This document shows positions 1 to 64,000 of a stretch of 64,000 nucleotides of DNA, piece by piece. The translations under genes and the position numbers were made by a program. The stretch is from Prorocentrum cordatum (lineage: Eukaryota > Sar > Dinophyceae > Prorocentrales > Prorocentraceae). Below the pieces are notes generated by a model, which saw nothing but the letters and a program-made list of their open reading frames with translations, was not told where the DNA came from and made no database searches. Within the stretch, counting starts at the first letter, position 1, and each line of letters opens with the position of its first letter. Location of the stretch: positions 1 through 64,000 of the forward strand of contig CAUYUJ010014620.1 of assembly GCA_963575745.1 (NCBI GenBank). Reading direction: 5' to 3'.

Positions 1-387
1 CTCCCTCCTCTTGCGCGCCGGACAATTCGCCTTCGGCTGCCCCGATGAGCCCCGCGCTGGTGCGGGCTGCCTCTGCCTCGCCGCCGACGAAATTACTCGA
101 CGCGGATATCCTCATATGTGCATCTCATAGTGATGGCACGCTTCGCTAGAAGACATGGTCCTTTTCAATATCTGACCGTCAGCGAATTCGTGTGGAAGGC
201 GAAGCCGAGATAGACGCCGACGGCTGCGACGACTTTAACTACATAGTTGTTTTCTTTTTCTTTCCTCCTCCTCCTTCTTTTTCTCTTCGGCAGGCCACTG
301 GGCGCGAACACCCGTTCCTCCTCCTCCTCCTCCTCTTCCTCATTGTCCTCCTCGTCTTTTTCTTTTCCTCTGAACACCTGTCAGGGC
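1..387. other. Intergenic, no gene recognised; short pyrimidine tract
   Basis: Mixed sequence with a C/T-rich tract at about 250-370 (TTCCTCC/CCTCCT runs). The reading frames through it translate to poly-Arg, poly-Glu or poly-Leu strings set by the repeat, so I do not call them genes. Nothing else stands out. Confidence 0.6.
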
Positions 388-655
388 GCCGAAAAAAACT
401 GCTCCGAAAGAGCAGGATGCTGAGCACCCAGACGAGCAAACCGCCCGAGGCATCTCCCACCCAATCTGAGCGCGAACGGGCCCGTGATACATACCCCCTG
501 GCGGCCCCCCCCCTTGGAAGTGCTGAAACCAGCGCCCCGCCTGAGACATCTTCGGAAACTGCGCCGAAAGCGAAGGATGCTGAGCACCCAAGCGAGCAAA
601 CCGCCCGAGGCATTCCCCCCCAGGCCTGAGCGCGAACGGGCCCGTGCTATAGACC
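388..655 (+). repeat. Two-copy tandem repeat, about 165 bp period
   Basis: The stretch at about 388-490 (gctgagcacccagacgagca ... gagcgcgaacgggcccgtg) recurs with small changes at about 556-650. A weaker relative, including the phrase gcgcgaacgggc, lies near 15,620-15,690, so this is a dispersed repeat duplicated here. No conserved reading frame spans the copies. Confidence 0.6.
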
Positions 656-779
656 CCCATGGCGCCCCCACCCGCCCCCCCCCCCCCCCCCCTCGGCGGA
701 GCCTCCGAGCGACTCTCCAGGATGCCTTGAGAGGCCCGATGCTAGCAGGAACTCCCCCCAAAGCGGGGAACGCCCTGCG

Positions 780-935
780 ACGCGCGTGCGTTGTGCATTC
801 TGTGTGCTGTGGGCGCGTGTTGTGCGCGCTGTGGCGCGCTGTGTGTTGTGTATGTTGTGTGTGCGTGCGTGCGTGTGTGTATGTTGTGTGTGCGTGCGTG
901 TGTGTGTGTGTATATGTTGTACGTCGGTGAGCTTG
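780..935 (+). repeat. TG/TGTGCG microsatellite
   Basis: A GT-rich low-complexity tract (tgtgtgcgtgcgtgtgtgt and variants). It is a simple repeat with no gene. Confidence 0.85.
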
Positions 936-1057
936 GACACATATGTAAAACACGTAGGGTTCGAGACCAGTAATACACATAGAATTCGAGCCACAGGAGA
1001 AGGGCAATCCATAAGCACATACGTAACACGCGCAGGTGGGGTCGGCATTGGCATGAG

Positions 1058-1207
1058 GACCTTCTGGGGCCTCCTTGGGCCTCCAGGGGGCCTCCTGGGG
1101 TCTCCTCGGGCTTCCTGGGGTCTCCTGGGGCTCCCGGAGCATCCTGGAGCCTTGGGGCCCGCTGGTGCCCACTGGGGGCCTCCTGGGTCCTACTGGGGCC
1201 TCCTGGA
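1058..1207 (+). repeat. CCTGGGGCCTC minisatellite
   Basis: About ten degenerate copies of a 12-15 bp unit (gggcctcctgggg). Read on the other strand it is ccccaggaggccc, which resembles the larger CCCAAGAGGCC arrays at 12-18 kb, so it may be a diverged member of that class. Confidence 0.65.
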
Positions 1208-1249
1208 GCTTAGCCCTGGGACACACAAACAAATACACACACAAATAGC

Positions 1250-1400
1250 AGGATTCCCCATCTCTTGCCACATGCTCTCTTGGCTTCTGCCTTCCCCCCC
1301 CCCCACGTCCCATCTTCTCCCACGCCTTCCTGGGAGTGGACGGGTCATTGTGTGTCTGTTTTTTTTGGGGGGGGGTTTTGTTCCCCCTCCGGAGTGTCTC
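1250..1400 (+). repeat. Dispersed repeat R, copy 1
   Basis: About 150 bp ordered as aggattccccatct, a C-run, cccatcttctcccacg, cctgggagtgga, tgtgtctgt, a T/G run, and ccctccggagtg. The same order occurs at 22,915-23,045 (copy 2), and its distal half recurs at 23,212-23,275 (copy 3). In copies 1 and 2 an AC-rich tract lies just upstream. This indicates an interspersed element with a built-in microsatellite. Confidence 0.65.
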
Positions 1401-1579
1401 CCCGCAGGAGGGGGCCCGGGAGGCTCCTCGACGGTCGTCGCCGAGGAGGCGGGCACGCGCCGAGAGCGAGGCCGGGCGGCCCCTCCCATAGGAGGCCGAA
1501 GGACTGCCTCTCGCGTGCGGGCGGCCGGCGCGCCCGCACGCGACGCAGGAGGGCGGCTGCGCTGCAGGCGCGCGCCGGC

Positions 1580-1755
1580 AGGCCACGTAGGCATCAACAG
1601 AAACGCAGACGTAAGCATAGACATAAACGTAGGCATAAACATACACATAAACAAGAAAGACACAGACATAAAACGTAAGCATCAGCATAAACGTAAACAT
1701 AAGCATCAGCAGAAGCGTAGACATGAGCATGAACATAAACATAAAAACATTATGC
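1580..1755 (+). repeat. CATAAACGTAAG-type tandem repeat
   Basis: Degenerate 6/12-bp units (cataaacgtaggcataaaca, agcatcagcataaacgt). Simple tandem repeat with no gene. Confidence 0.75.
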
Positions 1756-1814
1756 TAACGGAGTTCCCCACATAAAGAGATTAACGGTTTCGTGGGACCC
1801 ATTTTCTTAATGCC

Positions 1815-2335
1815 CTCCTCGCGACGCTGGAGGGGTGGGAGGGGCACGAAACCATGTAAATAGTATGGTATTCCGACACCCTCCTCGCTCAGGCGGGGCC
1901 TCCCTGGAGGGGTGGGAGGGGCACGAAACCATGTAAATAGTATGGTTTTCCGATACCCTCCTCGCTCAGGCGGTGGCCTCCCTGGAGGGGTGGGAGGGGC
2001 AACGAACATGTAAATAGTATCTCTTCCGATATACCCTCCTCGCTCTGGCGTGGCCTCCCTGGAGGGGTGGGAGGGGCACGAAACCATGTAAATAGTATGG
2101 TGTCCGATACCCTCCTCGCTCAGGCGGGGCCTCCCTGGAGAGGTGAGAAGGGCACGAAACCATGTAAATAGTATGGGTTTCCGATACCCTCCTCGCTCAG
2201 GCGGGGCCTCCCTGGAGGGGTGGGAGGGGCACGAAACCATGTAAATAGTATTGGTTTCCGATACCCTCCTCAGACAGGCCCCCATGGTATATCCGATACC
2301 CTCCTCGCTCAGGCGGGCGCTCCCTGGAGGGGTGG
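1815..2335 (+). repeat. 76-83 bp minisatellite, about 6.5 copies
   Basis: Head-to-tail copies of a unit built from ggggtgggaggggcacgaaa, ccatgtaaatagtatgg, ccgataccctcctcgctc and aggcggggcctccctgga. Copies begin near 1831, 1913, 1989, 2065, 2140, 2217 and 2301; the last is interrupted or shortened. Small indels between copies break every long frame, so it is non-coding. Confidence 0.9.
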
Positions 2336-2465
2336 GAGTTGCCAAGCCATGGTATGGTATGGTACGGTATGGTACGTATGGTGTGGTATGGTATGGTATG
2401 GTATGGTATGGTATGTGTGGTAGGAACTATGGTATGGTATGGTGTGCGTGGTAGGAATAATATTG
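2336..2465 (+). repeat. GGTAT pentanucleotide microsatellite
   Basis: Nearly perfect ggtat units with a few insertions (gtgtggtaggaa). It abuts the 76-bp array with no unique DNA between them. Confidence 0.9.
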
Positions 2466-2509
2466 TGCTGTATGGAAGATGGAGCGGGAGGTGGGTGGGA
2501 AGGAGAGGG

Positions 2510-2549
2510 TGTTCTGGGAAAACAAGAAACCCACTCAGGATGTGGGGAA
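2510..2549 (-). mobile_element. Solo terminus of the long-TIR transposon family
   Basis: The string ending at 2549 (ccactcaggatgtggggaa, preceded by aaaacaagaaac) matches both ends of the 10.9 kb unit at 44,085-55,023, in the orientation of that unit's right end. About 35 bp match; upstream is purine-rich DNA and no second end was found nearby. It looks like a truncated end left by another copy. Confidence 0.6.
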
Positions 2550-3094
2550 TAAACATAACACGCACACGTGGAAGAAACGACAAGCCACATAAAAGCATCA
2601 GCTTCTGGCGCTCCGCGCGCGGAGGTCTTGGATTCGCGCCGGGCCCCCCTCCCCGGGGCGCGCGGAGGCGCCGCCAGGGGGGGGCCCAGCGCGGATCCGA
2701 GAAATCCGCGCAGGGCACCAACAGCTTATGCTCGTGTGGTTTTTTGTTTCTTCTTCGGAAGAGGGCAGCGGCGGTACCGCTCGAGCGCCCCTGGCCGACG
2801 CTCGGACGCCCAGTCCCCGTGCCTGTTTCGACTCCGTGCGGGCCTTCGTGCCGCAGGAGGGCCTCGAGGGTGCTCCTCCCTCGAGGGCCCTCGCCGAGAA
2901 AAAAATAGATCCGCAACTCCGAGCGGTGCCAAAGTCCCTCCCCCTGCCGGTCCGCTCGTCCCCCCGGCCCCGCCCCGTCCGCCGCAGCACCCTCCGCCGG
3001 CGTCGCCTTCTTCACCTGCCGGGGGGAGGCATCGGCAGAGCCATGCAAAAGAAGGCCACGACTGCCAAGGTCGGCTACTCGCAAGAGTGACCCC
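2550..3094. other. GC-rich intergenic DNA with palindromic segments
   Basis: About 2600-2720 has short inverted segments around ctccgcgcgcggag, and its internal sequence resembles the middle of the hairpin element at 23,301-23,469. About 2840-2930 has a ctcgaggg...ccctcgag palindrome and ends in ctccgagcggtgcc, like the ends of elements near 21 and 25.8 kb. No gene recognised. Confidence 0.5.
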
Positions 3095-3310
3095 GGGTAA
3101 GCTTAAGTCGGGCCTGTCCCCCTACAGAGGGATTTTCGACGAACAATTTTAAAATCCCCCAAAAATACGCCAAAATAGTCAAAACATAATTAAAAGATAG
3201 TCTGGGGACTATTTTTCGACTATTTTAAAGCATTATGGGAATATGTTTTGAATATTATTTATTCGTCCAAAATCCCCGTGTAGGGGGACAGGCCCGACTT
3301 CAGGGTAAGG
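3095..3310 (+). mobile_element. Family A MITE, copy A1 (element 3103-3302)
   Basis: A 200 bp element that starts TTAAGTCGGGCCTG and ends CAGGCCCGACTTCA. The next layer of the inverted repeat reads GGGATTTTCGACGAA against TTCGTCCAAAATCCCC. The interior is AT-rich with no ORF. It is flanked by GGGTAAGC at 3095-3102 and GGGTAAGG at 3303-3310, an 8-bp target duplication with one mismatch. TIRs plus an 8-bp duplication are typical of hAT-type elements; the superfamily is inferred. Confidence 0.88.
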
Positions 3311-3509
3311 GTGACCTTTGCTTCGCGGCCTTCTGGGGGTCGCGGGGGGAGCCCATAGCAAGCGCGCAAGAAGAAGCCACTGCGGGGCACCCGTGGGCCC
3401 GCACCGGAGGTCACTCCGGCGAAAGGTCACGTCGGCAAGAGAGAGGCCAGGCAGAGGGTGCGGCCGGTTGCCCTGTGCGATGTGGGCTCTGGACTCTGCG
3501 ACGCTCAAG
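3311..3509. other. Short intergenic segment
   Basis: GC-rich unique-looking sequence between two TIR elements. No feature seen. Confidence 0.5.
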
Positions 3510-3686
3510 ATCGGAGATGGGCATGAGCCCCCTTTAGCAAGACGTGGTTCAGTGCAAACGACCTCGGAAGCCCAGACCTGGCGGGCGCAGGCCTGGAACA
3601 TGACGGCCGCGGCGCCCTCTCGAGAACCGAAAACGGACAACTCACGAATCGACGTGTCAAGGGGGGGGTACTGTCCACCCCCGATC
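3510..3686 (+). mobile_element. Family B small TIR element, copy B1
   Basis: The body aligns by eye to copies at 6501-6680 and 61,779-61,953, sharing cctttag, acgtggtt, cgacctcggaagccca, atgacggccgcggcgccct, gagaaccgaaaacggaca and a right end of ctgtccacccccga. The left TIR (gatgggcatgagcccccttt) is more diverged than in B2. It has no ORF of its own and no clear target duplication. Confidence 0.75.
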
Positions 3687-3689
3687 AAA

Positions 3690-4734
3690 ACGTGTTCAGA
3701 AGCTACTTTAGACATTGGCCTGATCAGCAGCGCACCCTCGATACATCATCATGAAGCGTAAAACGCAGGCACACGTGTCCACCAGAGCAACTTGTATGAA
3801 AACACGGATCACATGTCCCTGCAATTCTGAATGTTGCATGTTTCGAGCGGAAACGTCAAAACACACAAGCATGGGCAAGTGTTTCCTACATGTGGCTCCA
3901 AAAAGCTCTGACTGATAGCAGGGTTGTGTCTGATGCGGACATTGGCTGCACTTAGAACCTCCTGAACAAACGCAAGCATATTCACCAACCAACCCCGCCG
4001 ACATTGCGGAATACGACCACGCCCTTGCGGAAAACACCGTTTCCCCACCTGGGGAAGTGGACGGCAGCATGAGCGCAGGCGTCGCACACCTCACGGTGTC
4101 GACTGAATCATAATCATAGAAGAACGCCAATCATAATCATACACCGATCGGACTGGACACTTCATCGGGCCGTGCATGGGAAGCGTGTGAAATTGACATC
4201 GTGTACCAAGCGCACTGGCCGACCAACCGCCTCTATGGACGTAAACCCGGAGACCCCACTGACGCGGCTAATGAGATCGGTCACGTGGGCGATGGAAACA
4301 TAGCGTCGCTCATGCCCCGTGCAAGGGCGCATCGCCGCGGACCGTTTCTCCCCGGCCGATCTTTCTCGGGGAGGGCGACAGGGTGGGATAGCAAAGGGGG
4401 GGGGGGGAGAACCAGCTCACGCAGCTGCTTCTCCCGGCGCCCCTCGGGCGCCAGAGGCGCCCATGCCTCGAGGAATGGGCCCCTCGGTGGGGCCGAGGCC
4501 GGCGACTTGCATGCAGCAGATGTCGTACCCCCCCCCCCTCTCCATATGCCCCCCCCTTGCGCTTGGCCCGACTTCCTCCAGCAGACGGTGCGAGGCCTGG
4601 GGCGTCCCGAGGTCGCACCTGCACGCCGTGCTCCTCCTCCGCCCCGCCGCCGCACGGAGCACGCTGCAGAGAGATCGGACGCCGCGGAGCCCGCCGGCGG
4701 AGGCCCCGTCAGGCCCCTCTTCGAGGCTGCTGCA
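3690..4734. other. Unique intergenic DNA; uncertain minus-strand ORF
   Basis: 3.7-4.2 kb has lower GC than its surroundings and no repeat. A minus-strand frame at 3708-4130 gives 140 residues with scattered cysteines but has no ATG at its start and no recognisable motif, so I leave it as a weak candidate only. 4.3-4.73 kb is GC-rich with C/G homopolymers and no gene recognised. Confidence 0.4.
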
Positions 4735-4940
4735 GCGTACCGTCAAGTCGGGCCTGTCCCCCCACAGGGGGATCGTCGACGAAAAATGAAAAATACACCA
4801 AAAATAACCAAACAATGATCAAAAAATGATATGGGGACTATTGTTTGAATATTTGTGGACCTTTTGGGGGTATTTTTTATATTTTTCATTTTTCGTCGAA
4901 AATCCCCCTGTAGGGGGACACGCCCGAATTAAGCGTACCG
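4735..4940 (+). mobile_element. Family A MITE, copy A2 (element 4743-4932)
   Basis: A 190 bp element from TCAAGTCGGGCCTG to CGCCCGAATTAA, with inner inverted segments gggggatcgtcgacgaaaaa and tttttcgtcgaaaatccccc. The flanking duplication GCGTACCG (4735-4742 and 4933-4940) is perfect over 8 bp. The interior is AT-rich and non-coding. Confidence 0.92.
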
Positions 4941-5539
4941 TCCTCTGTGGGGCTGCTCAGCCCCAATCTCAACGAGGGGGGGGTCTCTGGGGGGGGACAC
5001 GCGTCGGTCGGAAGAAGCAGGTAAGAGCACGAAGCAGGAGGGCGGATCAAGCAGATTGGGTTCGGGCCCGCCCAAAGGATGACAGACGACAGCCAAGCCA
5101 TATCGGTTCTTGAGGTAGGAAGGCGCTTGAATTAGATTGGGTTCTGGGAATCCAAAAATGCATACTTTCAACGACCGATGGGTACCCTCAGTGCAAGCTC
5201 GCTGGGTGGGCTCTCCGAGCAATGGTGACGATGATGACGATCGATTGGCAATGCGCTTCGATTGCATGTTCCCTGCGCTGTACCATTTAGCATTCGGCGG
5301 TCTTAGTCTTCGGCGGTCTTCGGCAATCTTTGGCGGCTCTCTGCGGCTGTGTCTATCGCGGAGACTTGTGTACTGCGTTGGAGCACAAGGTCCATATAGA
5401 ACACCTGACGTGCCGAATCCGCCCTCGGTGCCACGTGCTCGGATCCGAGTGGAGCAGCCCGAGCCAGGAAAGAAGAGCTCCCAGGCCACAACCTCTCGAG
5501 CGTACGCTGCTTGCTCTCAGGGGCTCCTCCTTGCCTCCT
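4941..5539. other. Intergenic, no gene recognised
   Basis: Mostly unique sequence. A short tandem run of cttcggcggt variants lies at about 5290-5345. The open frames lack recognisable motifs. Confidence 0.5.
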
Positions 5540-5850
5540 CTGGAGCATGGGATGCGTGCCCCGAGGGTGCGCCACGCTCCAGCCCGTGGCCGCCCCACTG
5601 CCGCTTCCGGCCGGTGCCGCTCGCCGGGTCGGTGACTCCGGGGCAACCCGCCATGTGCACGCCCCGGCCCGGTGCCGCCCGTTGCTGGACGGTGCCGCCC
5701 GCGGAGGTGCTCCGGGAACTCGCCACGCTCGGGCCCGCTGCCGCCCGGTTGCCGCCCGTGGGGGGGGCCCGAGGATCTGCCACGCTCCAGCCCGGGGCCG
5801 CCCGGTTGCCAGCCGCTGCTGCCTGTGGGGGTTGCCCCGAGGATGCGTGC
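5540..5850 (+). repeat. About 60 bp degenerate GC-rich minisatellite
   Basis: Loose repeats of gcccgaggatgcgccacgct, ccagcccg and gccgcccggttgcc, about five units with substitutions and indels. Frames through it give Pro/Gly/Ala/Arg strings, so it is treated as non-coding. Confidence 0.65.
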
Positions 5851-6500
5851 CTGCCCTTGGGAAAACGACGGCAGACACGCGTGTGCAGCACGTCGCTTGC
5901 ACATCCACCGCGCCATGCGTCTTTCTCTTCGGGGTCCACGCTGGCAACCGTCTTCTTTCAGGAGCGCATCTTCGATTGTCCGTAGACGCGTTGGGTGCCG
6001 TTCGATTCGTGATCACGGAGACTTCTGGGGAGGCACCTGCCGGGAGGGCAATCTCTTGTCGTACATAGGCACTGGCTGTATCCGAACTCGATGGTTCATG
6101 TCACGCGGTTGCCACGTACTGCGCGCCCCCGAAAAACGTCTGTGCAAACAATTGCAACTGCAGCAACGGATATGCCCTGGTCCAGGCTCAGGGTGCTGCC
6201 AGTCCGCGAGCCCTGGCATTACCAGGGCTCAAAGAACTGTCCCCATCGCAGTTCATGCTTGCACGAAGGACTGCGACGTACCTTCTAATTGCTTGGTTTG
6301 GCCCTGCACAGTGGCTGTCTGGCGGAAGTTGCCTGTGGGGTCCTGCGCATGGGGCTCCATCAGCAATCGCCTTTGGCTGACTGGCTGGCTGGCCGCTGAC
6401 TGAGTGTCGAGCTGATTGACTGAGCGGGCCGACTTGCTGACTGACTGGCTGGCTGAACGACTGCCTCACTGACTGATTGGCTGCTTGGTTAAGTCCTTCC
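5851..6500. other. Intergenic with a GACT-type microsatellite
   Basis: 5.85-6.36 kb is unique sequence with nothing recognised. 6365-6485 is a degenerate CTGA/CTGG tetranucleotide tract (gctgactggctggctgg and variants). Confidence 0.6.
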
Positions 6501-6680
6501 TAAGTCGGGGATGGACAGAACCCCCTTTAGTAAAACGTGGTTTAGTGAAGCGACCTCGGAAGCCCACACCTGGTGGGCGCAAGCCTGGAAGATGACGGCC
6601 GCGGCGCCCTTTCGAGAACCGAAAACGGACACTCCACGAATCGACGGGTCAGGGTGGGGGTTCTGTCCACCCCCGACTAA
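6501..6680 (+). mobile_element. Family B small TIR element, copy B2
   Basis: The best-preserved copy: it starts taagtcggggatggacagaa and ends ttctgtccacccccgactaa, an inverted pair with few mismatches, 180 bp overall. No coding capacity. The flanks are purine/pyrimidine rich, so any target duplication is obscured. Confidence 0.85.
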
Positions 6681-6890
6681 GGGGAAGGGGACGGAGGGAG
6701 GAGGAGAATGGAGGAGGAGGAGGAAGGATAAGGTATGGAAGGAGGATAGAGGGAGGTTATGGGAGGAGGAGGTGGAGGGGGAGGAGGGGAGGGGGAGGAG
6801 GAGGAGGAGGAGGGGAGGAGGAGAGGGAGAGGAGTGGGAGGGAGGGAGGAGGAGGGGGAGAAGGGGGGGAGGAGGGGGAGGGGTGATGCT
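6681..6890 (+). repeat. (GGA)n purine tract
   Basis: A purine-rich strand of GGA/GGGA units running directly from the end of the family B element. Translations are repeat artefacts. Confidence 0.9.
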
Positions 6891-6994
6891 GGGACGGACG
6901 GGCCCTGGACCCCAGGGCCCCCCCCGGGACCAGCCAGGCCGCGGGCACCTGGAGGCGCACAGAGTGTCCCGAGACCGGCCACAGCGCCTCGATC

Positions 6995-7735
6995 CTCGAG
7001 CTCCTCCTCCTCCTCCCTCCTCCTCCTCCTCCTCCTGCCTCCTCCGCCTCCTCCTCCTCCTCCTCCTCTCCTCCTCCTCCTCTCCTCCTCCTCCTCCTCC
7101 TCCTCCTCCTCCTCCTCCTTCACTCCTCCTCCCCCCCCTCCTCCTCCTCCTCCTCCGCCTCCTCCTCCTCTCCTCCTCCTCCTCCTCCTCCTCCTCCCCC
7201 TCCCCTCCTCCTCCTCCTCTCCCCCCTCCTCCTCCTCCCCTCCTCCTCCTCCTTTTCGCTCCTCCGCCTCCGTTCCTCCTCCTCCTCCTCCTCCTCCTCC
7301 TCCTCCTCGTCCTCTTCGTACTTTCGTCCTCTGCCGTCCTCGTCGTCCTCGTCATCGTCCTCCTCCTCCTCCTCCTCCTCCTGCTGCTCCTCCTCCTCCT
7401 CCTTCCTCACTCCTCCTCCTCCTCCCCTCCCCCTCCTCCTCTTCGCTTTTCTCCTCCTCCTCCTCTGCTCCCCCCTCCTCCTCCTCTCCCCCTCCTCCTC
7501 CTCCTGCTCCACCTCCTCCCCCCCTCCTCCTCCGCTCCTCCCCCTCCCTCCTCCTCTCTCCTCCTCCTCCTCCTCTCCTCCTCCTGCCCGTCGTGCTCTC
7601 CGTCCTCGTCGTCCTCGTCGTCGTCTCCGCCCCTCCTCCTCCTGCTGCTCCTCCTCCTCCTCCACCTCCTCTTCCTTTTTCGCCTACTCCTGCTACTCCT
7701 GCTCTGCGCCTCCTGCCGTCGTTTCTGCAACACCG
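6995..7735 (+). repeat. (TCC)n pyrimidine tract, 740 bp
   Basis: One of the longest simple tracts here: CTC/TCC/CCT units with occasional CTG or CGT interruptions. It is complementary to the (GGA)n tract at 6681-6890, so the two can pair around a 100-bp unique spacer. Proline, leucine and serine runs in its frames are not evidence of a protein. Confidence 0.95.
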
Positions 7736-7934
7736 CTCGGGAGTCGGGGGCGGCGCAGCCCCCCCCCCCCCCCAGCACCACCTCTTCCTCCCGGCGGCAA
7801 TCCCTTCCCCTCCGGAATCGCCACTGGACCTCCCCGGCGATGCACTATACTTAGGTCGGGCATGTCCTCCTACAGGGGGATTTTGGACGAATTATCCCAG
7901 TGCGACACTACCTAGGAGTTGGAGCATTTAGGAA

Positions 7935-8215
7935 AGCAACATGTACATCTACACCGACAGCTACATTGACATCTACACCTGCATCTACATCTACATCAAC
8001 ATCAACAGCGAGACTCACATATACATCTACATCTACACCTACATATACACCTACATCTACATCTACATCTACATCTACATCTACATCTACATCTACATCT
8101 ACATCTACATCTACATCTACATCTACATCTACATCTACATCTACACCTGCATACACATCCACACCTACACCCACACCTACATCTACATCTACATCTACAT
8201 CTCATCTACACTTTC
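7935..8215 (+). repeat. (CTACAT)n hexanucleotide array inside A3
   Basis: ctacat/ctacac units, nearly perfect between about 8020 and 8145 and looser on both sides. Followed to about 8350 by a TTGCTTTTGC-like degenerate repeat. Non-coding. Confidence 0.92.
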
Positions 8216-8359
8216 GCATTGGTGTTGCTGTTGCTTTGATGTGCAGTGCCTTTGCTTTTGCTCTTGCCTGTGCTGTTGCCTTTGCCATTGCTTGTGTTTT
8301 TGCGTTTGCTGTTGCTCTTGCTTGGCTTTTGTGATTGGTTTTGCTTGATTATGGTTTTG

Positions 8360-8890
8360 CGTTGCCTGCGCACAGCTATGTTATGATATGCTATGCTGCG
8401 CTATGCTATGCTATGCTATGATATGCTATGCTATGCTGCGCTATGCTATGCTATGCTATGATATGCTGTGCTATGCTATACTGTTCTATGCTATGCTATG
8501 CTGCGCTGTGTGATGCTACGCAATGCTATGTTATGTTATGCTACGCTGCGCTATGTTATGCTATGACATTATATGATATGATATGATATGCTGAGCTATG
8601 TTATGCTATGTTTGGCTATGCTCTGCTCCGCTATGCTATGCCAATGCTGCGCTGCGCTATGCTGCGCTGGGCTAAGCTAAGCTAAGGTAAGCTAAGCTAT
8701 GCTAAGCTACGCTGAGCTAAGCTAGGCTAGGCTAAGCTACGCTAAGCTAAGATGAGCTAAACTAAGCTAAGTCAAGCTAAGCTAAGCTAAGCTAAGCTAG
8801 GCTAGGCTAGGCAAAACTAAGCTAAGCTAAGCTAAACTACGCTAAGATGAGATAAGCTAAGCTAAGCTAAGCTAAGCTAAGCTAAACTAC
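8360..8890 (+). repeat. Pentanucleotide array grading from CTATG to CTAAG, inside A3
   Basis: Units of gctat dominate from 8370 to about 8660 and units of gctaa from about 8665 to 8890, with mixed forms at the join. It ends in three ~20-bp copies of actgggggaaccgcggggcg (about 8890-8960). Confidence 0.92.
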
Positions 8891-9146
8891 TGGAGGAACC
8901 ACGGGGCGGATACTGGGGGAACCGCGGGGCGGATACTGGGGGAACCGCCCGGGGCGGGGCCCACTGCCCGGCCATTTAAGCATACCGAGTAAGAACCCTT
9001 CTAGGCAGAGCCTAGGTAGGGAAAAATAAAAAAGAGCCAATCAATATACCAACAAAAATGCAACAATTGTCAAAGAATCGTACCCCGACTATGTGTTACT
9101 ATCTTTAAATATTCTTCCTGTGACAAGCCCGACTTAAACACTATAC

Positions 9147-10182
9147 GCACAACAGCTCGAGGCGGACCCGGCCAAGGCGACGAGGGGCCGCCCGGAGGCA
9201 CACAAAATGCCAGATTCGCTCGGCGAGGGGCCCGACAATACGAAACTGCGTGCAGCACAGGGCGTGACCCTCGCTTCAAAGACCGTGCGCAGGCTGGCGT
9301 TTCTGGCGCTGTTTCTGGGGATTCGCCCCGTGGCCACCTCGTGGCCGCTCCAGGTTTCGGCTTGCGTTTCAAGATGCCCGCGTAGTTTGTGCCACATAGG
9401 TTGCACCACCTGTATTGCACCGCGCAATTTGTGCGATATATGTTCGACCGATGAGATTACACCACTTGCGCCACATACGTTGCAACCCCACCATGGATTA
9501 AACAACGCAGGTTGCGCTACGTAGCTCGCACCAAATGTCTCGCTTGCACCACATGCTTGCGCAGTAAATACATACACGAGGGCAGCGTAGCAAGCACGCA
9601 GCAGCGCGCGAACCCCCCCGCGGGCACGAGAGGTCCGCATACGACTGCGCCCATTTAGGCGGTCACGGAGATTTTGTGGGGCACGATGTGCCTGGAGAGG
9701 AACGACGGGGTGCACGGAGGTCACTATGGGCACTTGCCCACTGGGCCGTCAGTGCAGCTCCCTGCGGGGCACGGGCCGCTGGGAGGTGCGCCGACATCGG
9801 CGGAGGCCCGCATGCGAAATTACCCACAGGGGTCGTAGGTGGAGTTCCCTGCGGCGCACGTGTGCCGAAATGGGCGGGGTGCCGCGCGCGCGGGCTGGAA
9901 CTGGAGCTCCACATAGGGGCACAAATTGGGTGAAGGGTGTGCCGAAACAAGTGGACGTTCGCGTGCGTCCCCTCCCCCATGAAGCTGCCTGCAAAAACAC
10001 GGAACGCGTAGTAAAGGAAGCGCTGAACTGAGCGGGGTGCCGCCTGCGCCTCTCCCCACCCCGCTGGGGGGCCGCCGGTGGAACCAACTGGAGCAAAACG
10101 CGTCAGGACGCATGGGGCTGCCGCTCCGGAGGCCGAAATCGTCCGCCCCCGCCTGGGCGTCCGGATTGCCTTGGGGAATACA
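9147..10182. other. Intergenic; degenerate tandem repeats
   Basis: About 9365-9560 holds imperfect ~20-bp repeats around ttgcaccacatacgtt. About 9680-9920 has loose repeats around gtgcagctccctgcggggca. No gene recognised. Confidence 0.55.
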
Positions 10183-10421
10183 AGCCTCCCATGCGGGGTC
10201 GGAACAGGTGGGGTCGGAGGGTCGCGCTGCATCGCCGATGCATCGGCGACGCATCGGCGATGTGTCGGCGATGCACCAGCGATGCACCGCCGACGTGGGC
10301 GATGCATCGGCGACGTCGACGCGGAGCAAATCGGGCTGCACATCGAGCCGCATCGGCGATGCATCGGCGGTGCGGCGCGATCCTCCGACACCATCTACTC
10401 CGACCCCCATATGTGAGGCCT
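10183..10421 (+). mobile_element. Family C TIR element, copy C1
   Basis: The left end agcctcccatgcggggtcgg and right end ccgacccccatatgtgaggcct form an inverted repeat that continues inward through ggtggggtcggagg, then cgatgcatcggcg motifs. The core (gcggagcaaatcgggctgca, catcgagccgc) matches copies at 25,982-26,206 and 63,244-63,672. Its many cgatgcatcg palindromes allow strong folding. Non-coding. Confidence 0.8.
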
Positions 10422-10950
10422 AAAGGGGAGGGGGAAAAAAGGCAACTGCTGACGCTCTCCCCGTTTCTCTCGCTGGTTTTCCGAGGCCCCCGGCCTGCAA
10501 CGCTGCCGGAGGCCGAATACTCTGGAGCCGCCGTTGCCTCGACTGGCCCGCGTCCGTCGTCGCCGAACGATGGGAATGGCAGTCCGCCGTCCTCAACTCA
10601 ACTGGCACTCTTATACCTATACGACCACCCTGCGGGTGATAAGGAGGTGCGGGGGGGCAGCAGTGGGCAACAGTGGTGACTGTTGTTCTGACGATTCCTG
10701 TGGTGCGCAGTCTAGTGAGTAGTGCGATTGTGATCGTGAGCGTGATGTGATGCTGCGATGTTGACGAAGCGCGCTCGACATTGTCGTGAACCGCTGCCCC
10801 TGCGTGCGCTAATCAATCGCGCGAACCTCACGTCAGCAGCGCCAGTCGACGTGGTCGAACGTGCGCGCTGCGGTGCCACCCTGACTGCTGCTGGCGCCAC
10901 CCGATGCTGCCTTGGTTGCAGGTCTTGCGCTCCTAGGGTGCATGTAAATT
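10422..10950. other. Intergenic, no gene recognised
   Basis: Unique-looking sequence of mixed GC. No repeat or coding signature. Confidence 0.5.
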
Positions 10951-10954
10951 TGAA

Positions 10955-11215
10955 TCAAGACACCAGCGGGACACCGCGGGGCACCGTTTGCCGGGAGAGA
11001 CTTTTGGTCTGGCCGCGGCCCAGCCACAGGAGGATTGCGGGACACCAGCGGGACACTGTTTGCCGGTGGGGAGACTTTTGATCCGGCCGCGGCCCAACCA
11101 CAGGAGGATTTCGGGACACCAGCGGGACACCAGCGGGACACCGCGGGCCACCGTTTGCCGGTGGAGGGATTTTTGGTCTGGCCGCGGCCCAGCCACAAGA
11201 GAATTTCCTCTCGCC
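10955..11215 (+). repeat. About 70-75 bp minisatellite, three copies
   Basis: The unit consists of gggacaccagcgggacaccg, gtttgccggtggggagactt, ttggtctggccgcggcccag and ccacaggagga. Three copies plus a partial one, with small deletions. Confidence 0.85.
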
Positions 11216-11690
11216 CGCCCACGCAGCTTTGCCTCGCCCGCACGCACGCACGCACGCACGCACTGCACGCACGACACGAACCTGGAACCGAAACCGATTT
11301 CCCGGTAGGAGGGGCCTCCGCTTCACGTCGGACTCACCCCCAACCTCCGACCTGCTAGATACAAAAAGCAACAGCAGACAGATAAGACAGACGAAATCAC
11401 AAGATCACAAAGGAGGGCCGCGGGGAGGGCAGCCGGGCACCACCCGCTTCTTCGGCGCGCCATCCTCCGCCCTCTTCGCGGCCTTCGCCGGCGCCGGCGC
11501 CGCGGCAGTGGCCTCAGGCGCAGGGAGAGGGGGCCTTCGCGTCCTCCTCGTCCTCCTCCTCCTCCTCCTCCCCCTCCTGCTGTTCCCATTCCTCCTCGTC
11601 TGGCCCCCACGAGGGCCCCAGGTCTCCCCAGACCGTCCACGAGCGCCCCGGGACGGCCCAGGATTGCCCCAGGACGATAAAGCTATCCTC
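11216..11690. other. Intergenic with CACG and CTCCTC tracts
   Basis: Contains gcacgcacgcacgcac at 11,240-11,270 and a short ctcctcctcctcctcc tract at 11,540-11,590. No gene recognised. Confidence 0.55.
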
Positions 11691-11699
11691 AAGACGACG

Positions 11700-12560
11700 A
11701 CCTAGGAGGCAAAACACACTGATCTTCCGTAGGATGGTTTTAGCGTCCTCGGCTTTCTGGGCTTCTGGCTCCAAGCAGTCCCAAGAGGACCCCAAGATCG
11801 CCCCACGACGGTCCAAGAGGCCCCCAAAGAGGCCCCCAAGCAGGGCCCAATACTGCTCAAGAGAGACCCAAGATGCCCCCAAGGCGCAAGAGGGCCCGTA
11901 GAGGGGCCCAAGAGGGAGGACACGACTTTACATGTCGAGCGTCTGCCCAAAGATAACTCCCGAAACCGCCAGCGGGCCCTCAAGCGGCCCCTCAAGAGGC
12001 CCTGGGAGCCTTCACGAGGCCCAGAGGAGGCCCCCAAGAGGCCCCCAAGAGGCTCCCGAGAGGCCCCTCGACACCTCAAAACTGTCTCCAAGAGGCTTCG
12101 GAGAGGCCTCCCAAGAGATCCCAACAGGTATCCAAGAAGTCGCTGACCCACAACCCAGGCACGGTGGCGGGATGGGCCGAAGGCCACTCGATTCGCCGCC
12201 CCCTGTGCTTGCCGCAAGGGTGCGCGGCGTGCCAGATGTTCGGTAGTTTCTGGTTCTTTTTGGGGGGTCCCAGTGGGCCTTCGGCCGAGCTCGCCACCCG
12301 GAGAGCCGCGCAAAGGCCTCAACGTCCACAACAAATACTCCCAAGACGGCCAAGATGGCCTCCATTACGACCAAGATGGCCGAAGATTGCCTCCAAGACA
12401 GTCCCCAAATGCCTCCAAGACGGCCAAGGATGCGCCCAAAAAGGGGCCCAAGATGGCCTCAAGATGGCCCAAAGACGGCCCAAGAAGCATCCAAAAGGCC
12501 TCCAAGACGGCCTAAGATGCCTCCAAGAGGTCTTCCAGGAAGGCCCGAAGAGGCCAAGAT
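11700..12560 (+). repeat. CCCAAGAGGCC-type array 1
   Basis: Degenerate 11-18 bp units whose shared phrase is gaggcccccaagaggcc or caagacggccca. It begins with an AT-richer module (ttccgtaggatggttttagc) next to tttctgggcttctggctcca. The same repeat recurs at 12,960-13,250, 13,895-14,225, 15,720-16,570, 18,105-18,690, 29,240-29,620 and 55,130-55,260. Long frames through it are translated repeats. Confidence 0.85.
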
Positions 12561-12599
12561 CACTAATCCCACCAGCCCTTTGGGCGTGAGTGGTTTAGC

Positions 12600-12955
12600 G
12601 AGCTCTCTCTGTCCTCAACCCCCCTTCTTCCCCTTCGGGGAGGGGTTTACCCCTCCCCCTACCCCCTCCCCCTGGACCTGGACAGGGAGTCCGGGGTGTA
12701 GTCAGGGGGGTCTTTTTTGACCCCTGGGAGGGCCAAAACACGATGACCCTCACGAGGATTCTGGCCCCGACGGGGGGATCCAGTTTGGCCCCTCTCCTCT
12801 TCTTTGAAGCCAACATCATTGATTATAGTACGGTTTTGGCCCCATTTTGGCCTCCTGAGGGGGCCGCGCTCATCTTCCTTCATAGCAAAATCATTGTTTT
12901 TACGCAGGTTTTGGGTTCATTTTGTCCTTCTCAGGGGGCAGCGCTCATTTGCGCT
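12600..12955 (+). repeat. About 80-100 bp degenerate tandem repeat
   Basis: Three loose copies of a unit including ttttggccccattttggcct, cctgagggggccgcgctcat and aaaatcattgtttt (around 12,750, 12,830 and 12,910). The gap before them is C/T-rich. Confidence 0.6.
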
Positions 12956-12959
12956 TCTG

Positions 12960-13252
12960 AGGAGGTCGCAAGAGGCCCCAAGATGGCCCCAAGAGGCCCC
13001 CAGGAGGCTCCCAAGAGGCCTCCAAGAGGCCCCCAAGAGGCCCCCAAGAGGCCCCCAAGAGGCCTCCCAAGAGGCCCCAAGAGGCCCCCAAGAGGCCCCC
13101 AAGAGGCCCCAAGAGGCCCCCAAGAGGCCCCCAAGAGGCCCCCAAGAGGCCCCCAGAGGCCCCACGAGGCCCCCAAGAGGCCCCCAAGAGGCCCCCAAGA
13201 GGCCCCCAAGAGGCCCCAAGAGGCTCCAAGGGCCCCCAAGAGGCCCGAGGAG
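12960..13252 (+). repeat. CCCCAAGAGGCC array 2 (near-perfect 12-mer)
   Basis: The most regular array of this class: about 25 copies of the 12-bp unit aagaggcccccc or its one-base variants, with little divergence. Confidence 0.95.
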
Positions 13253-13660
13253 CCCGAACGACTCACACCAGGACGAGGGGCCCGAACGACTCACACCACG
13301 AAGAGCCCGAACGACTCACACCACAAGGAGGGGCCCGAACGACTCACACCAGGACGAGGCGCCCGAACGACTCACACCACGAGGAGCCCGAACGACTCAC
13401 ACCACGACGCGGGCCCCGAACGACTCACACCACGAGGAGCCCGAACGAGTCACACCAGGAGGAGGGGCCCGAACGACTCACACCAGGATGAGGGGCCCGA
13501 ACAACTCACACCACGAGAAGCCCGAACGACTCACACCAGGACGAAGAGCCCGAACGACTCACACCACGAAGAGCCCGAACGACTCACACCAGGAAGAAGG
13601 GCCCGAACGACTCACACCAGGACGAGAAACCCCAAACGACTCAAATCACGAGGAGCGCTT
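13253..13660 (+). repeat. 24-27 bp minisatellite GAACGACTCACACCA
   Basis: About 16 copies of cccgaacgactcacaccagg with acgaggggcc or cgaagag spacers. Starts directly after the 12-mer array. Confidence 0.93.
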
Positions 13661-14240
13661 TCTCTCCCTCCTCCTCCGCCTCGTCCTTCTCCCGCTCCCC
13701 CCACAAGGAGGATGTACAAGGAGGCGGGAGGAAGGAGGAACAGGGGAGATATGCGGGGCCAAGCGGACACACGCCTGAATAACACGACTGTCGGCATGCT
13801 TCGCAAGAGTTGCTGCTGTGAGATGGGCTGGTGGGGATACGCGAAGCGTAAAAAATGTCTGTTAGAAGTTTGAAGGATGTTGGCATGTGCTTCTTTTTGG
13901 CCTTCTGACGGCCCAAGACGGCCTAAGGGGCCCAAGAGCGTTCGAGAGGCCTCCCGGATGGCCCCATGACGACCCAAAATGACCTCCAAGACGGCCCTGA
14001 AACGCCCCAAGAAGACCCCAAGGCGGCTCAAAGATGCCCCCAATGCGCTTCCGACGGCGCGAGACGGGCCAGGAACGTACTAAGACGGCCAAAGACGTCC
14101 CCCGAAGTCCCCCAAAGGCTCCCAAGAGGCCCAGTGAGGCCCCCAAGAGGCTGCTGAGGGGTCCCCAGGCAGGAAGCTCCCAGGTGATCCCAACAGTGCT
14201 CCGAGAGGCGCCCCAGAGGCCCCACCTCTTATTCCTTAAG
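13661..14240 (+). repeat. Spacer followed by CCCAAGAGGCC array 3
   Basis: 13,661-13,890 is unique sequence with no gene recognised. 13,895-14,225 is another degenerate array (cggcccaagacggcctaagg and relatives), introduced by tgtgcttctttttggccttc, which resembles the T-rich leaders of the other arrays. Confidence 0.75.
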
Positions 14241-14820
14241 TGCTGTACGCTGTGTGCTCCCACTCTGGGCCGCTAAGTACCGGCCGGCAGCCGCAACATC
14301 CGGGCCCTTCCATCCCACCTGCGAACAAAAAAGACGTACGACATCAGCGCTCTCCGACTCAACTGATGGGCAAACTTTCCACCACCACCACTACCACATG
14401 CAGGACGGGGGAGAGGGGAGGATGAGGAGGTCCTCCTCCTCCTCCTCCTCCTCCTCCTCCTCCTCCTCCTCCTCGTCCTGCATATTGTAGCGGTGGCGGA
14501 AGATTGGGCCATCATCCGAATTTGCTTTGTGCCGTCCGTATCGCGATCTGCGTGGTGAGAGCGGGGCGGGGCGCACATCCCGCGCAACAAGGCCGGCGTG
14601 TTCCTCTCGCGGCTCTCGGGCGCGGCGCGCGCCCGCCGCACGCGTTCTCGTCGACGCGCGCGCGGGGACGAGAAAACGTCGCTCTCGTCAAGCGCGCTGC
14701 GCAGATGCCACCTCAGAGCGGCGTTCCCGCCTCGACGCGGCGCATACCATCACTCACCAATGTTTGGGTGCCCGTGCGTGTGGGCGACTCAGCATAATCA
14801 AACATACGACCAAGAAAGAA
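14241..14820. other. Intergenic with a (TCC)n tract
   Basis: A perfect tcc tract at about 14,430-14,474. The rest is unique, with CG-rich gcgcgcgcg segments at 14,620-14,700. No gene recognised. Confidence 0.6.
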
Positions 14821-15015
14821 TATGAATCAAGAAAGCTGGGCCAGCTTTTTTTTTCAGCAGTTTCTTAAGGAAACGCTGGGCCAGCTTTTGGAGCCAAAAA
14901 CGTACGTAATTCACTTCCAGGATCGAAAGCTACCTCTATCCTTAAGAACCTGGGCCAACTTTCCGGCAAATTGGTTAAGAGACGTTGGGCCAGTTTTTAT
15001 GGTGGAGGTTTCTTA
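14821..15015 (+). repeat. GCTGGGCCAGCTTTT degenerate repeat, four copies
   Basis: The phrase gctgggccagctttt or gttgggccagttttt appears at 14,833, 14,875, 14,950 and 14,985, usually with ttaag nearby. Each core contains the palindrome gctgggccagc. Confidence 0.65.
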
Positions 15016-15520
15016 ATCGTACGCGGGACCGCAGGTGCCCTCGCCCAAGTACCGTGCACATTTGGGTCGGACGTGGCGTTCTGGTGCGGGCGTGCCGCAT
15101 GGCTCGTTCGCCGAAGATCCTGTGAACGACAACGGCAGCGGGGCCGCGCGAGAGCGGGCGAAATGCGGACTTCGCCGAAACGCCGCGCAGTTTGTCAGCG
15201 AATATGACAGTGCTGTGGAAGCGCGGCGCATGCTTCGTTTTCGCCGCGCCCATTGGAAGTCATGCCGCTCCCGCCCCTGCGCGGCCCGCGTCGGTTTCTC
15301 TTCGCCAGATCATCGGAAGCGGGACCGCGCGCGAGCGCTCTTCGTTTGCGAGGTGGGAGCGCGTGGGGCTCTGAAGAAAAAGAAATCCAATCAACCAGGC
15401 AGGCAAACCGCTGGAGGGCGCGAGCGGGCCAAACGCCCACTCTTGGCGGCCCCTCCTTGGGGTGTTCTTTTAAAACAACGAACGCCTTTTACATCGCGCC
15501 ATGCGCGGGGCCCCGAAGAA
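15016..15520. other. Intergenic, no gene recognised
   Basis: GC-rich unique sequence; no repeat or coding signature. Confidence 0.5.
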
Positions 15521-15579
<59 letters not shown>

Positions 15580-15612
15580 AAAAAAAAAGGAGAGAGAGAG
15601 AGAGAGAGAACT
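15521..15612 (+). repeat. (GA)n microsatellite
   Basis: gagaga with aaag and a short A-run interruption. Confidence 0.95.
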
Positions 15613-15719
15613 CCAACCATCCAAGCAGGCAAGCCGCCTGAGACATCCACGCGATTTGGGCGCGAACGGGCACCTGTCCCCACCCCCGGCGCCTCCTTGT
15701 GCATCAGTGCCACGCGTAA

Positions 15720-16572
15720 GCCGGCCTCCAGACCGCCCACGACGGCCCGAAAGGTCCGCCAGGAGGACCCCAAGCCCAGGAGGCCTCCCCGAGGTCTTTC
15801 AGGAAGGCCCAGGCGGGAAGGCCCAAAGAGGCCGAGACACTTGATTTTCCACTGGTGTTTTTCCGACGGCCCAGGGCGGCCCAAAAGGTCTCCAATACTG
15901 CCCCAAGATCACCCAAGCCTCCAAGATGGCCCCATGACGGCCCAAGAGGCCCCCCAAAGGCCCCCAAGACAACCCCAAGAGGACCTAGAGACGGTCCAAA
16001 AAGCCCCCGAGACGCTCAAGATGGCCTCCAGCACGGCCAAGACGGGCCCAAGAAAGCTCAAGATAGCCGCAAGATGCCTCCAAGACGGCTCAAGACAAGA
16101 TGATCTCTAAATGGCCCAAGACAGCCAACAAGGCCCCCAAGATACCTCAAAGAGGTCCTCCAGGAAGGCCCGAAGAGGTCAAACTCAATGATTGTCTCTA
16201 GGTTTTGCTTAGTCATCAGATTCTGTCGTTTGCTCTTTTTCAGCGCTCATACAATGCAAAACAGCCTCGAAGGCCACCGAAATGGCCCAATATGCCCCCA
16301 AGACGACCCAAGGAGGGCCCTAAGACGGCCTAGGAGACTTTCAAGACGCCCAATATGGTCTTTAAGACGGCCCTGAAGCGCCCCAAGAGGGCCACAAGTC
16401 GGCCAAGAACGGCCCGCAAGACGGCTTCACGGCTTCCGACGGCGTCAGACGGGTCAGGAACGCCTTCAGACGTCCCAAGGAGCCTCCGAAGGCCCCCAAG
16501 AGGCCCAGTGAAACCCCCAAACGGCCTCCAAGAGGCCCCCAAGAGGCCACAAGAGTGCCTTTAGAGACTCCC
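15720..16572 (+). repeat. CCCAAGAGGCC array 4 with two T-rich modules
   Basis: Two blocks of degenerate caagacggcccaagaggccc units (15,720-16,190 and 16,265-16,570). Each is introduced by a T-rich module: ttgattttccactggtgttt near 15,842 and aatgattgtctctaggtttt near 16,190. The fixed order of T-rich module then array suggests the two move or duplicate together. Confidence 0.8.
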
Positions 16573-17100
16573 AAGAGGCGTCTCTCTCCTCCTCCTCATT
16601 TTTCTTCCCTGTCCTCCTCTTCCTCTTTCTCCCCCTCATGTTCCCCGAAGTGTTTTCATAGCAGCTGGAGTGACACATAATCCGACAGCTTGGCCGAGCT
16701 CTGGCCGCAACGTTCGGCCTCATAGGCTCTTTGAAAATGCAGGGGCAGGGGGCGGCAGTGATTCGAAGTAGGCGTCTTCGATACTGCAATGGCAGATGAC
16801 CTGGAATTCAAACGAGGACCACGTCGAGGTCCTCTGCGCGCGCCGCGTACACGCGCGGAATAAGCCGTCGGGGGCATCGGCCGGCGGAAGCGGTTTGGAG
16901 GGGGGGAGGGGTCTCAGCATCGTCAGACCTATCCCCATTCCCCAATGGGCCAGGTCTCCCTGGAACGCCACCAGCCCAGTTATACCACCTCGCGGTTGGG
17001 ATGCGCATCTGGCCCTCGCCCATGTTACAAGGGAGGCGGGTCGGACAGAGGGGCCACAAGCCTTTCCCAGGGGGGTTTGGCCGGCGAGCCCCCCCCAGGG
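16573..17100. other. Intergenic, no gene recognised
   Basis: Short ctcctcctc tract near 16,590; otherwise unique. Confidence 0.5.
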
Positions 17101-17195
17101 GGAGGGGGGAGGAGGACAAGTAGGAGGAGGAGGAGGAGGAGGAGGAGGAGGAGGAGGAGGAGGAGGAGGAGGAGGAGGAGGAAGAGGAGGAGGGA
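17101..17195 (+). repeat. (GGA)n tract
   Basis: Almost perfect gga units. Confidence 0.95.
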
Positions 17196-17658
17196 GCTCG
17201 CATCAGGGGAAGGCTAAGAATGCTATGACCTGCGTTCGAATACTTGGCGGGGCGGTCTTGCTTGTCCAGGCTGAGCAGCTGGCCCAGCAGCGGCGGCAGC
17301 GGGCAGGGACACCTGCCGTCTGCGCTGGAACCTACCTGGGTCGGGCTCTCTGTGAACCTGGCCGAAGTATCCAGACAAGTCACTCTGACGACGGACGAAG
17401 GGGGGAGGAAAACGAGGTGGGGGAGGAGGAGGGGCGACCACGCGCGAGGAGAAGGAGGCGGACGAGGGGGGGATGTCCGCTGTCCTCCGGAGCTCCGGAG
17501 CTGGTAGCACAAAACAGCCGGGCAGCCGTCGCGTGCCCAGATATCTGGCGTCTCGTCTCTGCTCGGGGTACGGGCCCTGCGACCTCTCGACCACCTCCTG
17601 GGGACCGGCTTCTCATCCCGAGCAGCTTTCGTGCGGTCCCCCGAGGCCTGGCAAGAGC
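17196..17658. other. Intergenic, no gene recognised
   Basis: Mixed GC-rich sequence with small purine runs at 17,400-17,470. Confidence 0.5.
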
Positions 17659-17833
17659 CCCGAGAGTTAGGTCGGGCGTGTCCCCATACAGGCGGATTTT
17701 TGACGAAAAGGGAAAATCGTCAAACCATATACCAAAAAAGCTCAAGAATAGTGAAGGAATCGTCCCCTGACTATGTTTGGACTGTTTTGGAATATTCCTC
17801 CTGTAGAGGGACAAGCCCGAGTGAACCCGAGAG
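17659..17833 (+). mobile_element. Family A MITE, copy A4 (element 17,667-17,825)
   Basis: A 159 bp element from TTAGGTCGGGCGTGTCCCC to ACAAGCCCGAGTGAA, with inner ggatttttgacgaaaa and ttttggaatattcctcctgt. CCCGAGAG flanks both sides exactly (17,659-17,666; 17,826-17,833). Confidence 0.92.
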
Positions 17834-18104
17834 GCTGAAAATCATGCAGACCGGATGCCTGGGTTCATGTTGCCCCCATCGTACTGAAGGACCACATCCC
17901 AATTCGCCGGCCCAACGGGCCAGGGCGTGCTAAGATCTCCGGTAACTGGTTAACAGTATTAACAGTATTTCTAGTTCGCGCGCGCGGGGCGGCCCCTGGG
18001 GGTCCCCCGGCGAAAAGTACCCCGACCAACGCCCGACCGCCGCCCGACCGCCGCCCGACCAAGTCTACTCAGAGATGGTTTTCCTTCTGGGTGCGGCCTC
18101 TCAG
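17834..18104. other. Intergenic; short cgcccgaccgc repeat
   Basis: Three copies of cgcccgaccgc lie at 18,030-18,060. Nothing else recognised. Confidence 0.5.
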
Positions 18105-18695
18105 GCTCCCCAGAGCGCGCTCAGAGTGCCCCAAGAGGCCCCCAAGACTGCCCAAGAGGCCCCCGAGACGCCCAAAGAGCGCTCGAAGACGCCGAAGATG
18201 ACCCCAAGACGGCCCAAAAGGCCCCCAAGACAGCCCAAGAGGCCTCCAAGACGCCCCAAGAGCCTTCCAAGAGGCCTCCGAAGAGAGCCCCAAGAGGCCA
18301 AAATCGTTGATTTTCATTTGTTTTTTTTCGATGTTTTTGTGTTCTGGCTTTTTCGGCTTCCGGACGCTCCAAGACGGCCCAAGAGGCTCCCAATACCGCT
18401 CCAAGACGGCCCACGAGGCTCCCAAGAAGGCCCCGGAACGGCCCAGGAGGGCCCCCAAGACGGCCCAAGTGCCGCCCAAGACGGACCAAGTGGCCCCAAG
18501 ACGGGCCCAAGAGGGGCTCAAGAGGGGAACCGAGAACTGAAAAATCGAGCCCTCCGCCCCAAAAGGCGCCCAGGAGGCCCCAAAAAGGCCCCAAGAGGCC
18601 CCCAAGAGGCCCCCAAGACGCCCCAAGAGGCCCAAGAGGCCCAAAAGAGGCCCCAAGAGGCCCCAAAACGGCCCCCAAGAGGCCCCCAAACTCGG
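18105..18695 (+). repeat. CCCAAGAGGCC array 5 with T-rich module
   Basis: Two blocks of degenerate 11-15 bp units around a T-rich module at 18,296-18,362 (ttgattttcatttgtttttt, tttttgtgttctggcttttt). The module shares its T-runs and its gcttc-c-gacg exit with those at 11.73, 13.88, 15.84 and 16.2 kb. Confidence 0.85.
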
Positions 18696-18699
18696 CTAG

Positions 18700-18912
18700 C
18701 CCACAACGGTGCGACAATATGGGCCGGCGGAATGAGCGAAGCGATTAAATAATAATTTCGAGCGCCCGGAAAGGTGTCGAGAGAGTGTCGAAACAAAATC
18801 GAAACAGTGTCGGGCGAGTGACTGCCAGGGCCCGACACGGGAAAACCCTCGAGGTTCGGTGCTCTCTTGGTGCTCGAAATTCTTTCTGGTAGTCAAGGCT
18901 AAAATCTGGCGT
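18700..18912 (+). repeat. Dispersed repeat F, copy 1
   Basis: The core gtgtcgagagagtgtcgaaa, then gtgtcgggcgagtg and cagggcccgaca, lies between inverted ttcgagc and gctcgaa. It matches copy 2 at 21,020-21,225 over about 200 bp. No ORF. Confidence 0.75.
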
Positions 18913-19433
18913 TGGCAGAACTGGGTTTAGTGAACCTGGTTTAGTGATGTGTACTGGGGGAGGCCCCCCCGCCCCGTTCCACTAACCGGAACTGCCGTCA
19001 CCCGAAAAACACCAACTACGGCAGACCTGGTTTAATGATTCTGGCCAATTCAAGGGCCCTGGGGCCCTACCGCTAACCGGGTCCTCTTACCTGGGGTCCT
19101 GGCTATACCCGATAAAGCAGGGTGGAACATCAGAAGCCTGGGTGTGGGCTCATCGCCCGACAGCCTGGCCCGGCTCCCCGCCTGACACGCCCAGGGCGTG
19201 TGCGCTCGACACGGCGGCTGGATGCATCTCCATCAGTCGTCAACGCGGCAGCCACGGGCAACGCTCTGGGCTTCCAGTTCGACAGCGCCCCTCGGGCGCG
19301 CTGCAGGTACTTTCACAAAGTACGCTCGGAGCCCTCCAGAATGGCAAAAGCGGGTTCTGCTCCCTGGCCTCTGCGCAGCCTCTGCGTTGAAGCATGTCTG
19401 CTTGAGGCTGCTAACCGTGTCAGCAGAGGCGCC
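18913..19433. other. Intergenic, no gene recognised
   Basis: Contains repeats of gggtttagtgaacctggttt at 18,925-18,950. 19.1-19.43 kb is unique. Confidence 0.5.
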
Positions 19434-19657
19434 CGAATTATCCAGGGTAACTCGGGCCTGGGGTATAACTCGGGCTTGGATTCCCGACAAGCGAACCCGA
19501 GTCAGCCCTGACCTGAGTTACCCCTGATGATTTGGGGCTCTGGACGCCCGAATCATCCGGGGTGACCCGGGGCCCGGGGTATAACTCGGGTTCGGATTCG
19601 CGAAACACGAACCCGAGTTGGCCCTGGCCCGAGTTGGCCCTGATGACTCGGGACTCT
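19434..19657 (+). repeat. Two-copy tandem repeat, about 113 bp
   Basis: cgcccgaattatccagggta ... gttacccctgatgatttggg (19,434-19,546) is followed by a second copy, cgcccgaatcatccggggtg ... ggccctgatgactcgggac. Inside each, ggtataactcgggtt and gaacccgagtt form a further inverted pair. Confidence 0.85.
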
Positions 19658-19717
19658 GACAGACATGTCTTGGACGACGGGGGGACCGGCTCAGGGGAGA
19701 GGGGGGGGAGCGTCGAG

Positions 19718-20045
19718 CTTGAATCGGCGACACATCGCCGATAGATCGGCGAGCGGCGGTGGACAAACCTGCCTTTCGTGAACCGCCCTCTAGTGCAAAC
19801 AGCCTAGGACCGGAACCGACGGACCTGGACCGGCAAAAAGGACGGCCGCGACACCCCCCTCGCGAACCGAAAACGGCCAATTCGCTCATCGACGTGTCGG
19901 GGTAGGAGGTCGATCAACCTCCGAGGCGATATGCCCTCGGTGGCGAACACGCACATTCCTGGGCGAGGTGGGCGATCAGTCCCCTATCGGCGATGGGCTG
20001 GCAACCCGGGATCGCTGCTATTTCCCCCCCTGAGCCTATCCAGCC
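19718..20045 (+). mobile_element. Dispersed repeat L split by a family B insertion (B4)
   Basis: 19,718-19,750 (gaatcggcgacacatcgccg, atagatcggcga) and 19,960-20,045 (gggcgatcagtcccctatcg, gcgatggg) match the continuous sequence at 61,262-61,425. Between them, about 19,750-19,925, is a diverged family B element (gtggacaaacctgc, gacggccgcgacacccc, gcgaaccgaaaacggcc, gtcggggtaggaggt). This implies B4 inserted into L. Confidence 0.6.
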
Positions 20046-20324
20046 GTATCGTTCGGCGACTCCGAAAGGGTGTGGTGTGCAGAGGGTGTGGTTTGCAACC
20101 GGCACCCCGGCGTAACCCTGCCCCCGACTCCACTGCGATCCAGCGTTGCGCAAGAGCTGCAGCATCTCGAAAACCACCCGACCGAAGCCCTATAGACACC
20201 GCCTCACCGCGGCACTCTCCGAGCCGGATCGCTCCCGTGACAGTCCCCGGGGGCCGAGGCCCAGATCGTCCGGGACCCGACACCTCAGATAACCGATTCC
20301 GGTCGCGCCAGATGTCGGTCGCCA
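20046..20324. other. Short intergenic segment
   Basis: Nothing recognised. Confidence 0.5.
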
Positions 20325-20435
20325 AATGAGGAGGAGGAGGAGGAAGAAGAGGAGGAGGAGGAGGGGGGGGAGGGAGGAGGGAGGAGGGAGGAGGGAGGAG
20401 GGAGGAGGGAGGAGGGAGGAGGGAGGAGGGAGGAG
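20325..20435 (+). repeat. (GGA)n / GGAGGAG tract
   Basis: gga units, then ten perfect copies of gggagga. Confidence 0.95.
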
Positions 20436-20926
20436 TGTCGGCGCGCAGGAATGCTTCTAAGACGCCTTCCCCTCTCTCCCTGCCCCTCTCTGCGCGTGGC
20501 CGAGTCTGAGCACGAGCGGAGCCGCGCGTGCAGGTCCGAGCGCGAACGATCCTGCCCACCACCACTTGGTTGTTGTGCTCCGCCCAGTGCTGCCACGTGC
20601 TCGCTGCTCGCTGGCCACTGCACTATCCGCGACCGGAAAGCGAAAGTCGGCAGCGGCCAGCTCGTCCAGAGCGCGACCGGAAATGCTCGGTCACGGGTGA
20701 GCTGGGAGCATGGCAGAAACGCCCCGAGTGAATTGCTCTGCAACGCCCGGATCACAGGGTCTGTCGCTGCCCCTTGGCGGCGGAGGCAAGGGGGTTGAGG
20801 GAGGAGGGGCGGCTCCTCAGGAGGCTGCTTTTCAGAAAGGCGGTGGCCGTGCATCTATAGACGCGGCCCCCCCGCCCCCTCTAAGAAGCAGGGGTGCTGC
20901 TAAGAAGCACCCCCCCCCCTCGCCAC
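20436..20926. other. Intergenic, no gene recognised
   Basis: Mixed sequence with short purine runs. No motif seen. Confidence 0.5.
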
Positions 20927-21260
20927 ATCGCTCGGACGTCCATGCCCCGTGCCTTTGTTCGACGTCGTGCGCTGACTTGCTCCCAGGATAATCCAGGATG
21001 CTCCTCGATGGCCCTCGCCTTGTGTTGCTCCCATCGTACTTGCGGAGCACATCCAAGCAATCAATTCGAGCACCAGGGAAAGTGTCGAGAGAGTGTCGAA
21101 ACAGTGTCGGGCGAGTGTCACACCCAGGGCCCGACATGTGAGTTTCCCTAAGGTTTTGGGATACTTTTCTGGCGCTCGAAACTTTTCTGGCGGTCAAAGC
21201 TAAAGTAGGTTGGAATATCATAGCCCACGCCGAGAAAAAATGCACACGTCCGAGCGATGC
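20927..21260 (+). mobile_element. Family E TIR element carrying a nested repeat F (copy E2)
   Basis: The left end catcgctcggacgtccatg and right end tgcacacgtccgagcgatg are inverted. The compact copy at 25,785-25,896 has the same ends only about 110 bp apart. The extra length is repeat F copy 2 at about 21,020-21,225 (gtgtcgagagagtgtcgaaa, gtgtcgggcgagtg, cagggcccgacat), so F sits inside E. Confidence 0.75.
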
Positions 21261-21450
21261 CGGAACCCGCCTTTGCGAGTGGCCGGGCCCCGCTGCTGCC
21301 GAGCGGCGGGCTGGCGTCGCCCGGGCCGCCCGGTCCTTGGCCGTGGCCCTCGCCGCCTTGGCCGCGTCGGCGGCCTCCTCGGCGCCACCTCGGCCGCGGG
21401 GCTGGCGGGGTCACCCGCGGGCCCGTGGCATTTCTAGAGGCCTCCTAGAT
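21261..21450. other. Short GC-rich intergenic segment
   Basis: Nothing recognised. Confidence 0.5.
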
Positions 21451-21609
21451 TTAGGTCGGGCGTGTCCCCCTAGAGGCGAACTGTGGGCGAAAAACCAAGC
21501 ATAGTCCAAACATACCCCCAGGTGATCAAACATAGTAGAAAAATCGTCCCAAGACAATTCGTTTACCATGTTTGAACACTCCTCCTGTAGAGGCCCACGC
21601 CCGACTTAA
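21451..21609 (+). mobile_element. Family A MITE, copy A5
   Basis: A 159 bp element from TTAGGTCGGGCGTGTCCCC to CCCACGCCCGACTTAA, with tttgaacactcctcctgtag near the right end as in other copies. The flanks (TCCTAGAT and CCCCAGGA) do not match, so the duplication has decayed or a flank has rearranged. Confidence 0.82.
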
Positions 21610-21889
21610 CCCCAGGAAGCATTTAAGAACCCCCCCAGCGATATCTTAGCACCGCATTTTTATTCGATATTCCGAGGGGCCGAAATAACCGCACGATAGG
21701 TTTAGCACCCGGACACACAACAAATTCGCGGAGGCCTGGCCCCTGGGCTACAATCGAAATTCGAAATTCAAATCTGCGTGGCTCTCATGAAAGACTCAGG
21801 ATGTCGCTTGCTGCTTGGAAAATTCATGCAAAGAAGGCCCAGAGGGGAAACCCCAGGTGACTTGGGCCCTGACAGGCCTTGGGCCCCGA
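21610..21889. other. Short intergenic segment
   Basis: Somewhat AT-richer unique sequence; nothing recognised. Confidence 0.5.
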
Positions 21890-22075
21890 GGGAAGGAGGG
21901 GGGCGCGGGAGGAGGGGGAGGAGGAGGAGGAGGAGGAGGAGGAGGAGGAGGGGGAGGAGGAGGAGGAGGAGGAGGAGGAGGAGGAGGAGGAGGAGGAGGA
22001 GGAGGGGGCAGGAGGAAGTTCGTGGGTGGAGGAGAGGAGGAGGAGGAGGATGAGGAGGAGGAGGAGGAGGAGGGC
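21890..22075 (+). repeat. (GGA)n tract
   Basis: Purine tract of gga/ggaggag units, interrupted once near 22,010 by aagttcgtgggt. Confidence 0.93.
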
Positions 22076-22436
22076 TCCTGGTGCCAGGTAACGCTTCCAG
22101 GGTGCGGAAGGGTTATCGATTTGCCGGAAGGGGGGGGGGGGGGTTCTTAAATGCTTCCTGGGGTTACTCGACCCTGGATGGAGTCCAAGAAGTAGATTGG
22201 GCCGGAGGCTCGCGCCGCACCGCGGAGACCTCGGCGCCGCACCCACGATGCACCGTCGACGTCGGCGATACTAGGGCGCAAACAAACATACCTCACTTTT
22301 GACCACCCTCGCTTCCAAGAGATACCAAGCGACGCCAAACTACGGCCTGCGCTGGTCAGGCCGCTTGAAGAGGAGGCGTGTGGTATGACTTGGTTTTGCC
22401 TGGAAGCGAAAGCGGGGTAGGTAATTCACGCTCTGA
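22076..22436. other. Intergenic; fragment of family C
   Basis: gcgccgcacccacgatgcac followed by cgtcgacgtcggcgat near 22,235-22,270 resembles the core of family C. The rest is unique. Confidence 0.45.
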
Positions 22437-22662
22437 GATACACCGGCGACGCCGACGTGGAGCAGATCGGGCCCCACACCGAACCGCCTCGGCGATGCGT
22501 CGGCGACGCGGCGCGATGCTCCGACCCCGCAGGAGGAGGAGGAGGAGGAGGAGGAGGAGGAGGAGGAGGAGTAGAGGAGGAGGGGGAGGGAGGGGGAAGA
22601 GGAAGGAGGAGGAGGGGGAGGGGGGAAGAGGAGGAGGAGGAGAAGGAGGAGGAGGAGAGTCC
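22437..22662 (+). repeat. Family C half-element (C4) followed by (GGA)n
   Basis: 22,437-22,530 (cgacgtggagcagatcgggc, gcctcggcgatgcgtcggcg, gcgatgctccgacccc) is the core and right half of family C. Its right end is replaced by gga repeats at 22,533-22,662. Confidence 0.7.
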
Positions 22663-22774
22663 CGGCGCCGGTGTGGGGCCACCCGCGGGCCCGTCGTGCC
22701 ACCTCGTCGCGCGGAGGCGGGCGAAGCGCGCAGGAGGGGCCCCACGGGCCAAGAGTTCATGGGGCCCATGGACA

Positions 22775-22777
22775 CAC

Positions 22778-22828
<51 letters not shown>

Positions 22829-22910
22829 AAAACACAAACACACACACAAATATACACACAGACACAGACACAGGCACAGACACAGACACATACACACATA
22901 CACACAGGTC
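22775..22910 (+). repeat. (TA)n and (CA)n compound microsatellite
   Basis: tatatata to about 22,815, then acacacac variants to 22,910. Confidence 0.95.
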
Positions 22911-22914
22911 CCCG

Positions 22915-23045
22915 GATTCTCCAGGCTTTCCCATATCTGCTGGGTTCTGGTATTCCCCCCCCACTTCCCATGTTTCCCTTTATTTTCCTGGGAATCGACG
23001 GTTCATGGTGTCTGTGTGTCTTTCCCCTCCGGAAGAGTGGCTTGC
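22915..23045 (+). repeat. Dispersed repeat R, copy 2
   Basis: Same order as the copy at 1250-1400: a C-run, cccatgtttccctttatttt, cctgggaatcgacgg, tggtgtctgtgtgtc, ctccggaagagtgg. Confidence 0.7.
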
Positions 23046-23300
23046 AGGCCAAGACGCCACCGAAAGGCCACAAAGGAGCACCAAGAGGTACGATAACAGC
23101 AACGAAGCAACAGGAATGATGTCGAGCGCCGCGTCATGATTCGGACAAGCCTCGTGAAGTGCAGCCCTGGAGGCGCAAGAGTTTATGTCGGGGTCGGCGG
23201 ATGCGGCGTAATCCTATAGAATCGACGACTCATGGTGTCTGTGTGTTTTTCCCCTCTGGAAGAGTGACTTGCGCAGATCTTCAGCGACCTGTCTCGTTCC
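23046..23300. other. Intergenic with repeat R fragment (copy 3)
   Basis: 23,212-23,275 repeats the right half of R (agaatcgacgactcatggtg, tctgtgtgtt, ctctggaagagtgactt). The rest is unique. Confidence 0.6.
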
Positions 23301-23469
23301 ATGCTAGGGGAACAAAAAGTGGCATAAACATAAAAACTCGGAGGTCCGCGCGGATTTCTCGGGTCGGCGCTGGACCCCCCTCCCTGGCGCGCGGAGCGCG
23401 CCAGGGGCGGCGCCGGAGGCGCCGCCACTTTTTGTTTTTATGTTTATGCCACTTTTGTTCCCCTAGCAT
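23301..23469 (+). mobile_element. Hairpin MITE, 169 bp
   Basis: The left arm (atgctaggggaacaaaaagt then ggcataaacataaaaac) is matched by its reverse complement at the right end, with one A-run length difference. The GC-rich middle contains gcgccggaggcgcc and ggcgcgcggagcgcgcc palindromes. The whole sequence can fold into one stem. No ORF. Confidence 0.85.
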
Positions 23470-23716
23470 TACAAGCCTCGAACTTATCCCTATCCCTAAG
23501 ATTGACACGACAAAAAACGATGACAATCTTAGGGATGCGCCTTCAAGAAATAAGAGAATACCTAAGATTGGCATCGTGATGAGGAGATACCCAGGCTGGT
23601 AATCGCATGCAGGCGCTCTCCCTCGGTGCCGGCCTCCCGGGCCCGCCGACGGGCTGTGGCCCACCGACGGGCCCAGGGGCGCCGCTGGAGGCGCCGCCAC
23701 GTGCTGAGGCCACCTC
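23470..23716. other. Intergenic with partial inverted repeats
   Basis: ccctaagattg and caatcttaggg (about 23,495 and 23,525), then cctaagattggcatcg, suggest another small fold-back unit. No gene recognised. Confidence 0.5.
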
Positions 23717-24028
23717 CTCCCTCCTCCCTCCTCCTCCTCCTCCTCCCTCCTCCCTCCTCCCCCTCCTCCCTCCTCCTCCCTCCCCCCTCCTCCCTCCTCC
23801 CTCCTCCCTCCTCCTACTCCTCTTCCTCCTCCTCCTCCTCCCCTCCCTCCTGCCTCCCTCCCTCCCTCCCTGCCTCCCTCCTCCCTCCTCCCTCCTGCCT
23901 CCCTGCCTCCCTCCCTCCCTCCCTCCCTCCCTCCCTCCCTCCTCCTCCTCCTCCTCCCTCCCTCCTCCTCCTCCTCCTCCTCCTCCTCCCTCCTCCTCCT
24001 CCTCCTCCTCCTCCTCCTCCTCCTCCTC
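23717..24028 (+). repeat. (TCC)n/(CCCT)n pyrimidine tract, 310 bp
   Basis: ctcctc and ccctccct units with scattered ctgc. Simple repeat. Confidence 0.95.
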
Positions 24029-24228
24029 ACCCTGGACTGCTCGGGAGGCCCGTCGAGGCCAGCTGGGAGAGTGCCTGGGGGGCTGCCCGTGCGCGGCCCG
24101 CAGCCTTGCCAGGCGGCGCACGCCCTGTGCGATCCCGTGCAGGACAGCCGCGGCGCGCCTGAGCTGGAGCAAAGCGCGAGATCGGACTGGACAGGAAACG
24201 GATGTGATTAGAGGGAAAAGAGCGATGC
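24029..24228. other. Short intergenic segment
   Basis: Nothing recognised. Confidence 0.5.
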
Positions 24229-24358
24229 ACATACACCGATCCTGGCCAGGCCCATCCTGAGCCCAGGACCGGTGCATACGCCCTCCTACCTTGGCCAGGA
24301 AGGCATGTGCATCGATCATGGGTCGAGGATGGGCCTTGCCAGGATCGGTGCATGTGCA
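24225..24358 (+). repeat. Palindromic repeat with CCTGGCCAGG cores
   Basis: gatgcacatacaccgatcct, ggccaggcccatcctgag on the left is matched in reverse complement by ggatgggccttgccaggatc, ggtgcatgtgca on the right. A central cttggccaggaaggcatgtg, catcgatcatgg adds a third related piece. It resembles a fold-back element. Confidence 0.7.
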
Positions 24359-24359
24359 G

Positions 24360-25784
24360 AATTCTCTTCGCCCGAGGGCTCGGCAACGAGCCGTCCCGAG
24401 TCGAATGGGAACCCGATCGCCGCGCCTGGCTCTGGCTGGCCCTGGCCGATGCCGGTCAACCGAGCCGTCGAGGCGGAATCGCGGCCCCCGCCGTCAAATC
24501 GAGTCGCACCGGATACGACTGTCGGCGGCCCTGAGCGGCCAGTCACGCATCTACCACCAAGCCCACACGCAGAGCGGGCGCGCTCACGAGCGGCATCCTC
24601 GCATCTCGCGTTCTGTATGCCGTGCTCCGCGACTGGCCTTCTCACACTGTCGGGATATCTTTCGCACGGCTACAGTGGAGGTCGGTCTACAAGAAGCCTT
24701 CCACGGGAAACCCAACCCTGAGACCCCAGGGCGTCCATTGATTCCTGGTGTGGGAGCGTCGCGCTTCCCACAGCAGAACCGTCGAAACCCACGAAACCCA
24801 GGGCACCCTGGAGGCAAGCAGGGTGCTTCTTGGTGTGGGCCCCCACTGTAGAGTGCCCCCACGTGTCCGCGCTCCCCCTCCTCCCCCCTCCCCCTCCCCC
24901 CCCCCTCCCCTCCCCCCCCCCCCCTCCCCCCTCCCCCTCCCCCCTCCCCCCTCCTTCACAATTACTAAATATGAAAATACTCTCCCTCTTCCCCTGATGG
25001 CGTCCGGTGATGGCCGCGCACCCTCCGCGTACTGTTTTTTTACACACAGGATGCCTGGGAAATTCCCGGGAAACGACGACTCTCGCTGAGGCGCCGGCGT
25101 CATTTTTTTCCAAAATGCTGCTCTCGTTGAGGCGCCGGCCTCATTTCTGCTCCCGAATCGTTCCGAATCGTGCTCCCGCTGCAGCGTGGGCCTCATTTTC
25201 GGATCGGTGTTTGGCCTCCGTCGTTCAGGATGGCGTTCTCGCCCCAGCGCGGGCCTTTTTTCTCGCGCGCCCATCCGCCCCACCACCCACCACCACCACC
25301 ACGACAACCACGCACACACGCACGCACGCACGCACGTGCACCACCACCCACTACGCACGCGCGCGCGGAGCCACAGGTCCGCTACGACACGCGTCCGCGG
25401 ATAGAGAAAATCAGCGCCATGGTAAGGGATGGGAGGGAGGGGTAGGACGTCAGATATGACGCGAGCGCACCTAGCTTGTCCCTCCCCCTCCCCCTTCCCC
25501 CCCCCCCCCCCTCCCCCCCCCCCCTCCCACTCCCCTCTCCCCCTCCCCCCCCCTGCCTCGGAGGGCCGACGCCGTGGGAATCCAAAGCCTCCCTCCTTCT
25601 CCACGCCGACGGGCCGGCAGGCGGCACGCGCGCGCTCGCCCCGACCGACCGAAGGCCAGCAGACAACACTCCAACCCTCCTGTGCCTCGCAGGTGCACGG
25701 CCTCCAGTCTCGCTCCGACGGCCGCCCCATCCCCGAAGACGGGCTCAAGTACCCCTTGAAGCCTCTGGGGAGCTTGGTAGTCAC
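24360..25784. other. Intergenic; two C-rich tracts and a CACG tract
   Basis: C-rich ccccctccccc tracts lie at 24,878-24,955 and 25,478-25,557, and a cgcacgcacgcacgca tract at 25,310-25,340. About 25,080-25,200 has gctgaggcgccggc in two copies (a loose ~55-bp repeat). No convincing gene. Confidence 0.55.
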
Positions 25785-25896
25785 TTGCCGTCGCTCGGAC
25801 GTCCATTTCCCGTGCGTGTTTTTTTTGCTCGATGGTCCAGGATGGTCCTCGATGGTTCTTGCCGAAGAAAAATGCACACGTCCGAGCGATGCCAAG
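25785..25896 (+). mobile_element. Family E compact TIR element, copy E1
   Basis: The ends gtcgctcggacgtccattt and aatgcacacgtccgagcgat are inverted, with gatggtccaggatggtcctc, gatggttcttgcc between them. About 110 bp, no ORF. It is the uninterrupted form of the element at 20,927-21,260. Confidence 0.75.
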
Positions 25897-25981
25897 GTCA
25901 TGCTTCCCTTTGGCTCCCCTCGCAGTGCACCAGCTCCTGGCACTGCGCAGTGGCCGCGTGCCTGCCCGAGGCCAACCATCG

Positions 25982-26206
25982 AGGCCCCCTAGACGGGGTC
26001 GGAGCACATGGGGGCGGAGGCCCCCGCCGCCTCGCCGACACATCGGCGGTGCGTCGGCGATGCACTGGCGATGCATCGCCGACGTCGGCGATGCCTCGGC
26101 GACGTCGGCGTGGAGCAGATCGGGCTCCACGTCGAGCCGCCTCGGCGATGCATCGGCGGTGCGCCGCGATGCTCCGACCCCATCTGCTCCGACCCCATCT
26201 GCGAGA
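25982..26206 (+). mobile_element. Family C TIR element, copy C2
   Basis: Left aggccccctagacggggtcg; right gctccgaccccatctgctcc then gaccccatctg. The core gtggagcagatcgggctcca, cgtcgagccgc is flanked by cgatgcatcg motifs. About 225 bp. Closely related to C1 and C3. Confidence 0.8.
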
Positions 26207-26889
26207 AGCGTTTCACCGGTCCCCATCCCCAGCGGCGTGGCCTTGGCCCCACTGGCCGATTCACCCCCCTGGATGGCGATATAGGTCGTTTCCTTCGGGT
26301 TTCGAGGGGTGTCTCCCCAACTGGGGTGGTAATTTGGTGGGGGTCTCGAAGGGAATAGGGATGGACAACCAGGCTCACTGAGGCGGCGTCCTGGGACACC
26401 AAGCAACGCCCGAGGCGGGACAGTCCCGGGGGGGCGCCGGTCCCCCCCCGGAGATCCGGGCGCTGCAGCTCTTGTCACAACGAGCTCTTCGCCCGGCTTC
26501 GGGCCCTGGGATGGTCACAGACGTCGGGGGCGCGCGAACATGGATTAGCGATCCATGGATTTGGCGCGCGGCCGCCAAAACCATGGATCGGGGGAGGTGC
26601 CCTCCCCAAAATGCGACCGGTGCCGCCTCGCTCGGCGGCGGAAGTCTGCGAGTTCCCATGGAAACGAGACCCGTCGCTAATCCATGCCCCCTTAATCCAT
26701 GTTTGCGATCGCCTGAGTCACAGCCGGTAGAGGGAAACAATTACTGAACACTCCCCCTCCGTCCCAACTCAAAGTTGGCACGCGCGGGGGCGACTGCGGT
26801 CGAGGTGCAACTCGTCAGACCCACCGCCAACTTTGAGCATTGGGGGGAGGGGGAGCCGTTGATAGATGAATGTGGCATGAGTCTTCGCT
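26207..26889. other. Intergenic; possible small inverted element at 26,530-26,708
   Basis: gaacatggattagcgatcca near 26,530 and tcgctaatccatg plus ttaatccatgtttgc near 26,670-26,708 are inverted, suggesting a ~180 bp fold-back element. The remainder is unique. Confidence 0.5.
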
Positions 26890-27605
26890 ATTTTTCTCAA
26901 CTGTCCTGTGGTGTTGGGTCCTCGTTTTGAAGAGACGGTCCCCGCGTTCCTCATTCCTGCCTCCTCCCTCCTCCATCATCATCGTCATCACCCGTTCCAG
27001 CACACCCCTCACACGTTTCGTGGTCCCATAGGGAGCTCCACCGAAGGCCCAAATGCCAGCGTTCGCATGCACCCACCGCACCCATCGTGGCACACCCCTC
27101 ACACGTTTCGTGGCCCCACAGGGAGCCCCAGAAGGCGAAAATGCTAGCGCTCGCATGCGCCCACCGCGCCCATCTTGGCACACCACCACACGGAGCCCCA
27201 TCGACGGCCCAAATGCCAGCGATCGCACGCGCCCCGCGCACCCATTTTGGCACGCCCCTCACACGTTTCGTGGCCCCACAGGGAGCGCTACCGAAGGCCC
27301 AAATGCCAGCGTTCGCATGCGCCTCCGCACCCATTTTGGCACGCCCCTCACACGCTTCGTGGTCCCATAGGGAGCCCCTCCGAAGGCCCAAATGCCAGCG
27401 TTCGCCCACCGCACCCATCTTGGCACACCCCTCATATGTTTCGTGGCCCAAATGCCAGCGGTCGCATGCGCCCACCGCACCCATCTTGGCACGCCCTTCA
27501 CACGTTTCGCGGCCCCATAAGGAGCTCCTTCGAATGCGGTGCATACAACGACGGCGCTCACAACTGCATATGGTTGGGTCCTTCGCCAGGCTAATTTTCG
27601 GAGGC
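26890..27605 (-). mobile_element. Dispersed repeat I, copy I1, with internal minisatellite
   Basis: Minus orientation of the unit at 31,540-32,180. One edge carries gtgttgggtcctcgttttga (26,912 on) and the other actgcatatggttgggtcc (27,565). Between them are about seven copies of a ~75-90 bp unit containing cacccctcacacgtttcgtg, gtcccatagggagct and aaggcccaaatgccagcg. Reading frames through the array are repeat artefacts. Confidence 0.8.
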
Positions 27606-28489
27606 CTGGATTGACCGGGCTCGACACATGACGCAGAAATGCGGGGTCAAGTAGTCGAATTGTGATATCTCGCGGTGTTGTAATGTTTGCGCAGCGTCTG
27701 GTCTGATGGCAATATTGGAGGCTGCCGGGCCGGGGCCCCGCAATTCGCCCTTCGGGGGCACTCTTGGGCCCGCCTTGAGGCCCTCGTGGGCGCCGCTCTG
27801 GGGCCCACTGTTCGACCCCTATCAAGGCCTCGGGGCCCCGATGCTGCCGCCATCTGCAATTTTCTCGCCTGCTCCTTGGGGCCCTGACTCCCCAACCCAT
27901 CCTCCCCACGGGGGCAACTCAGAGGCCCGCTTCTGGTCACTGGAATCATCGGGCAACGATGGGACGCCGCAAGCATGGCGTGGCTGCCAGAGGCAGGCAT
28001 CACTGAGATGTACTGTGCTTGCCGCAAGTGAGACAGGACTGCCTCGGGTAGGGCGCCATCACGACCTGGTAAGTCGAACTGGGTCTCTAAGAGTACATCG
28101 GGACACCCTCCTGAAGTCGGTCGGGGACAGAGAGCACAGCAGAACATCGGCCTGGCCTGCCTCCCCACCCAAACATCCGACCTCACGAGATGTTCGTGAC
28201 GCGGGCCCCCAGAGCTCTTGATCACACCCCGTGGGCGTTTCATCCTGAAGCGTTATTGTGGCCCTGGGGCCAGAATGAGGCTTTGCTTACTTGGGAGGAT
28301 ACAAGCGGGGGGAAGAGAGGGTGCGCAAGCTCGGTCGATGAGCCTATGAAGACCCCTCGCTCCGCAAACGGAGACGGATGGCGTGCGACAGTACGGCAAC
28401 AAGAAGCTAGTGTGCAAGAGCTCTTTTGTGAATGGGGCTGAAGAGCACAAGGAAAGGGAACCCTGCAGAAGGCGCACCCCCTTTGCAGT
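27606..28489. other. Intergenic, no gene recognised
   Basis: Mixed unique sequence. An open frame near 27.7-28.2 kb shows no motif or family that I recognise. Confidence 0.45.
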
Positions 28490-28572
28490 GGAGGGGAAGG
28501 AGGAGGAGGAGGAGAAGGAGGAGGAGGAGGAGGAAGAGGAGAAGGAGGAGGAGGAAGAGGAGGAGGAGCCCT
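28490..28572 (+). repeat. (GGA)n/(GAAGGA) tract
   Basis: gga and aggaag units. A complementary tcc tract at 28,738-28,784 lies 170 bp downstream, so the two can pair. Confidence 0.9.
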
Positions 28573-28894
28573 CGGCAACGTGCCCCGCCCCAGGGGGCAC
28601 CTGCCGAGGATGAGGCGGAAGAGGACTCCAGTATCCGACGGCATGACCTTCTCAATCGGGCGTCTTTCCTCTGGATCTCGGCCCTCGGCGCCCCACCTCC
28701 GCGCCCCGGGGCCGTCGGAAAGGAATCCGGGCTGAAACACCTCCTCCTCCTCCTCCTCCTCCTCCTCCTCCTCCTCCTCCGGGGAGGCGGTCGGGGCTTC
28801 GAGGGCCGCAGGCGGAACAAAGTCAGACCGGCGGGTGCCAGGGGAGGCGTCGGCTACGCGCATTCAGCGGGACCGACCGTCGGGCCTACCACGG
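28573..28894. other. Intergenic with (TCC)n tract
   Basis: 28,738-28,784 is a perfect cctcct tract; the rest is unique. Confidence 0.6.
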
Positions 28895-29045
28895 AATGTT
28901 CTTAGAACCCCCAAAAACGTTCTAAGAGCATAAACGATGTTCTTAGAACAGAAGTCCGATGTGTTAAAACAAGATAGTCCCAGCCAGACATGTTCCAAGA
29001 ACATGTCGTGGAAGCCGCGAAAGGCTCTTAGAACATTGTTTGGTA
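28895..29045 (+). repeat. Palindrome cluster TTCTTAGAAC
   Basis: gaatgttcttagaac begins and ctcttagaacattg ends a 150-bp segment. Inside are cgttctaagag, gatgttcttagaacag and catgttccaagaacatg. Each is a short palindrome, and the outermost pair is inverted, as in a small MITE. Confidence 0.65.
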
Positions 29046-29181
29046 GGCCTGTAGGCACGCCAGGACGCTTCGCCACTGCTTGAACGCAAGAACGGACCCT
29101 ACTCCAGGCACGAGTGACCTGCGGTGCGCGACCTTCTCGGGGGGGGGCAGCGGGCAGGCCAAACCCGAGCGCGCAGGACGC

Positions 29182-29876
29182 TGCTAGCGGCAGGTCGGAC
29201 CTGTCCCCCATACAGGCGGCTTGTGGACGAGAAATAAAAAATAGCCAAAACATGCTCCAAGAAGCGCCCAAGAGGGCTCCATGACGGCCCCAGAAGGGCC
29301 CACGACGGCCCAAGAGGCGCCCAGGATGTACCAAAATGGCCCTAGGAGTCCCCAAGAAACCCCGAGAGGCTCCAAGTGGCCCTCAAGAGGCCCCCAAAGG
29401 GCTCAAAAGCGCTCCCGAAGGCTTAGAATTTACCTCCTGCGCACCCCCCAGGAGGCCTCCAGGATGCCTCCTGCATGCCCCCCAAGAAGCCCTAAAGGCC
29501 CCCAAGAGGCTCAACAATCACCTCCAAGACGCCCCCCCAGGAGGCCTCGAAGATGCGGCGTGGAGGCCCCTCAAGAAGCATACGCAATGCCTCCAAGCTG
29601 TTTCCAAACCACTTACGTTTGAGCAAGCGCGCTGGGCGAACGCGTCCTTCTGACAGCGGGATCGTCCCGGATCGGCGGCACCGGCCGGAGCCCCTGCAAT
29701 AGGCAAAACATGCACAACAAAAAAATCAAGAATAACAAACAAAATAGTCCCCGGATAATGATATTTAATAATGAAATAAATAATAAATAATACATCAAGA
29801 ATAAACATATAACTAGAATTTGGACTATCGTTGAATATTCCTCCTGTAGATGGACAGGCCCGACTTGATGCTAGCG
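29182..29876 (+). mobile_element. Family A element with internal array, copy A6 (29,190-29,868)
   Basis: The left end GCAGGTCGGACCTGTCCCCC is a mutated family A terminus; the right end is CAGGCCCGACTTGA preceded by tgaatattcctcctgtag. TGCTAGCG is repeated exactly at 29,182-29,189 and 29,869-29,876. The 679-bp interior holds a CCCAAGAGGCC array (29,240-29,620), a short GC stretch and an AT-rich part (29,700-29,830) like the middle of compact copies. Confidence 0.88.
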
Positions 29877-30980
29877 CGTCGCTCTCAAGCATCTCGGTAC
29901 CCCAGCGTGCCGGCACCGGAGGTCGCTCCAGCGAGAAGGCACTCTCACGTTAGACGAGCGCGTTCCACTGGTCGCAGAGTTACTGCTCGCAAACGGCCTG
30001 CACCCGCCGCGGAGGATCTGCGACGTTTCACGCCGAGGCGACCGCGTGCTTTTCGGACGCTTGCGAGCAGGTGCTCTGCAATCCATGGAACGCGCTCGGT
30101 GATACGTGTAGCCGAAGCCAGCGGAAGCGTGCCGCACCCACCGGCGGCGGCCTTCGGCTGGCGCGGCTGCGTCGGCCCCCGGCTTCCTCCGCGCCTCGTC
30201 TGCCTCCCCGTCCTCGATGGCCGCCGCCGGCGCCCTGGGCGGCGGCACCAACGGGGCTGAGAATGTGAGCAATGCGTAGCGTTGGCCATGAGATGTGCCA
30301 CTATGTTACGTTCGCTATTTGTATGGAAACCTGTCTTCGTCAAGATGTTTGCGGCTTAGCGGCAAACTGCGGCAGATAGCGGCAGATGGCGGCAACCGAT
30401 TAGCGGCAAAGAGCCGCACACGCCCCGCGCCAACCGTGCGCCAGTCACCCCCTATTCGCCGCCACTGGGCGCTGAATGCCCCCTCAAACATCTCGTTGAA
30501 CCCCAAGGCGTCCATGGAATGATTTTTGCATCCTAGACGAACTCTCCCAAACCCCGGATGCCGCCGATCACAATCGATACACCAGCACGGATCGTTTCGC
30601 CTGCTCGCCAGCCCGTATTGCAGCATGCCGCGGGTGTCGGCTCAGGACGCCGCGAGTCCGACGGCCGCAGGGCGGAGCGTGCACGGCGCGGATGGCCCCC
30701 CCGCTGCCGCCAACGTCGCCGTGCGTGCCCTGTCCGCGCAGCGCGGCAATCGAAGGCGTCACGGTTCCCGACGCGCGCCGGCTAACCAGGAACAGGGGAC
30801 CCGGACCTCTTCTCGTCCCCTTTTGGCAAGGCTGTGCCGTACCCCCTTACCCCCCACGCCAAGAAGGCTGGCCCCATGCCCCCGCCCAGGGACACCTCCT
30901 GGGGGCCACGTCGGGGCCGACCTCGCAGCCACCACCGTCTCGATGCATGCGTCTGCTACCAGTGAAGGCCACAAGGAGGA
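29877..30980. other. Intergenic; short GCGGCA repeat
   Basis: 30,355-30,415 has four to five copies of tagcggca variants. The rest is unique with no recognisable gene. Confidence 0.5.
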
Positions 30981-31244
30981 ATGCCATACTGGACTGGGCT
31001 AGGTATTCTTATACTTCTGCTCACTGTGAATGCTTGTATGCTGATTTGCGTCATATGCTCGAACCGATTTTCATATTGTGTTGTGGTCAAATATAAAGCC
31101 CCACGTGGCCTCAGGATGACTTCCACGACCAACAGACATCGGTCAGACTCAAATTTCCAAACGACCCAAACTCGCCCTATGCCCAGTGGGGATCCCTCTT
31201 TGGGCTGGTTTGGTCTTTTAGGCGCAAAAGAAGGGTGGTTGTAA
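30981..31244 (+). CDS. Uncertain small ORF with one hydrophobic segment
   Basis: An ATG-initiated 87-residue frame in a locally AT-richer stretch. Residues about 7-25 are strongly hydrophobic (GLGILILLLTVNACMLICV) and could act as a membrane anchor or signal; the rest is polar with no motif. I recognise no family, see no neighbouring exon, and the length is within chance for this composition. Listed only because it starts at a true ATG and is not a translated simple repeat. Confidence 0.15.
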   Translation: MPYWTGLGILILLLTVNACMLICVICSNRFSYCVVVKYKAPRGLRMTSTTNRHRSDSNFQTTQTRPMPSGDPSLGWFGLLGAKEGWL

Positions 31245-31539
31245 TGAGGAGGAAGACCAACAGGACTCAACATAATGAAATTATCTTTTCTGTTATCCCC
31301 TCGCCTACGCTCTAGTTGAACACACGTATCCCGAATCCCTTCCCAAAGCTACCTCGACAAAACGTTCGACCCCATTCTGGCGGCGGCGACGAGGACGGGA
31401 CTAGGTCAGCAAAAGGGAAAGGAAGGGGCGGGAGAAGGAGGAAGAGGGGATATGGCTTGATGGGGCGGAAAAGGGGGGGGGGGGCAGATGGAGAAAAGGA
31501 GAGAGAGGGTGAGGGATCAGAGAACGGCACTGAGCCAGC
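31245..31539. other. Short intergenic segment
   Basis: Purine-rich aggaagagggg tract near 31,430-31,510. Nothing else. Confidence 0.5.
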
Positions 31540-32182
31540 TTGGGGAAGATAGTTATCCTGACCCAGCCATATGCAGTTGCAAACGATGCAGTTTGTTAGT
31601 CGTCTTCGGTGGAGCTCCCGATGGGGCCATGAAACGCGTGAGGAGCGTGCCGAAATGGATGCGGTTCCACCGTGCGCACGCAGCCACTGAGGCCTTCGGC
31701 GGAGCTCCCTATGAAGCCTCGAAGCGTGTGAGGGGTGTGCCGGACGGGGTGCGGGGCAGCCATGTGAACGCAATCAGTGGGGCCTTCGGTGGAGCTCCCC
31801 ATGGGGCCACGAAGCGTGCGACGGGTGTGCCGAGATGGGTGGGGCCGCCAAGCGGACGCAGCCACTGGGGCCGCAGGTGGAGCCCCGTACGTGGGGCCAC
31901 GGATCGTGTGAATGGTGCGCCAAAATGCGGGGTGGAACTGCATGCGGGCGCTGCCACTGGGGCCTTCGGTGAAGCTCCCTATGGGGCCACGAAGCGTGTG
32001 AGAGATGTGCCGAAACTGCGGGTGCGGGGCTGCCATGCGGGCGCTGCCACGTACCCTAGGTGGAGCCCCCTATTGGGGCCACGAAATGGCAGGAGGGAAG
32101 GGGAGAGGAGAGGAGAGGCGGAGACTGGGGGCGCTGCTAATTCAAAACGAAGACCCAACACCAAAGGATGGTTGGGAACAAA
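31540..32182 (+). mobile_element. Dispersed repeat I, copy I2, with internal minisatellite
   Basis: Starts with gacccagccatatgcagttg and ends with aattcaaaacgaagacccaa, caccaaaggatgg. Inside are six ~80-90 bp copies containing ggagctccctatggggccac, gaagcgtgtgaggggtgtgc and cactggggccttcggtgg. A compact relative without the array is at 45,895-46,067. Confidence 0.8.
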
Positions 32183-32376
32183 AGGAAGACGAGGACAAGC
32201 GCAAACATCCGCCAACAAATCATCCAACCGCGCGACGCCGCGCTCGCGGTTTCCCCGCCTTCCCTGAGAGAGAAAAAGAGGAGGACCAGGTGCAACAGTC
32301 AGAACAGAACAATGAGATTGCAAATGGTGCATCGGAGAGTCCGTCGAGCCGCTGTGAGCCTGTTTTTTGTTCGGGA
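32183..32376. other. Short intergenic segment
   Basis: Nothing recognised. Confidence 0.5.
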
Positions 32377-33311
32377 TAGCGGCCGTCATCGGCCCCGCCC
32401 CCCCCTGATGACGTCACGTTCCGTGCCGGCTGCGTCCGGGAATGCCTAGGGACGACCGAATTCAAGTAGGACCAGCATGTCGGTGGCGATCTGCACCACA
32501 GCGCTTGTGTACACCACAATGCTCGCGTGCGCCACAGCGCGCGTGTACACCACAACGAATGTGTACACCGCAACAGCCGTGTGCAACGCAGCGCCTGTGT
32601 ACACCACAGTGCTTGTGTGCACCACATCGCTTGTGTACACCACAGTGAATGTGTACACCGCAACAGCCGTGTGCAACACAGCGCCTGTGGACACCACATT
32701 ACTTGCGTGCACCACATCGCCTGTGGACACCACATCGAATGTGTACACCGCAGCAACCATACGAGACCTATGTTGCTTCGCAGCAGCAATTCGGCCCCTG
32801 ACTTTCGTCTTGGGTTCGGTTTAGTGAAGTGATGAATTTCGGGGTCCTCGCGTGGGAACAAACATCACTTCACTAATGTGGGGCCCCTGGGGTCTCAGTG
32901 GGCCCTGGGGCCCAAAATTAGTGACGTGATGGTTTTCGGGCCTCGAAAGCCATGTACACCACAGCGCTTTGTACATCACGATGCTTGCATACACCACAGC
33001 GTCTGTGCACACCACGGTGCCTGTGTACACCACAGTACCCGCATGCAACGCAATGCTGGTGTACACCACACTGCATGCGTGCACAGGACAGGTAGGAGCA
33101 TGTAAGTGAGGATTTACTGCAGACAGCTAACCACCACGCCAGGAACATGCGGATAGCAAAATACGATGTTCTTCTCTCCTCCCTCCTCCTCCTCCTCCTC
33201 CTCTTCTTCTTCTTCTTCTTTTCTGAGTATTATTTTTCTTATTATTATTATTATTCTTCTTCTTCTTTTTCCTCTTCTTTTTCTTCTTCTTATTCTTCCT
33301 CTTGTGATTCC

Positions 33312-33343
<32 letters not shown>

Positions 33344-34195
33344 TTCCACCTCCTCCCCCTCCTCCTCCTCCTCCCCCTCCTCCTCCTCCTCCTCCTCCTC
33401 CTCCTCCTCCTCCTCCTCCTCCTCCTCCTTCCTCCTCCTCTCCTCCTCCTTCCTCCTCCTCCTCCCTTCCTCCCTCCTCCTCCTCCTCCTCCTGTTCCTC
33501 CTCTTCTCTGGTCTCTCCCCCTCCTCCTCTCCTCCTCCTTTCCTCCTCCTCCTCCTCCTCCTCCTCCTTACCCTTCCCCTTTTCGTGCGTGTCGGCGCTA
33601 CAGCGAACGCGCGCGTCTCGGCGTGCATCGCAAAATGGTTTGATAAATCAGTCCATTTGGTTCTCCGACGGCCAATTCTGCGGGAGCCTTTTGGTCGCAT
33701 ATGGGAAGAGTTAGGATGATGCGGGAGGGCCCGGGAAGCCTCGTAGATTCCGGCTTCGCTCCTTTTTCCATACGGACTCTTTGCCAAATCCGATATCCAA
33801 CAAGTAACACGGTTGCTGTGGTGCGAACATGCGGAGTGATTTACACAGGCGCTGTTGTGCACGCGGGCACCGTAGTGTACACTGGTGCTGTGCTGCGCAC
33901 GGTTGCTGTGGTGCACACTGGCGCCGTGGTGTGCGCAAGCGTTGTGGTGCACGCAAGCACTGTGGCACACACAAGCGCTGTGTTGCACGCGGCTGTTGTG
34001 GTGTAGACAGGCGCTGTGGTGTACACGCGCGCTGTGGTGCATGCAGGCACTGTGGTGTACACAGGCGCTGTGGTGCAAATCGCCACCAACATGCTGCTAC
34101 TATCCGTCCCCGGTCATTTCTAAGCATTCCCAGACGCCGCCGGCGCGAAATGTGACGTCATCGGCCCACGGCCGTCATCCTGGGAGAATAAAAAC
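32377..34195 (+). mobile_element. Composite inverted-repeat unit with CACCACAG minisatellite arms
   Basis: Left arm: cggccgtcatcggcc, gatgacgtcacgttccgtgc, gcgtccgggaatgcctag, catgtcggtggcgatctgca, then about fifteen 18-20 bp units of gtgtacaccacagcgc to 32,760. The right arm is its reverse complement: minisatellite 33,830-34,080, then gcgccaccaacatgctgct-like sequence, aagcattcccagacgccg and tgacgtcatcggcc to about 34,195. A few extra units lie at 32,955-33,060. The centre holds a small inverted repeat (32,818-32,880) and a pyrimidine tract. Confidence 0.78.
33172..33582 (+). repeat. (TCC/TTC)n pyrimidine tract, 410 bp
   Basis: ttcttctt, ttattatt and cctcctcct blocks, grading from TTC/TTA-rich to TCC-rich. 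Lies inside the composite unit above. Confidence 0.95.
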
Positions 34196-37100
34196 CTGGG
34201 TCTACGCGGACACAGCGCCTTCCGCTCGAAGGATGGGTTTGCGATCGACGTCGTCGGCGTTGATCATCTTCTGGGCCCAACGTTCCTACTTAGCCCGCCC
34301 AACCACCGAAGGCGAAGCAAACCCGTGCACTCGGGTAACACTCCGGAGCGAGCGCGCAGTCGAAAGCAGGCGGCGCCCAAAGTGATAACGCTGGGTATTG
34401 AACCCCGTGCCCTGGCCCGTCGCACGCTTTCGCGGGCGCCTTTTCTGGGGAGACCTTCTGCCCGACAGAGGCCTCGGGGATTCACGTAACAACGGCGGAG
34501 GCAATCTATCCTCCTCGGCATCTACGTCGCAGTACGCAAGTGAATGCCCGCTGAAAGCCGCGGCGCCCCAGACACCGCCCCCGGGCCCGCGCCGCCCCCG
34601 CCGCCACTTTCGGGCACGGGCTCGGGCGCTAGGGCGGGGACACATTCGGCCTGCTTCTGGCGGGCCATTCTCGTCCAGGGGCACAAACGAGGGCGCGCCA
34701 GGGAGATCCGCGACCATGTCTGACAAGCCCCTCCGCGCCCAAAAATCACGACCTACGATCCACGCGCGCAGGCGGCAGATCCAATGGACACCCCCCCGCT
34801 CGCGCGGGCCGCGCGAGCTTCCACGTGCAAAATTTGTTTAAATTTGGGCCTTCCCCAAGCCGGCTGCCTCTCAAGCCCGGCAGTTTGCAAATTCGTTAAT
34901 TGCCGTTCTTGCGCCATGTCTCGAAAATGGACTGGTTCGAACTGGCCCTGGCATGGCCCTTGGTTTTCCCACGCTGGCGGCCGATCCGCGCTTCGACCGC
35001 CGAAGCTCCCAGGCGCGACGTCTTGGCCGGGGCCGGGCGAGAGCTTCCCCGAGGCCCTATCGCGCAGCTCGCCGGGCCAGAGCGCCGACAACGCAGCGAG
35101 AGCGCCGTCGGCATCAGGGGGGGCCAGGGACGTGGCGACGCAGAAATATTCAGCGCACCCCGTGCTCCGACTCAAGAATCCAGCGATGGGCGCGGCCCCA
35201 TAAATCGCGCGCCTGAATCTGCCGCCAGCGCCGGTGCACATAACGGGCCACCTTGCTTCGCGGAGGCGCCCGTGCACGGCGTGGAAGGAGGAGCTGTCAA
35301 ATCGCCATCAACGTGCCAACCTGGGAAACATCCTTCGAGCCAACGCGGGTCTTCCCCGGCCACTTCCGCGCGGCCGTAGACGCGCCTGGAGGAGGGCGAG
35401 GGGGGCGCGCGGAAAAGAAAAACTGCGCGCGCTGGCAACGTTCGGCGGGCGCCGCGCCCGCGGGCAAAATCACGTCGGGCCGGCGGCCCTCGCGCCGCAG
35501 GGGCGCCGTGCACGGGCAACCAAAACAACAACGAAGGGCTACATTCAGACCCGCGCCCGGCGCAGGCGGGGCGCGTCGACGCGCCAGCATCTGGGAGACC
35601 GCGCCGGCACCAGTGCGCTCCGCGATGGGCGGGCCCGCGCGCTTGCGCCTCTGGCGTCGCGCGTGGCCTGATGCAACCCAGCCAGGGCGGGCGCCCATGG
35701 GTCAGCTCGCTGCAGAGGCGGGCGGGGCGCCTCTGCAGAGGATCTCGACATGGTCAGCTCGCTGCGGCCACCGGCCCTTCCTCGGCAGCACCTGCAACGC
35801 CTATCTCCGTAGACCGCCGCGACGACGCCGCTGCTCGCCTGCCCGTCGACGACGGCCGCGGCCGCCGGGGCCTCGGATCGTCGCCCTCGTCAGCGCTCCC
35901 ACCTCGAGGCCGGGCGCCGCGCCGGGCGCGGGCCGAGGGCCTCGAGGCGCGCGCCCGCGGCCGAATGGGCTCGCTGCGTGGGCCTCGCTCTGCTCGGGGG
36001 CTCGGCGGCGGCCCGCTTCGCTGCCGTCGCCGCCCAGGCGTTGGGGGCCCGCGTCGGCTGCTCTCAAACTCCGCGGCCAGCTGCGAATCAGTCGCTGGCT
36101 ATCCCGTCTCACTCCGGGGCGCGATCGGCGCCCTTCGACGAGGCTTCGCGCAGCCAGCGGGCGCCGCTGCGCCGCCAACCTGCCAGCGCCGACGGCCTGG
36201 AGGAGGCCGTTGTTGACTCGACTCAGGCGCGGCGCTGGCCGGGGGGGGGGCTGGGGGCCGCTCGCTGCGCGAGCGCGAGCGCGAGGTGCTGCGCCGCTCC
36301 TATCGCGCGCGAGCTCGCAGCGGCCGTCGCGCCACTGGCCGCCGCGACAGGCCTGCCCCCGCGCCCCGCGCGGCCCCGCGCGTCGGGGGCTTGCCCCGGC
36401 GACCTGCACCTTGAACTCTTGGTGGCTGATCAGATCGCGCCCCTAGAATAGGTCCGCGACAGGCGCGCCGGCAATGCTGCGCGGCGGCCCGGCGCAAGTG
36501 GCAACCGCGTCAAGCTTGCCCCCCCCGAGCCGTCTCACCAGCGCGCCCTGTCGGCCTCGAGTGGGGCGAGGTGCTGGGCGCGCGCCCCCGATAGGCCGCG
36601 GCCGACGGGCCGCCGAAGCCACGGCCGCGCGCGCGCGAGCTCGCCACTGCCGCGGGCGGCGCCGCCCACTGGGCGCGCGCGGCGGGCCCTGCCCTCGCCG
36701 ATGGGCGACGCCCCGGGGACTCGGCGGAGGCGCGGCGGCAGCCGGCGCGGCGGCCGAAGTCGGCCCTGCGCCCGGCCCAAGACGGCGCCTTCGCTGAACG
36801 ACGCCAGGGCCCGATCAAGTTCGTCTGGCGCAGCAGGCGTGAGCTTGTCGCGGCAGCCCTGGCTTGCCACCGCGCCCCAGCTCGGCGGGCCTGCGCCTGC
36901 GGCCCCGTGGGCGGGCCCAGCGGGGCCCCCGCTGCCGCGCCGGCGCCGGCGTCGCCGCGCCGCCGGCTGCAAGCGGCGGCGCGTCGCCCTCCAACTCTCC
37001 GTGGCCGACCGGCGCTGCGGGGCGGATCGCGTCGCCCCGGGTGAACTTGAAGGCCGTGCACCTTGCTGCTGGCGGGCCCTCCTCCAGGGCCCGCGCGCGC

Positions 37101-37389
37101 CGCTCGTCGCCCCCCTCTGACGGTCCCGAACTAGTGGGCTGCTCGAGCGGTCGGCAGGGTCGACGGGCGGTCCGTCGCGGGCGCGCAAGCTCGAGCGCTC
37201 GAAGGCGCGCGCCACGGCGCGGGTGTCCCACGCCGAAAGGAGCCCAGATGATGGCCACCCCTCCTCTGGGATCACACAACCTCGAACGACTCCGGCCTGG
37301 CCCTCGAGCTGGGGCTGCCGCGCCCGCCCGCGGGCTTCCTGGCGCGCGCGGAACTGCGCGGCCCATCTGCAAGCGTCCATCAGCCAGGA
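34196..37389 (-). other. GC-rich block, possibly eroded coding DNA
   Basis: Very GC-rich from about 34.4 kb to the edge of the 20 kb element. Long frames exist on both strands, as expected at this GC. The least repeat-like is on the minus strand nearest the element, about 36.8-37.39 kb, reading DYSWLMDACRW, QFRARQEARG and CVIPEEGWPSSG, but it degrades into Arg/Ala/Gly strings. I recognise no domain. It could be a decayed gene or retroelement into which the large element inserted. Confidence 0.3.
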
Positions 37390-37395
37390 GTAATC

Positions 37396-37490
37396 TTGGC
37401 AGAACACAGTGGCATTTTTTTTGAGAAAGGTATTTTTCCCACCCGCCCACGTTCGGTTCTGATCGTCAGCTTGCTGGTTCATATGCAAAC
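37396..37490 (+). repeat. Left terminal inverted repeat of the 19.9 kb element
   Basis: Pairs with 57,170-57,268. The outer 19 bp are identical, and similarity falls inward until simple (TCC)n and (GGA)n tracts begin on the respective sides. Confidence 0.75.
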
Positions 37491-37494
37491 TTTC

Positions 37495-37603
37495 ACTCCT
37501 CCTCCTCCTCCTGCTCCTCCTCCTCCTCCTCATCTTCTCATCCGTTCTCTATCCTCCTCTTCCTCCTCCTCCTCCTCCTCCTCCTCAGTCTCCTCCTCCT
37601 TGT
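37495..37603 (+). repeat. (TCC)n tract next to the left terminus
   Basis: Two blocks of cctcctcct with a short interruption. The right end of the element has pyrimidine-rich DNA at 57,085-57,170 instead. Confidence 0.9.
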
Positions 37604-37923
37604 CCTTGAGCCCTGCTTGGAACTCGCTTGAGCCTCCATTCCTGGGCCACTGGTTCCAATCCTTGGGCCCCGCCCTGCAAGGCGCCTCTTTGGGGCCCAC
37701 CTTGAGGCCCCCCCGCCTTGGGGTTAGGATGGTGTCGCATAGCATACAATTGCTACAGTGAGGGGCTGAACGGTCGGAAGTTCTGCCCTGGGGCACGGCC
37801 CACTTGCCGCTCTTTTCCGCTGTGGATCTACACCTCTTCTGCCGCGCGGCCGTTTTGGCCCAACAACATGCTTATCGAACAACGGCCCCTGTGTTGCTAG
37901 ACACTCCCAGTGCTGTTGTCGTG

Positions 37924-38451
37924 ATGGTCGGCGTTGGCCCGCCCCCAGCTGCTGCTGCCGGCGGCATTCCGAGCCGCGGTCGTTCGAGGAGCCCCCAGCC
38001 GTACCGCATGAGCAAAGTAGGATCCATCGTGAGCTTGGTGAACATGCCTCTTGAGAGTGATGGGCAAGTGCTGATTCAGGGGGAGGTGAATTGGTCGACA
38101 CTGTGGACGCGTAGGGTGACGCATCCTCAGCTTCGCGACGTCCATCTGAGTCACAAGGTGGCGCAGTTCAGGACTGTGATGTTCTGCACCAACTGCTACA
38201 ATTGGGTTCGGGATGTCAGGAGGTTCGAAATGTTCAGAGAGTGCGCCGGATATAGTTTGACAAAGTACACTCGCAAAGTACGTCGCAACCTGATGAGGGG
38301 TCAGTTCCCATACAAGGCGCGGCCTAAAAATGGCTGTGACGCTTTTGACACGCAAGATGGCCGCATTGTCCACGATCCTAGGGATTGGGATGGAGTCCCA
38401 AAGCCAGAGCCGATTGCGCTTGCGTTTGCCGCCGGCTATTCACCAAACTGA
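37924..38451 (+). CDS. Hypothetical protein with CxxC, 175 aa
   Basis: The first ATG of an open frame that extends further upstream without one; the true 5' end may be an upstream exon. An N-terminal Ala/Pro/Arg-Ser segment (residues about 5-30, including SRGRSRSPQP) precedes a globular-looking region. CTNC is at residues 88-91 and another Cys at 107 (FRECAGY), followed by a basic stretch (KYTRKVRRNLMRG); this could be an incomplete zinc site with a nucleic-acid-binding patch. It ends at a TGA and no later exon is identified. I recognise no family. Composition and lack of repeats make it likely coding. It is the first gene inside the 19.9 kb element, same strand as the methyltransferase 4.2 kb downstream. 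Confidence 0.55.
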   Translation: MVGVGPPPAAAAGGIPSRGRSRSPQPYRMSKVGSIVSLVNMPLESDGQVLIQGEVNWSTLWTRRVTHPQLRDVHLSHKVAQFRTVMFCTNCYNWVRDVRRFEMFRECAGYSLTKYTRKVRRNLMRGQFPYKARPKNGCDAFDTQDGRIVHDPRDWDGVPKPEPIALAFAAGYSPN

Positions 38452-38985
38452 ACAGAATAGGCCGCCAATAGGGGTGAGTGTTGCAATCCTACTCTTCTCG
38501 TTGATTCGATTTGGGGTCGTCTTGGCGCTTGAAAACAGAATAACATCGTGCTTCGTCTAAACAAGCGTCGTGTGTCGGATGGGTTCCTTATCTCATGAAG
38601 GGGCTTCTCGTTCAGCGAGGTTTGTTTGCATAGCACAAAGAACCAACCTCCTCCTATCATCCCCCGCCTCTGCCCCCTCTTTCTGACGAAGTTTTCTGGA
38701 GAACGACTGCGGAAGTGAGGAGGAGGAAAAAGAGGGGGAGGAAGGGGTTCGTTCCATGCGCAAAGCGGACAAAGAGAGGAGACGGCAAGAGGCCGCAGCT
38801 AGGAGACGCGGACCCCTCAACAGTCCGGGGGTGCGTTGATAATCTCGCTTCGCTTGGCCCTATGGATGGCGTCGGAGAGTGCAAGCACCGTTTGGGGAGA
38901 TCGGAATCGCGATTAAGGTTCGCATCGCCATCATCTTCATCCTCACCAGAGCCATTTGGGCTTCGACCAGCCGATTCTGGCAACG

Positions 38986-41098
38986 ATGGCTCCCAAGCGT
39001 CCAAGGGCAGGTCAGCAGCAACCTGCTGCTGCAGAGCCTGGCCATGCGTCGCAGATGGTCAACCTCACCCCCTGCTCAGAGGACATGGCGCTCAACGGAG
39101 AGTACGTGTCAAAATTTGAAGCGATGATGGCTCGACTGAAGACAGTGCAAGAACTTGAAAACGTGGAGCTGCTCGACGCACAATCAGTGAGCCAAGGAGG
39201 TCATGGCAACGAGCTCGTTCTGGAGGACCTCAAGTACGCGATGCAGCACGACAACACGGACCAGTACCAGGGTGCGATGAACATCTTCGTCCACGACGTC
39301 AGGTGGAGGCCCCAGAAGCCACCATATAATACGAAAGGAATCGACGATTTGGCCAACCACAGCTTCAGCTCGCCTCCCTCTGGGACAACGCGGTTGCAGA
39401 TCCACGTGTACCTCGAGGGACCGGCTGAAGTAGAGACCATGCTCACCACCAAACGTGGCACCATCAAGCGCGTGAGTCCAGAAGAACCAGTGCATGCCTT
39501 CCTCTGGGGATTAGATAAGTTCTTCCAGATCCCACAGAACAGGCGGAGCGTAGAGGAGGCCACTCGATGGGTCACAGCAATCAGGAATACCGACTTCATC
39601 TTCCATACGCTCACGTCTGAGAGCGCCGTGATCAAGAATAGCATCATCTTGCGAGAGGAGTGGAGCCAGCGCTACGCAGCGGTTCAGCGTTCACCTTTGA
39701 GCTTGTTGTGCATGATCATCGAGCAGCGGAAGAGGCTGGGGGAGACCAAATCGGGGAAGGTGACAACAGAGCAGCTGTATAGCTTTTACGAAGGGATTAC
39801 GTGGAGTACCACCAGCGAGAAGATCAGTAAAAATACATTGGAAAACACCTCAGCCATCAGCAACAAATGGGCATTGGCACTGAGCGAAGCTGGCGTGGAT
39901 TGTCAGCAGATCGTCAAGCGCAGCGAGGAAGCCTACGGATTGGAGTCACCTTTCCCGAGCGTTCTCAGCATCTATTTGATATGCTCCAAAGCGGGGAAAC
40001 AGGGGTCCGGCGAAGCTTGGATGTTCGAGATGATCTACGACCAGTTTCGAGCTAAGAACATCGTGAAGGCCAACATGGGGGCCAGCGCCTTGCAGGGTAA
40101 GAGGTTCTCGGACTGCGACGTGTTAGCTTTCAAGAAGGAGCTGAAGGACGCCATCCTGAACGACGAGCTGAACACGTTGGCCATACCTCAGAGGGTCAAG
40201 ACGACGATCCGGAACTACCTTCAGAGTCCGAGCGCCTACAGGGCCAAAGAGGGCTTCCCCGACAACCAGTTCGCCCGCTTCGTCGAGCCTGTCGCCCAGA
40301 CCGACTGGAAACAAGAGTTTGGCAGACCTGAAGGTTTATTCGATTCGTTCGCTTCTACCTTGATCTATGGGAAGGGCTACAACAACACCATCCTGCAAGC
40401 GCTGAAGCTTGGAAAGAGCCCCGCAGATGCACTGCGGTACGGTTCGATGGGCCAGGACTTGCAGAAGGTCCATTCCGCCATCGAGGAGGAGAAGCAGGCA
40501 GCGGAGGAAAAAAAGAAGACAGCCAAGGAGAGCACCAAAGAGGACGGCGAACAGAAGGAGGACGACACCAACAAGCAGGAGGAGGAGAACGAGCTGAACG
40601 TCAAGGAGGACGACGACGACGCAAGGCAGCGGTGGTTCAACCACGCGTCTTCCTTGGTGAGGTCGCGCGTGACTCTGGTTGCTCCTGGGCCGAATGAGGG
40701 CGCTGTCATTGCAGCGATCAAGGACACCGCAGCGGTCAAGAAGGCGCAGTGCACATCGTGCGAGAACGTCTTGGTGTTGTACAACTGCAAGGGGGAAGGT
40801 CAGAACAAGACCCAGCCCACGATCCGGATGCCAGTCAACAGGTCTGCCTACATGGGTCGTTGCACTCAGGCCGCCATCAAGGTGTTCTGCTCTGACGACC
40901 CCGACAATGTGGATCCTGACCAGATGACTCTTCACCCCAAGGCGTGCTTCGTCTTCCTCGACGCCTTCAAGCCCGCGAACCTCGAGGTTTATTTGAAGGG
41001 CTTCGTGGCGATGGATCGGAAGATTGCTGTGAATACGAAGGACTACTACATCACATATGAGGACGGGCAACACCAAACATCACACCCATCACCACTCA
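38986..41098 (+). CDS. Large element-encoded protein, first exon (about 704 codons)
   Basis: Begins at the ATG of MAPKRPRAGQQ and stays open for about 2.1 kb with non-repetitive, well-mixed amino acids. Residues 1-25 are basic and Gln/Pro/Ala-rich; 25-490 look globular with no motif I know; 498-547 are Glu/Lys/Asp-rich and probably coiled or disordered; 548-700 look globular again (RWFNHASSLVRSRVTLVAP, CTSC near 589). A plausible donor GTAAGA follows at 41,099, at the start of a low-complexity tract. The region after 548 resembles, from memory, a high-copy dinoflagellate family of unknown function whose members continue into a domain like the next exon. Neither function nor splice phase could be settled. 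Confidence 0.62.
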
Positions 41099-41396
41099 GT
41101 AAGAGGGAGGAGGAGGAGGAGCAGGAGGAGGAGGAGGAGGAGGAGGAGGAGGTGGAGGGCGACGACGACGAGGACGATGAGCAGGAGGAGGACGAGGAGG
41201 AGGGCGACGAGGAGGATGAGGAAGGAGGAGGAGGGGGAAGAGGAGCAATCTGCTCCTCCTCCTCCTCCTCCTCCGCCTCCTCATTCGCAGCTTTCTTATC
41301 CTCTTTCTCATCCTTCTCCTCCTCCTACCTCCCTTTCCTTCTCCTCTTCCTCCTCCGCAGCTCCCTCTTCCCTCCTCCATTTTTTTGTTTCCCGAG
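41099..41396 (+). repeat. Putative intron formed of complementary (GGA)n and (TCC)n tracts
   Basis: Starts gtaagaggga, runs as purine-rich aggaggaggag and gacgacgacgagg to about 41,250, then switches to ctcctcctcctcc through 41,365 and ends tttttttgtttcccgag before coding-like sequence. The two halves can pair into a long stem. The donor and acceptor look like splice sites, but the phases of the flanking frames do not match with these exact borders, so one border is off or non-canonical. Confidence 0.5.
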
Positions 41397-42005
41397 GAAT
41401 CGTCGCTGAAGAAACGGCGCGTCCGGGACTGCGCCGAGGCGAGCTTCCCCTGCGTGGAGCACATGACATTCGTCACGAAGGACCCGCTATCTCTGCCTCC
41501 GAAGCAACGGCTGCTCGATTCGAACAGTTCGAACCAGAACAATCACATTGGCCCCCTTGTAACAGTGGATCCGTCCGACAAGGACGAGTGGACTGCATCA
41601 ATCTTCGACAAAACAAAGATCTTGGGAGACAGCCTCATCGAGTCTGGCGGTCGCGTGGCTGGCGCTGCCAAGATGCCGGGGCCTAAGCGGCTCCCCACTG
41701 ATATCGAGAGGGTGTCCCTGCACAGTAACTCGACGATGTTCTACAAAGAGCTGGTCCACTCGTTCGCGGCGTCAAGCATCGTTCAGTTCACGCCCTTGAG
41801 CGAGAACGCCGCCATGGCGGCGATTATGATGAAAATTCCCATCACGTGCGTGTGCTTTACAGAGTTCCACATGCACGCCATGTACAACCGGTTGGTCGCC
41901 CGGGTCTTCAGGAGCCTCACGGATGAGAAGGTAGAGGAACTCTACGAACCCATGGCGGTGGCGGATCTTGTCAACAAGAACGCCGAGGATTGCCGCTGCT
42001 CTATA
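41397..42005 (+). CDS. Second exon: degenerate methyltransferase-like domain
   Basis: An open, non-repetitive frame of about 200 codons. The first half (LKKRRVRDCAEASFP, PLVTVDPSDKDEWTASIFD) links to the previous exon's family as I remember it. The second half, MFYKELVHSFAASSIVQFTP then SENAAMAAIMM, ITCVCFTEFHMHAMYNRLVA, has the layout of a Rossmann methyltransferase: a strand, then where DPxxGSG would sit here FTPLSEN, then a hydrophobic strand, acidic residue and helix. The glycine-rich loop is lost, so SAM binding is doubtful. It resembles the end of N6/N4-type DNA methyltransferases, but this is weak. It stops where a (CCT)n tract begins. Confidence 0.5.
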
Positions 42006-42669
42006 AATCCTCCCCCTCCTCCCCCTCCTCCTCCTCCTCCTCCTCCTCCTTCTCCTCCTCCTTCCTCCTTCTCCTCCTTCTACTCCCTCCCTCTCTCCTT
42101 GTCCTGGGCTTCAGATCTCCCATGGGACCAGACTCCAGTGTCACAAAATATGTCCCTTGTCCTCCTCCTCCTTCTCATCCTCATCTCCTCCTTCTCATCC
42201 TCATTTCCTCCTTCTCATCCTCATCTCCTCCTCCCCCATCCCCTCCTCGCCTCATCCACCGCTTCGTCCTATTCTCGCTCATCCTGCTCATCATGCTCCT
42301 CTTCCTGCCCTACTGCTCAGCCCGCGCCCAAGGAGGGGGCTGGCGACGATGGCGCTGGAGACGGTGGTGGTACCGGCGGCGAGGACAGCCGACCCCCCCG
42401 GCCGGGCCGCCACGACGACAGCGGTTGGCGACGGCGATCGCGGACCAGTGGTCCGCGATCGCCGTGGCACGACGATCAACGACGACGATGACATCGACGA
42501 TCGGCACCGGCAAAAATAACGACAACGATGCCACCACAACGGCGACTACGACGATGTCCACGATGACAGCGGCGACGATGTCGATAACGACGTTGACAAC
42601 ACCGCATCCACATGCCGATTTGGCTCGCAAGCTGGCCCGCGCCACTTTAATTCACAGCCCTCTGAGACG
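42006..42669 (+). other. Pyrimidine-rich probable intron and acidic low-complexity segment
   Basis: 42,006-42,305 is (TCC)n and ctcatcct repeats, a probable intron. 42,310-42,669 is rich in GAC/GAT codons in the frame that leads into the methyltransferase ATG (GDYDDVHDDSGDDVDNDV), suggesting an acidic N-terminal extension or exon, but a TAA interrupts that frame at 42,517-42,519. Whether this joins the methyltransferase to the upstream exons by splicing is unknown. Confidence 0.45.
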
Positions 42670-43917
42670 ATGAGCTTCAAGCATCGCCAATGGACTGATG
42701 ATGAATACAAGTTCGGCGTGCAGGCCGAGAAACCAAGTGAGCCAGCACCAAAACGTGTCATCAAGAAGCCAGCTGCAGCTACGCGACTGCGCAGCCGCAC
42801 TCCTCCGCCCCGAACGGCCTCGCCTCCATTCCTAGACACTGGGCCCACGATCGTCACTGTGGACGACTGCGTTGGAATGAACAGCGTGGCACATGCTTTA
42901 CGTGGTCTTGGATGCAATCACAGATGCTTGGCGGTCAGCGACATCGACCCTATTGTACAGGCCTTCTGGTTCGCTAACTTCGCGGATGGACAGTGCCGTT
43001 TCTTCCCCGACTTGACGAAGCGGGATAAAGCTTGGCTGGTGGCTCAGGGCGAGATCGACGTCTATACGGCTGGCTTCCCATGCCAGCCGTTTTCAGCTAG
43101 CGGCCTCCATGGTGGAGCAGACGACCCTCGAGCAGCATGCATCGCCCATATAATTTCATACATCCAGTCTGGAATGCCACGCACATTCATTTTAGAAAAC
43201 GTCGAGGGGTTAGTTACGTCCCATGCTGAGACATTGACGTGGATCCTCAAGAAGCTCAAGGGGGCCGCATCGGGCGCTTACTTTGTGGATGCGAAGTTGC
43301 TGCAGACATCTGAGCATGGCATCCCACAGAGTCGCACGCGCTTGCTGATCATCGGCATCAAGAAGAACCTGATGAATGGTAGGACGTTCGAATGGCCAAC
43401 TGGGTTCAGTGCACCCTCAATTGACGTCTTGCTAGAGCCAGTTGTTGAGCCCCCAGGTGTTCATCAGCAGCCACCAGTCTCTGCAAGGACCGCGCGAGGC
43501 AACTTCACCCAGGTGTTCAGGCACATCATTGAGAAGTTCAAGGTTAATCCACTTCTCGGCACGACTTTCGTTGCGGATATCGACAGTACTGTTCCACACA
43601 TGATGCGAGACATGAGCCCGTGCTTGACGAAACGCCGTGGATACTGTGGCGGGCATTGGGTTTTTTCTCGCGGCCGGCGACTGAGCTTGAAGGAGTGTTG
43701 CAGCTTGTTTGGCATGAACCTTAACGACTTCAGGGCCCCTGGCGCGGTCACGGTGAACCAGCTCAAGGGCATGTGCGGTAACTCCCTGCCAGTCAACATC
43801 CTCGAGAGGATTCTCATTCGTTTGCTCCCGACGGCAGGGATCTGCTCAGCCACCGCGCTCAATCAGCGGTGGGAGAACCAGGGGTCAGCTACTCGCACTC
43901 TCAGGGCCATCTCTTAG
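42670..43917 (+). CDS. Cytosine-C5 DNA methyltransferase, 415 aa
   Basis: Transfers methyl from S-adenosylmethionine to carbon 5 of cytosine in DNA. Motif I is at about 62-74 in the altered form TVDDCVGMNSV (usually DLFxGxGG). Motif IV GFPCQPFS is at 135-142 with the catalytic Cys 138, motif VI ENVEG at 176-180, motif VIII QSRTR at 220-224, motif IX around 316-349 (RRLSLKECCSLFGM), and motif X GNSLPVNILERI at 370-381. The target-recognition region between VIII and IX is short (about 90 residues). No chromodomain, PWWP, BAH or CXXC domain is visible; residues 1-55 are basic and disordered (KRVIKKPAAATRLRSRTPPP). All key residues are present and the frame is uninterrupted from ATG to TAG, so it may be functional. 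It lies inside the 19.9 kb element, 170 bp before a nested transposon. Retroelement capture of such enzymes is reported for dinoflagellates; no reverse transcriptase is visible here. Confidence 0.9.
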   Translation: MSFKHRQWTDDEYKFGVQAEKPSEPAPKRVIKKPAAATRLRSRTPPPRTASPPFLDTGPTIVTVDDCVGMNSVAHALRGLGCNHRCLAVSDIDPIVQAFWFANFADGQCRFFPDLTKRDKAWLVAQGEIDVYTAGFPCQPFSASGLHGGADDPRAACIAHIISYIQSGMPRTFILENVEGLVTSHAETLTWILKKLKGAASGAYFVDAKLLQTSEHGIPQSRTRLLIIGIKKNLMNGRTFEWPTGFSAPSIDVLLEPVVEPPGVHQQPPVSARTARGNFTQVFRHIIEKFKVNPLLGTTFVADIDSTVPHMMRDMSPCLTKRRGYCGGHWVFSRGRRLSLKECCSLFGMNLNDFRAPGAVTVNQLKGMCGNSLPVNILERILIRLLPTAGICSATALNQRWENQGSATRTLRAIS

Positions 43918-43957
43918 AGCGAGATACCACAATCGAGTCAAGGGGCGTGCAGGAAAA

Positions 43958-44072
43958 ACATCATCATTATCATCATCATAATCATCATCATCAGCATCAG
44001 CATCAGCATCAGCATCAGCATCAGCATCAGCATCAGCATCAGCATCATCATCATCATCATCATCATCATCAT
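43958..44072 (+). repeat. (CAT)n/(CAGCAT)n microsatellite
   Basis: catcat units flank about nine cagcat units, immediately before the left end of the nested transposon. Confidence 0.95.
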
Positions 44073-44179
44073 AGTCGTTCTTTGTTCCCCACATCCTAAG
44101 TGGGCTTCTTGTTTTCTCTGGATGGCCGCGGGCCACCCACGCGCACATACACACACACACACATCATGATCATCATCCT

Positions 44180-44560
44180 CGGGCATTCCATGCGAGCCCG
44201 CTCGCACGGAAGGGACCTCCCCGGCCAGGGGGGCCACCTAAAAGTTGGAATTCCAACGGCTATCGGGATCAGCGAGCCCGCTCGCACGGAATGACCCTCA
44301 GGGGCATTCCATGCGAGCCCGCTCGCGCGGAAGGGACCTCCCCTGTGGCCCCTAGGGGGCCCCACCTAAAAGTTGGAATTCCAACGGCTATCGGGATCAG
44401 CGAGCCCGCTCGCACGGAATGACCCTCAGGGGCATTCCATGCGAGCCCGCTCGCGCGGAAGGGGCCTCCCCTGTGGCCCCTAGGGGTCCCACCTAAGAGT
44501 TGGAATTCCAACGGCGATCGGCATCAGCGAGCCTGCTCGCACGGAATGACCCTCAGGGGC
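44180..44560 (+). repeat. Left subterminal direct repeats, three copies of about 125 bp
   Basis: The unit contains cattccatgcgagcccgctc, gcgcggaagggacctcccc, cctaaaagttggaattccaa and cggctatcgggatcag. Each has the palindrome gcgagcccgctcgc twice. Three inverted counterparts are at 54,487-54,890. Confidence 0.88.
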
Positions 44561-45600
44561 GGAGGAGGAGGATGAGGAGGAGGTTTAGGAGGGAGGATGG
44601 AGGAGGAGAGAAAGATGAGGAGGAGGCGGGGATTTCAACCACGGTGCCGTCAGGAGGACGCGGTTGAAATGGACGCTGCTCAAGGCGGAGGAGGAGGAGG
44701 AGGAGGAGGAGGAGGGAGGAGAGGAGGAGGTGCGATGAGGAGGAGAAGAGGAGGAGGAGGAGGGGAGGAGGAGGAGGGGGGGGGACCAGGAGGAGAAGGA
44801 GGAGGAGGAGGAGGAACAGGAGGAGGCGGAGGAGGAGGAGGAGGAAGAAGAGCGAGCGGGGAGGAAGGTTTCAACCACGGCGGCGTCGTGAGGAGGTGGC
44901 TGAAACGAAAGCCGGTCGAGGAGGAGGAGGCGGAGGAGGATGAGGAGAAGGAGGAGGAGGAGAGAAAGAGGAGGAGGAGGCGGGGATTTCAACCACGGTG
45001 CCGTCAGGAGGACGCGGTTGGAATGGACGCTGCTCAAGGAGGAGGAGGAGGAGGCGGAGGAGGAGGAGGAGACGTGAGGGTGATGAGGAGGAGGAGGAGC
45101 AGCAGGAGGATGACGAGGGGTATTCCGTACGAGCCCGCGCGCGCCGAATGGTCCTCATGGGGGTAGCAGGGGGAAGAGGAGGAGGAGGTTTAGGAGAAGG
45201 AGGTTGAGGAGGAGGAGGAGGAGAAAGAGGGAGGAGGCGGGGATTTCAACCACGGTGCCGTCAGGAGGACGCGGTTGAAATGGACGCTGCTCAAGGCGGA
45301 GGAGGAGGAGGAGGAGGAGACGTGAGGATGATGAGGAGAAGGAGGACGACGAGGAGACGGACGAGGAGGAGGAGGAAGAGGAGGAGGAGGAGAAGGAGGA
45401 GGAGGAGGATGATGATGATACTGATGATGATGATGATGAAGGAGGATGATGAGCAGGAGGAGGAGGCTCAGGAGGAGCGAGGGGGGAGGAAGGTTTCCAC
45501 CACGGCGACGTCGGGAGGAGGTGGTTAAAATGAAAGCCGGTCGAGGGGGAGGAGGCGGAGGAGGAGAAGGTGGAGGAGGAGCAGCAGCAGCGTCAGCAGG
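44561..45600 (+). repeat. Left arm: (GGA)n matrix with five hairpin modules
   Basis: Two alternating ~50-bp modules are set in gga repeats. Type 1 (ggggatttcaaccacggtgc ... gcggttgaaatggacgctgc) is at 44,628, 44,978 and 45,238. Type 2 (ggtttcaaccacggcggcgt ... ggtggctgaaacgaaagcc) is at 44,867 and 45,493. Each is internally palindromic (TTTCAACC with GGTTGAAA). They are candidates for transposase-binding sites. Frames through the arm are poly-Gly/Arg/Glu artefacts. Confidence 0.85.
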
Positions 45601-45894
45601 AGCAGCATCATTCTGATAGTGTGCATATTCCATACAAAAATAGGTTTTCATTTGGGGTCCATCCGTTGGAGTAATTGTTGTCGTTGCTACCGCCATCTGT
45701 GTGAGTCCTGGGCTGGGTACCACCGTGTCCTCTTTGCATTCCCCATTCTCTGAGTAGGCTGGGCCCCGGGGAAAGCAAGATGGAGGAGGAGGGGGAGAAG
45801 GAAGAGAGGAATGGTAGACAACGGATCACAATTGTTTGATGAGCTGGCCACTCTGAGCGTTGGGATCAGGGGCTGCAGCGGCAGCTCGGAGAAA

Positions 45895-46067
45895 GCCTCA
45901 AAACGAATACTTACCCTATGCAGCTGCGAGTGTCGCGGGGTGAGACCAGAGGCAGGGAGGGAAATAGGAGGGGGAGGAGAGGAGATGAGTGGAGAGGAGG
46001 AGAGGAGGATAAGACGCGAGACGGTGTCTATTCGAAACGAGGACCCAACACCACATGATGGTTAGGA
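45895..46067 (+). mobile_element. Dispersed repeat I, compact copy I3
   Basis: Starts ccctatgcagctgcgagtgt and ends attcgaaacgaggacccaac, accacatgatgg. It has the same ends as the units at 26,890-27,605 and 31,540-32,182 but without their minisatellite, only a short purine-rich middle. Confidence 0.65.
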
Positions 46068-46120
46068 GGAGGCGGAATGAATCTAGCATGTAATCCTCTG
46101 ACGATGACGGTGCGCATCAA

Positions 46121-46354
46121 TTGCCTAGTCTCATCCTGATGCATCCTGCGCTGCGCCCGCGCCAAGACTCGAAGCCAGAGAACAAGAAGAGAGGCACCAG
46201 CAAGGCCGGGGGCGCCCCGAAGAAGAAGGCCAAGACGGAGGAGGGCGGTGGGTCGGGGGCCGCAGCTTTGGAGAACCTGCTGAAGGCCCTGGACCCAAGC
46301 AGCGGAGGAGGCGAGGGAGCAGGGGATGATGACGCCGTGGGTGAGAGCGCCTAA
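46121..46354 (+). CDS. Possible N-terminal exon of the transposase gene
   Basis: About 70 codons of lysine-rich then glycine/acidic sequence (NKKRGTSKAGGAPKKKAKTEE resembles a nuclear localisation signal; then GAAALENLLKALDPSSGGG) ending at a TAA. The composition is protein-like and not a simple repeat, and it lies upstream of the transposase exons on the same strand. Its link to them is not demonstrated. It could be a separate small gene of the nested element. Confidence 0.35.
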   Translation: MPSLILMHPALRPRQDSKPENKKRGTSKAGGAPKKKAKTEEGGGSGAAALENLLKALDPSSGGGEGAGDDDAVGESA

Positions 46355-47111
46355 CTTTCGGTCCAGAGTCTCAGGGCACGGTGATCAAATCACACACACA
46401 CACACACACATAAGCACGACTTAGCCAGCATAGCAATCGCAGAGCATGTCAAAGATCACTGATGCCAAGAACTTCTGTTTTTTTTGCCACGCCCAGTGTC
46501 GTTGATTTTGGCCATGCAGTGTGCGAGAATCTCAGTTTATGTCGTTCCCCTGCCCTCCTCATTGAATTCCCTCTCCTCCTCCCCATCCTCATCCTCCTCC
46601 TCTGCGCTTCTGCAGGATGAGCTAGCAACCAGTTGCATATAGGTGATGACAGGCTCCATTGACAGCAATGCGTGCGGCATTCAATTTTTTTGGATGGAGG
46701 CCTGATCGTCGGACTTGAGCGTGCGTTGACAACTGGGCGTGGCATACTTAAGCGAATCGCTTCGCCGGCATATCAGAGGCACACAGACGCGAGCGCATGT
46801 TGATGTACTGTCTAAGAGGTTGCGCCATTGTATGCGTGCACGTCCACACGGACATACACACATACATTCACATGCACACAAGCAGAGATAACATAGGGGT
46901 GCGCGGTGCGAGTGCAAGCTGATGCCCTTCGCTGGACAGCAGAGGGCAGTTTAAGATTGTAGGTCGCTGGAGAAAGCGAGATGTGGGTTCGTTCTTGCTA
47001 GACCAGCTCTCCTAGACATGTCGTGCGCTTCTTCTGCGAACGCAAGAGCAAAAGGGTCCTCACATAACGCGGTGTCTAGGGGGCTTTGGAAGTCAACGTT
47101 TGATATATAGC
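46355..47111. other. Non-coding spacer inside the nested element
   Basis: Short (CA)n at 46,387-46,412 and 46,850-46,880; otherwise unique, lower-GC sequence. Probably intronic or intergenic within the element. Confidence 0.5.
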
Positions 47112-47124
47112 TCATCTTCCTAAT

Positions 47125-47625
47125 TGCTTGGATTTCTGAGCGCTCGGATTTCTGAGCGCTCGGATTTCTGAGCGCTCGGATTTCTGAGCGCTCGGATTTC
47201 TGAGCACTCGGATTTCTGAGCGCTCGGATTTCTGAGCGCTCGGATTTCTGAGCGCTCGGATTTCTGAGCGCTCGGATTTCTGAGCGCTCGGATTTCTGGA
47301 TGACCAGATGCTGCGTCCAAAAAAAATGCCACTGTGTTCTGGGCTGCCCCCCGCGACTCTGCGGCTGAGTGACATAAGGGGTGGTTCATTTGAACCACCC
47401 CTTATGTCACTCAGCCGCAGAGTCGCGGGGGGCAGCCCAGAACACAGTGGCATTTTTTTTGGACGCAGCATCTGGTCATCCAGAAATCCGAGCGCTCAGA
47501 AATCCGAGCGCTCAGAAATCCGAGCGCTCAGAAATCCGAGCGCTCAGAAATCCGAGCGCTCAGAAATCCGAGCGCTCAGAAATCCGAACGCTCAGAAATC
47601 CGAGCGCTCAGAACTTCAACTGCCT
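47125..47625 (+). repeat. 500-bp near-perfect palindrome with 16-mer arrays and transposon-end sequences
   Basis: Centre at 47,389/47,390 (ggttcattt gaacc). Inner arms of about 100 bp are matched almost perfectly and contain agaacacagtggcatttttt (47,439-47,458, and its complement at 47,321-47,340), the same word as the termini of the 19.9 kb element. Outer arms are tandem 16-mers, cggatttctgagcgct, about 11 on the left (47,129-47,296) and 8-9 inverted on the right (47,483-47,612). No ORF. Confidence 0.88.
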
Positions 47626-47784
47626 GGAAGATATCCGAGAGCTCAGAAACGCAAGGACTCAGAAACCCAAGCGACTATCAATCATGAGACATCATAGGAA
47701 ACAGGCCCGAACGAGCAAGCTCCAAGTGGACCCTAAGGCCCTTAGCCCATGGACCCTGGTAACGTCGGACAACAATAATGCCTC

Positions 47785-48000
47785 GTGGAGGGCGGAGGGA
47801 AGGCGGACAAGGAGGAAGAAGGAGAGGAGCAGGATGGGGAGGAGAACGGGAGGAGGATGGGCACACCTAAGAGGACAGCGAGGCCGAGGAGGACAAAGGA
47901 GGAGGAGGATGAGGGCGAGACGGCCGGGGCGCCTGCGTCGACGAAGCTTGGCCGCTACGCCCGGCGGCGGAGCGCAAGGTCAGTGCCAGACGGGTTTGTG
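47785..48000 (+). CDS. Possible coding segment upstream of the transposase core
   Basis: A Glu/Lys/Arg-rich frame that becomes less repetitive at its end (GETAGAPASTKLGRYARRRS, ARSVPDGF). It may be part of an N-terminal exon of the transposase gene, but it overlaps a purine-rich tract and could be spurious. Confidence 0.25.
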
Positions 48001-48568
48001 ATGCTCTCGCACGCATGTTTTGTTATTCGCTTCTCCGCCAGACCCCTTGAGTTTGGTCAAGATGCTTTGCAGCGCTACCTAGGACCTAGGTCGAGCTCTC
48101 AGAGAGTCTTGAAATACATGAGGGGTGCACCTAAACAAACGTGGCGACCTGCGCGCGAACCCCCTCTCCCCCGACGACGTCCGAGGACATCATCAGAAGA
48201 CCTCTGTTTAACCGCAACCGAATGTCAGACATTATCCTGGCGAAGGACTCAACCGCATGCAGCTGCGACTACCGCGAGCGAGATGAGACAATGGAAGCGG
48301 AGAGGACAGGAGGAGATGATGGGGCCTTCAAAGGATCCTACTTCACAGGATGGTTGAACAACGCGACAAGAGATGTCATGAGGCCGACGAAAGGTGCCGC
48401 CCGATCGATCCAGGGCGGAGGCATCCGTTTCCCTTTCCACCTCACACTCCTCAACGTGTCCATACCCTGCCCCCCCCGCCTGTGTGCCAATCCGTCCTCA
48501 CCTCCAATCCAATTTTTTTTTGGCTCAAACAGTGCACTCAGTCTGGTGTCTTTTTTTGCACGCTCCAG

Positions 48569-49522
48569 ATGCATGATGGGCAAATGCGGGCCCGCGCCTG
48601 GTGGGCACGCTAAGTCTGCAAAAGTACATGGGAAGAACGTTGGTGTACCCTTCATCTGCACTAAGATAAAATGGTTACGACTACGTCACAAGTGGCAGTC
48701 CCGTTTCACGATGGACATCGGTGGTGATGTTATGCCTTGGATATCCTGGAACAGTGGCATTGGCTGTGCAGCGTGTCATCTATCAAAAATGGGTGGTACC
48801 TTTGGGGATTACGACGTGCGCTGCCCATCAAGCGCACAAGTTGTCAATTTTGCCAAACATGAGATGGCTAAGTGCCACCAGGTCGCGGTAAAGGCGCTCA
48901 ATGACCGAATATCTGGAATCACCTTTGATGCGACGATGGACCTTGAGACTCCACCCGAGGCTGACTTCGTCACTCTATGGCAGAATATCTCGTCTTCTCC
49001 ACTGGGCACTGATCATGGTAGCAAGAACCGGAAACTCGTTTATTGCTTGGCGGAAAGCTGCAGGGAGGCCAACAGGATGGCGATCGCAAGTGGATGTTCA
49101 CTCACGCTCTCTCAAGATGCTAGCAGAGGTCGTCAACTGGCTCGGTTTTGGGTGGCGGATAAATCCTTGGTGACACACAGTGGGGTATTTGCAATGAGGT
49201 TGATGCCGCGCGGCAGCAGCGTGAGCATTTTGGAAACAACGAAAAAGATGTTTGCTCAATTTGCTACAAGATATGCAGGCGCCCCCGAGCGCCGTCGTGG
49301 TGATGCATCTTTGAAGCCCAGCACGCCGCCTTCATTAGACATCAAGTTGGAGGCGCACTGTCGCGCCATTGTTCACGTGTGGAATACAGATGCTGCTGAA
49401 AATGAGATTCTCGCTGGCAAGGAAAGCGCCCGAACGTGCTTACCGAATGGGCAAGAGATCACGCCCATGTTTCACAATCTCAGGTTTATCAACCGAGACA
49501 GAGCTCACGCGTCTCGCAGGCC
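48569..49522 (+). CDS. hAT-like transposase, exon with zinc finger and first two acidic residues
   Basis: A non-repetitive exon preceded by a cag acceptor and open to about 49,522. The N-terminal part has a BED/TTF-like zinc-finger pattern (GCAACHLSK, then NFAKHEMAKCHQ), expected for DNA binding. Candidate catalytic Asp residues are in LTLSQDASRG (GAT 49,116-49,118) and in FINRDRAHASRR (GAC 49,497-49,499). With the E in the later exon they fit an RNase H-like DDE transposase. From memory the words RDRAHASRR and PWSADEYLK recur in a multicopy dinoflagellate family. Joining codon phase CC at 49,522 to G at 50,100 restores RPWSADEYLK, giving an intron 49,523-50,099, although its donor is not GT. 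Confidence 0.68.
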
Positions 49523-50099
49523 AGGGGTGCAGGAAGGGTCTAACCTATTTCGATGACGCGGGTTGTGCATGTAGGTCCTTAGTCTGTATCAGCCCAGGAA
49601 TGGGGGGGGGGAGGGATTCATGCTTCTGTCTGCCCCAGGGTGGTGAAACGCCCGTGGCTGCCTTAATCGCCTGGATAGCAATCCATGCGATCGCGGTTGC
49701 GATCTTGCTCTCGCCTTTGCGTTCTGTCTATTGTCGCCGTTGGCCGCCAAGTTGGAGGAGGGGGTGAGCAGGGTAAAGACGCATTCATGTAGGATGGGGG
49801 TGCTGGAGGAATTGGCTGGATCGGCTAACGACCGCGCGCCGGGCAGCTTGAGCGTGCTTGAGCCATGTCCTCCTCCTCCTCCTCCTCCTCTTCCTCCTCC
49901 CCCCTTGCCAACTGACTCGTCATCACTCCCCCGCTCCTCCGCTTTCATGCCCCCTGCCTCTCCGAACCGCTTTTCGGAAAGACCTCCATGCCTCGCCGTC
50001 CTCCTCCTCTCCCTCCTCCACTTCCTCTGTGTCTTTAGCACATCGTCAACTCATATGTTGTGACCTTGCGTGCTGGTAACATCGCGGATGTGAACTAAG
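49523..50099 (+). other. Putative intron in the transposase gene
   Basis: Contains (TCC)n at 49,866-49,905 and stops in all frames. The acceptor is ctaag at 50,095-50,099. The donor side reads agggg rather than GT; dinoflagellate introns often break the GT-AG rule, so this is plausible but unproven. Confidence 0.45.
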
Positions 50100-50820
50100 G
50101 TGGTCAGCCGACGAGTACCTGAAATCAACTTATGACGCGTTCGTCCTCAGCTCAAACAGCATGACGTCTAAAATTCAGCACAGCGACGGTATCAAAGATA
50201 TAGACAGGAAATACCAGACGGCAATTCCAGAACAATTGGTAAAGACTCAGAGCTCTCTGGGTTTAGCCCCACACCGTTTTGATAGCACAACTAAGCCTGC
50301 CGCTGCGTTTGTGTTGACGTCGCTGGCGATCCACATGACAGCTGAGCACTTGTGGAACAGCCGTCGGAACGAAGCTCCCGGCAAAAGTGCCAAGGCTCAC
50401 CTCGAGCTTTCGTCTGGCGAACTGGGCATGGAGAGGTTGTTGCAAATGGGGATGCTCGCAGACGCAGGTGACGAATCAATGTTGCTCACCAGGTACTTCG
50501 ACGAGGAGGGGTGCGACACCGCAGAAATATTATCACAGACGTCACGCTTCTTGAGCGCGGTGAAAGTCCTCTTTGTGGATGGCAAAGCCGTTGGAACAGG
50601 TTTCACTGCAGTCGCCCTGGCGACGCTACGTCATGAAATCGTGTGGTTCGACACCAATGGGATTGTGCGTCACATCGGCAGCAGCAGAGGACCATCAGCC
50701 GACACAGTGCAACGCTGTTTGAGGAGAATGTGCGCCTGGACCTCGCTCGTCGTCAGGGTCATTGAGACGGAATTCCCGAGTTTCGACATCATGTCTGCAT
50801 TCATGGTGTTCAACGTGTCT
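50100..50820 (+). CDS. hAT-like transposase, second core exon
   Basis: Opens with WSADEYLKSTYDAFVLSS, continues MTSKIQHSDGIKDI, then LGLAPHRFDSTTKPAAAF, LADAGDESMLLTRYFDEEG, SAVKVLFVDGK and IETEFPSFDIMSAFMVFN. The order matches, as I remember it, the middle of the same dinoflagellate transposase-like family (a helical insertion between the second D and the E). No stop within it. The end is set where conserved-looking sequence gives way to low-complexity residues; the exact donor is uncertain. Confidence 0.65.
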
Positions 50821-51309
50821 TCTGCCTCAGACCCCTCGCAGGAGCCCGGGCTAGAGGTTTGGGGGTGCATCGAAATCTCACCAACATCCACCTCCTCCGT
50901 TCCCACGCTGCCCCCGCTGCTTCTCCTGATGACCCTTGCTGTCTTCTGCTCCTCTGCATTTCGCATCAAGGCAATAACTCACAGATAATGTCACACCCCT
51001 GTCTTGTCTCTGCTCTTGTACTGCTCCTGCCTGTGTTCTCCACTGCTCCGCTTTTGCTGCTCCTCTTCCGCATCCTCATCCTCTTCCAGATCACGGGCCT
51101 ACGCCTACTTTCAGTAACACGGGCATGACGAAACGCAGAAAACAGGGCCCCCTGAGCACGACGGACCCCTGGGCTCCAGATCTCCCATGGAACCAGCCTC
51201 CAGTGTCACAAATTATGTCCCTTGTCGTCCTCCTGCTCCTCCTCCTCCGCCCTCCTCCGCCTTCCTCCCTCCTCCTCCTGCATCCACCTCGCCCCCTCCT
51301 CAGACTGTC

Positions 51310-51701
51310 GCGCGACCCCAGAGGACTCGTCATTCAAGAACTCCCTGGAGAGGCTTGCTGCAGCTTTTGGGGTTGACAGTGGTGGCCTCGCCAGGGAGCT
51401 CATCAGACTACACCCACTGGCGAGGCATGCTTACGTTCAGGGGCGTTTGACTTCCAACTTAGAGGCTTGGCAGACTGTGATGGGCACAATCAACAAACAA
51501 GGGCGCCGAGCTGATCTGGCCGCCAGCTACCCGACAGCGAACATCGCCCCCGTTTTGTAAGCGCACGCCGCCTGGAGGTTGTCTACTTCTGGAGTTGAGC
51601 AGAACTTTTCCCTGAGGGACATGAGGGGGGAAACTGTCATTCATTCGGGGATGTTCAATTTCGCACTCATGAGATTTTGGCACCTGTTCGGGCCCCTTTG
51701 A
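51310..51701 (+). pseudogene. hAT-like transposase, third core exon with in-frame stop
   Basis: Reads SSFKNSLERLAAAFGVDSGG, LHPLARHAYVQGR, AWQTVMGTINKQ and YPTANIAPVL, then TAA at 51,558-51,560, then continues in the same frame as AHAAWRLSTSGVEQNFSLRD to TGA at 51,699-51,701. STSGVEQNFS matches the position and style of the conserved hAT C-terminal block (S-x-ER-x-FS type); its Glu codon at 51,597-51,599 is the probable third catalytic residue. The TAA falls just before the catalytic Glu, so unless it is read through, edited or spliced out, this copy cannot make a full enzyme. Confidence 0.62.
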
Positions 51702-51815
51702 AATGAAAGTCAGAGGCGTGATCCATGTGCTTTGCCTTTCCGCATTTCTAGATCCCCGCAAGGATTGGCTGGCCCCGAAACGCAGGAACTTCGGCTGCAC
51801 TGAGTTCGACCCGGA

Positions 51816-52230
51816 GTGCCCCCAGCTGAGCTAGATCTGATGCAGATCAAGACCCACAAGCTAAACGAGCCCATCACTAAACTCGTGCAGCGCGCCAGGG
51901 AGATCTGGGGCGTTTTATATGGCCCTGTGAGGGCCTCTGGTCGGCGCATGCAGGGCTGGAAGAGGCGTCGCCCCCCTGATGATCCGCACACTCCAACTAA
52001 AGGTTCGGCCTCGCAGTTCCTGAAGAAACGCAAGGAGGAGTGTGAGACGCTGGTGGCCCAGAGCGGTAGGAAGCTTTCCAGATCTGAGATCATGCAGGCT
52101 AGCAAGAATGCGTCCCATGATGCCTGGACTGAGCGTCACGACAAAGAATCGAAACATCAAGAGTCTGCTAGACAGCTGCGCCTCTGCGAGGCTGCCAGTC
52201 GTGGATTAGCGCTCGATAATACAAGCTTCG
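51816..52230 (+). CDS. Transposase, C-terminal helical exon
   Basis: Charged helical sequence: LVQRAREIWGVLYGPVRASG, then RRMQGWKRRRPP, SQFLKKRKEECETLVAQSG, DAWTERHDKESKHQESARQ. From memory the motif REIWxxxYGPxRxSG follows the VEQxFS block in the same dinoflagellate family. It starts after PPAELDL without a clear ATG; the upstream border is not resolved. After about 52,230 the frame loses coding character. Confidence 0.55.
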
Positions 52231-52356
52231 CCCTGCGTGCCCGGACACACTTCTATCTAGAATATCTAAGTAGTGGAATACACCAGCGCTCGCTCCAATG
52301 GGAAGCAACGTGTTTAAACTTCCATGTTCTCACAGCCTGGGTACCAATAGGTACAG

Positions 52357-53058
52357 GTGGACTCAGACAAGTCTGTTGGTTTTGATGATCTCTTGGCGGC
52401 CTACAAAGCACATGAAGATAAGAAATATTCTGAGAGGTCCGCTGCAGTTGAGAGGCTGAAAGCCACGCTCAAGCCTAAGACACCAGACAGAGAAGATTTG
52501 TTTGGGTTGAAGGTATGGGTGCAGGCTAACATCTTAGATCCAGTAGCAGTCGCTGGAGCCTTTGCCACTCACAACATGCGGCGCGCTCAGAATGGGCGAG
52601 ATGTCGATGTGTTTGTTGTGGACTTCGATGCGATCCCATTTGGGGTCACGTGGACGGCGTGTCTGTCGGGCGCCGTGCTGGCGTCTGCTTCTTTCTTTAC
52701 ATCCGGAGGCCAGAGCGGCCCGAGTGTGCAATTTAATTCCCCGCTGGGGATTCAGAAATTTTTGTGGGTGTCGCCGCGTTTTGTGGCCAGCCGCAAGCCT
52801 CTCGCAGAAACATTGCATCATTTTTTGAGGGTTCGGCGTAACAAGTGGCGTGCGTTAGATAGCCTTGAGGAGTTCTTGCGAAAGCATGTGGAACAACCGC
52901 GTGCTCAGTCGAAGTTCGTTGCGCTTGTTACAAATGCAGACAAGGAGGCAGTCCCGCAGCTGGCCAATCAGCGGTTCGCGTTTACAGCTGAGCAGTTTGT
53001 TGCACATATTGCTAAGCGAGACGCTTCGCGCTCATGCGTTGGGGTAGCTGGGCGCTGA
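52357..53058 (+). CDS. Transposase, last exon (C-terminal domain)
   Basis: Starts directly after a good acceptor (gtacag at 52,351-52,356) and runs 233 codons to TGA. Sequence: GFDDLLAAYKAHEDKKYSER, then DVDVFVVDFDAIPFGVTWTA, LSGAVLASASFF, IQKFLWVSPRFVASRKPLAE, FVALVTNADKEAVPQLANQR, FTAEQFVAHIAKRD. It looks like a compact alpha/beta domain of unknown role that, as I recall, ends proteins of the same transposase-like family. No domain name can be given. No premature stop. Confidence 0.58.
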   Translation: MDSDKSVGFDDLLAAYKAHEDKKYSERSAAVERLKATLKPKTPDREDLFGLKVWVQANILDPVAVAGAFATHNMRRAQNGRDVDVFVVDFDAIPFGVTWTACLSGAVLASASFFTSGGQSGPSVQFNSPLGIQKFLWVSPRFVASRKPLAETLHHFLRVRRNKWRALDSLEEFLRKHVEQPRAQSKFVALVTNADKEAVPQLANQRFAFTAEQFVAHIAKRDASRSCVGVAGR

Positions 53059-53269
53059 CAGAAAACATTGCGGAACATAAACCGTCGCTCCTCCCCCTCC
53101 TCCCCCTCCTCCCCTTCTCCTCCTCCTATTCCTCCTCCTGCCCTTCATGGTTTCCTTGGCACTGTCCCTCATCAAAGTGAATTGCAACAGTGGTAGCAAC
53201 CACACCGCCGCCAACAACTGCAACACAATAGCAGAACGTGCGATGGCAACCACAAAGGCATGCAACATT
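53059..53269. other. 3' flank of the transposase gene
   Basis: (CTC)n tract at 53,080-53,140, then unique sequence up to the inner edge of the right arm. Confidence 0.5.
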
Positions 53270-53344
53270 ACGATGAACAATTACTCCAACGGATGGACCC
53301 CACATAAAAACCTAATTTTGTATGGAAAATATACACTATCAGAA

Positions 53345-54486
53345 TGATGCTGCTCCTGCTGACGCTGCTGCTGCTCCTCCTCCACCTCCTCCTCCTCCGC
53401 CTCCTCCTCCTCGACCGGCTTTCATTTCAACCACCTCCTCCCGCCGCCACCGTGGTTGAAACTTTCCTCCCCGCTCGCTCCTCTTCCTCCTCCTCCTCCT
53501 CCTGTTCCTACTCCTCCTCCTCCTCCCCCTCCTCATCCTTATCCTCATCCACCTCCTCCTGGTCCCCCCTTCCTCCTCCTCCTACTCGTCGTCCTCATCC
53601 TCCTCCTCCTCCTCCTCCTCATCCTCACGTCTCCTCCTCCTCCTCCTCCTCCTCGTCCGCCTTGAGCAACGTCCATTTCAACCGCGTCCTCCTGACGGCA
53701 CCGTGGTTGAAATCCCCGCCTCCTCCTCATCTTTCTCATCCTCCTCCTTCTCCTAAACCTCCCCCTCTTCCCCCTGCTACCCCCATGAGGACCATTCGGC
53801 GCGTGCGGGCTCGTACGGAATACACTTCAAGGGCATTATCCTCGTCATCCTCCTGCTGCTCATCCTCCTCATCATCACCCTCACGTCTCCTCCTCCTCCT
53901 CCTCCTCCTCCTCTCTCTCCCCTCCTCTCCTCCTCCTCCCTCCTCCCTCCTCCTCCTCCTCCTCCTCCTCCTCCTTGAGCAGCGTCCATCTCAACCGCGT
54001 CCTCATGACGGCACCGTGGTTGAAATCCCCGCTTCCTCCCCCTCTTTCTCATCCGCCTCCTTCTCCTCATCCTCCTCCGTCTCCTCCTCCTCGACCGGCT
54101 TTCGTTTCAACCACCTCTTCCCGACGCCGCCGTGGTTGAAACCTTCCTCCCCGCTCGCTCCTCTTCTTTCTCCTCCTCCTCCTCCTGTCTCTCTTCTCTC
54201 CTCCTCCGTCCTCCATCCACCTCCTCCTGGCCCCCCCCCTCCTCCCCCTCCTCCCTCCTCTCTCCCTCATCCTCGTCCTCCTCTCGTCCTCCCCTCCTCC
54301 TCCTCTCCTCCCTCTCTCCTCCTCCTCCTCCTCCTCCTCCTCCGCTTGAGCAGCGTCCATTTCAACCGCGTCCTCCTTGACGTGGTTGAAATTCCCGCCT
54401 CCTCTCTTTCCTCTCTCCTCCTCCTATCCTCCTCCTCCTCCTCCTCCTCCTCCTCCTCCTCCTCCTCCTCCTCCTCCTCCTCCTCC
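53345..54486 (+). repeat. Right arm: (TCC)n matrix with five hairpin modules
   Basis: Reverse complement of the left arm. Type 2 modules (ggctttcatttcaaccacct ... ccgtggttgaaac) lie at 53,414 and 54,092; type 1 modules (gtccatttcaaccgcgtcct ... cgtggttgaaatccc) at 53,668, 53,985 and 54,355, the last shortened. The order mirrors the left arm, supporting true terminal repeats rather than chance tracts. Confidence 0.85.
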
Positions 54487-54895
54487 TCTGCGCGAGCGGG
54501 CTCGCATGGAATGCCCATGAGGGTCATTCCGTGCGAGCGGGCTCGCTGATGCCGATAGCCGTTGGGATTCCAACTTTTAGGTGGGACCCCCTAGGGGCCA
54601 CAGGGGAGGTCCCTTCCGCGCGAGCGGGCTCGCATGGAATGAATGCCCATGAGGGTCATTCCGTGCGAGCGGGCTCGCTGATGCCGATAGCCGTTGGGAT
54701 TCCAACTTTTAGGTGGGACCCCCTAGGGGCCACAGGGGAGGTCCCTTCCGCGCGAGCGGGCTCGCATGGAATGCCCCTGAGGGTCATTCCGTGCGAGCGG
54801 GCGCGCCGATGCCGATAGCCGTTGGAATTCCAACTTGGGCCACAGGGGAGGCCCCTTTCCGCGCGAGCGGTCGCATGGAATGCCCGAGGATGATG
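54487..54895 (-). repeat. Right subterminal direct repeats, three copies
   Basis: Units of gcgcgagcgggctcgcatgg, gaatgcccatgagggtcatt, gccgatagccgttgggattc and ggccacaggggaggtccctt. They are inverted relative to 44,180-44,560; the third has lost an internal ~20 bp. Confidence 0.88.
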
Positions 54896-54921
54896 ATCAT
54901 GATGTGTGTGTGTGTGTGCGC

Positions 54922-54952
<31 letters not shown>

Positions 54953-55023
54953 CATGTGTGACTGGGCGTGGATGGCCCGCGGCCGTCCAGAGAAAACAAT
55001 AACCGCACTTAGGATGTGGGGAA

Positions 55024-57169
55024 TAACAGCAGCAACGACGGCAGGCAACAACTGACAAGGCAAAGCAATAGGACAATGCCGCCACGTCGACAATCATCAC
55101 AGTCAGCATCACCATCGCGGGCATCAAGATTACTGAGATTGCCCAAGACTGCCCAAGATGGCCCCAAGAATGCCCAAGATGGCCCCAAGACTAAGACTGC
55201 CCAAAGGTTGCCGACTGAGGTCCCAAGCTTGCCCCAGACTGCCCAATGTGCCCAAGATGCCTACTGGAGTGGATACTGGCTCGAGTGTCATAACACCCCC
55301 CCTCCTCCACCCGCGCCCTCACGACAATGTCAGATCGCCCTCACGACGTCTCACGACGATGGCCATCCGATGCGGCCGCGGGAACGAGAGTTCGCCAGTC
55401 CCTGGCGAATGCCATGGGCATCGGACATCCGCTTCGCATCGGTGGCCCCGCTGGAACGACGATTGCCCACCCCTCGACGAGGCCACGAAGAGGAGGAGAA
55501 ACATGGAGGAGGGGGGAGTGGATTCGTAGGAGGAGGAGGATATCGAGACAGAGAAGGAGAAGGAGAAGGAGGAGGATATCGAGGAGGAGGAGACAGAGAA
55601 GGAGAAGGAGACAGAAAAGGAGAAGGAGGAGGAGGAGGGAGGATATCGATCAAGCCTCCGGCTACTGCAGTCGGGGGTCCCGGGCACGCATGGGCGGCAC
55701 GTGGGCTTTCGCGAGTGGCATATTCCAGCAGATGGAGAGGGGGTTCAAACTACAGCCCAAGCCCTGTTCTTCCCTCTCCTCTCACGACGAGTCTCTCTCT
55801 CTCTATTTCTCTCTGTCTCTCTCTCTCTCTCTCCCCCCTCCCCCTACCCCTCCTTTCAAACTTACTTCCCTCCCCTTCACTCCGGGGGTCCCCCCCGAGG
55901 AGGAGAACCCTCGCGAAGATCCCAGCGAGGCCGGTGACGATCCCGACTTCGAGGGCCCAGGCGATCGCGACGACGAAGACGATGACGAACGAGCCCGGCC
56001 GCGGCTGAGTCGGCGGCGGCGGCCCCCCCGTGAGTGAGGGCCAGGGCGCGGCGGCGGCGGCCTGGGCGCACCTCCCTGGACGCCTGGACATCAGCTCCTC
56101 CTCATCCCACTCCTCCTTCATCATCCTCCTGTTCTCTTGAAAGGCGCATCCGTCTTTCCTGGGACAGAACGCCGACCCCGCGGAAAAAGGGCCCGATAGG
56201 GCCCGGGCCGTTTGACGTCGATCCCAGGACATCAAACAAACTCGGTCCCCAACGACCTTGTCCCCCAGCAACTTTTTCCCGTGTACGCACCCAAAACAAG
56301 GGTGCATGGCACCCAAAACAAGGGTGCACGGCATTTGCAGCGCATTGCTAGGAATAGAGGAGGAAGAGGGGAGGAAGATGAGAAGGAGGAGGAGGAGGAG
56401 GAGGAGGAGGAGGATGCGGATGAGGAGGAGGAGGGGGGAGGAGGAGGAGGAGGAGGGGAGGGGGGGGAGGAGGAGGAGGAGAGGAGGAGGAGGAGGAGGA
56501 GAAGGAGGAGGAGAGGAGGAGTGAGGAGGAGGAGGAGGAGGAGGAGGAGGAGGGAGGAGGAGGAGGAGGGAGGAGGAGAGGATAAGGAGGAGGAGGAGGC
56601 CCTGAGGAGGAGGAGGAGGGAGGGTGGTGAAGAGAAGAAAGAGGAGGAGAAGGAGGAAGGAAGGGGGAGGATGAGGAAGGGAGAGGCGGAGGAGGAGGAG
56701 GACGAAGAGGAGAAGAAGATAAGGAGGAAGATGAGGAAAATAAGGATGAGGATGAGGATGATGAAGAGAAGGTGCAGCAAACGGATCTGGGAGAACGCGA
56801 ACCGGGACTGGCGGAGGTCTCTCGCCGTACGCACATCGTCGAATTAAACATCAACAGGGAGAGGGAATGATGAAAAGAGGAGCAGAACAGTTGAAGAGAA
56901 GAGGATGACGAGGAAATGATACTGAAACAAAACGAAGAGGAGGACGAGGGATGAGGGAGGATGGAGGATGAGGGTGATGGGGGATGGAGGAGGGAGAAGA
57001 GGAGGGAGAACGAGCAGGGGTTACGAAGAAGGTGGAGGCTGTTCGGAGGAAGAGGGAGGAGGATTATAAAATAAGGAGGGGTTTCCTCCTCCTCGCCTTG
57101 CTCCTCCTGCCGAGTGCTCCTCCCTCTTTCTCCTCCTCTTGTCTTCCTATCGCCTCCTCATCCTCCTTA
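55024..57169. other. Right remainder of the 19.9 kb element
   Basis: 55,130-55,260 is a short CCCAAGATGGCCC-type array. 55,500-55,650 is a GGAGAA/GGATAT purine tract, 55,790-55,840 is (CT)n, and 56,355-56,760 is a long (GGA)n tract. About 55,890-56,037 is an acidic then basic frame (EENPREDPSEAGDDPDFEG, then RARPRLSRRRRPP) that could be a terminal exon, but support is weak. 56,280-56,330 has two copies of acccaaaacaagggtgcatgg. No clear gene. Confidence 0.5.
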
Positions 57170-57268
57170 TGATATCGAACCAGTAAGCGGACGAGTAGAA
57201 CCAACGCAGCCAGAGAGGGCGTTGGGAAAAATACCTTTCTCTGAAAAAATGCCACTGTGTTCTGCCAA
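57170..57268 (-). repeat. Right terminal inverted repeat of the 19.9 kb element
   Basis: Reverse complement begins ttggcagaacacagtggcat and continues as described for the left end. Confidence 0.75.
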
Positions 57269-57274
57269 GTAATC

Positions 57275-59740
57275 GGCGGCTCGCGGGGGCCTTCAGGCGG
57301 GCGGGCAACTCTCGCGCCGAGGGGCAGCCGCCCCTTGCGCGCTACCACTCGGCACTCGTCGCGCCTGGGGCCGCGGGGCATGGGCGGGTGATCCGCGGTT
57401 GTCGCGGACCAGCATGATTTTGGACACCCGATATGGGCACCGAAAGAATGGGTACAATGCCCAAGAACAAACGCTGTCCCAAACCAACAGCGGCCGCTGT
57501 TGGGCAGGCGGCCTTCTGTCTCGAATGGGCACAGGGCGCAGCGGCGTGGGCAGCGAATCCTGTTCAGAATGAACAGGAACTGCCGTTGGGCATCGTGCCC
57601 ATTCTTTCCGTGCCCATCTCGGGCGTCCAGAATGATGCTGCCAAGTTCCTGCCCGACACCCCGCGGCCGGCCCCGCGGGCTGACCTGCCGCGGCGCGGGC
57701 CCCGCGGGCGGCCTGCGCTGCGACGGGAAGCCATGGGTGAGCCGTCTCCGAGATGATGCCCCTGCCGCGGAGGCCCTGCAGCCGCGCTTCCCATGCTGAG
57801 CGGGGGGCTGGGGAAGATGGGCCCGTTGCTGCTGGCCTCGGCCTCGCCGCCTCTGCTTGTCGGCACCTCCGAGACGATGCCAAAGTGGCACTCTTTCCGT
57901 CCGCGCTCGAGGGCCTTTGGTCTGACCGCCGCCCTTGCGGCCTGCTCGGCGCAGCTCGTGAAGTCGTCGGGCTCGATGCCCCTGTCAGCCATCGCGGGCG
58001 GCGTGGCCTGGGCCAGCCTGGTTGCGGCCATAGCGGCGGGTCTGAAGAGCGCCGCGCGCCTGCCCGAGTTGCCTTGAAGCGTCGGCGCGGGCTCTGTGAA
58101 TCTGGGCCATTCGGGAAGGCGCTGCCAGGGCGCCCAGGCTGCTGGCGCACGCCCCCCCCCCAAAAAAAAAACTTCTGCGTCCGGGCAGTGCGATGCCACG
58201 AGGGCGGGGCTCGAGGATCGCCCCGCCGCCCTCGTTCCTGACTTTCCTGCGTTCGAAGGCGCACCGCCGCCCGCCTTCCTGACCTTCCTGACCGAGGTCC
58301 GACTCAACATTCCGAATCCGAATGTAGCCCGCGGGAGGGCGACGATCGCCCGCCTCGCAGGCCCGCCCCCAGGCTCGCTGACGCCCTGGCGCTCCGCGAC
58401 AAGGAGGCCGCCATCGCAGAGGATGGTTCCCGCGTCGATTGCATGGCTCCTGCGGGGGCAGGCCATGTGAGGGCGCCGCCCGTCTTTGTCAAGGCCTCGA
58501 TTGATGCCATCTGTCTCGGGTGCTCACCTGACTTGTGCTGGCCCCGATGGGCGGGCGCATCGGCGGCCCCCTCTGACGGGACCTCGCGAACGCGCCTGGT
58601 GAGGGCATCGGGCCACCCCACCTGTGTATGCCCCACCGACGCTCTCACTTGCCAATCTCTGGTCGTCCTTGCGTCTGCCCCGTGTCCCGCTTGAGTGTGT
58701 CGGCGGGTCGTTTGAAGCGGGCACGGTCCTCAAGCTTGGTAACGCCCAGCTGGGGCTTGCCCATGGACATGCATTCGAATACTTCGCCGATCTGCTCCAG
58801 CAGCGCATCGTAGATGTCGACGTCTGGACCGGCTGAGTCCACTGTCGCGGCGCTACTGCCACATCCTGCAACACCTCCGCCCGAAGGCCCTGCTGCGCCG
58901 CCGACGCTAGCAGGAACGCCATCAGCTGGCATGGGGCTTTAGCGAGCCACATCCGATCGTTGCTCTTCGGCCGCCCAGTCGAAATTGAGCCTCTGGGGCC
59001 CTTAGAGACGTCTCGAGCGGCGTCGAAAATTACAAGGGAAAGCCCCGTAGATCTTGGGCGGGCCGGCCCGCCAGCTGCACCCAGAAATCGGCCCCGACGG
59101 TCCCGAAAGTGGCGTTCGGAGGGCTGTTCATGTCCCGCTCCTTGCTGAAGCGCCGCCTCCACACACTTCTTCGTAACCAGCTCGTCGAAGTCAGCCTTCT
59201 TGCGCTCGCGCTCGCGCAACAAGGCCAAATCCTGATGGTGGACCCCCCTGCGCTCTGGCCAGCTGGGCGGCCCCTGCGGCCACGGGCCACGCAGCCCCTG
59301 ACCTTCTCCATCTGCTCGGCCTTGCCGCCCTTGCCCTGGAGTATCTGTGACGGGGGGCTCGTTGGAGAGGTCCACAGGCGTGTCCTCCTCCTCCTCCTCC
59401 TTCTCCTCCTCCGTCTGCGGCGAAAGCGAGGACAGCCTGCTGCACCCCACTGCTTTTCCGTCCTCTGCCGCGGCAGCGAGCGGCTCGTCCTCCTCCGAGT
59501 TGGGAGGCGCCCGCGGCTCCTCGGATAGGCCCTCGCCGTTCCCCTCGCCACAGCTCCCTGTGACCCACGGGGGGTCGAAGGCGGCTCGAAGCGCCTTGCA
59601 CCTTGTGGGGCGCCGTTGAACTCCACAGCTCCGACCGCAGGCAGCTGGACCTGCCGACCGAGTTCGAGCACAGTGTTCGCTGCGTTCTCCCGGCTAGCGC
59701 AGACGCGGCGCGCTCGGAAGCACGCGGCTGCAACGCTCCC
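57275..59740 (-). pseudogene. GC-rich block with probable eroded minus-strand coding sequence
   Basis: Several minus-strand stretches look like protein but lie in different frames. About 58,645-58,930 reads GPDVDIYDALLEQIGEVFEC, then MGKPQLGVTKLEDRARF and ends at a stop. About 59,120-59,260 reads RERERKKADFDELVTKKC, VEAALQQ. About 57,850-58,030 reads DRGIEPDDFTSCAEQAARAA, ERGRKECHFGIVSEV. Frame changes between them suggest introns or frameshifts. I recognise no domain; a decayed gene or non-LTR element first ORF is possible. This block abuts the 19.9 kb element and matches the GC of the block on its other side (34.4-37.39 kb). Confidence 0.3.
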
Positions 59741-59764
59741 CTGAGCACAGGTCGGCCTGGAGGA

Positions 59765-59882
59765 GGACGAGGGAGGAGGACGAGAGGAGGAGGAGGAGGA
59801 GGAGGAGGAGGAGGAGGAGGAGGAGGAGGAGGAGGAGGAGGAGGAGGAGGAGGAGGAGGAGGAGGAGGAGGAGGAGGAGCAG
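59765..59882 (+). repeat. (GGA)n tract
   Basis: Almost perfect gga units over 118 bp. Confidence 0.95.
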
Positions 59883-60811
59883 AGGACAACAGTGCGGACA
59901 AAAGGAAGGATGCCAGGCGAGGGCGGAGGGCGGCGAGGACGAGGGGAGGGGCAGCGCACGAGGAGCAGCAGCACGAGAAGGATAGGCAGGGGGGGAGTCT
60001 TGTGGGGCTGCCGGTGGTGGTGTCGACGAGGCGGACGACCAGAGGATGCCAGGAGCACGCGCAGGATCACGGTCACGACAGAGAGAGCAGGAGCAGCACA
60101 GCGAACGGGCGGAGGGAAGAGGCGAGAGCGGGAGAAGGAGAAGCTCGGGAGCGGCCAGGAGGAGGGAAGAGGAGGGAGCGGGAGAAGGAGAAGCTCGGGA
60201 GCGGCCAAGACGGGGGTGTCCAAGAGAGGGGGGAGTGCACATCATGACCGGCGGCATGTGCGCGGCCCAGCCGGGGGGCTAGGGACGTAAGGAAATAAGA
60301 AGAGGCGCCATGAAATCTGGGGAAACATCATGGCCCACGCCATGATATCCTCCCCCCTTATCATCACCCCCCTCTTTGCCGCCCCCGAGAGCTACAGGAG
60401 GGCGACGCCGACCGGGCCCACGATACGGAGCAGGAGGGAATGACACGCGCAGGAGCAGGATGAGGGTGGGTGCGAGGAAGACGAACACAGAGAATGGAAG
60501 CTGGAGGAGGGAGACGGGAGGGGGATGGCGAGGAGAAACATGAGCAGCAGCGACAACAATGTCATGGACAGGACGGACCCAGATAGAAGAGCGCGCCGAG
60601 CTCAGAGTTGGGCTGGGTGGAAGCGGTGGAAAAGCAAAGATGCGCAGCCCCAGATCGCACGACACCCCATCGGCCACCCCCGATCTGCACACGATCGCCG
60701 CCGACCTCCTCTCTCTTTCCCCGTGCCGACGCTCCCGACGCCTCCCCCCGCCCCGAAGCCTGCAGGAGCTGGCCTCCGCGATGGCCCCGAGGCCCCCTCG
60801 GGGGAGCCCCG
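59883..60811. other. Intergenic; two-copy 50-bp repeat
   Basis: gagcgggagaaggagaagct, cgggagcggcca occurs twice (about 60,128 and 60,178). The rest is unique; no gene recognised. Confidence 0.55.
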
Positions 60812-60994
60812 CCCTGGAGTTAGGTTGGGCGTGTCCCCCTGAGTACAGCGGGATTTCGGACGAAGAATAAGAGACAGTCAAAACATATTCCCGAATGGCC
60901 AGAAAAAGATGCACAAAACATCGTCCCCAGACTATTCTCTGACTATTTCTGAGCACTCCTCTCGTAGAGGGACCCGCCCGACTCAACCCTGGAG
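60812..60994 (+). mobile_element. Family A MITE, copy A7 (element 60,820-60,986)
   Basis: A 167 bp element from TTAGGTTGGGCGTGTCCCCC to GACCCGCCCGACTCAA, flanked by a perfect CCCTGGAG duplication (60,812-60,819 and 60,987-60,994). Confidence 0.92.
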
Positions 60995-61778
60995 GCCTCC
61001 CGAAGTCGCCCGAAGTCGCCCCCCGAGCGGGGGCCCGAGGGCGCCCAGGGGCCCCCGCCCTCGGGCCGGACCTCCTCCCGCGCCGGGGCCGAGGGGGGCG
61101 CGCGGGGAAGGGAGCGGCGCAGGGGGGCGCGGGGCGGCCACAAGAAGCCGTCGTCGCGCTGGCTTGCAGAGCTGGGCGCGGCCGGGTGCGGCGGAGGAGG
61201 GAGGAGAGGAGGGGCGACGATCGTGGGGGGGGGCACTGGCAGATAGCGGGGGGGGAGGCATCGACCCGGAATCGGCGAGGCATCGCCGATGGATCGGCAA
61301 AGGGCCCCGACGAGTGAATCCACACCTTCCCGGGCAGGTTGGGGCTATCGGGCCCCTATCGGCGATCGATGGGCGATTGGGGGCCGATGCATCACCCCCT
61401 ATGCCTATCCCCCCCCTGTCGTTGCCCCCGAAGGGAGAGAGGGGGGGGGCAGGACGGCGACGGCTGGGCGAAGACGGCAACGGGGGCGGCGAGGGCGAAG
61501 AGGAGGACGAGGGCGACGACAGCGAGAGGGCCGAGCACGAGGCCCTCTGCGACGACGACGGCGACGACGACGTGAGCGTGAGTGTGCAAGCGGCTCGGGT
61601 CAACGGGCGTGGCGTGATCTTAGACGGGGAATGGTGAGTCAGGGAAGGCGAAGAGAAGCGAAGTGAAGGGGGGTGATAGGAGCTCGCAGTTGGCGGCTTC
61701 GTTGTCCTCGAGGGCCGTCGTCAGGGCCGTGCACGGATCCTTCTCGAGGCTTGGGTGCACGGCCCCCGGCCTTCGCGA
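60995..61778. other. Intergenic; repeat L copy at 61,262-61,425
   Basis: 61,262-61,425 is the uninterrupted form of repeat L (ggaatcggcgaggcatcgcc, gatggatcggca, gggcccctatcggcgatcga). About 61,480-61,590 is a gacgacgacgg-rich tract. No gene recognised. Confidence 0.55.
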
Positions 61779-61953
61779 CTCGGGGATGGACAGACCGCCC
61801 CTTTAGTAAAACGTAGTTTAGTGAAAACGATCTGAGGCCCAAACCTGGAGGGCGCAAACCTGGAAAACAACGGCCACGGCGCCCTCTCGAGAAGCGAAAA
61901 CGGACAATTCACTGACAGACGTGTCACCGCTGGGGGTTCTCTCCACCCCCGAG
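61779..61953 (+). mobile_element. Family B small TIR element, copy B3
   Basis: Left cggggatggacagaccgccc; right gggggttctctccacccccg. The body shares tttagtaaaacgtagtttag, ccctctcgagaagcgaaaac and ggacaattcactgac with the other copies. No ORF. Confidence 0.82.
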
Positions 61954-62361
61954 CGACGAGCCCATGGGCGCGGTTGAGGGTTCTTGGCCACGGATCTGCG
62001 CCACTCAGAGAGCCAGAACGGACCACACTGCACGGTCGCGGAAGGCTGCCGCGGAGACTTGTGCTGCTCCTCGAGGAGCGGCCTGACGCCGCTTCGTGGG
62101 AGCGAGTGTGCTTGTTCATGGAGGATGTGCTTCCACCTTCCCATTCGAGGGGGAGCTCTAGATTGTCAAGTCGGAGCTCACACCAGCTGGCCCGGCCCAG
62201 GGAAACTGCACATGGAAGCTGCCTCGAGTTCCGGGACGACGAAATGGCCGGCGACGGACCAGAGCTGGGGCCGACCTCTTGGCCCAGCCCCTGCGGAACA
62301 CCACTGCAGTAGGCACGTCAAAGTCAAAATCCAGCCTGCAAGCAGCTGTGCCACGGTAACT
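61954..62361. other. Intergenic, no gene recognised
   Basis: Unique sequence; nothing stands out. Confidence 0.5.
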
Positions 62362-62533
62362 TCCTATCCTTAGATCTGGCATGTCCTCCTACAGGCGGAT
62401 TCTGGAAGAACAATAAAATATACCCCAAACAGGTTCAATATAATCAGAACTTATTACAACAAAAAACATAACTATCTTTTCCTATTTTTTGATATTCTTC
62501 CTGTAGAGAGACACGCCCGACTTCATCCTGTCC
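62362..62533 (+). mobile_element. Family A MITE, copy A8 (element 62,370-62,525)
   Basis: A 156 bp element from TTAGATCTGGCATGTCCTCC to GACACGCCCGACTTCA. Flanks TCCTATCC and TCCTGTCC match at 7 of 8 positions. Confidence 0.88.
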
Positions 62534-63243
62534 CGTGATGCCCGCGGGCCGCGGGGGGCCCACGAAGCCATGGGGACCGTCCAGGAAATCCCATATAATC
62601 AAAGAAGAACGTGCCCCCAGCTCGAGGGCAAAAAACCCACGCCCATAATAACCACCCCGACACGGGACGCAAAAAGACATACTAGTACTATAGGTTCTCC
62701 TTGGAGGCGCGCGTTCGAGCTCAACATCTAGTATACCCATCTTGTAGTATATCGTTTCCCGAGCGGTGTGGCCAGAAAGCGCCCGCCAAGACGCATATAT
62801 TGAAAGATTTCTAGGTGCGCGCGTCGCCCCTGGGGGGCGACGCACATATAATATGAGTATGTCGGGGTGACGCCGACGCGACACGCGAAGTCGTTTAGCA
62901 AACGCGTTCCAGGAAAGAATCGAGCAGGGCAGGGCCGTTTCATAAACGCCCGGGGCCATCTGGCAAATGCCAATTATCGGGTCCGGGTGGTTCTTGCTCC
63001 CTGGACCAGCTCCAGCCAGATCCACACTCCTCATCGACTGCGCCTGCCGCACCTGGCTGGAACGCCTGGGAAACCCTGGGCAACGCATGACGGGGTATGC
63101 CTCCAATGTGGGGGTACGGCCGCCATTTGAAATTATCATTATTCTTCTGGGCGCCTGCGGCGGAAACTGGAGGGATGGAGGGTCGAAGTTTAATCTGCGC
63201 CTGCCGCGCCTGGCTGGAACGCTCTGGCGAGGTACAAGCTTAG
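62534..63243. other. Intergenic, no gene recognised
   Basis: Mixed unique sequence. The phrase cgcctgccgcacctggctgg, aacgcctggg at 63,040 and its relative at 63,198 form a loose two-copy repeat. Confidence 0.5.
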
Positions 63244-63672
63244 AGGCCTCCCAGATGGGGTCCGAGCAGACAGATGGGGTCGAAGGACCGCGCCGCATCG
63301 CAAATGATGTATCGGCGACCTCTGCGATGCATCGGCGACCTCTGCGATGCATCAGCGACGTCGGCGTGGGGAAACACGGGCTCCACATCGAGCCGCATCG
63401 TCGATGCATCGGCGATGCGGCGCGATCCTCCGACCCCATCTACTCGGACCCCATCTGGCTTAGCTGCCCCGATACGCAACACGCAACACGTAGCGTATTG
63501 ATACGGAGCGCAGCACGTACCCTGAAAACGTAGGTCTCACGCGATGCGCTCGCCAAAGCGTGGGCCAATACGTTGAGTCAACACGCAGCGTATTGACACG
63601 GACGCTTTGAGCACGGTACGTGTTGCGTATCAAAAAGTGCGTATCGAGGCAGCTAAGCCATCTGGGAGGCCT
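63244..63672 (+). mobile_element. Family C TIR element, copy C3, interrupted by element D
   Basis: The left end AGGCCTCCCAGATGGGGTCC is matched by GGACCCCATCTGG at 63,446-63,458 plus GAGGCCT at 63,666-63,672, once the nested element and one copy of its duplication are removed. The core is cgtggggaaacacgggctcc, acatcgagccgc with cgatgcatcgg motifs. Confidence 0.85.
63451..63665 (+). mobile_element. Element D: 199-bp TIR element nested in C3 (63,459-63,657)
   Basis: The ends CTTAGCTGCCCCGATACGCA and TGCGTATCGAGGCAGCTAAG differ at one position. The flanking 8-bp duplication CCATCTGG is perfect (63,451-63,458; 63,658-63,665). The interior has repeats of aacacgtagcgtattgata and cgcagcgtattgacacgga. 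Non-coding; hAT-like by TIR and duplication size. Confidence 0.93.
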
Positions 63673-64000
63673 ACTCCAAATCCCTGATTCATCGACCCCC
63701 TCCTAAAAAACCAAACCCCCCTCCAAATGCGACCTAATATTCCCCCCCTCTTCGACGGGGCGCCTTTCCAAACTGGACCCCCTAAGCTCCAATCCAACGA
63801 AGGCGCCCTAATAAACCGGACCCCCCCAGTTGCACAAAGGGCGCCTTACAGAACCGGACCCGGGGGACGATTACTAAGGGATTTGGGATAGAAAGCTGCT
63901 CTCACGATGGCGGGCGGGGATCGCGGTGCGGGCCACGGAGAACCTGTGGGCTCCACGGGAGCCCGCTGCTCTGCTCCTCGTTCGCGCTGCCCCACTTGCC
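63673..64000. other. Intergenic; GGCGCCTT repeat
   Basis: Three loose copies of ggcgccttnncaaaccggac about 45-60 bp apart (63,768-63,865). Nothing else recognised up to the window edge. Confidence 0.55.

Follow-up and report, generated by a model that had tools for sequence, protein, structure and literature searches.

Transposases of the hAT superfamily carry a C/DxxH motif after the second catalytic D and leave hairpins on the flanking DNA at excision; their elements have YARNG-type terminal repeats and a target-site duplication of 8 bp (5-8 bp). Maverick/Polinton elements make a 6-bp target-site duplication, and in fungi the KDZ (Kyakuja-Dileera-Zisupton) transposons are associated with TET/JBP genes. 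In Symbiodinium, many C5 methyltransferase copies belong to the DNMT retrotransposons SymbioLINE-Dnmt and SymbioDIRS-Dnmt3, and De Mendoza et al. propose self-methylation for these enzymes and report de novo CG activity (PMC5890265). Here we describe a locus in a stretch of 64,000 nucleotides from Prorocentrum cordatum (hereafter the window; G+C content 60.7%) that very probably represents a giant, recently active family of cut-and-paste DNA transposons, with a transposase, TnpX, and a core gene set that includes a C5 methyltransferase and a second protein, ORF1. The assembly searched holds 4.13 Gb in 21,875 contigs; for the P. cordatum CCMP1329 assembly, the reported figures are 4.15 Gb, 22,724 scaffolds and 59.7% G+C (PMC10666404).

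The first-pass annotation had proposed a unit of about 19.9 kb with inverted ends, and this is borne out by an element of 19,875 bp whose terminal inverted repeats start with CTTGGCAG (CTTGG), are identical over the first 26 bases and show 95.7% identity across 47. The features of the ends are as follows.

37395..57269, forward strand: whole element, 19,875 bp; four more copies on 4 other contigs
37391..37394, no strand: left 4-bp target-site duplication, TAAT
57270..57273, no strand: right 4-bp target-site duplication, TAAT
37395..37441, forward strand: left terminal inverted repeat, first 26 bp the same as those of the right repeat
57223..57269, reverse strand: right terminal inverted repeat

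An exact 6-bp direct duplication, GTAATC, had also been read at the two ends. A direct duplication is indeed present on both sides, but its length is 4 bp (TAAT). The apparent GTAATC is a coincidence in which the neighbors of TAAT, a G at its left and a C at its right, are the same as terminal letters of the repeat; in copies C16991 and C6684 no 6-bp duplication can be read. The target-site duplications of the four other copies are TTAT, TATT, ATGA and TCAC, and a 4-bp duplication is found in all seven elements with both ends seen, counting the window's family and a second family, F2, described below.

To find further copies, we searched the left 101 bases against the assembly and obtained ten matches, a left and a right end on each of five contigs. 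Similarly, the terminal 26-mer has 10 perfect matches in the 4.13 Gb, forming five inverted pairs, and one extra match with 3 mismatches (C14655); the reversed 26-mer, used as a control, has 0 matches. The first-pass annotation had named paired termini elsewhere as the mark of a genuine unit and isolated ends as the mark of two separate small elements. Five pairs, including the window's, were found with their own 4-bp duplications, and solo perfect ends are absent from the assembly. The other four copies diverge from the window's by 0.8%, 1.0%, 1.6% and 3.1%; three of them span 20.1-20.2 kb, and the fifth reaches 36.4 kb, owing to a 16.6-kb stretch with LINE-like open frames inside a CT microsatellite of that copy. 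All 10 perfect matches belong to these five long copies, so that none of them marks a short non-autonomous copy of MITE or introner type. MITE or introner relatives were thus found neither by this genome-wide 26-mer search nor by a scan of 201 kb for CTTG elements of 50-3000 bp with 12-bp ends and a 4-bp duplication.

The small number of copies (five) and the fragmentation of the assembly might suggest a segmental duplication or an assembly artefact rather than transposition. However, similarity among the copies begins and ends at the inverted ends, each copy has its own 4-bp duplication, and comparison of all ten flanks (500 bp each) with one another shows no similarity at E<=1e-3. Moreover, empty sites were found for the one copy of the five that was searched for them, the long copy on C15020. 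Its flanks, joined with a single TCAC, have 36 matches in the genome, of which 2 are its own flanks and 32 span the joint by their range. Among three matches aligned fully, two (95% and 87% identity) are continuous across the joint, and the third (83%) has a 19-base gap near the joint, with TCGC replacing TCAC; the element was therefore inserted into a repeated host sequence. Duplication or artefact is thus extremely unlikely, the least probable of the alternatives considered here, and the family is mobile and recent.

The left half of the element carries the following frames, the first of which is probably the Cys-containing protein of the earlier reading.

37762..38451, forward strand: 229-aa open frame with Cys residues
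38986..41061, forward strand: ORF1 exon 1, 99% identity to P0001 (EukProt set) across 618 aa
41394..41990, forward strand: ORF1 exon 2, matching P0003 649-843, the second half of a degenerate beta-class amino-methyltransferase fold
42670..43917, forward strand: C5-cytosine DNA methyltransferase, 415 aa from Met, HhaI-like, PCQ and ENV present
46171..46354, forward strand: likely terminal exon of ORF1, with the exon start inferred

The 229-aa frame has no Pfam match, and a tblastn search of the second family did not recover it. A complete C5 methyltransferase had been noted inside the element, and it scores 133.2 bits against PF00145 (cut-off 22, Pfam), has PCQ at 137 and ENV at 176, and aligns to HhaI. 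The description of a large protein with a degenerate methyltransferase-like domain likewise holds for ORF1. Its C-terminal region has a beta-class amino-methyltransferase fold (fold matches, VIA rows, mostly span 492-818), and its N-terminal half gave no confident fold (mean pLDDT 59). The catalytic motif of beta-class amino-methyltransferases, (D/N/S)PP(Y/F/W/H), occurs in none of 10 ORF1 sequences (8 proteins, several partial, plus the window's exons 1 and 2). Positions 46193-46351 show 47% identity to the C-terminus of P0003 (E 2.4e-5), followed by a stop, and with the terminal exon of ORF1 placed here, the methyltransferase gene would sit in the last intron of ORF1.

The transposase gene, TnpX, appears to be multi-exon and lies in the right half of the element; differences among the five copies are too few for exon definition.

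48573..49543, forward strand: TnpX exon A, zinc-finger-like N-terminus, first two catalytic Asp and DxxH motif; splice site inferred
50101..50850, forward strand: TnpX exon B, covering part of the catalytic domain's large helical insertion; exon end inferred
51303..51680, forward strand: TnpX exon C region, STSGVEQNFS motif (catalytic Glu); limits inferred
51743..52300, forward strand: TnpX exon D/E region, linker helices; limits inferred
52353..53058, forward strand: TnpX exon F, C-terminal tandem-BRCT-like domain

Because sequence searches with the TnpX query (L047) failed, with no identifying match in Pfam and one match in PDB at E 0.4, TnpX was identified by fold comparison. The catalytic fold of its relatives is a Hermes-like RNase H fold with a helical insertion. 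In the alignment of TnpX sequences (A1), D183 is present in 26 of 27, D275 and D310xxH313 in 27 of 27, and E657 in all 23 sequences with a residue at that column; exons A and C of the window carry the corresponding catalytic motifs. The Pfam hAT dimerisation model matches neither L047 nor any of the 8 relatives (of 26) that were scanned; the divergence may be too large for a match. TnpX is predicted to be a DDE transposase of the Hermes/hAT fold in which a zinc finger lies at the N-terminus and a tandem-BRCT-like domain at the C-terminus. The window's exon C contains an in-frame stop that is absent at that site from the other four copies, some frames are broken in other copies too, and one copy is free of stops in every frame scanned. 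The window's copy may therefore be non-autonomous, in a family that recently had a working source.

With a size near 20 kb and an apparent 6-bp duplication in the window, the element might be taken for a Maverick/Polinton or Polinton-like virus, which would integrate through an RVE integrase and replicate with a PolB of its own. The absence of visible hallmark genes, noted earlier, holds for the 8 of 63 frames scanned with Pfam, in which neither PolB, integrase, ATPase nor capsid was found. A Maverick/Polinton identity is effectively ruled out, with at most a very slight chance left to it, by the 4-bp duplication across copies and by the absence of its genes from those 8 frames; a hAT-fold transposase is encoded instead.

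To explore whether the gene set extends beyond the five copies, we searched for homologs of the three genes in the genome. Matches number at least 100 for the methyltransferase (100 scored of 1,188 candidates), at least 150 for the TnpX exon (148 scored of 921) and at least 71 for ORF1 (66 scored of 121,299). Outside the five copies, 42 of 93 listed methyltransferase places have a TnpX place no more than 25 kb away, whereas 2,000 uniform placements gave a mean of 0.16 by chance. Among the matches listed, 23 of 48 ORF1 places are near TnpX and 15 of 48 near the methyltransferase, and all three genes occur together on eleven further contigs. The remaining 51 of the 93 methyltransferase places have no listed TnpX nearby; they may be part of other elements, for example retrotransposons, or the TnpX copies that go with them may fall below the limit of the list.

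One element of the second family, F2, was read entire on C16007: it is 17.2 kb long, with ends CTTG(C/G)CGGTTGGCAGC, the duplication TTGG and the gene order TnpX-ORF1-methyltransferase. A second F2 copy, on C15298, has the duplication CGGT, and P0003, an NCBI protein of P. cordatum, shows 90% identity to the ORF1 of F2. A 52%-related third family on C6151, of which one end was seen, has the left end CTTGGCTGGACACTGCGGAATTTT (CTTGG), close to the window's. CTTGG is thus found at 10 of 10 ends of the window's family and at three of the four ends of F2, the other being CTTGC. Outside this genome, the search found 26 TnpX relatives (two Symbiodinium, one Polarella and 23 from ENA, JGI or LGN sources). 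Judged from sequence, this is a lineage of diverged families, not a single element. The gene order is cyclic and common to the families, which may hint at circular intermediates.

These families also bear on whether the window's unit is a composite, made of two small elements, or of an ORF1-methyltransferase element with an older TnpX transposon inside it, bracketed by chance. The TnpX half does lie between internal inverted repeats (near 44.2-45.7 and 53.3-54.8 kb), and before TnpX lies a palindrome with pieces of the terminal repeat.

47166..47613, no strand: near-perfect palindrome with 223-nt arms, 99%, containing two internal copies of a 24-bp terminal-repeat piece

However, the other four copies align over the same whole unit, perfect ends never occur solo, and F2 carries the same three genes inside its own CTTG ends, which makes a composite very improbable.

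It is also conceivable that the methyltransferase and ORF1 are captured passenger genes without a part in transposition, in a transposon that is itself real. Transposons can capture host genes, and the 51 methyltransferase places mentioned above would fit this view, as would the lack of visible purifying selection on ORF1 between the young copies (pN/pS 1.37). On the other hand, TnpX is accompanied in other families by relatives of ORF1 and the methyltransferase that share only ~33-38% identity with the window's, and the Symbiodinium gene model P0008 joins TnpX to a C5 methyltransferase. Because the three genes have been kept together over a long time, selection on the element is indicated, and we consider passenger genes rather unlikely, if less so than the other alternatives. 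The remaining pN/pS values between copies are 0.44 for the methyltransferase, 0.46, 0.80, 1.42 and 1.75 for TnpX exons B, A, E and F, and 0.82 for the 229-aa frame; they are mixed, the differences are few, and they are of no help to the favored reading of a transposon with a core methyltransferase and ORF1.

For such a transposon, a mechanism can be proposed. TnpX would bind the CTTGG ends and cut the element out, probably with hairpins on the flanking DNA, by analogy with hAT and given the conserved catalytic motifs. Insertion would take place at a 4-bp staggered cut, which would thus produce the 4-bp duplication. The predicted BRCT pair might contact phosphoproteins at breaks and in this way recruit the DNA-break response or sense it. 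Because a C5 methyltransferase frequently accompanies TnpX, self-methylation is suggested: the enzyme and ORF1 would most likely methylate the element's own DNA or the transposase-binding ends, so that the element might pass as host chromatin or its transposition might be timed. ORF1 may be the non-catalytic partner of the methyltransferase, METTL14-type pairs being a precedent for an inactive methyltransferase partner.

In the literature searched for hAT transposases with BRCT and for dinoflagellate or Prorocentrum transposases with a DNA methyltransferase (most subscription papers and bioRxiv lay outside its scope), no such element was found. What is new relative to that literature is a giant element that combines hAT-fold transposition with a BRCT-like tail, two proteins of methyltransferase fold and target-site duplications of a length atypical for hAT. 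It is possible, though somewhat short of an even chance, that these families form an undescribed dinoflagellate superfamily of giant hAT-fold elements that duplicate 4 bp, have CTTG ends and encode a transposase with a BRCT tail, and that methylation by the elements' own proteins (the C5 enzyme and an inactive amino-methyltransferase partner) is required in the life cycle and evolved in parallel to that of the DNMT retrotransposons. If so, such genomes would owe some of their many C5-methyltransferase copies to its families. With the present family, cut-and-paste DNA transposons join the mobile elements carrying their own cytosine methyltransferase, and it thus becomes testable whether a parasite's methylation protects, hides or times it. 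A break-sensing-type BRCT tail on a transposase would link transposition to DNA repair in a new way. Elements this large can evade searches; one search for introner mobilisers looked for the 3' end no further than 10 kb downstream from a 5' end match (PMC9860276).

Among known systems, dinoflagellate introners share DNA-transposon-like ends in the same type of genome, but they are non-autonomous and intron-sized (PMC10666404, PMC9860276). Maverick/Polinton elements share the size class and inverted ends, whereas the present family has a 4-bp duplication, short ends and, in the 8 frames scanned, no Polinton genes. KDZ elements are similarly DNA transposons linked with DNA-modifying enzymes, with an oxidase there and a methyltransferase here. 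SymbioLINE-Dnmt and SymbioDIRS-Dnmt3 are, like this family, dinoflagellate mobile elements encoding a C5 methyltransferase; they are retrotransposons, whereas the present element is a DNA transposon with terminal inverted repeats, target-site duplications, a DDE transposase and ORF1. No reverse transcriptase was found in the 8 of 63 frames scanned (Pfam), and one other copy holds the LINE-like insert described above. With hAT (Hermes) the element shares inverted ends, a DDE transposase that combines an RNase H-like fold, a large helical insertion and D-D-DxxH-E, and, in TnpX relatives, a zinc-finger N-terminus. It differs in having CTTGG or CTTGC ends in three families instead of YARNG, a duplication of 4 bp (seven of seven) instead of 8 bp (5-8 bp), a C-terminal tandem-BRCT-like domain, a size of 17-20 kb and two methyltransferase-fold proteins.

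TnpX (the multi-exon transposase gene of Hermes/hAT fold), ORF1 (whose protein ends in a degenerate amino-methyltransferase fold) and the C5-cytosine methyltransferase gene lie on one strand in 9 of the 11 further three-gene contigs found among the matches listed.

Same-strand contigs: C6151, C16488, C16007, C15298, C8724, C3124, C3497, C11170 and C3247.

These nine contigs show three linear orders, all of which represent the same cyclic order, TnpX-ORF1-methyltransferase; TnpX is inverted in the remaining two contigs (C825 and C13381). The common cyclic order could hint at circular intermediates, or it could be due to chance. In the same assembly (G000), many contigs bear C5-methyltransferase frames of about 380 aa, very similar in length and score among the matches listed and sharing 35-37% identity with the window's enzyme. 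No TnpX was found near this group among the matches listed, and these frames may mark another multicopy element.

The TnpX half of the element in the window is bordered by long inverted repeats (window positions 44242-45679 and 53276-54836), which are 78-97% complementary and in part built of short repeats. Inside a near-perfect palindrome with 223-nt arms (47128-47619), units of 16 bp recur in tandem and a 24-bp piece of the terminal repeat occurs twice; the greater part of this palindrome can be aligned in the other copies of the element. One of these copies, on contig C15020, bears a 16.6-kb insert (about 197.6-214.3 kb) within a CT microsatellite; frames in this insert were judged LINE-like by eye. 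A 229-aa frame with a CxxC pair (window positions 37762-38451) is open in four of the five element copies; a tblastn search of the second, diverged family bearing the same three genes found no relative of it.

ORF1 shows 99% identity over 618 aa (window positions 38986-40839) with the protein P0001, which belongs to a set in EukProt that carries the label of the green alga Pyramimonas sp. Should this set be a transcriptome, the match would mean that ORF1 is transcribed. This near-identity reflects either contamination of the sample or a horizontal transfer of recent date.
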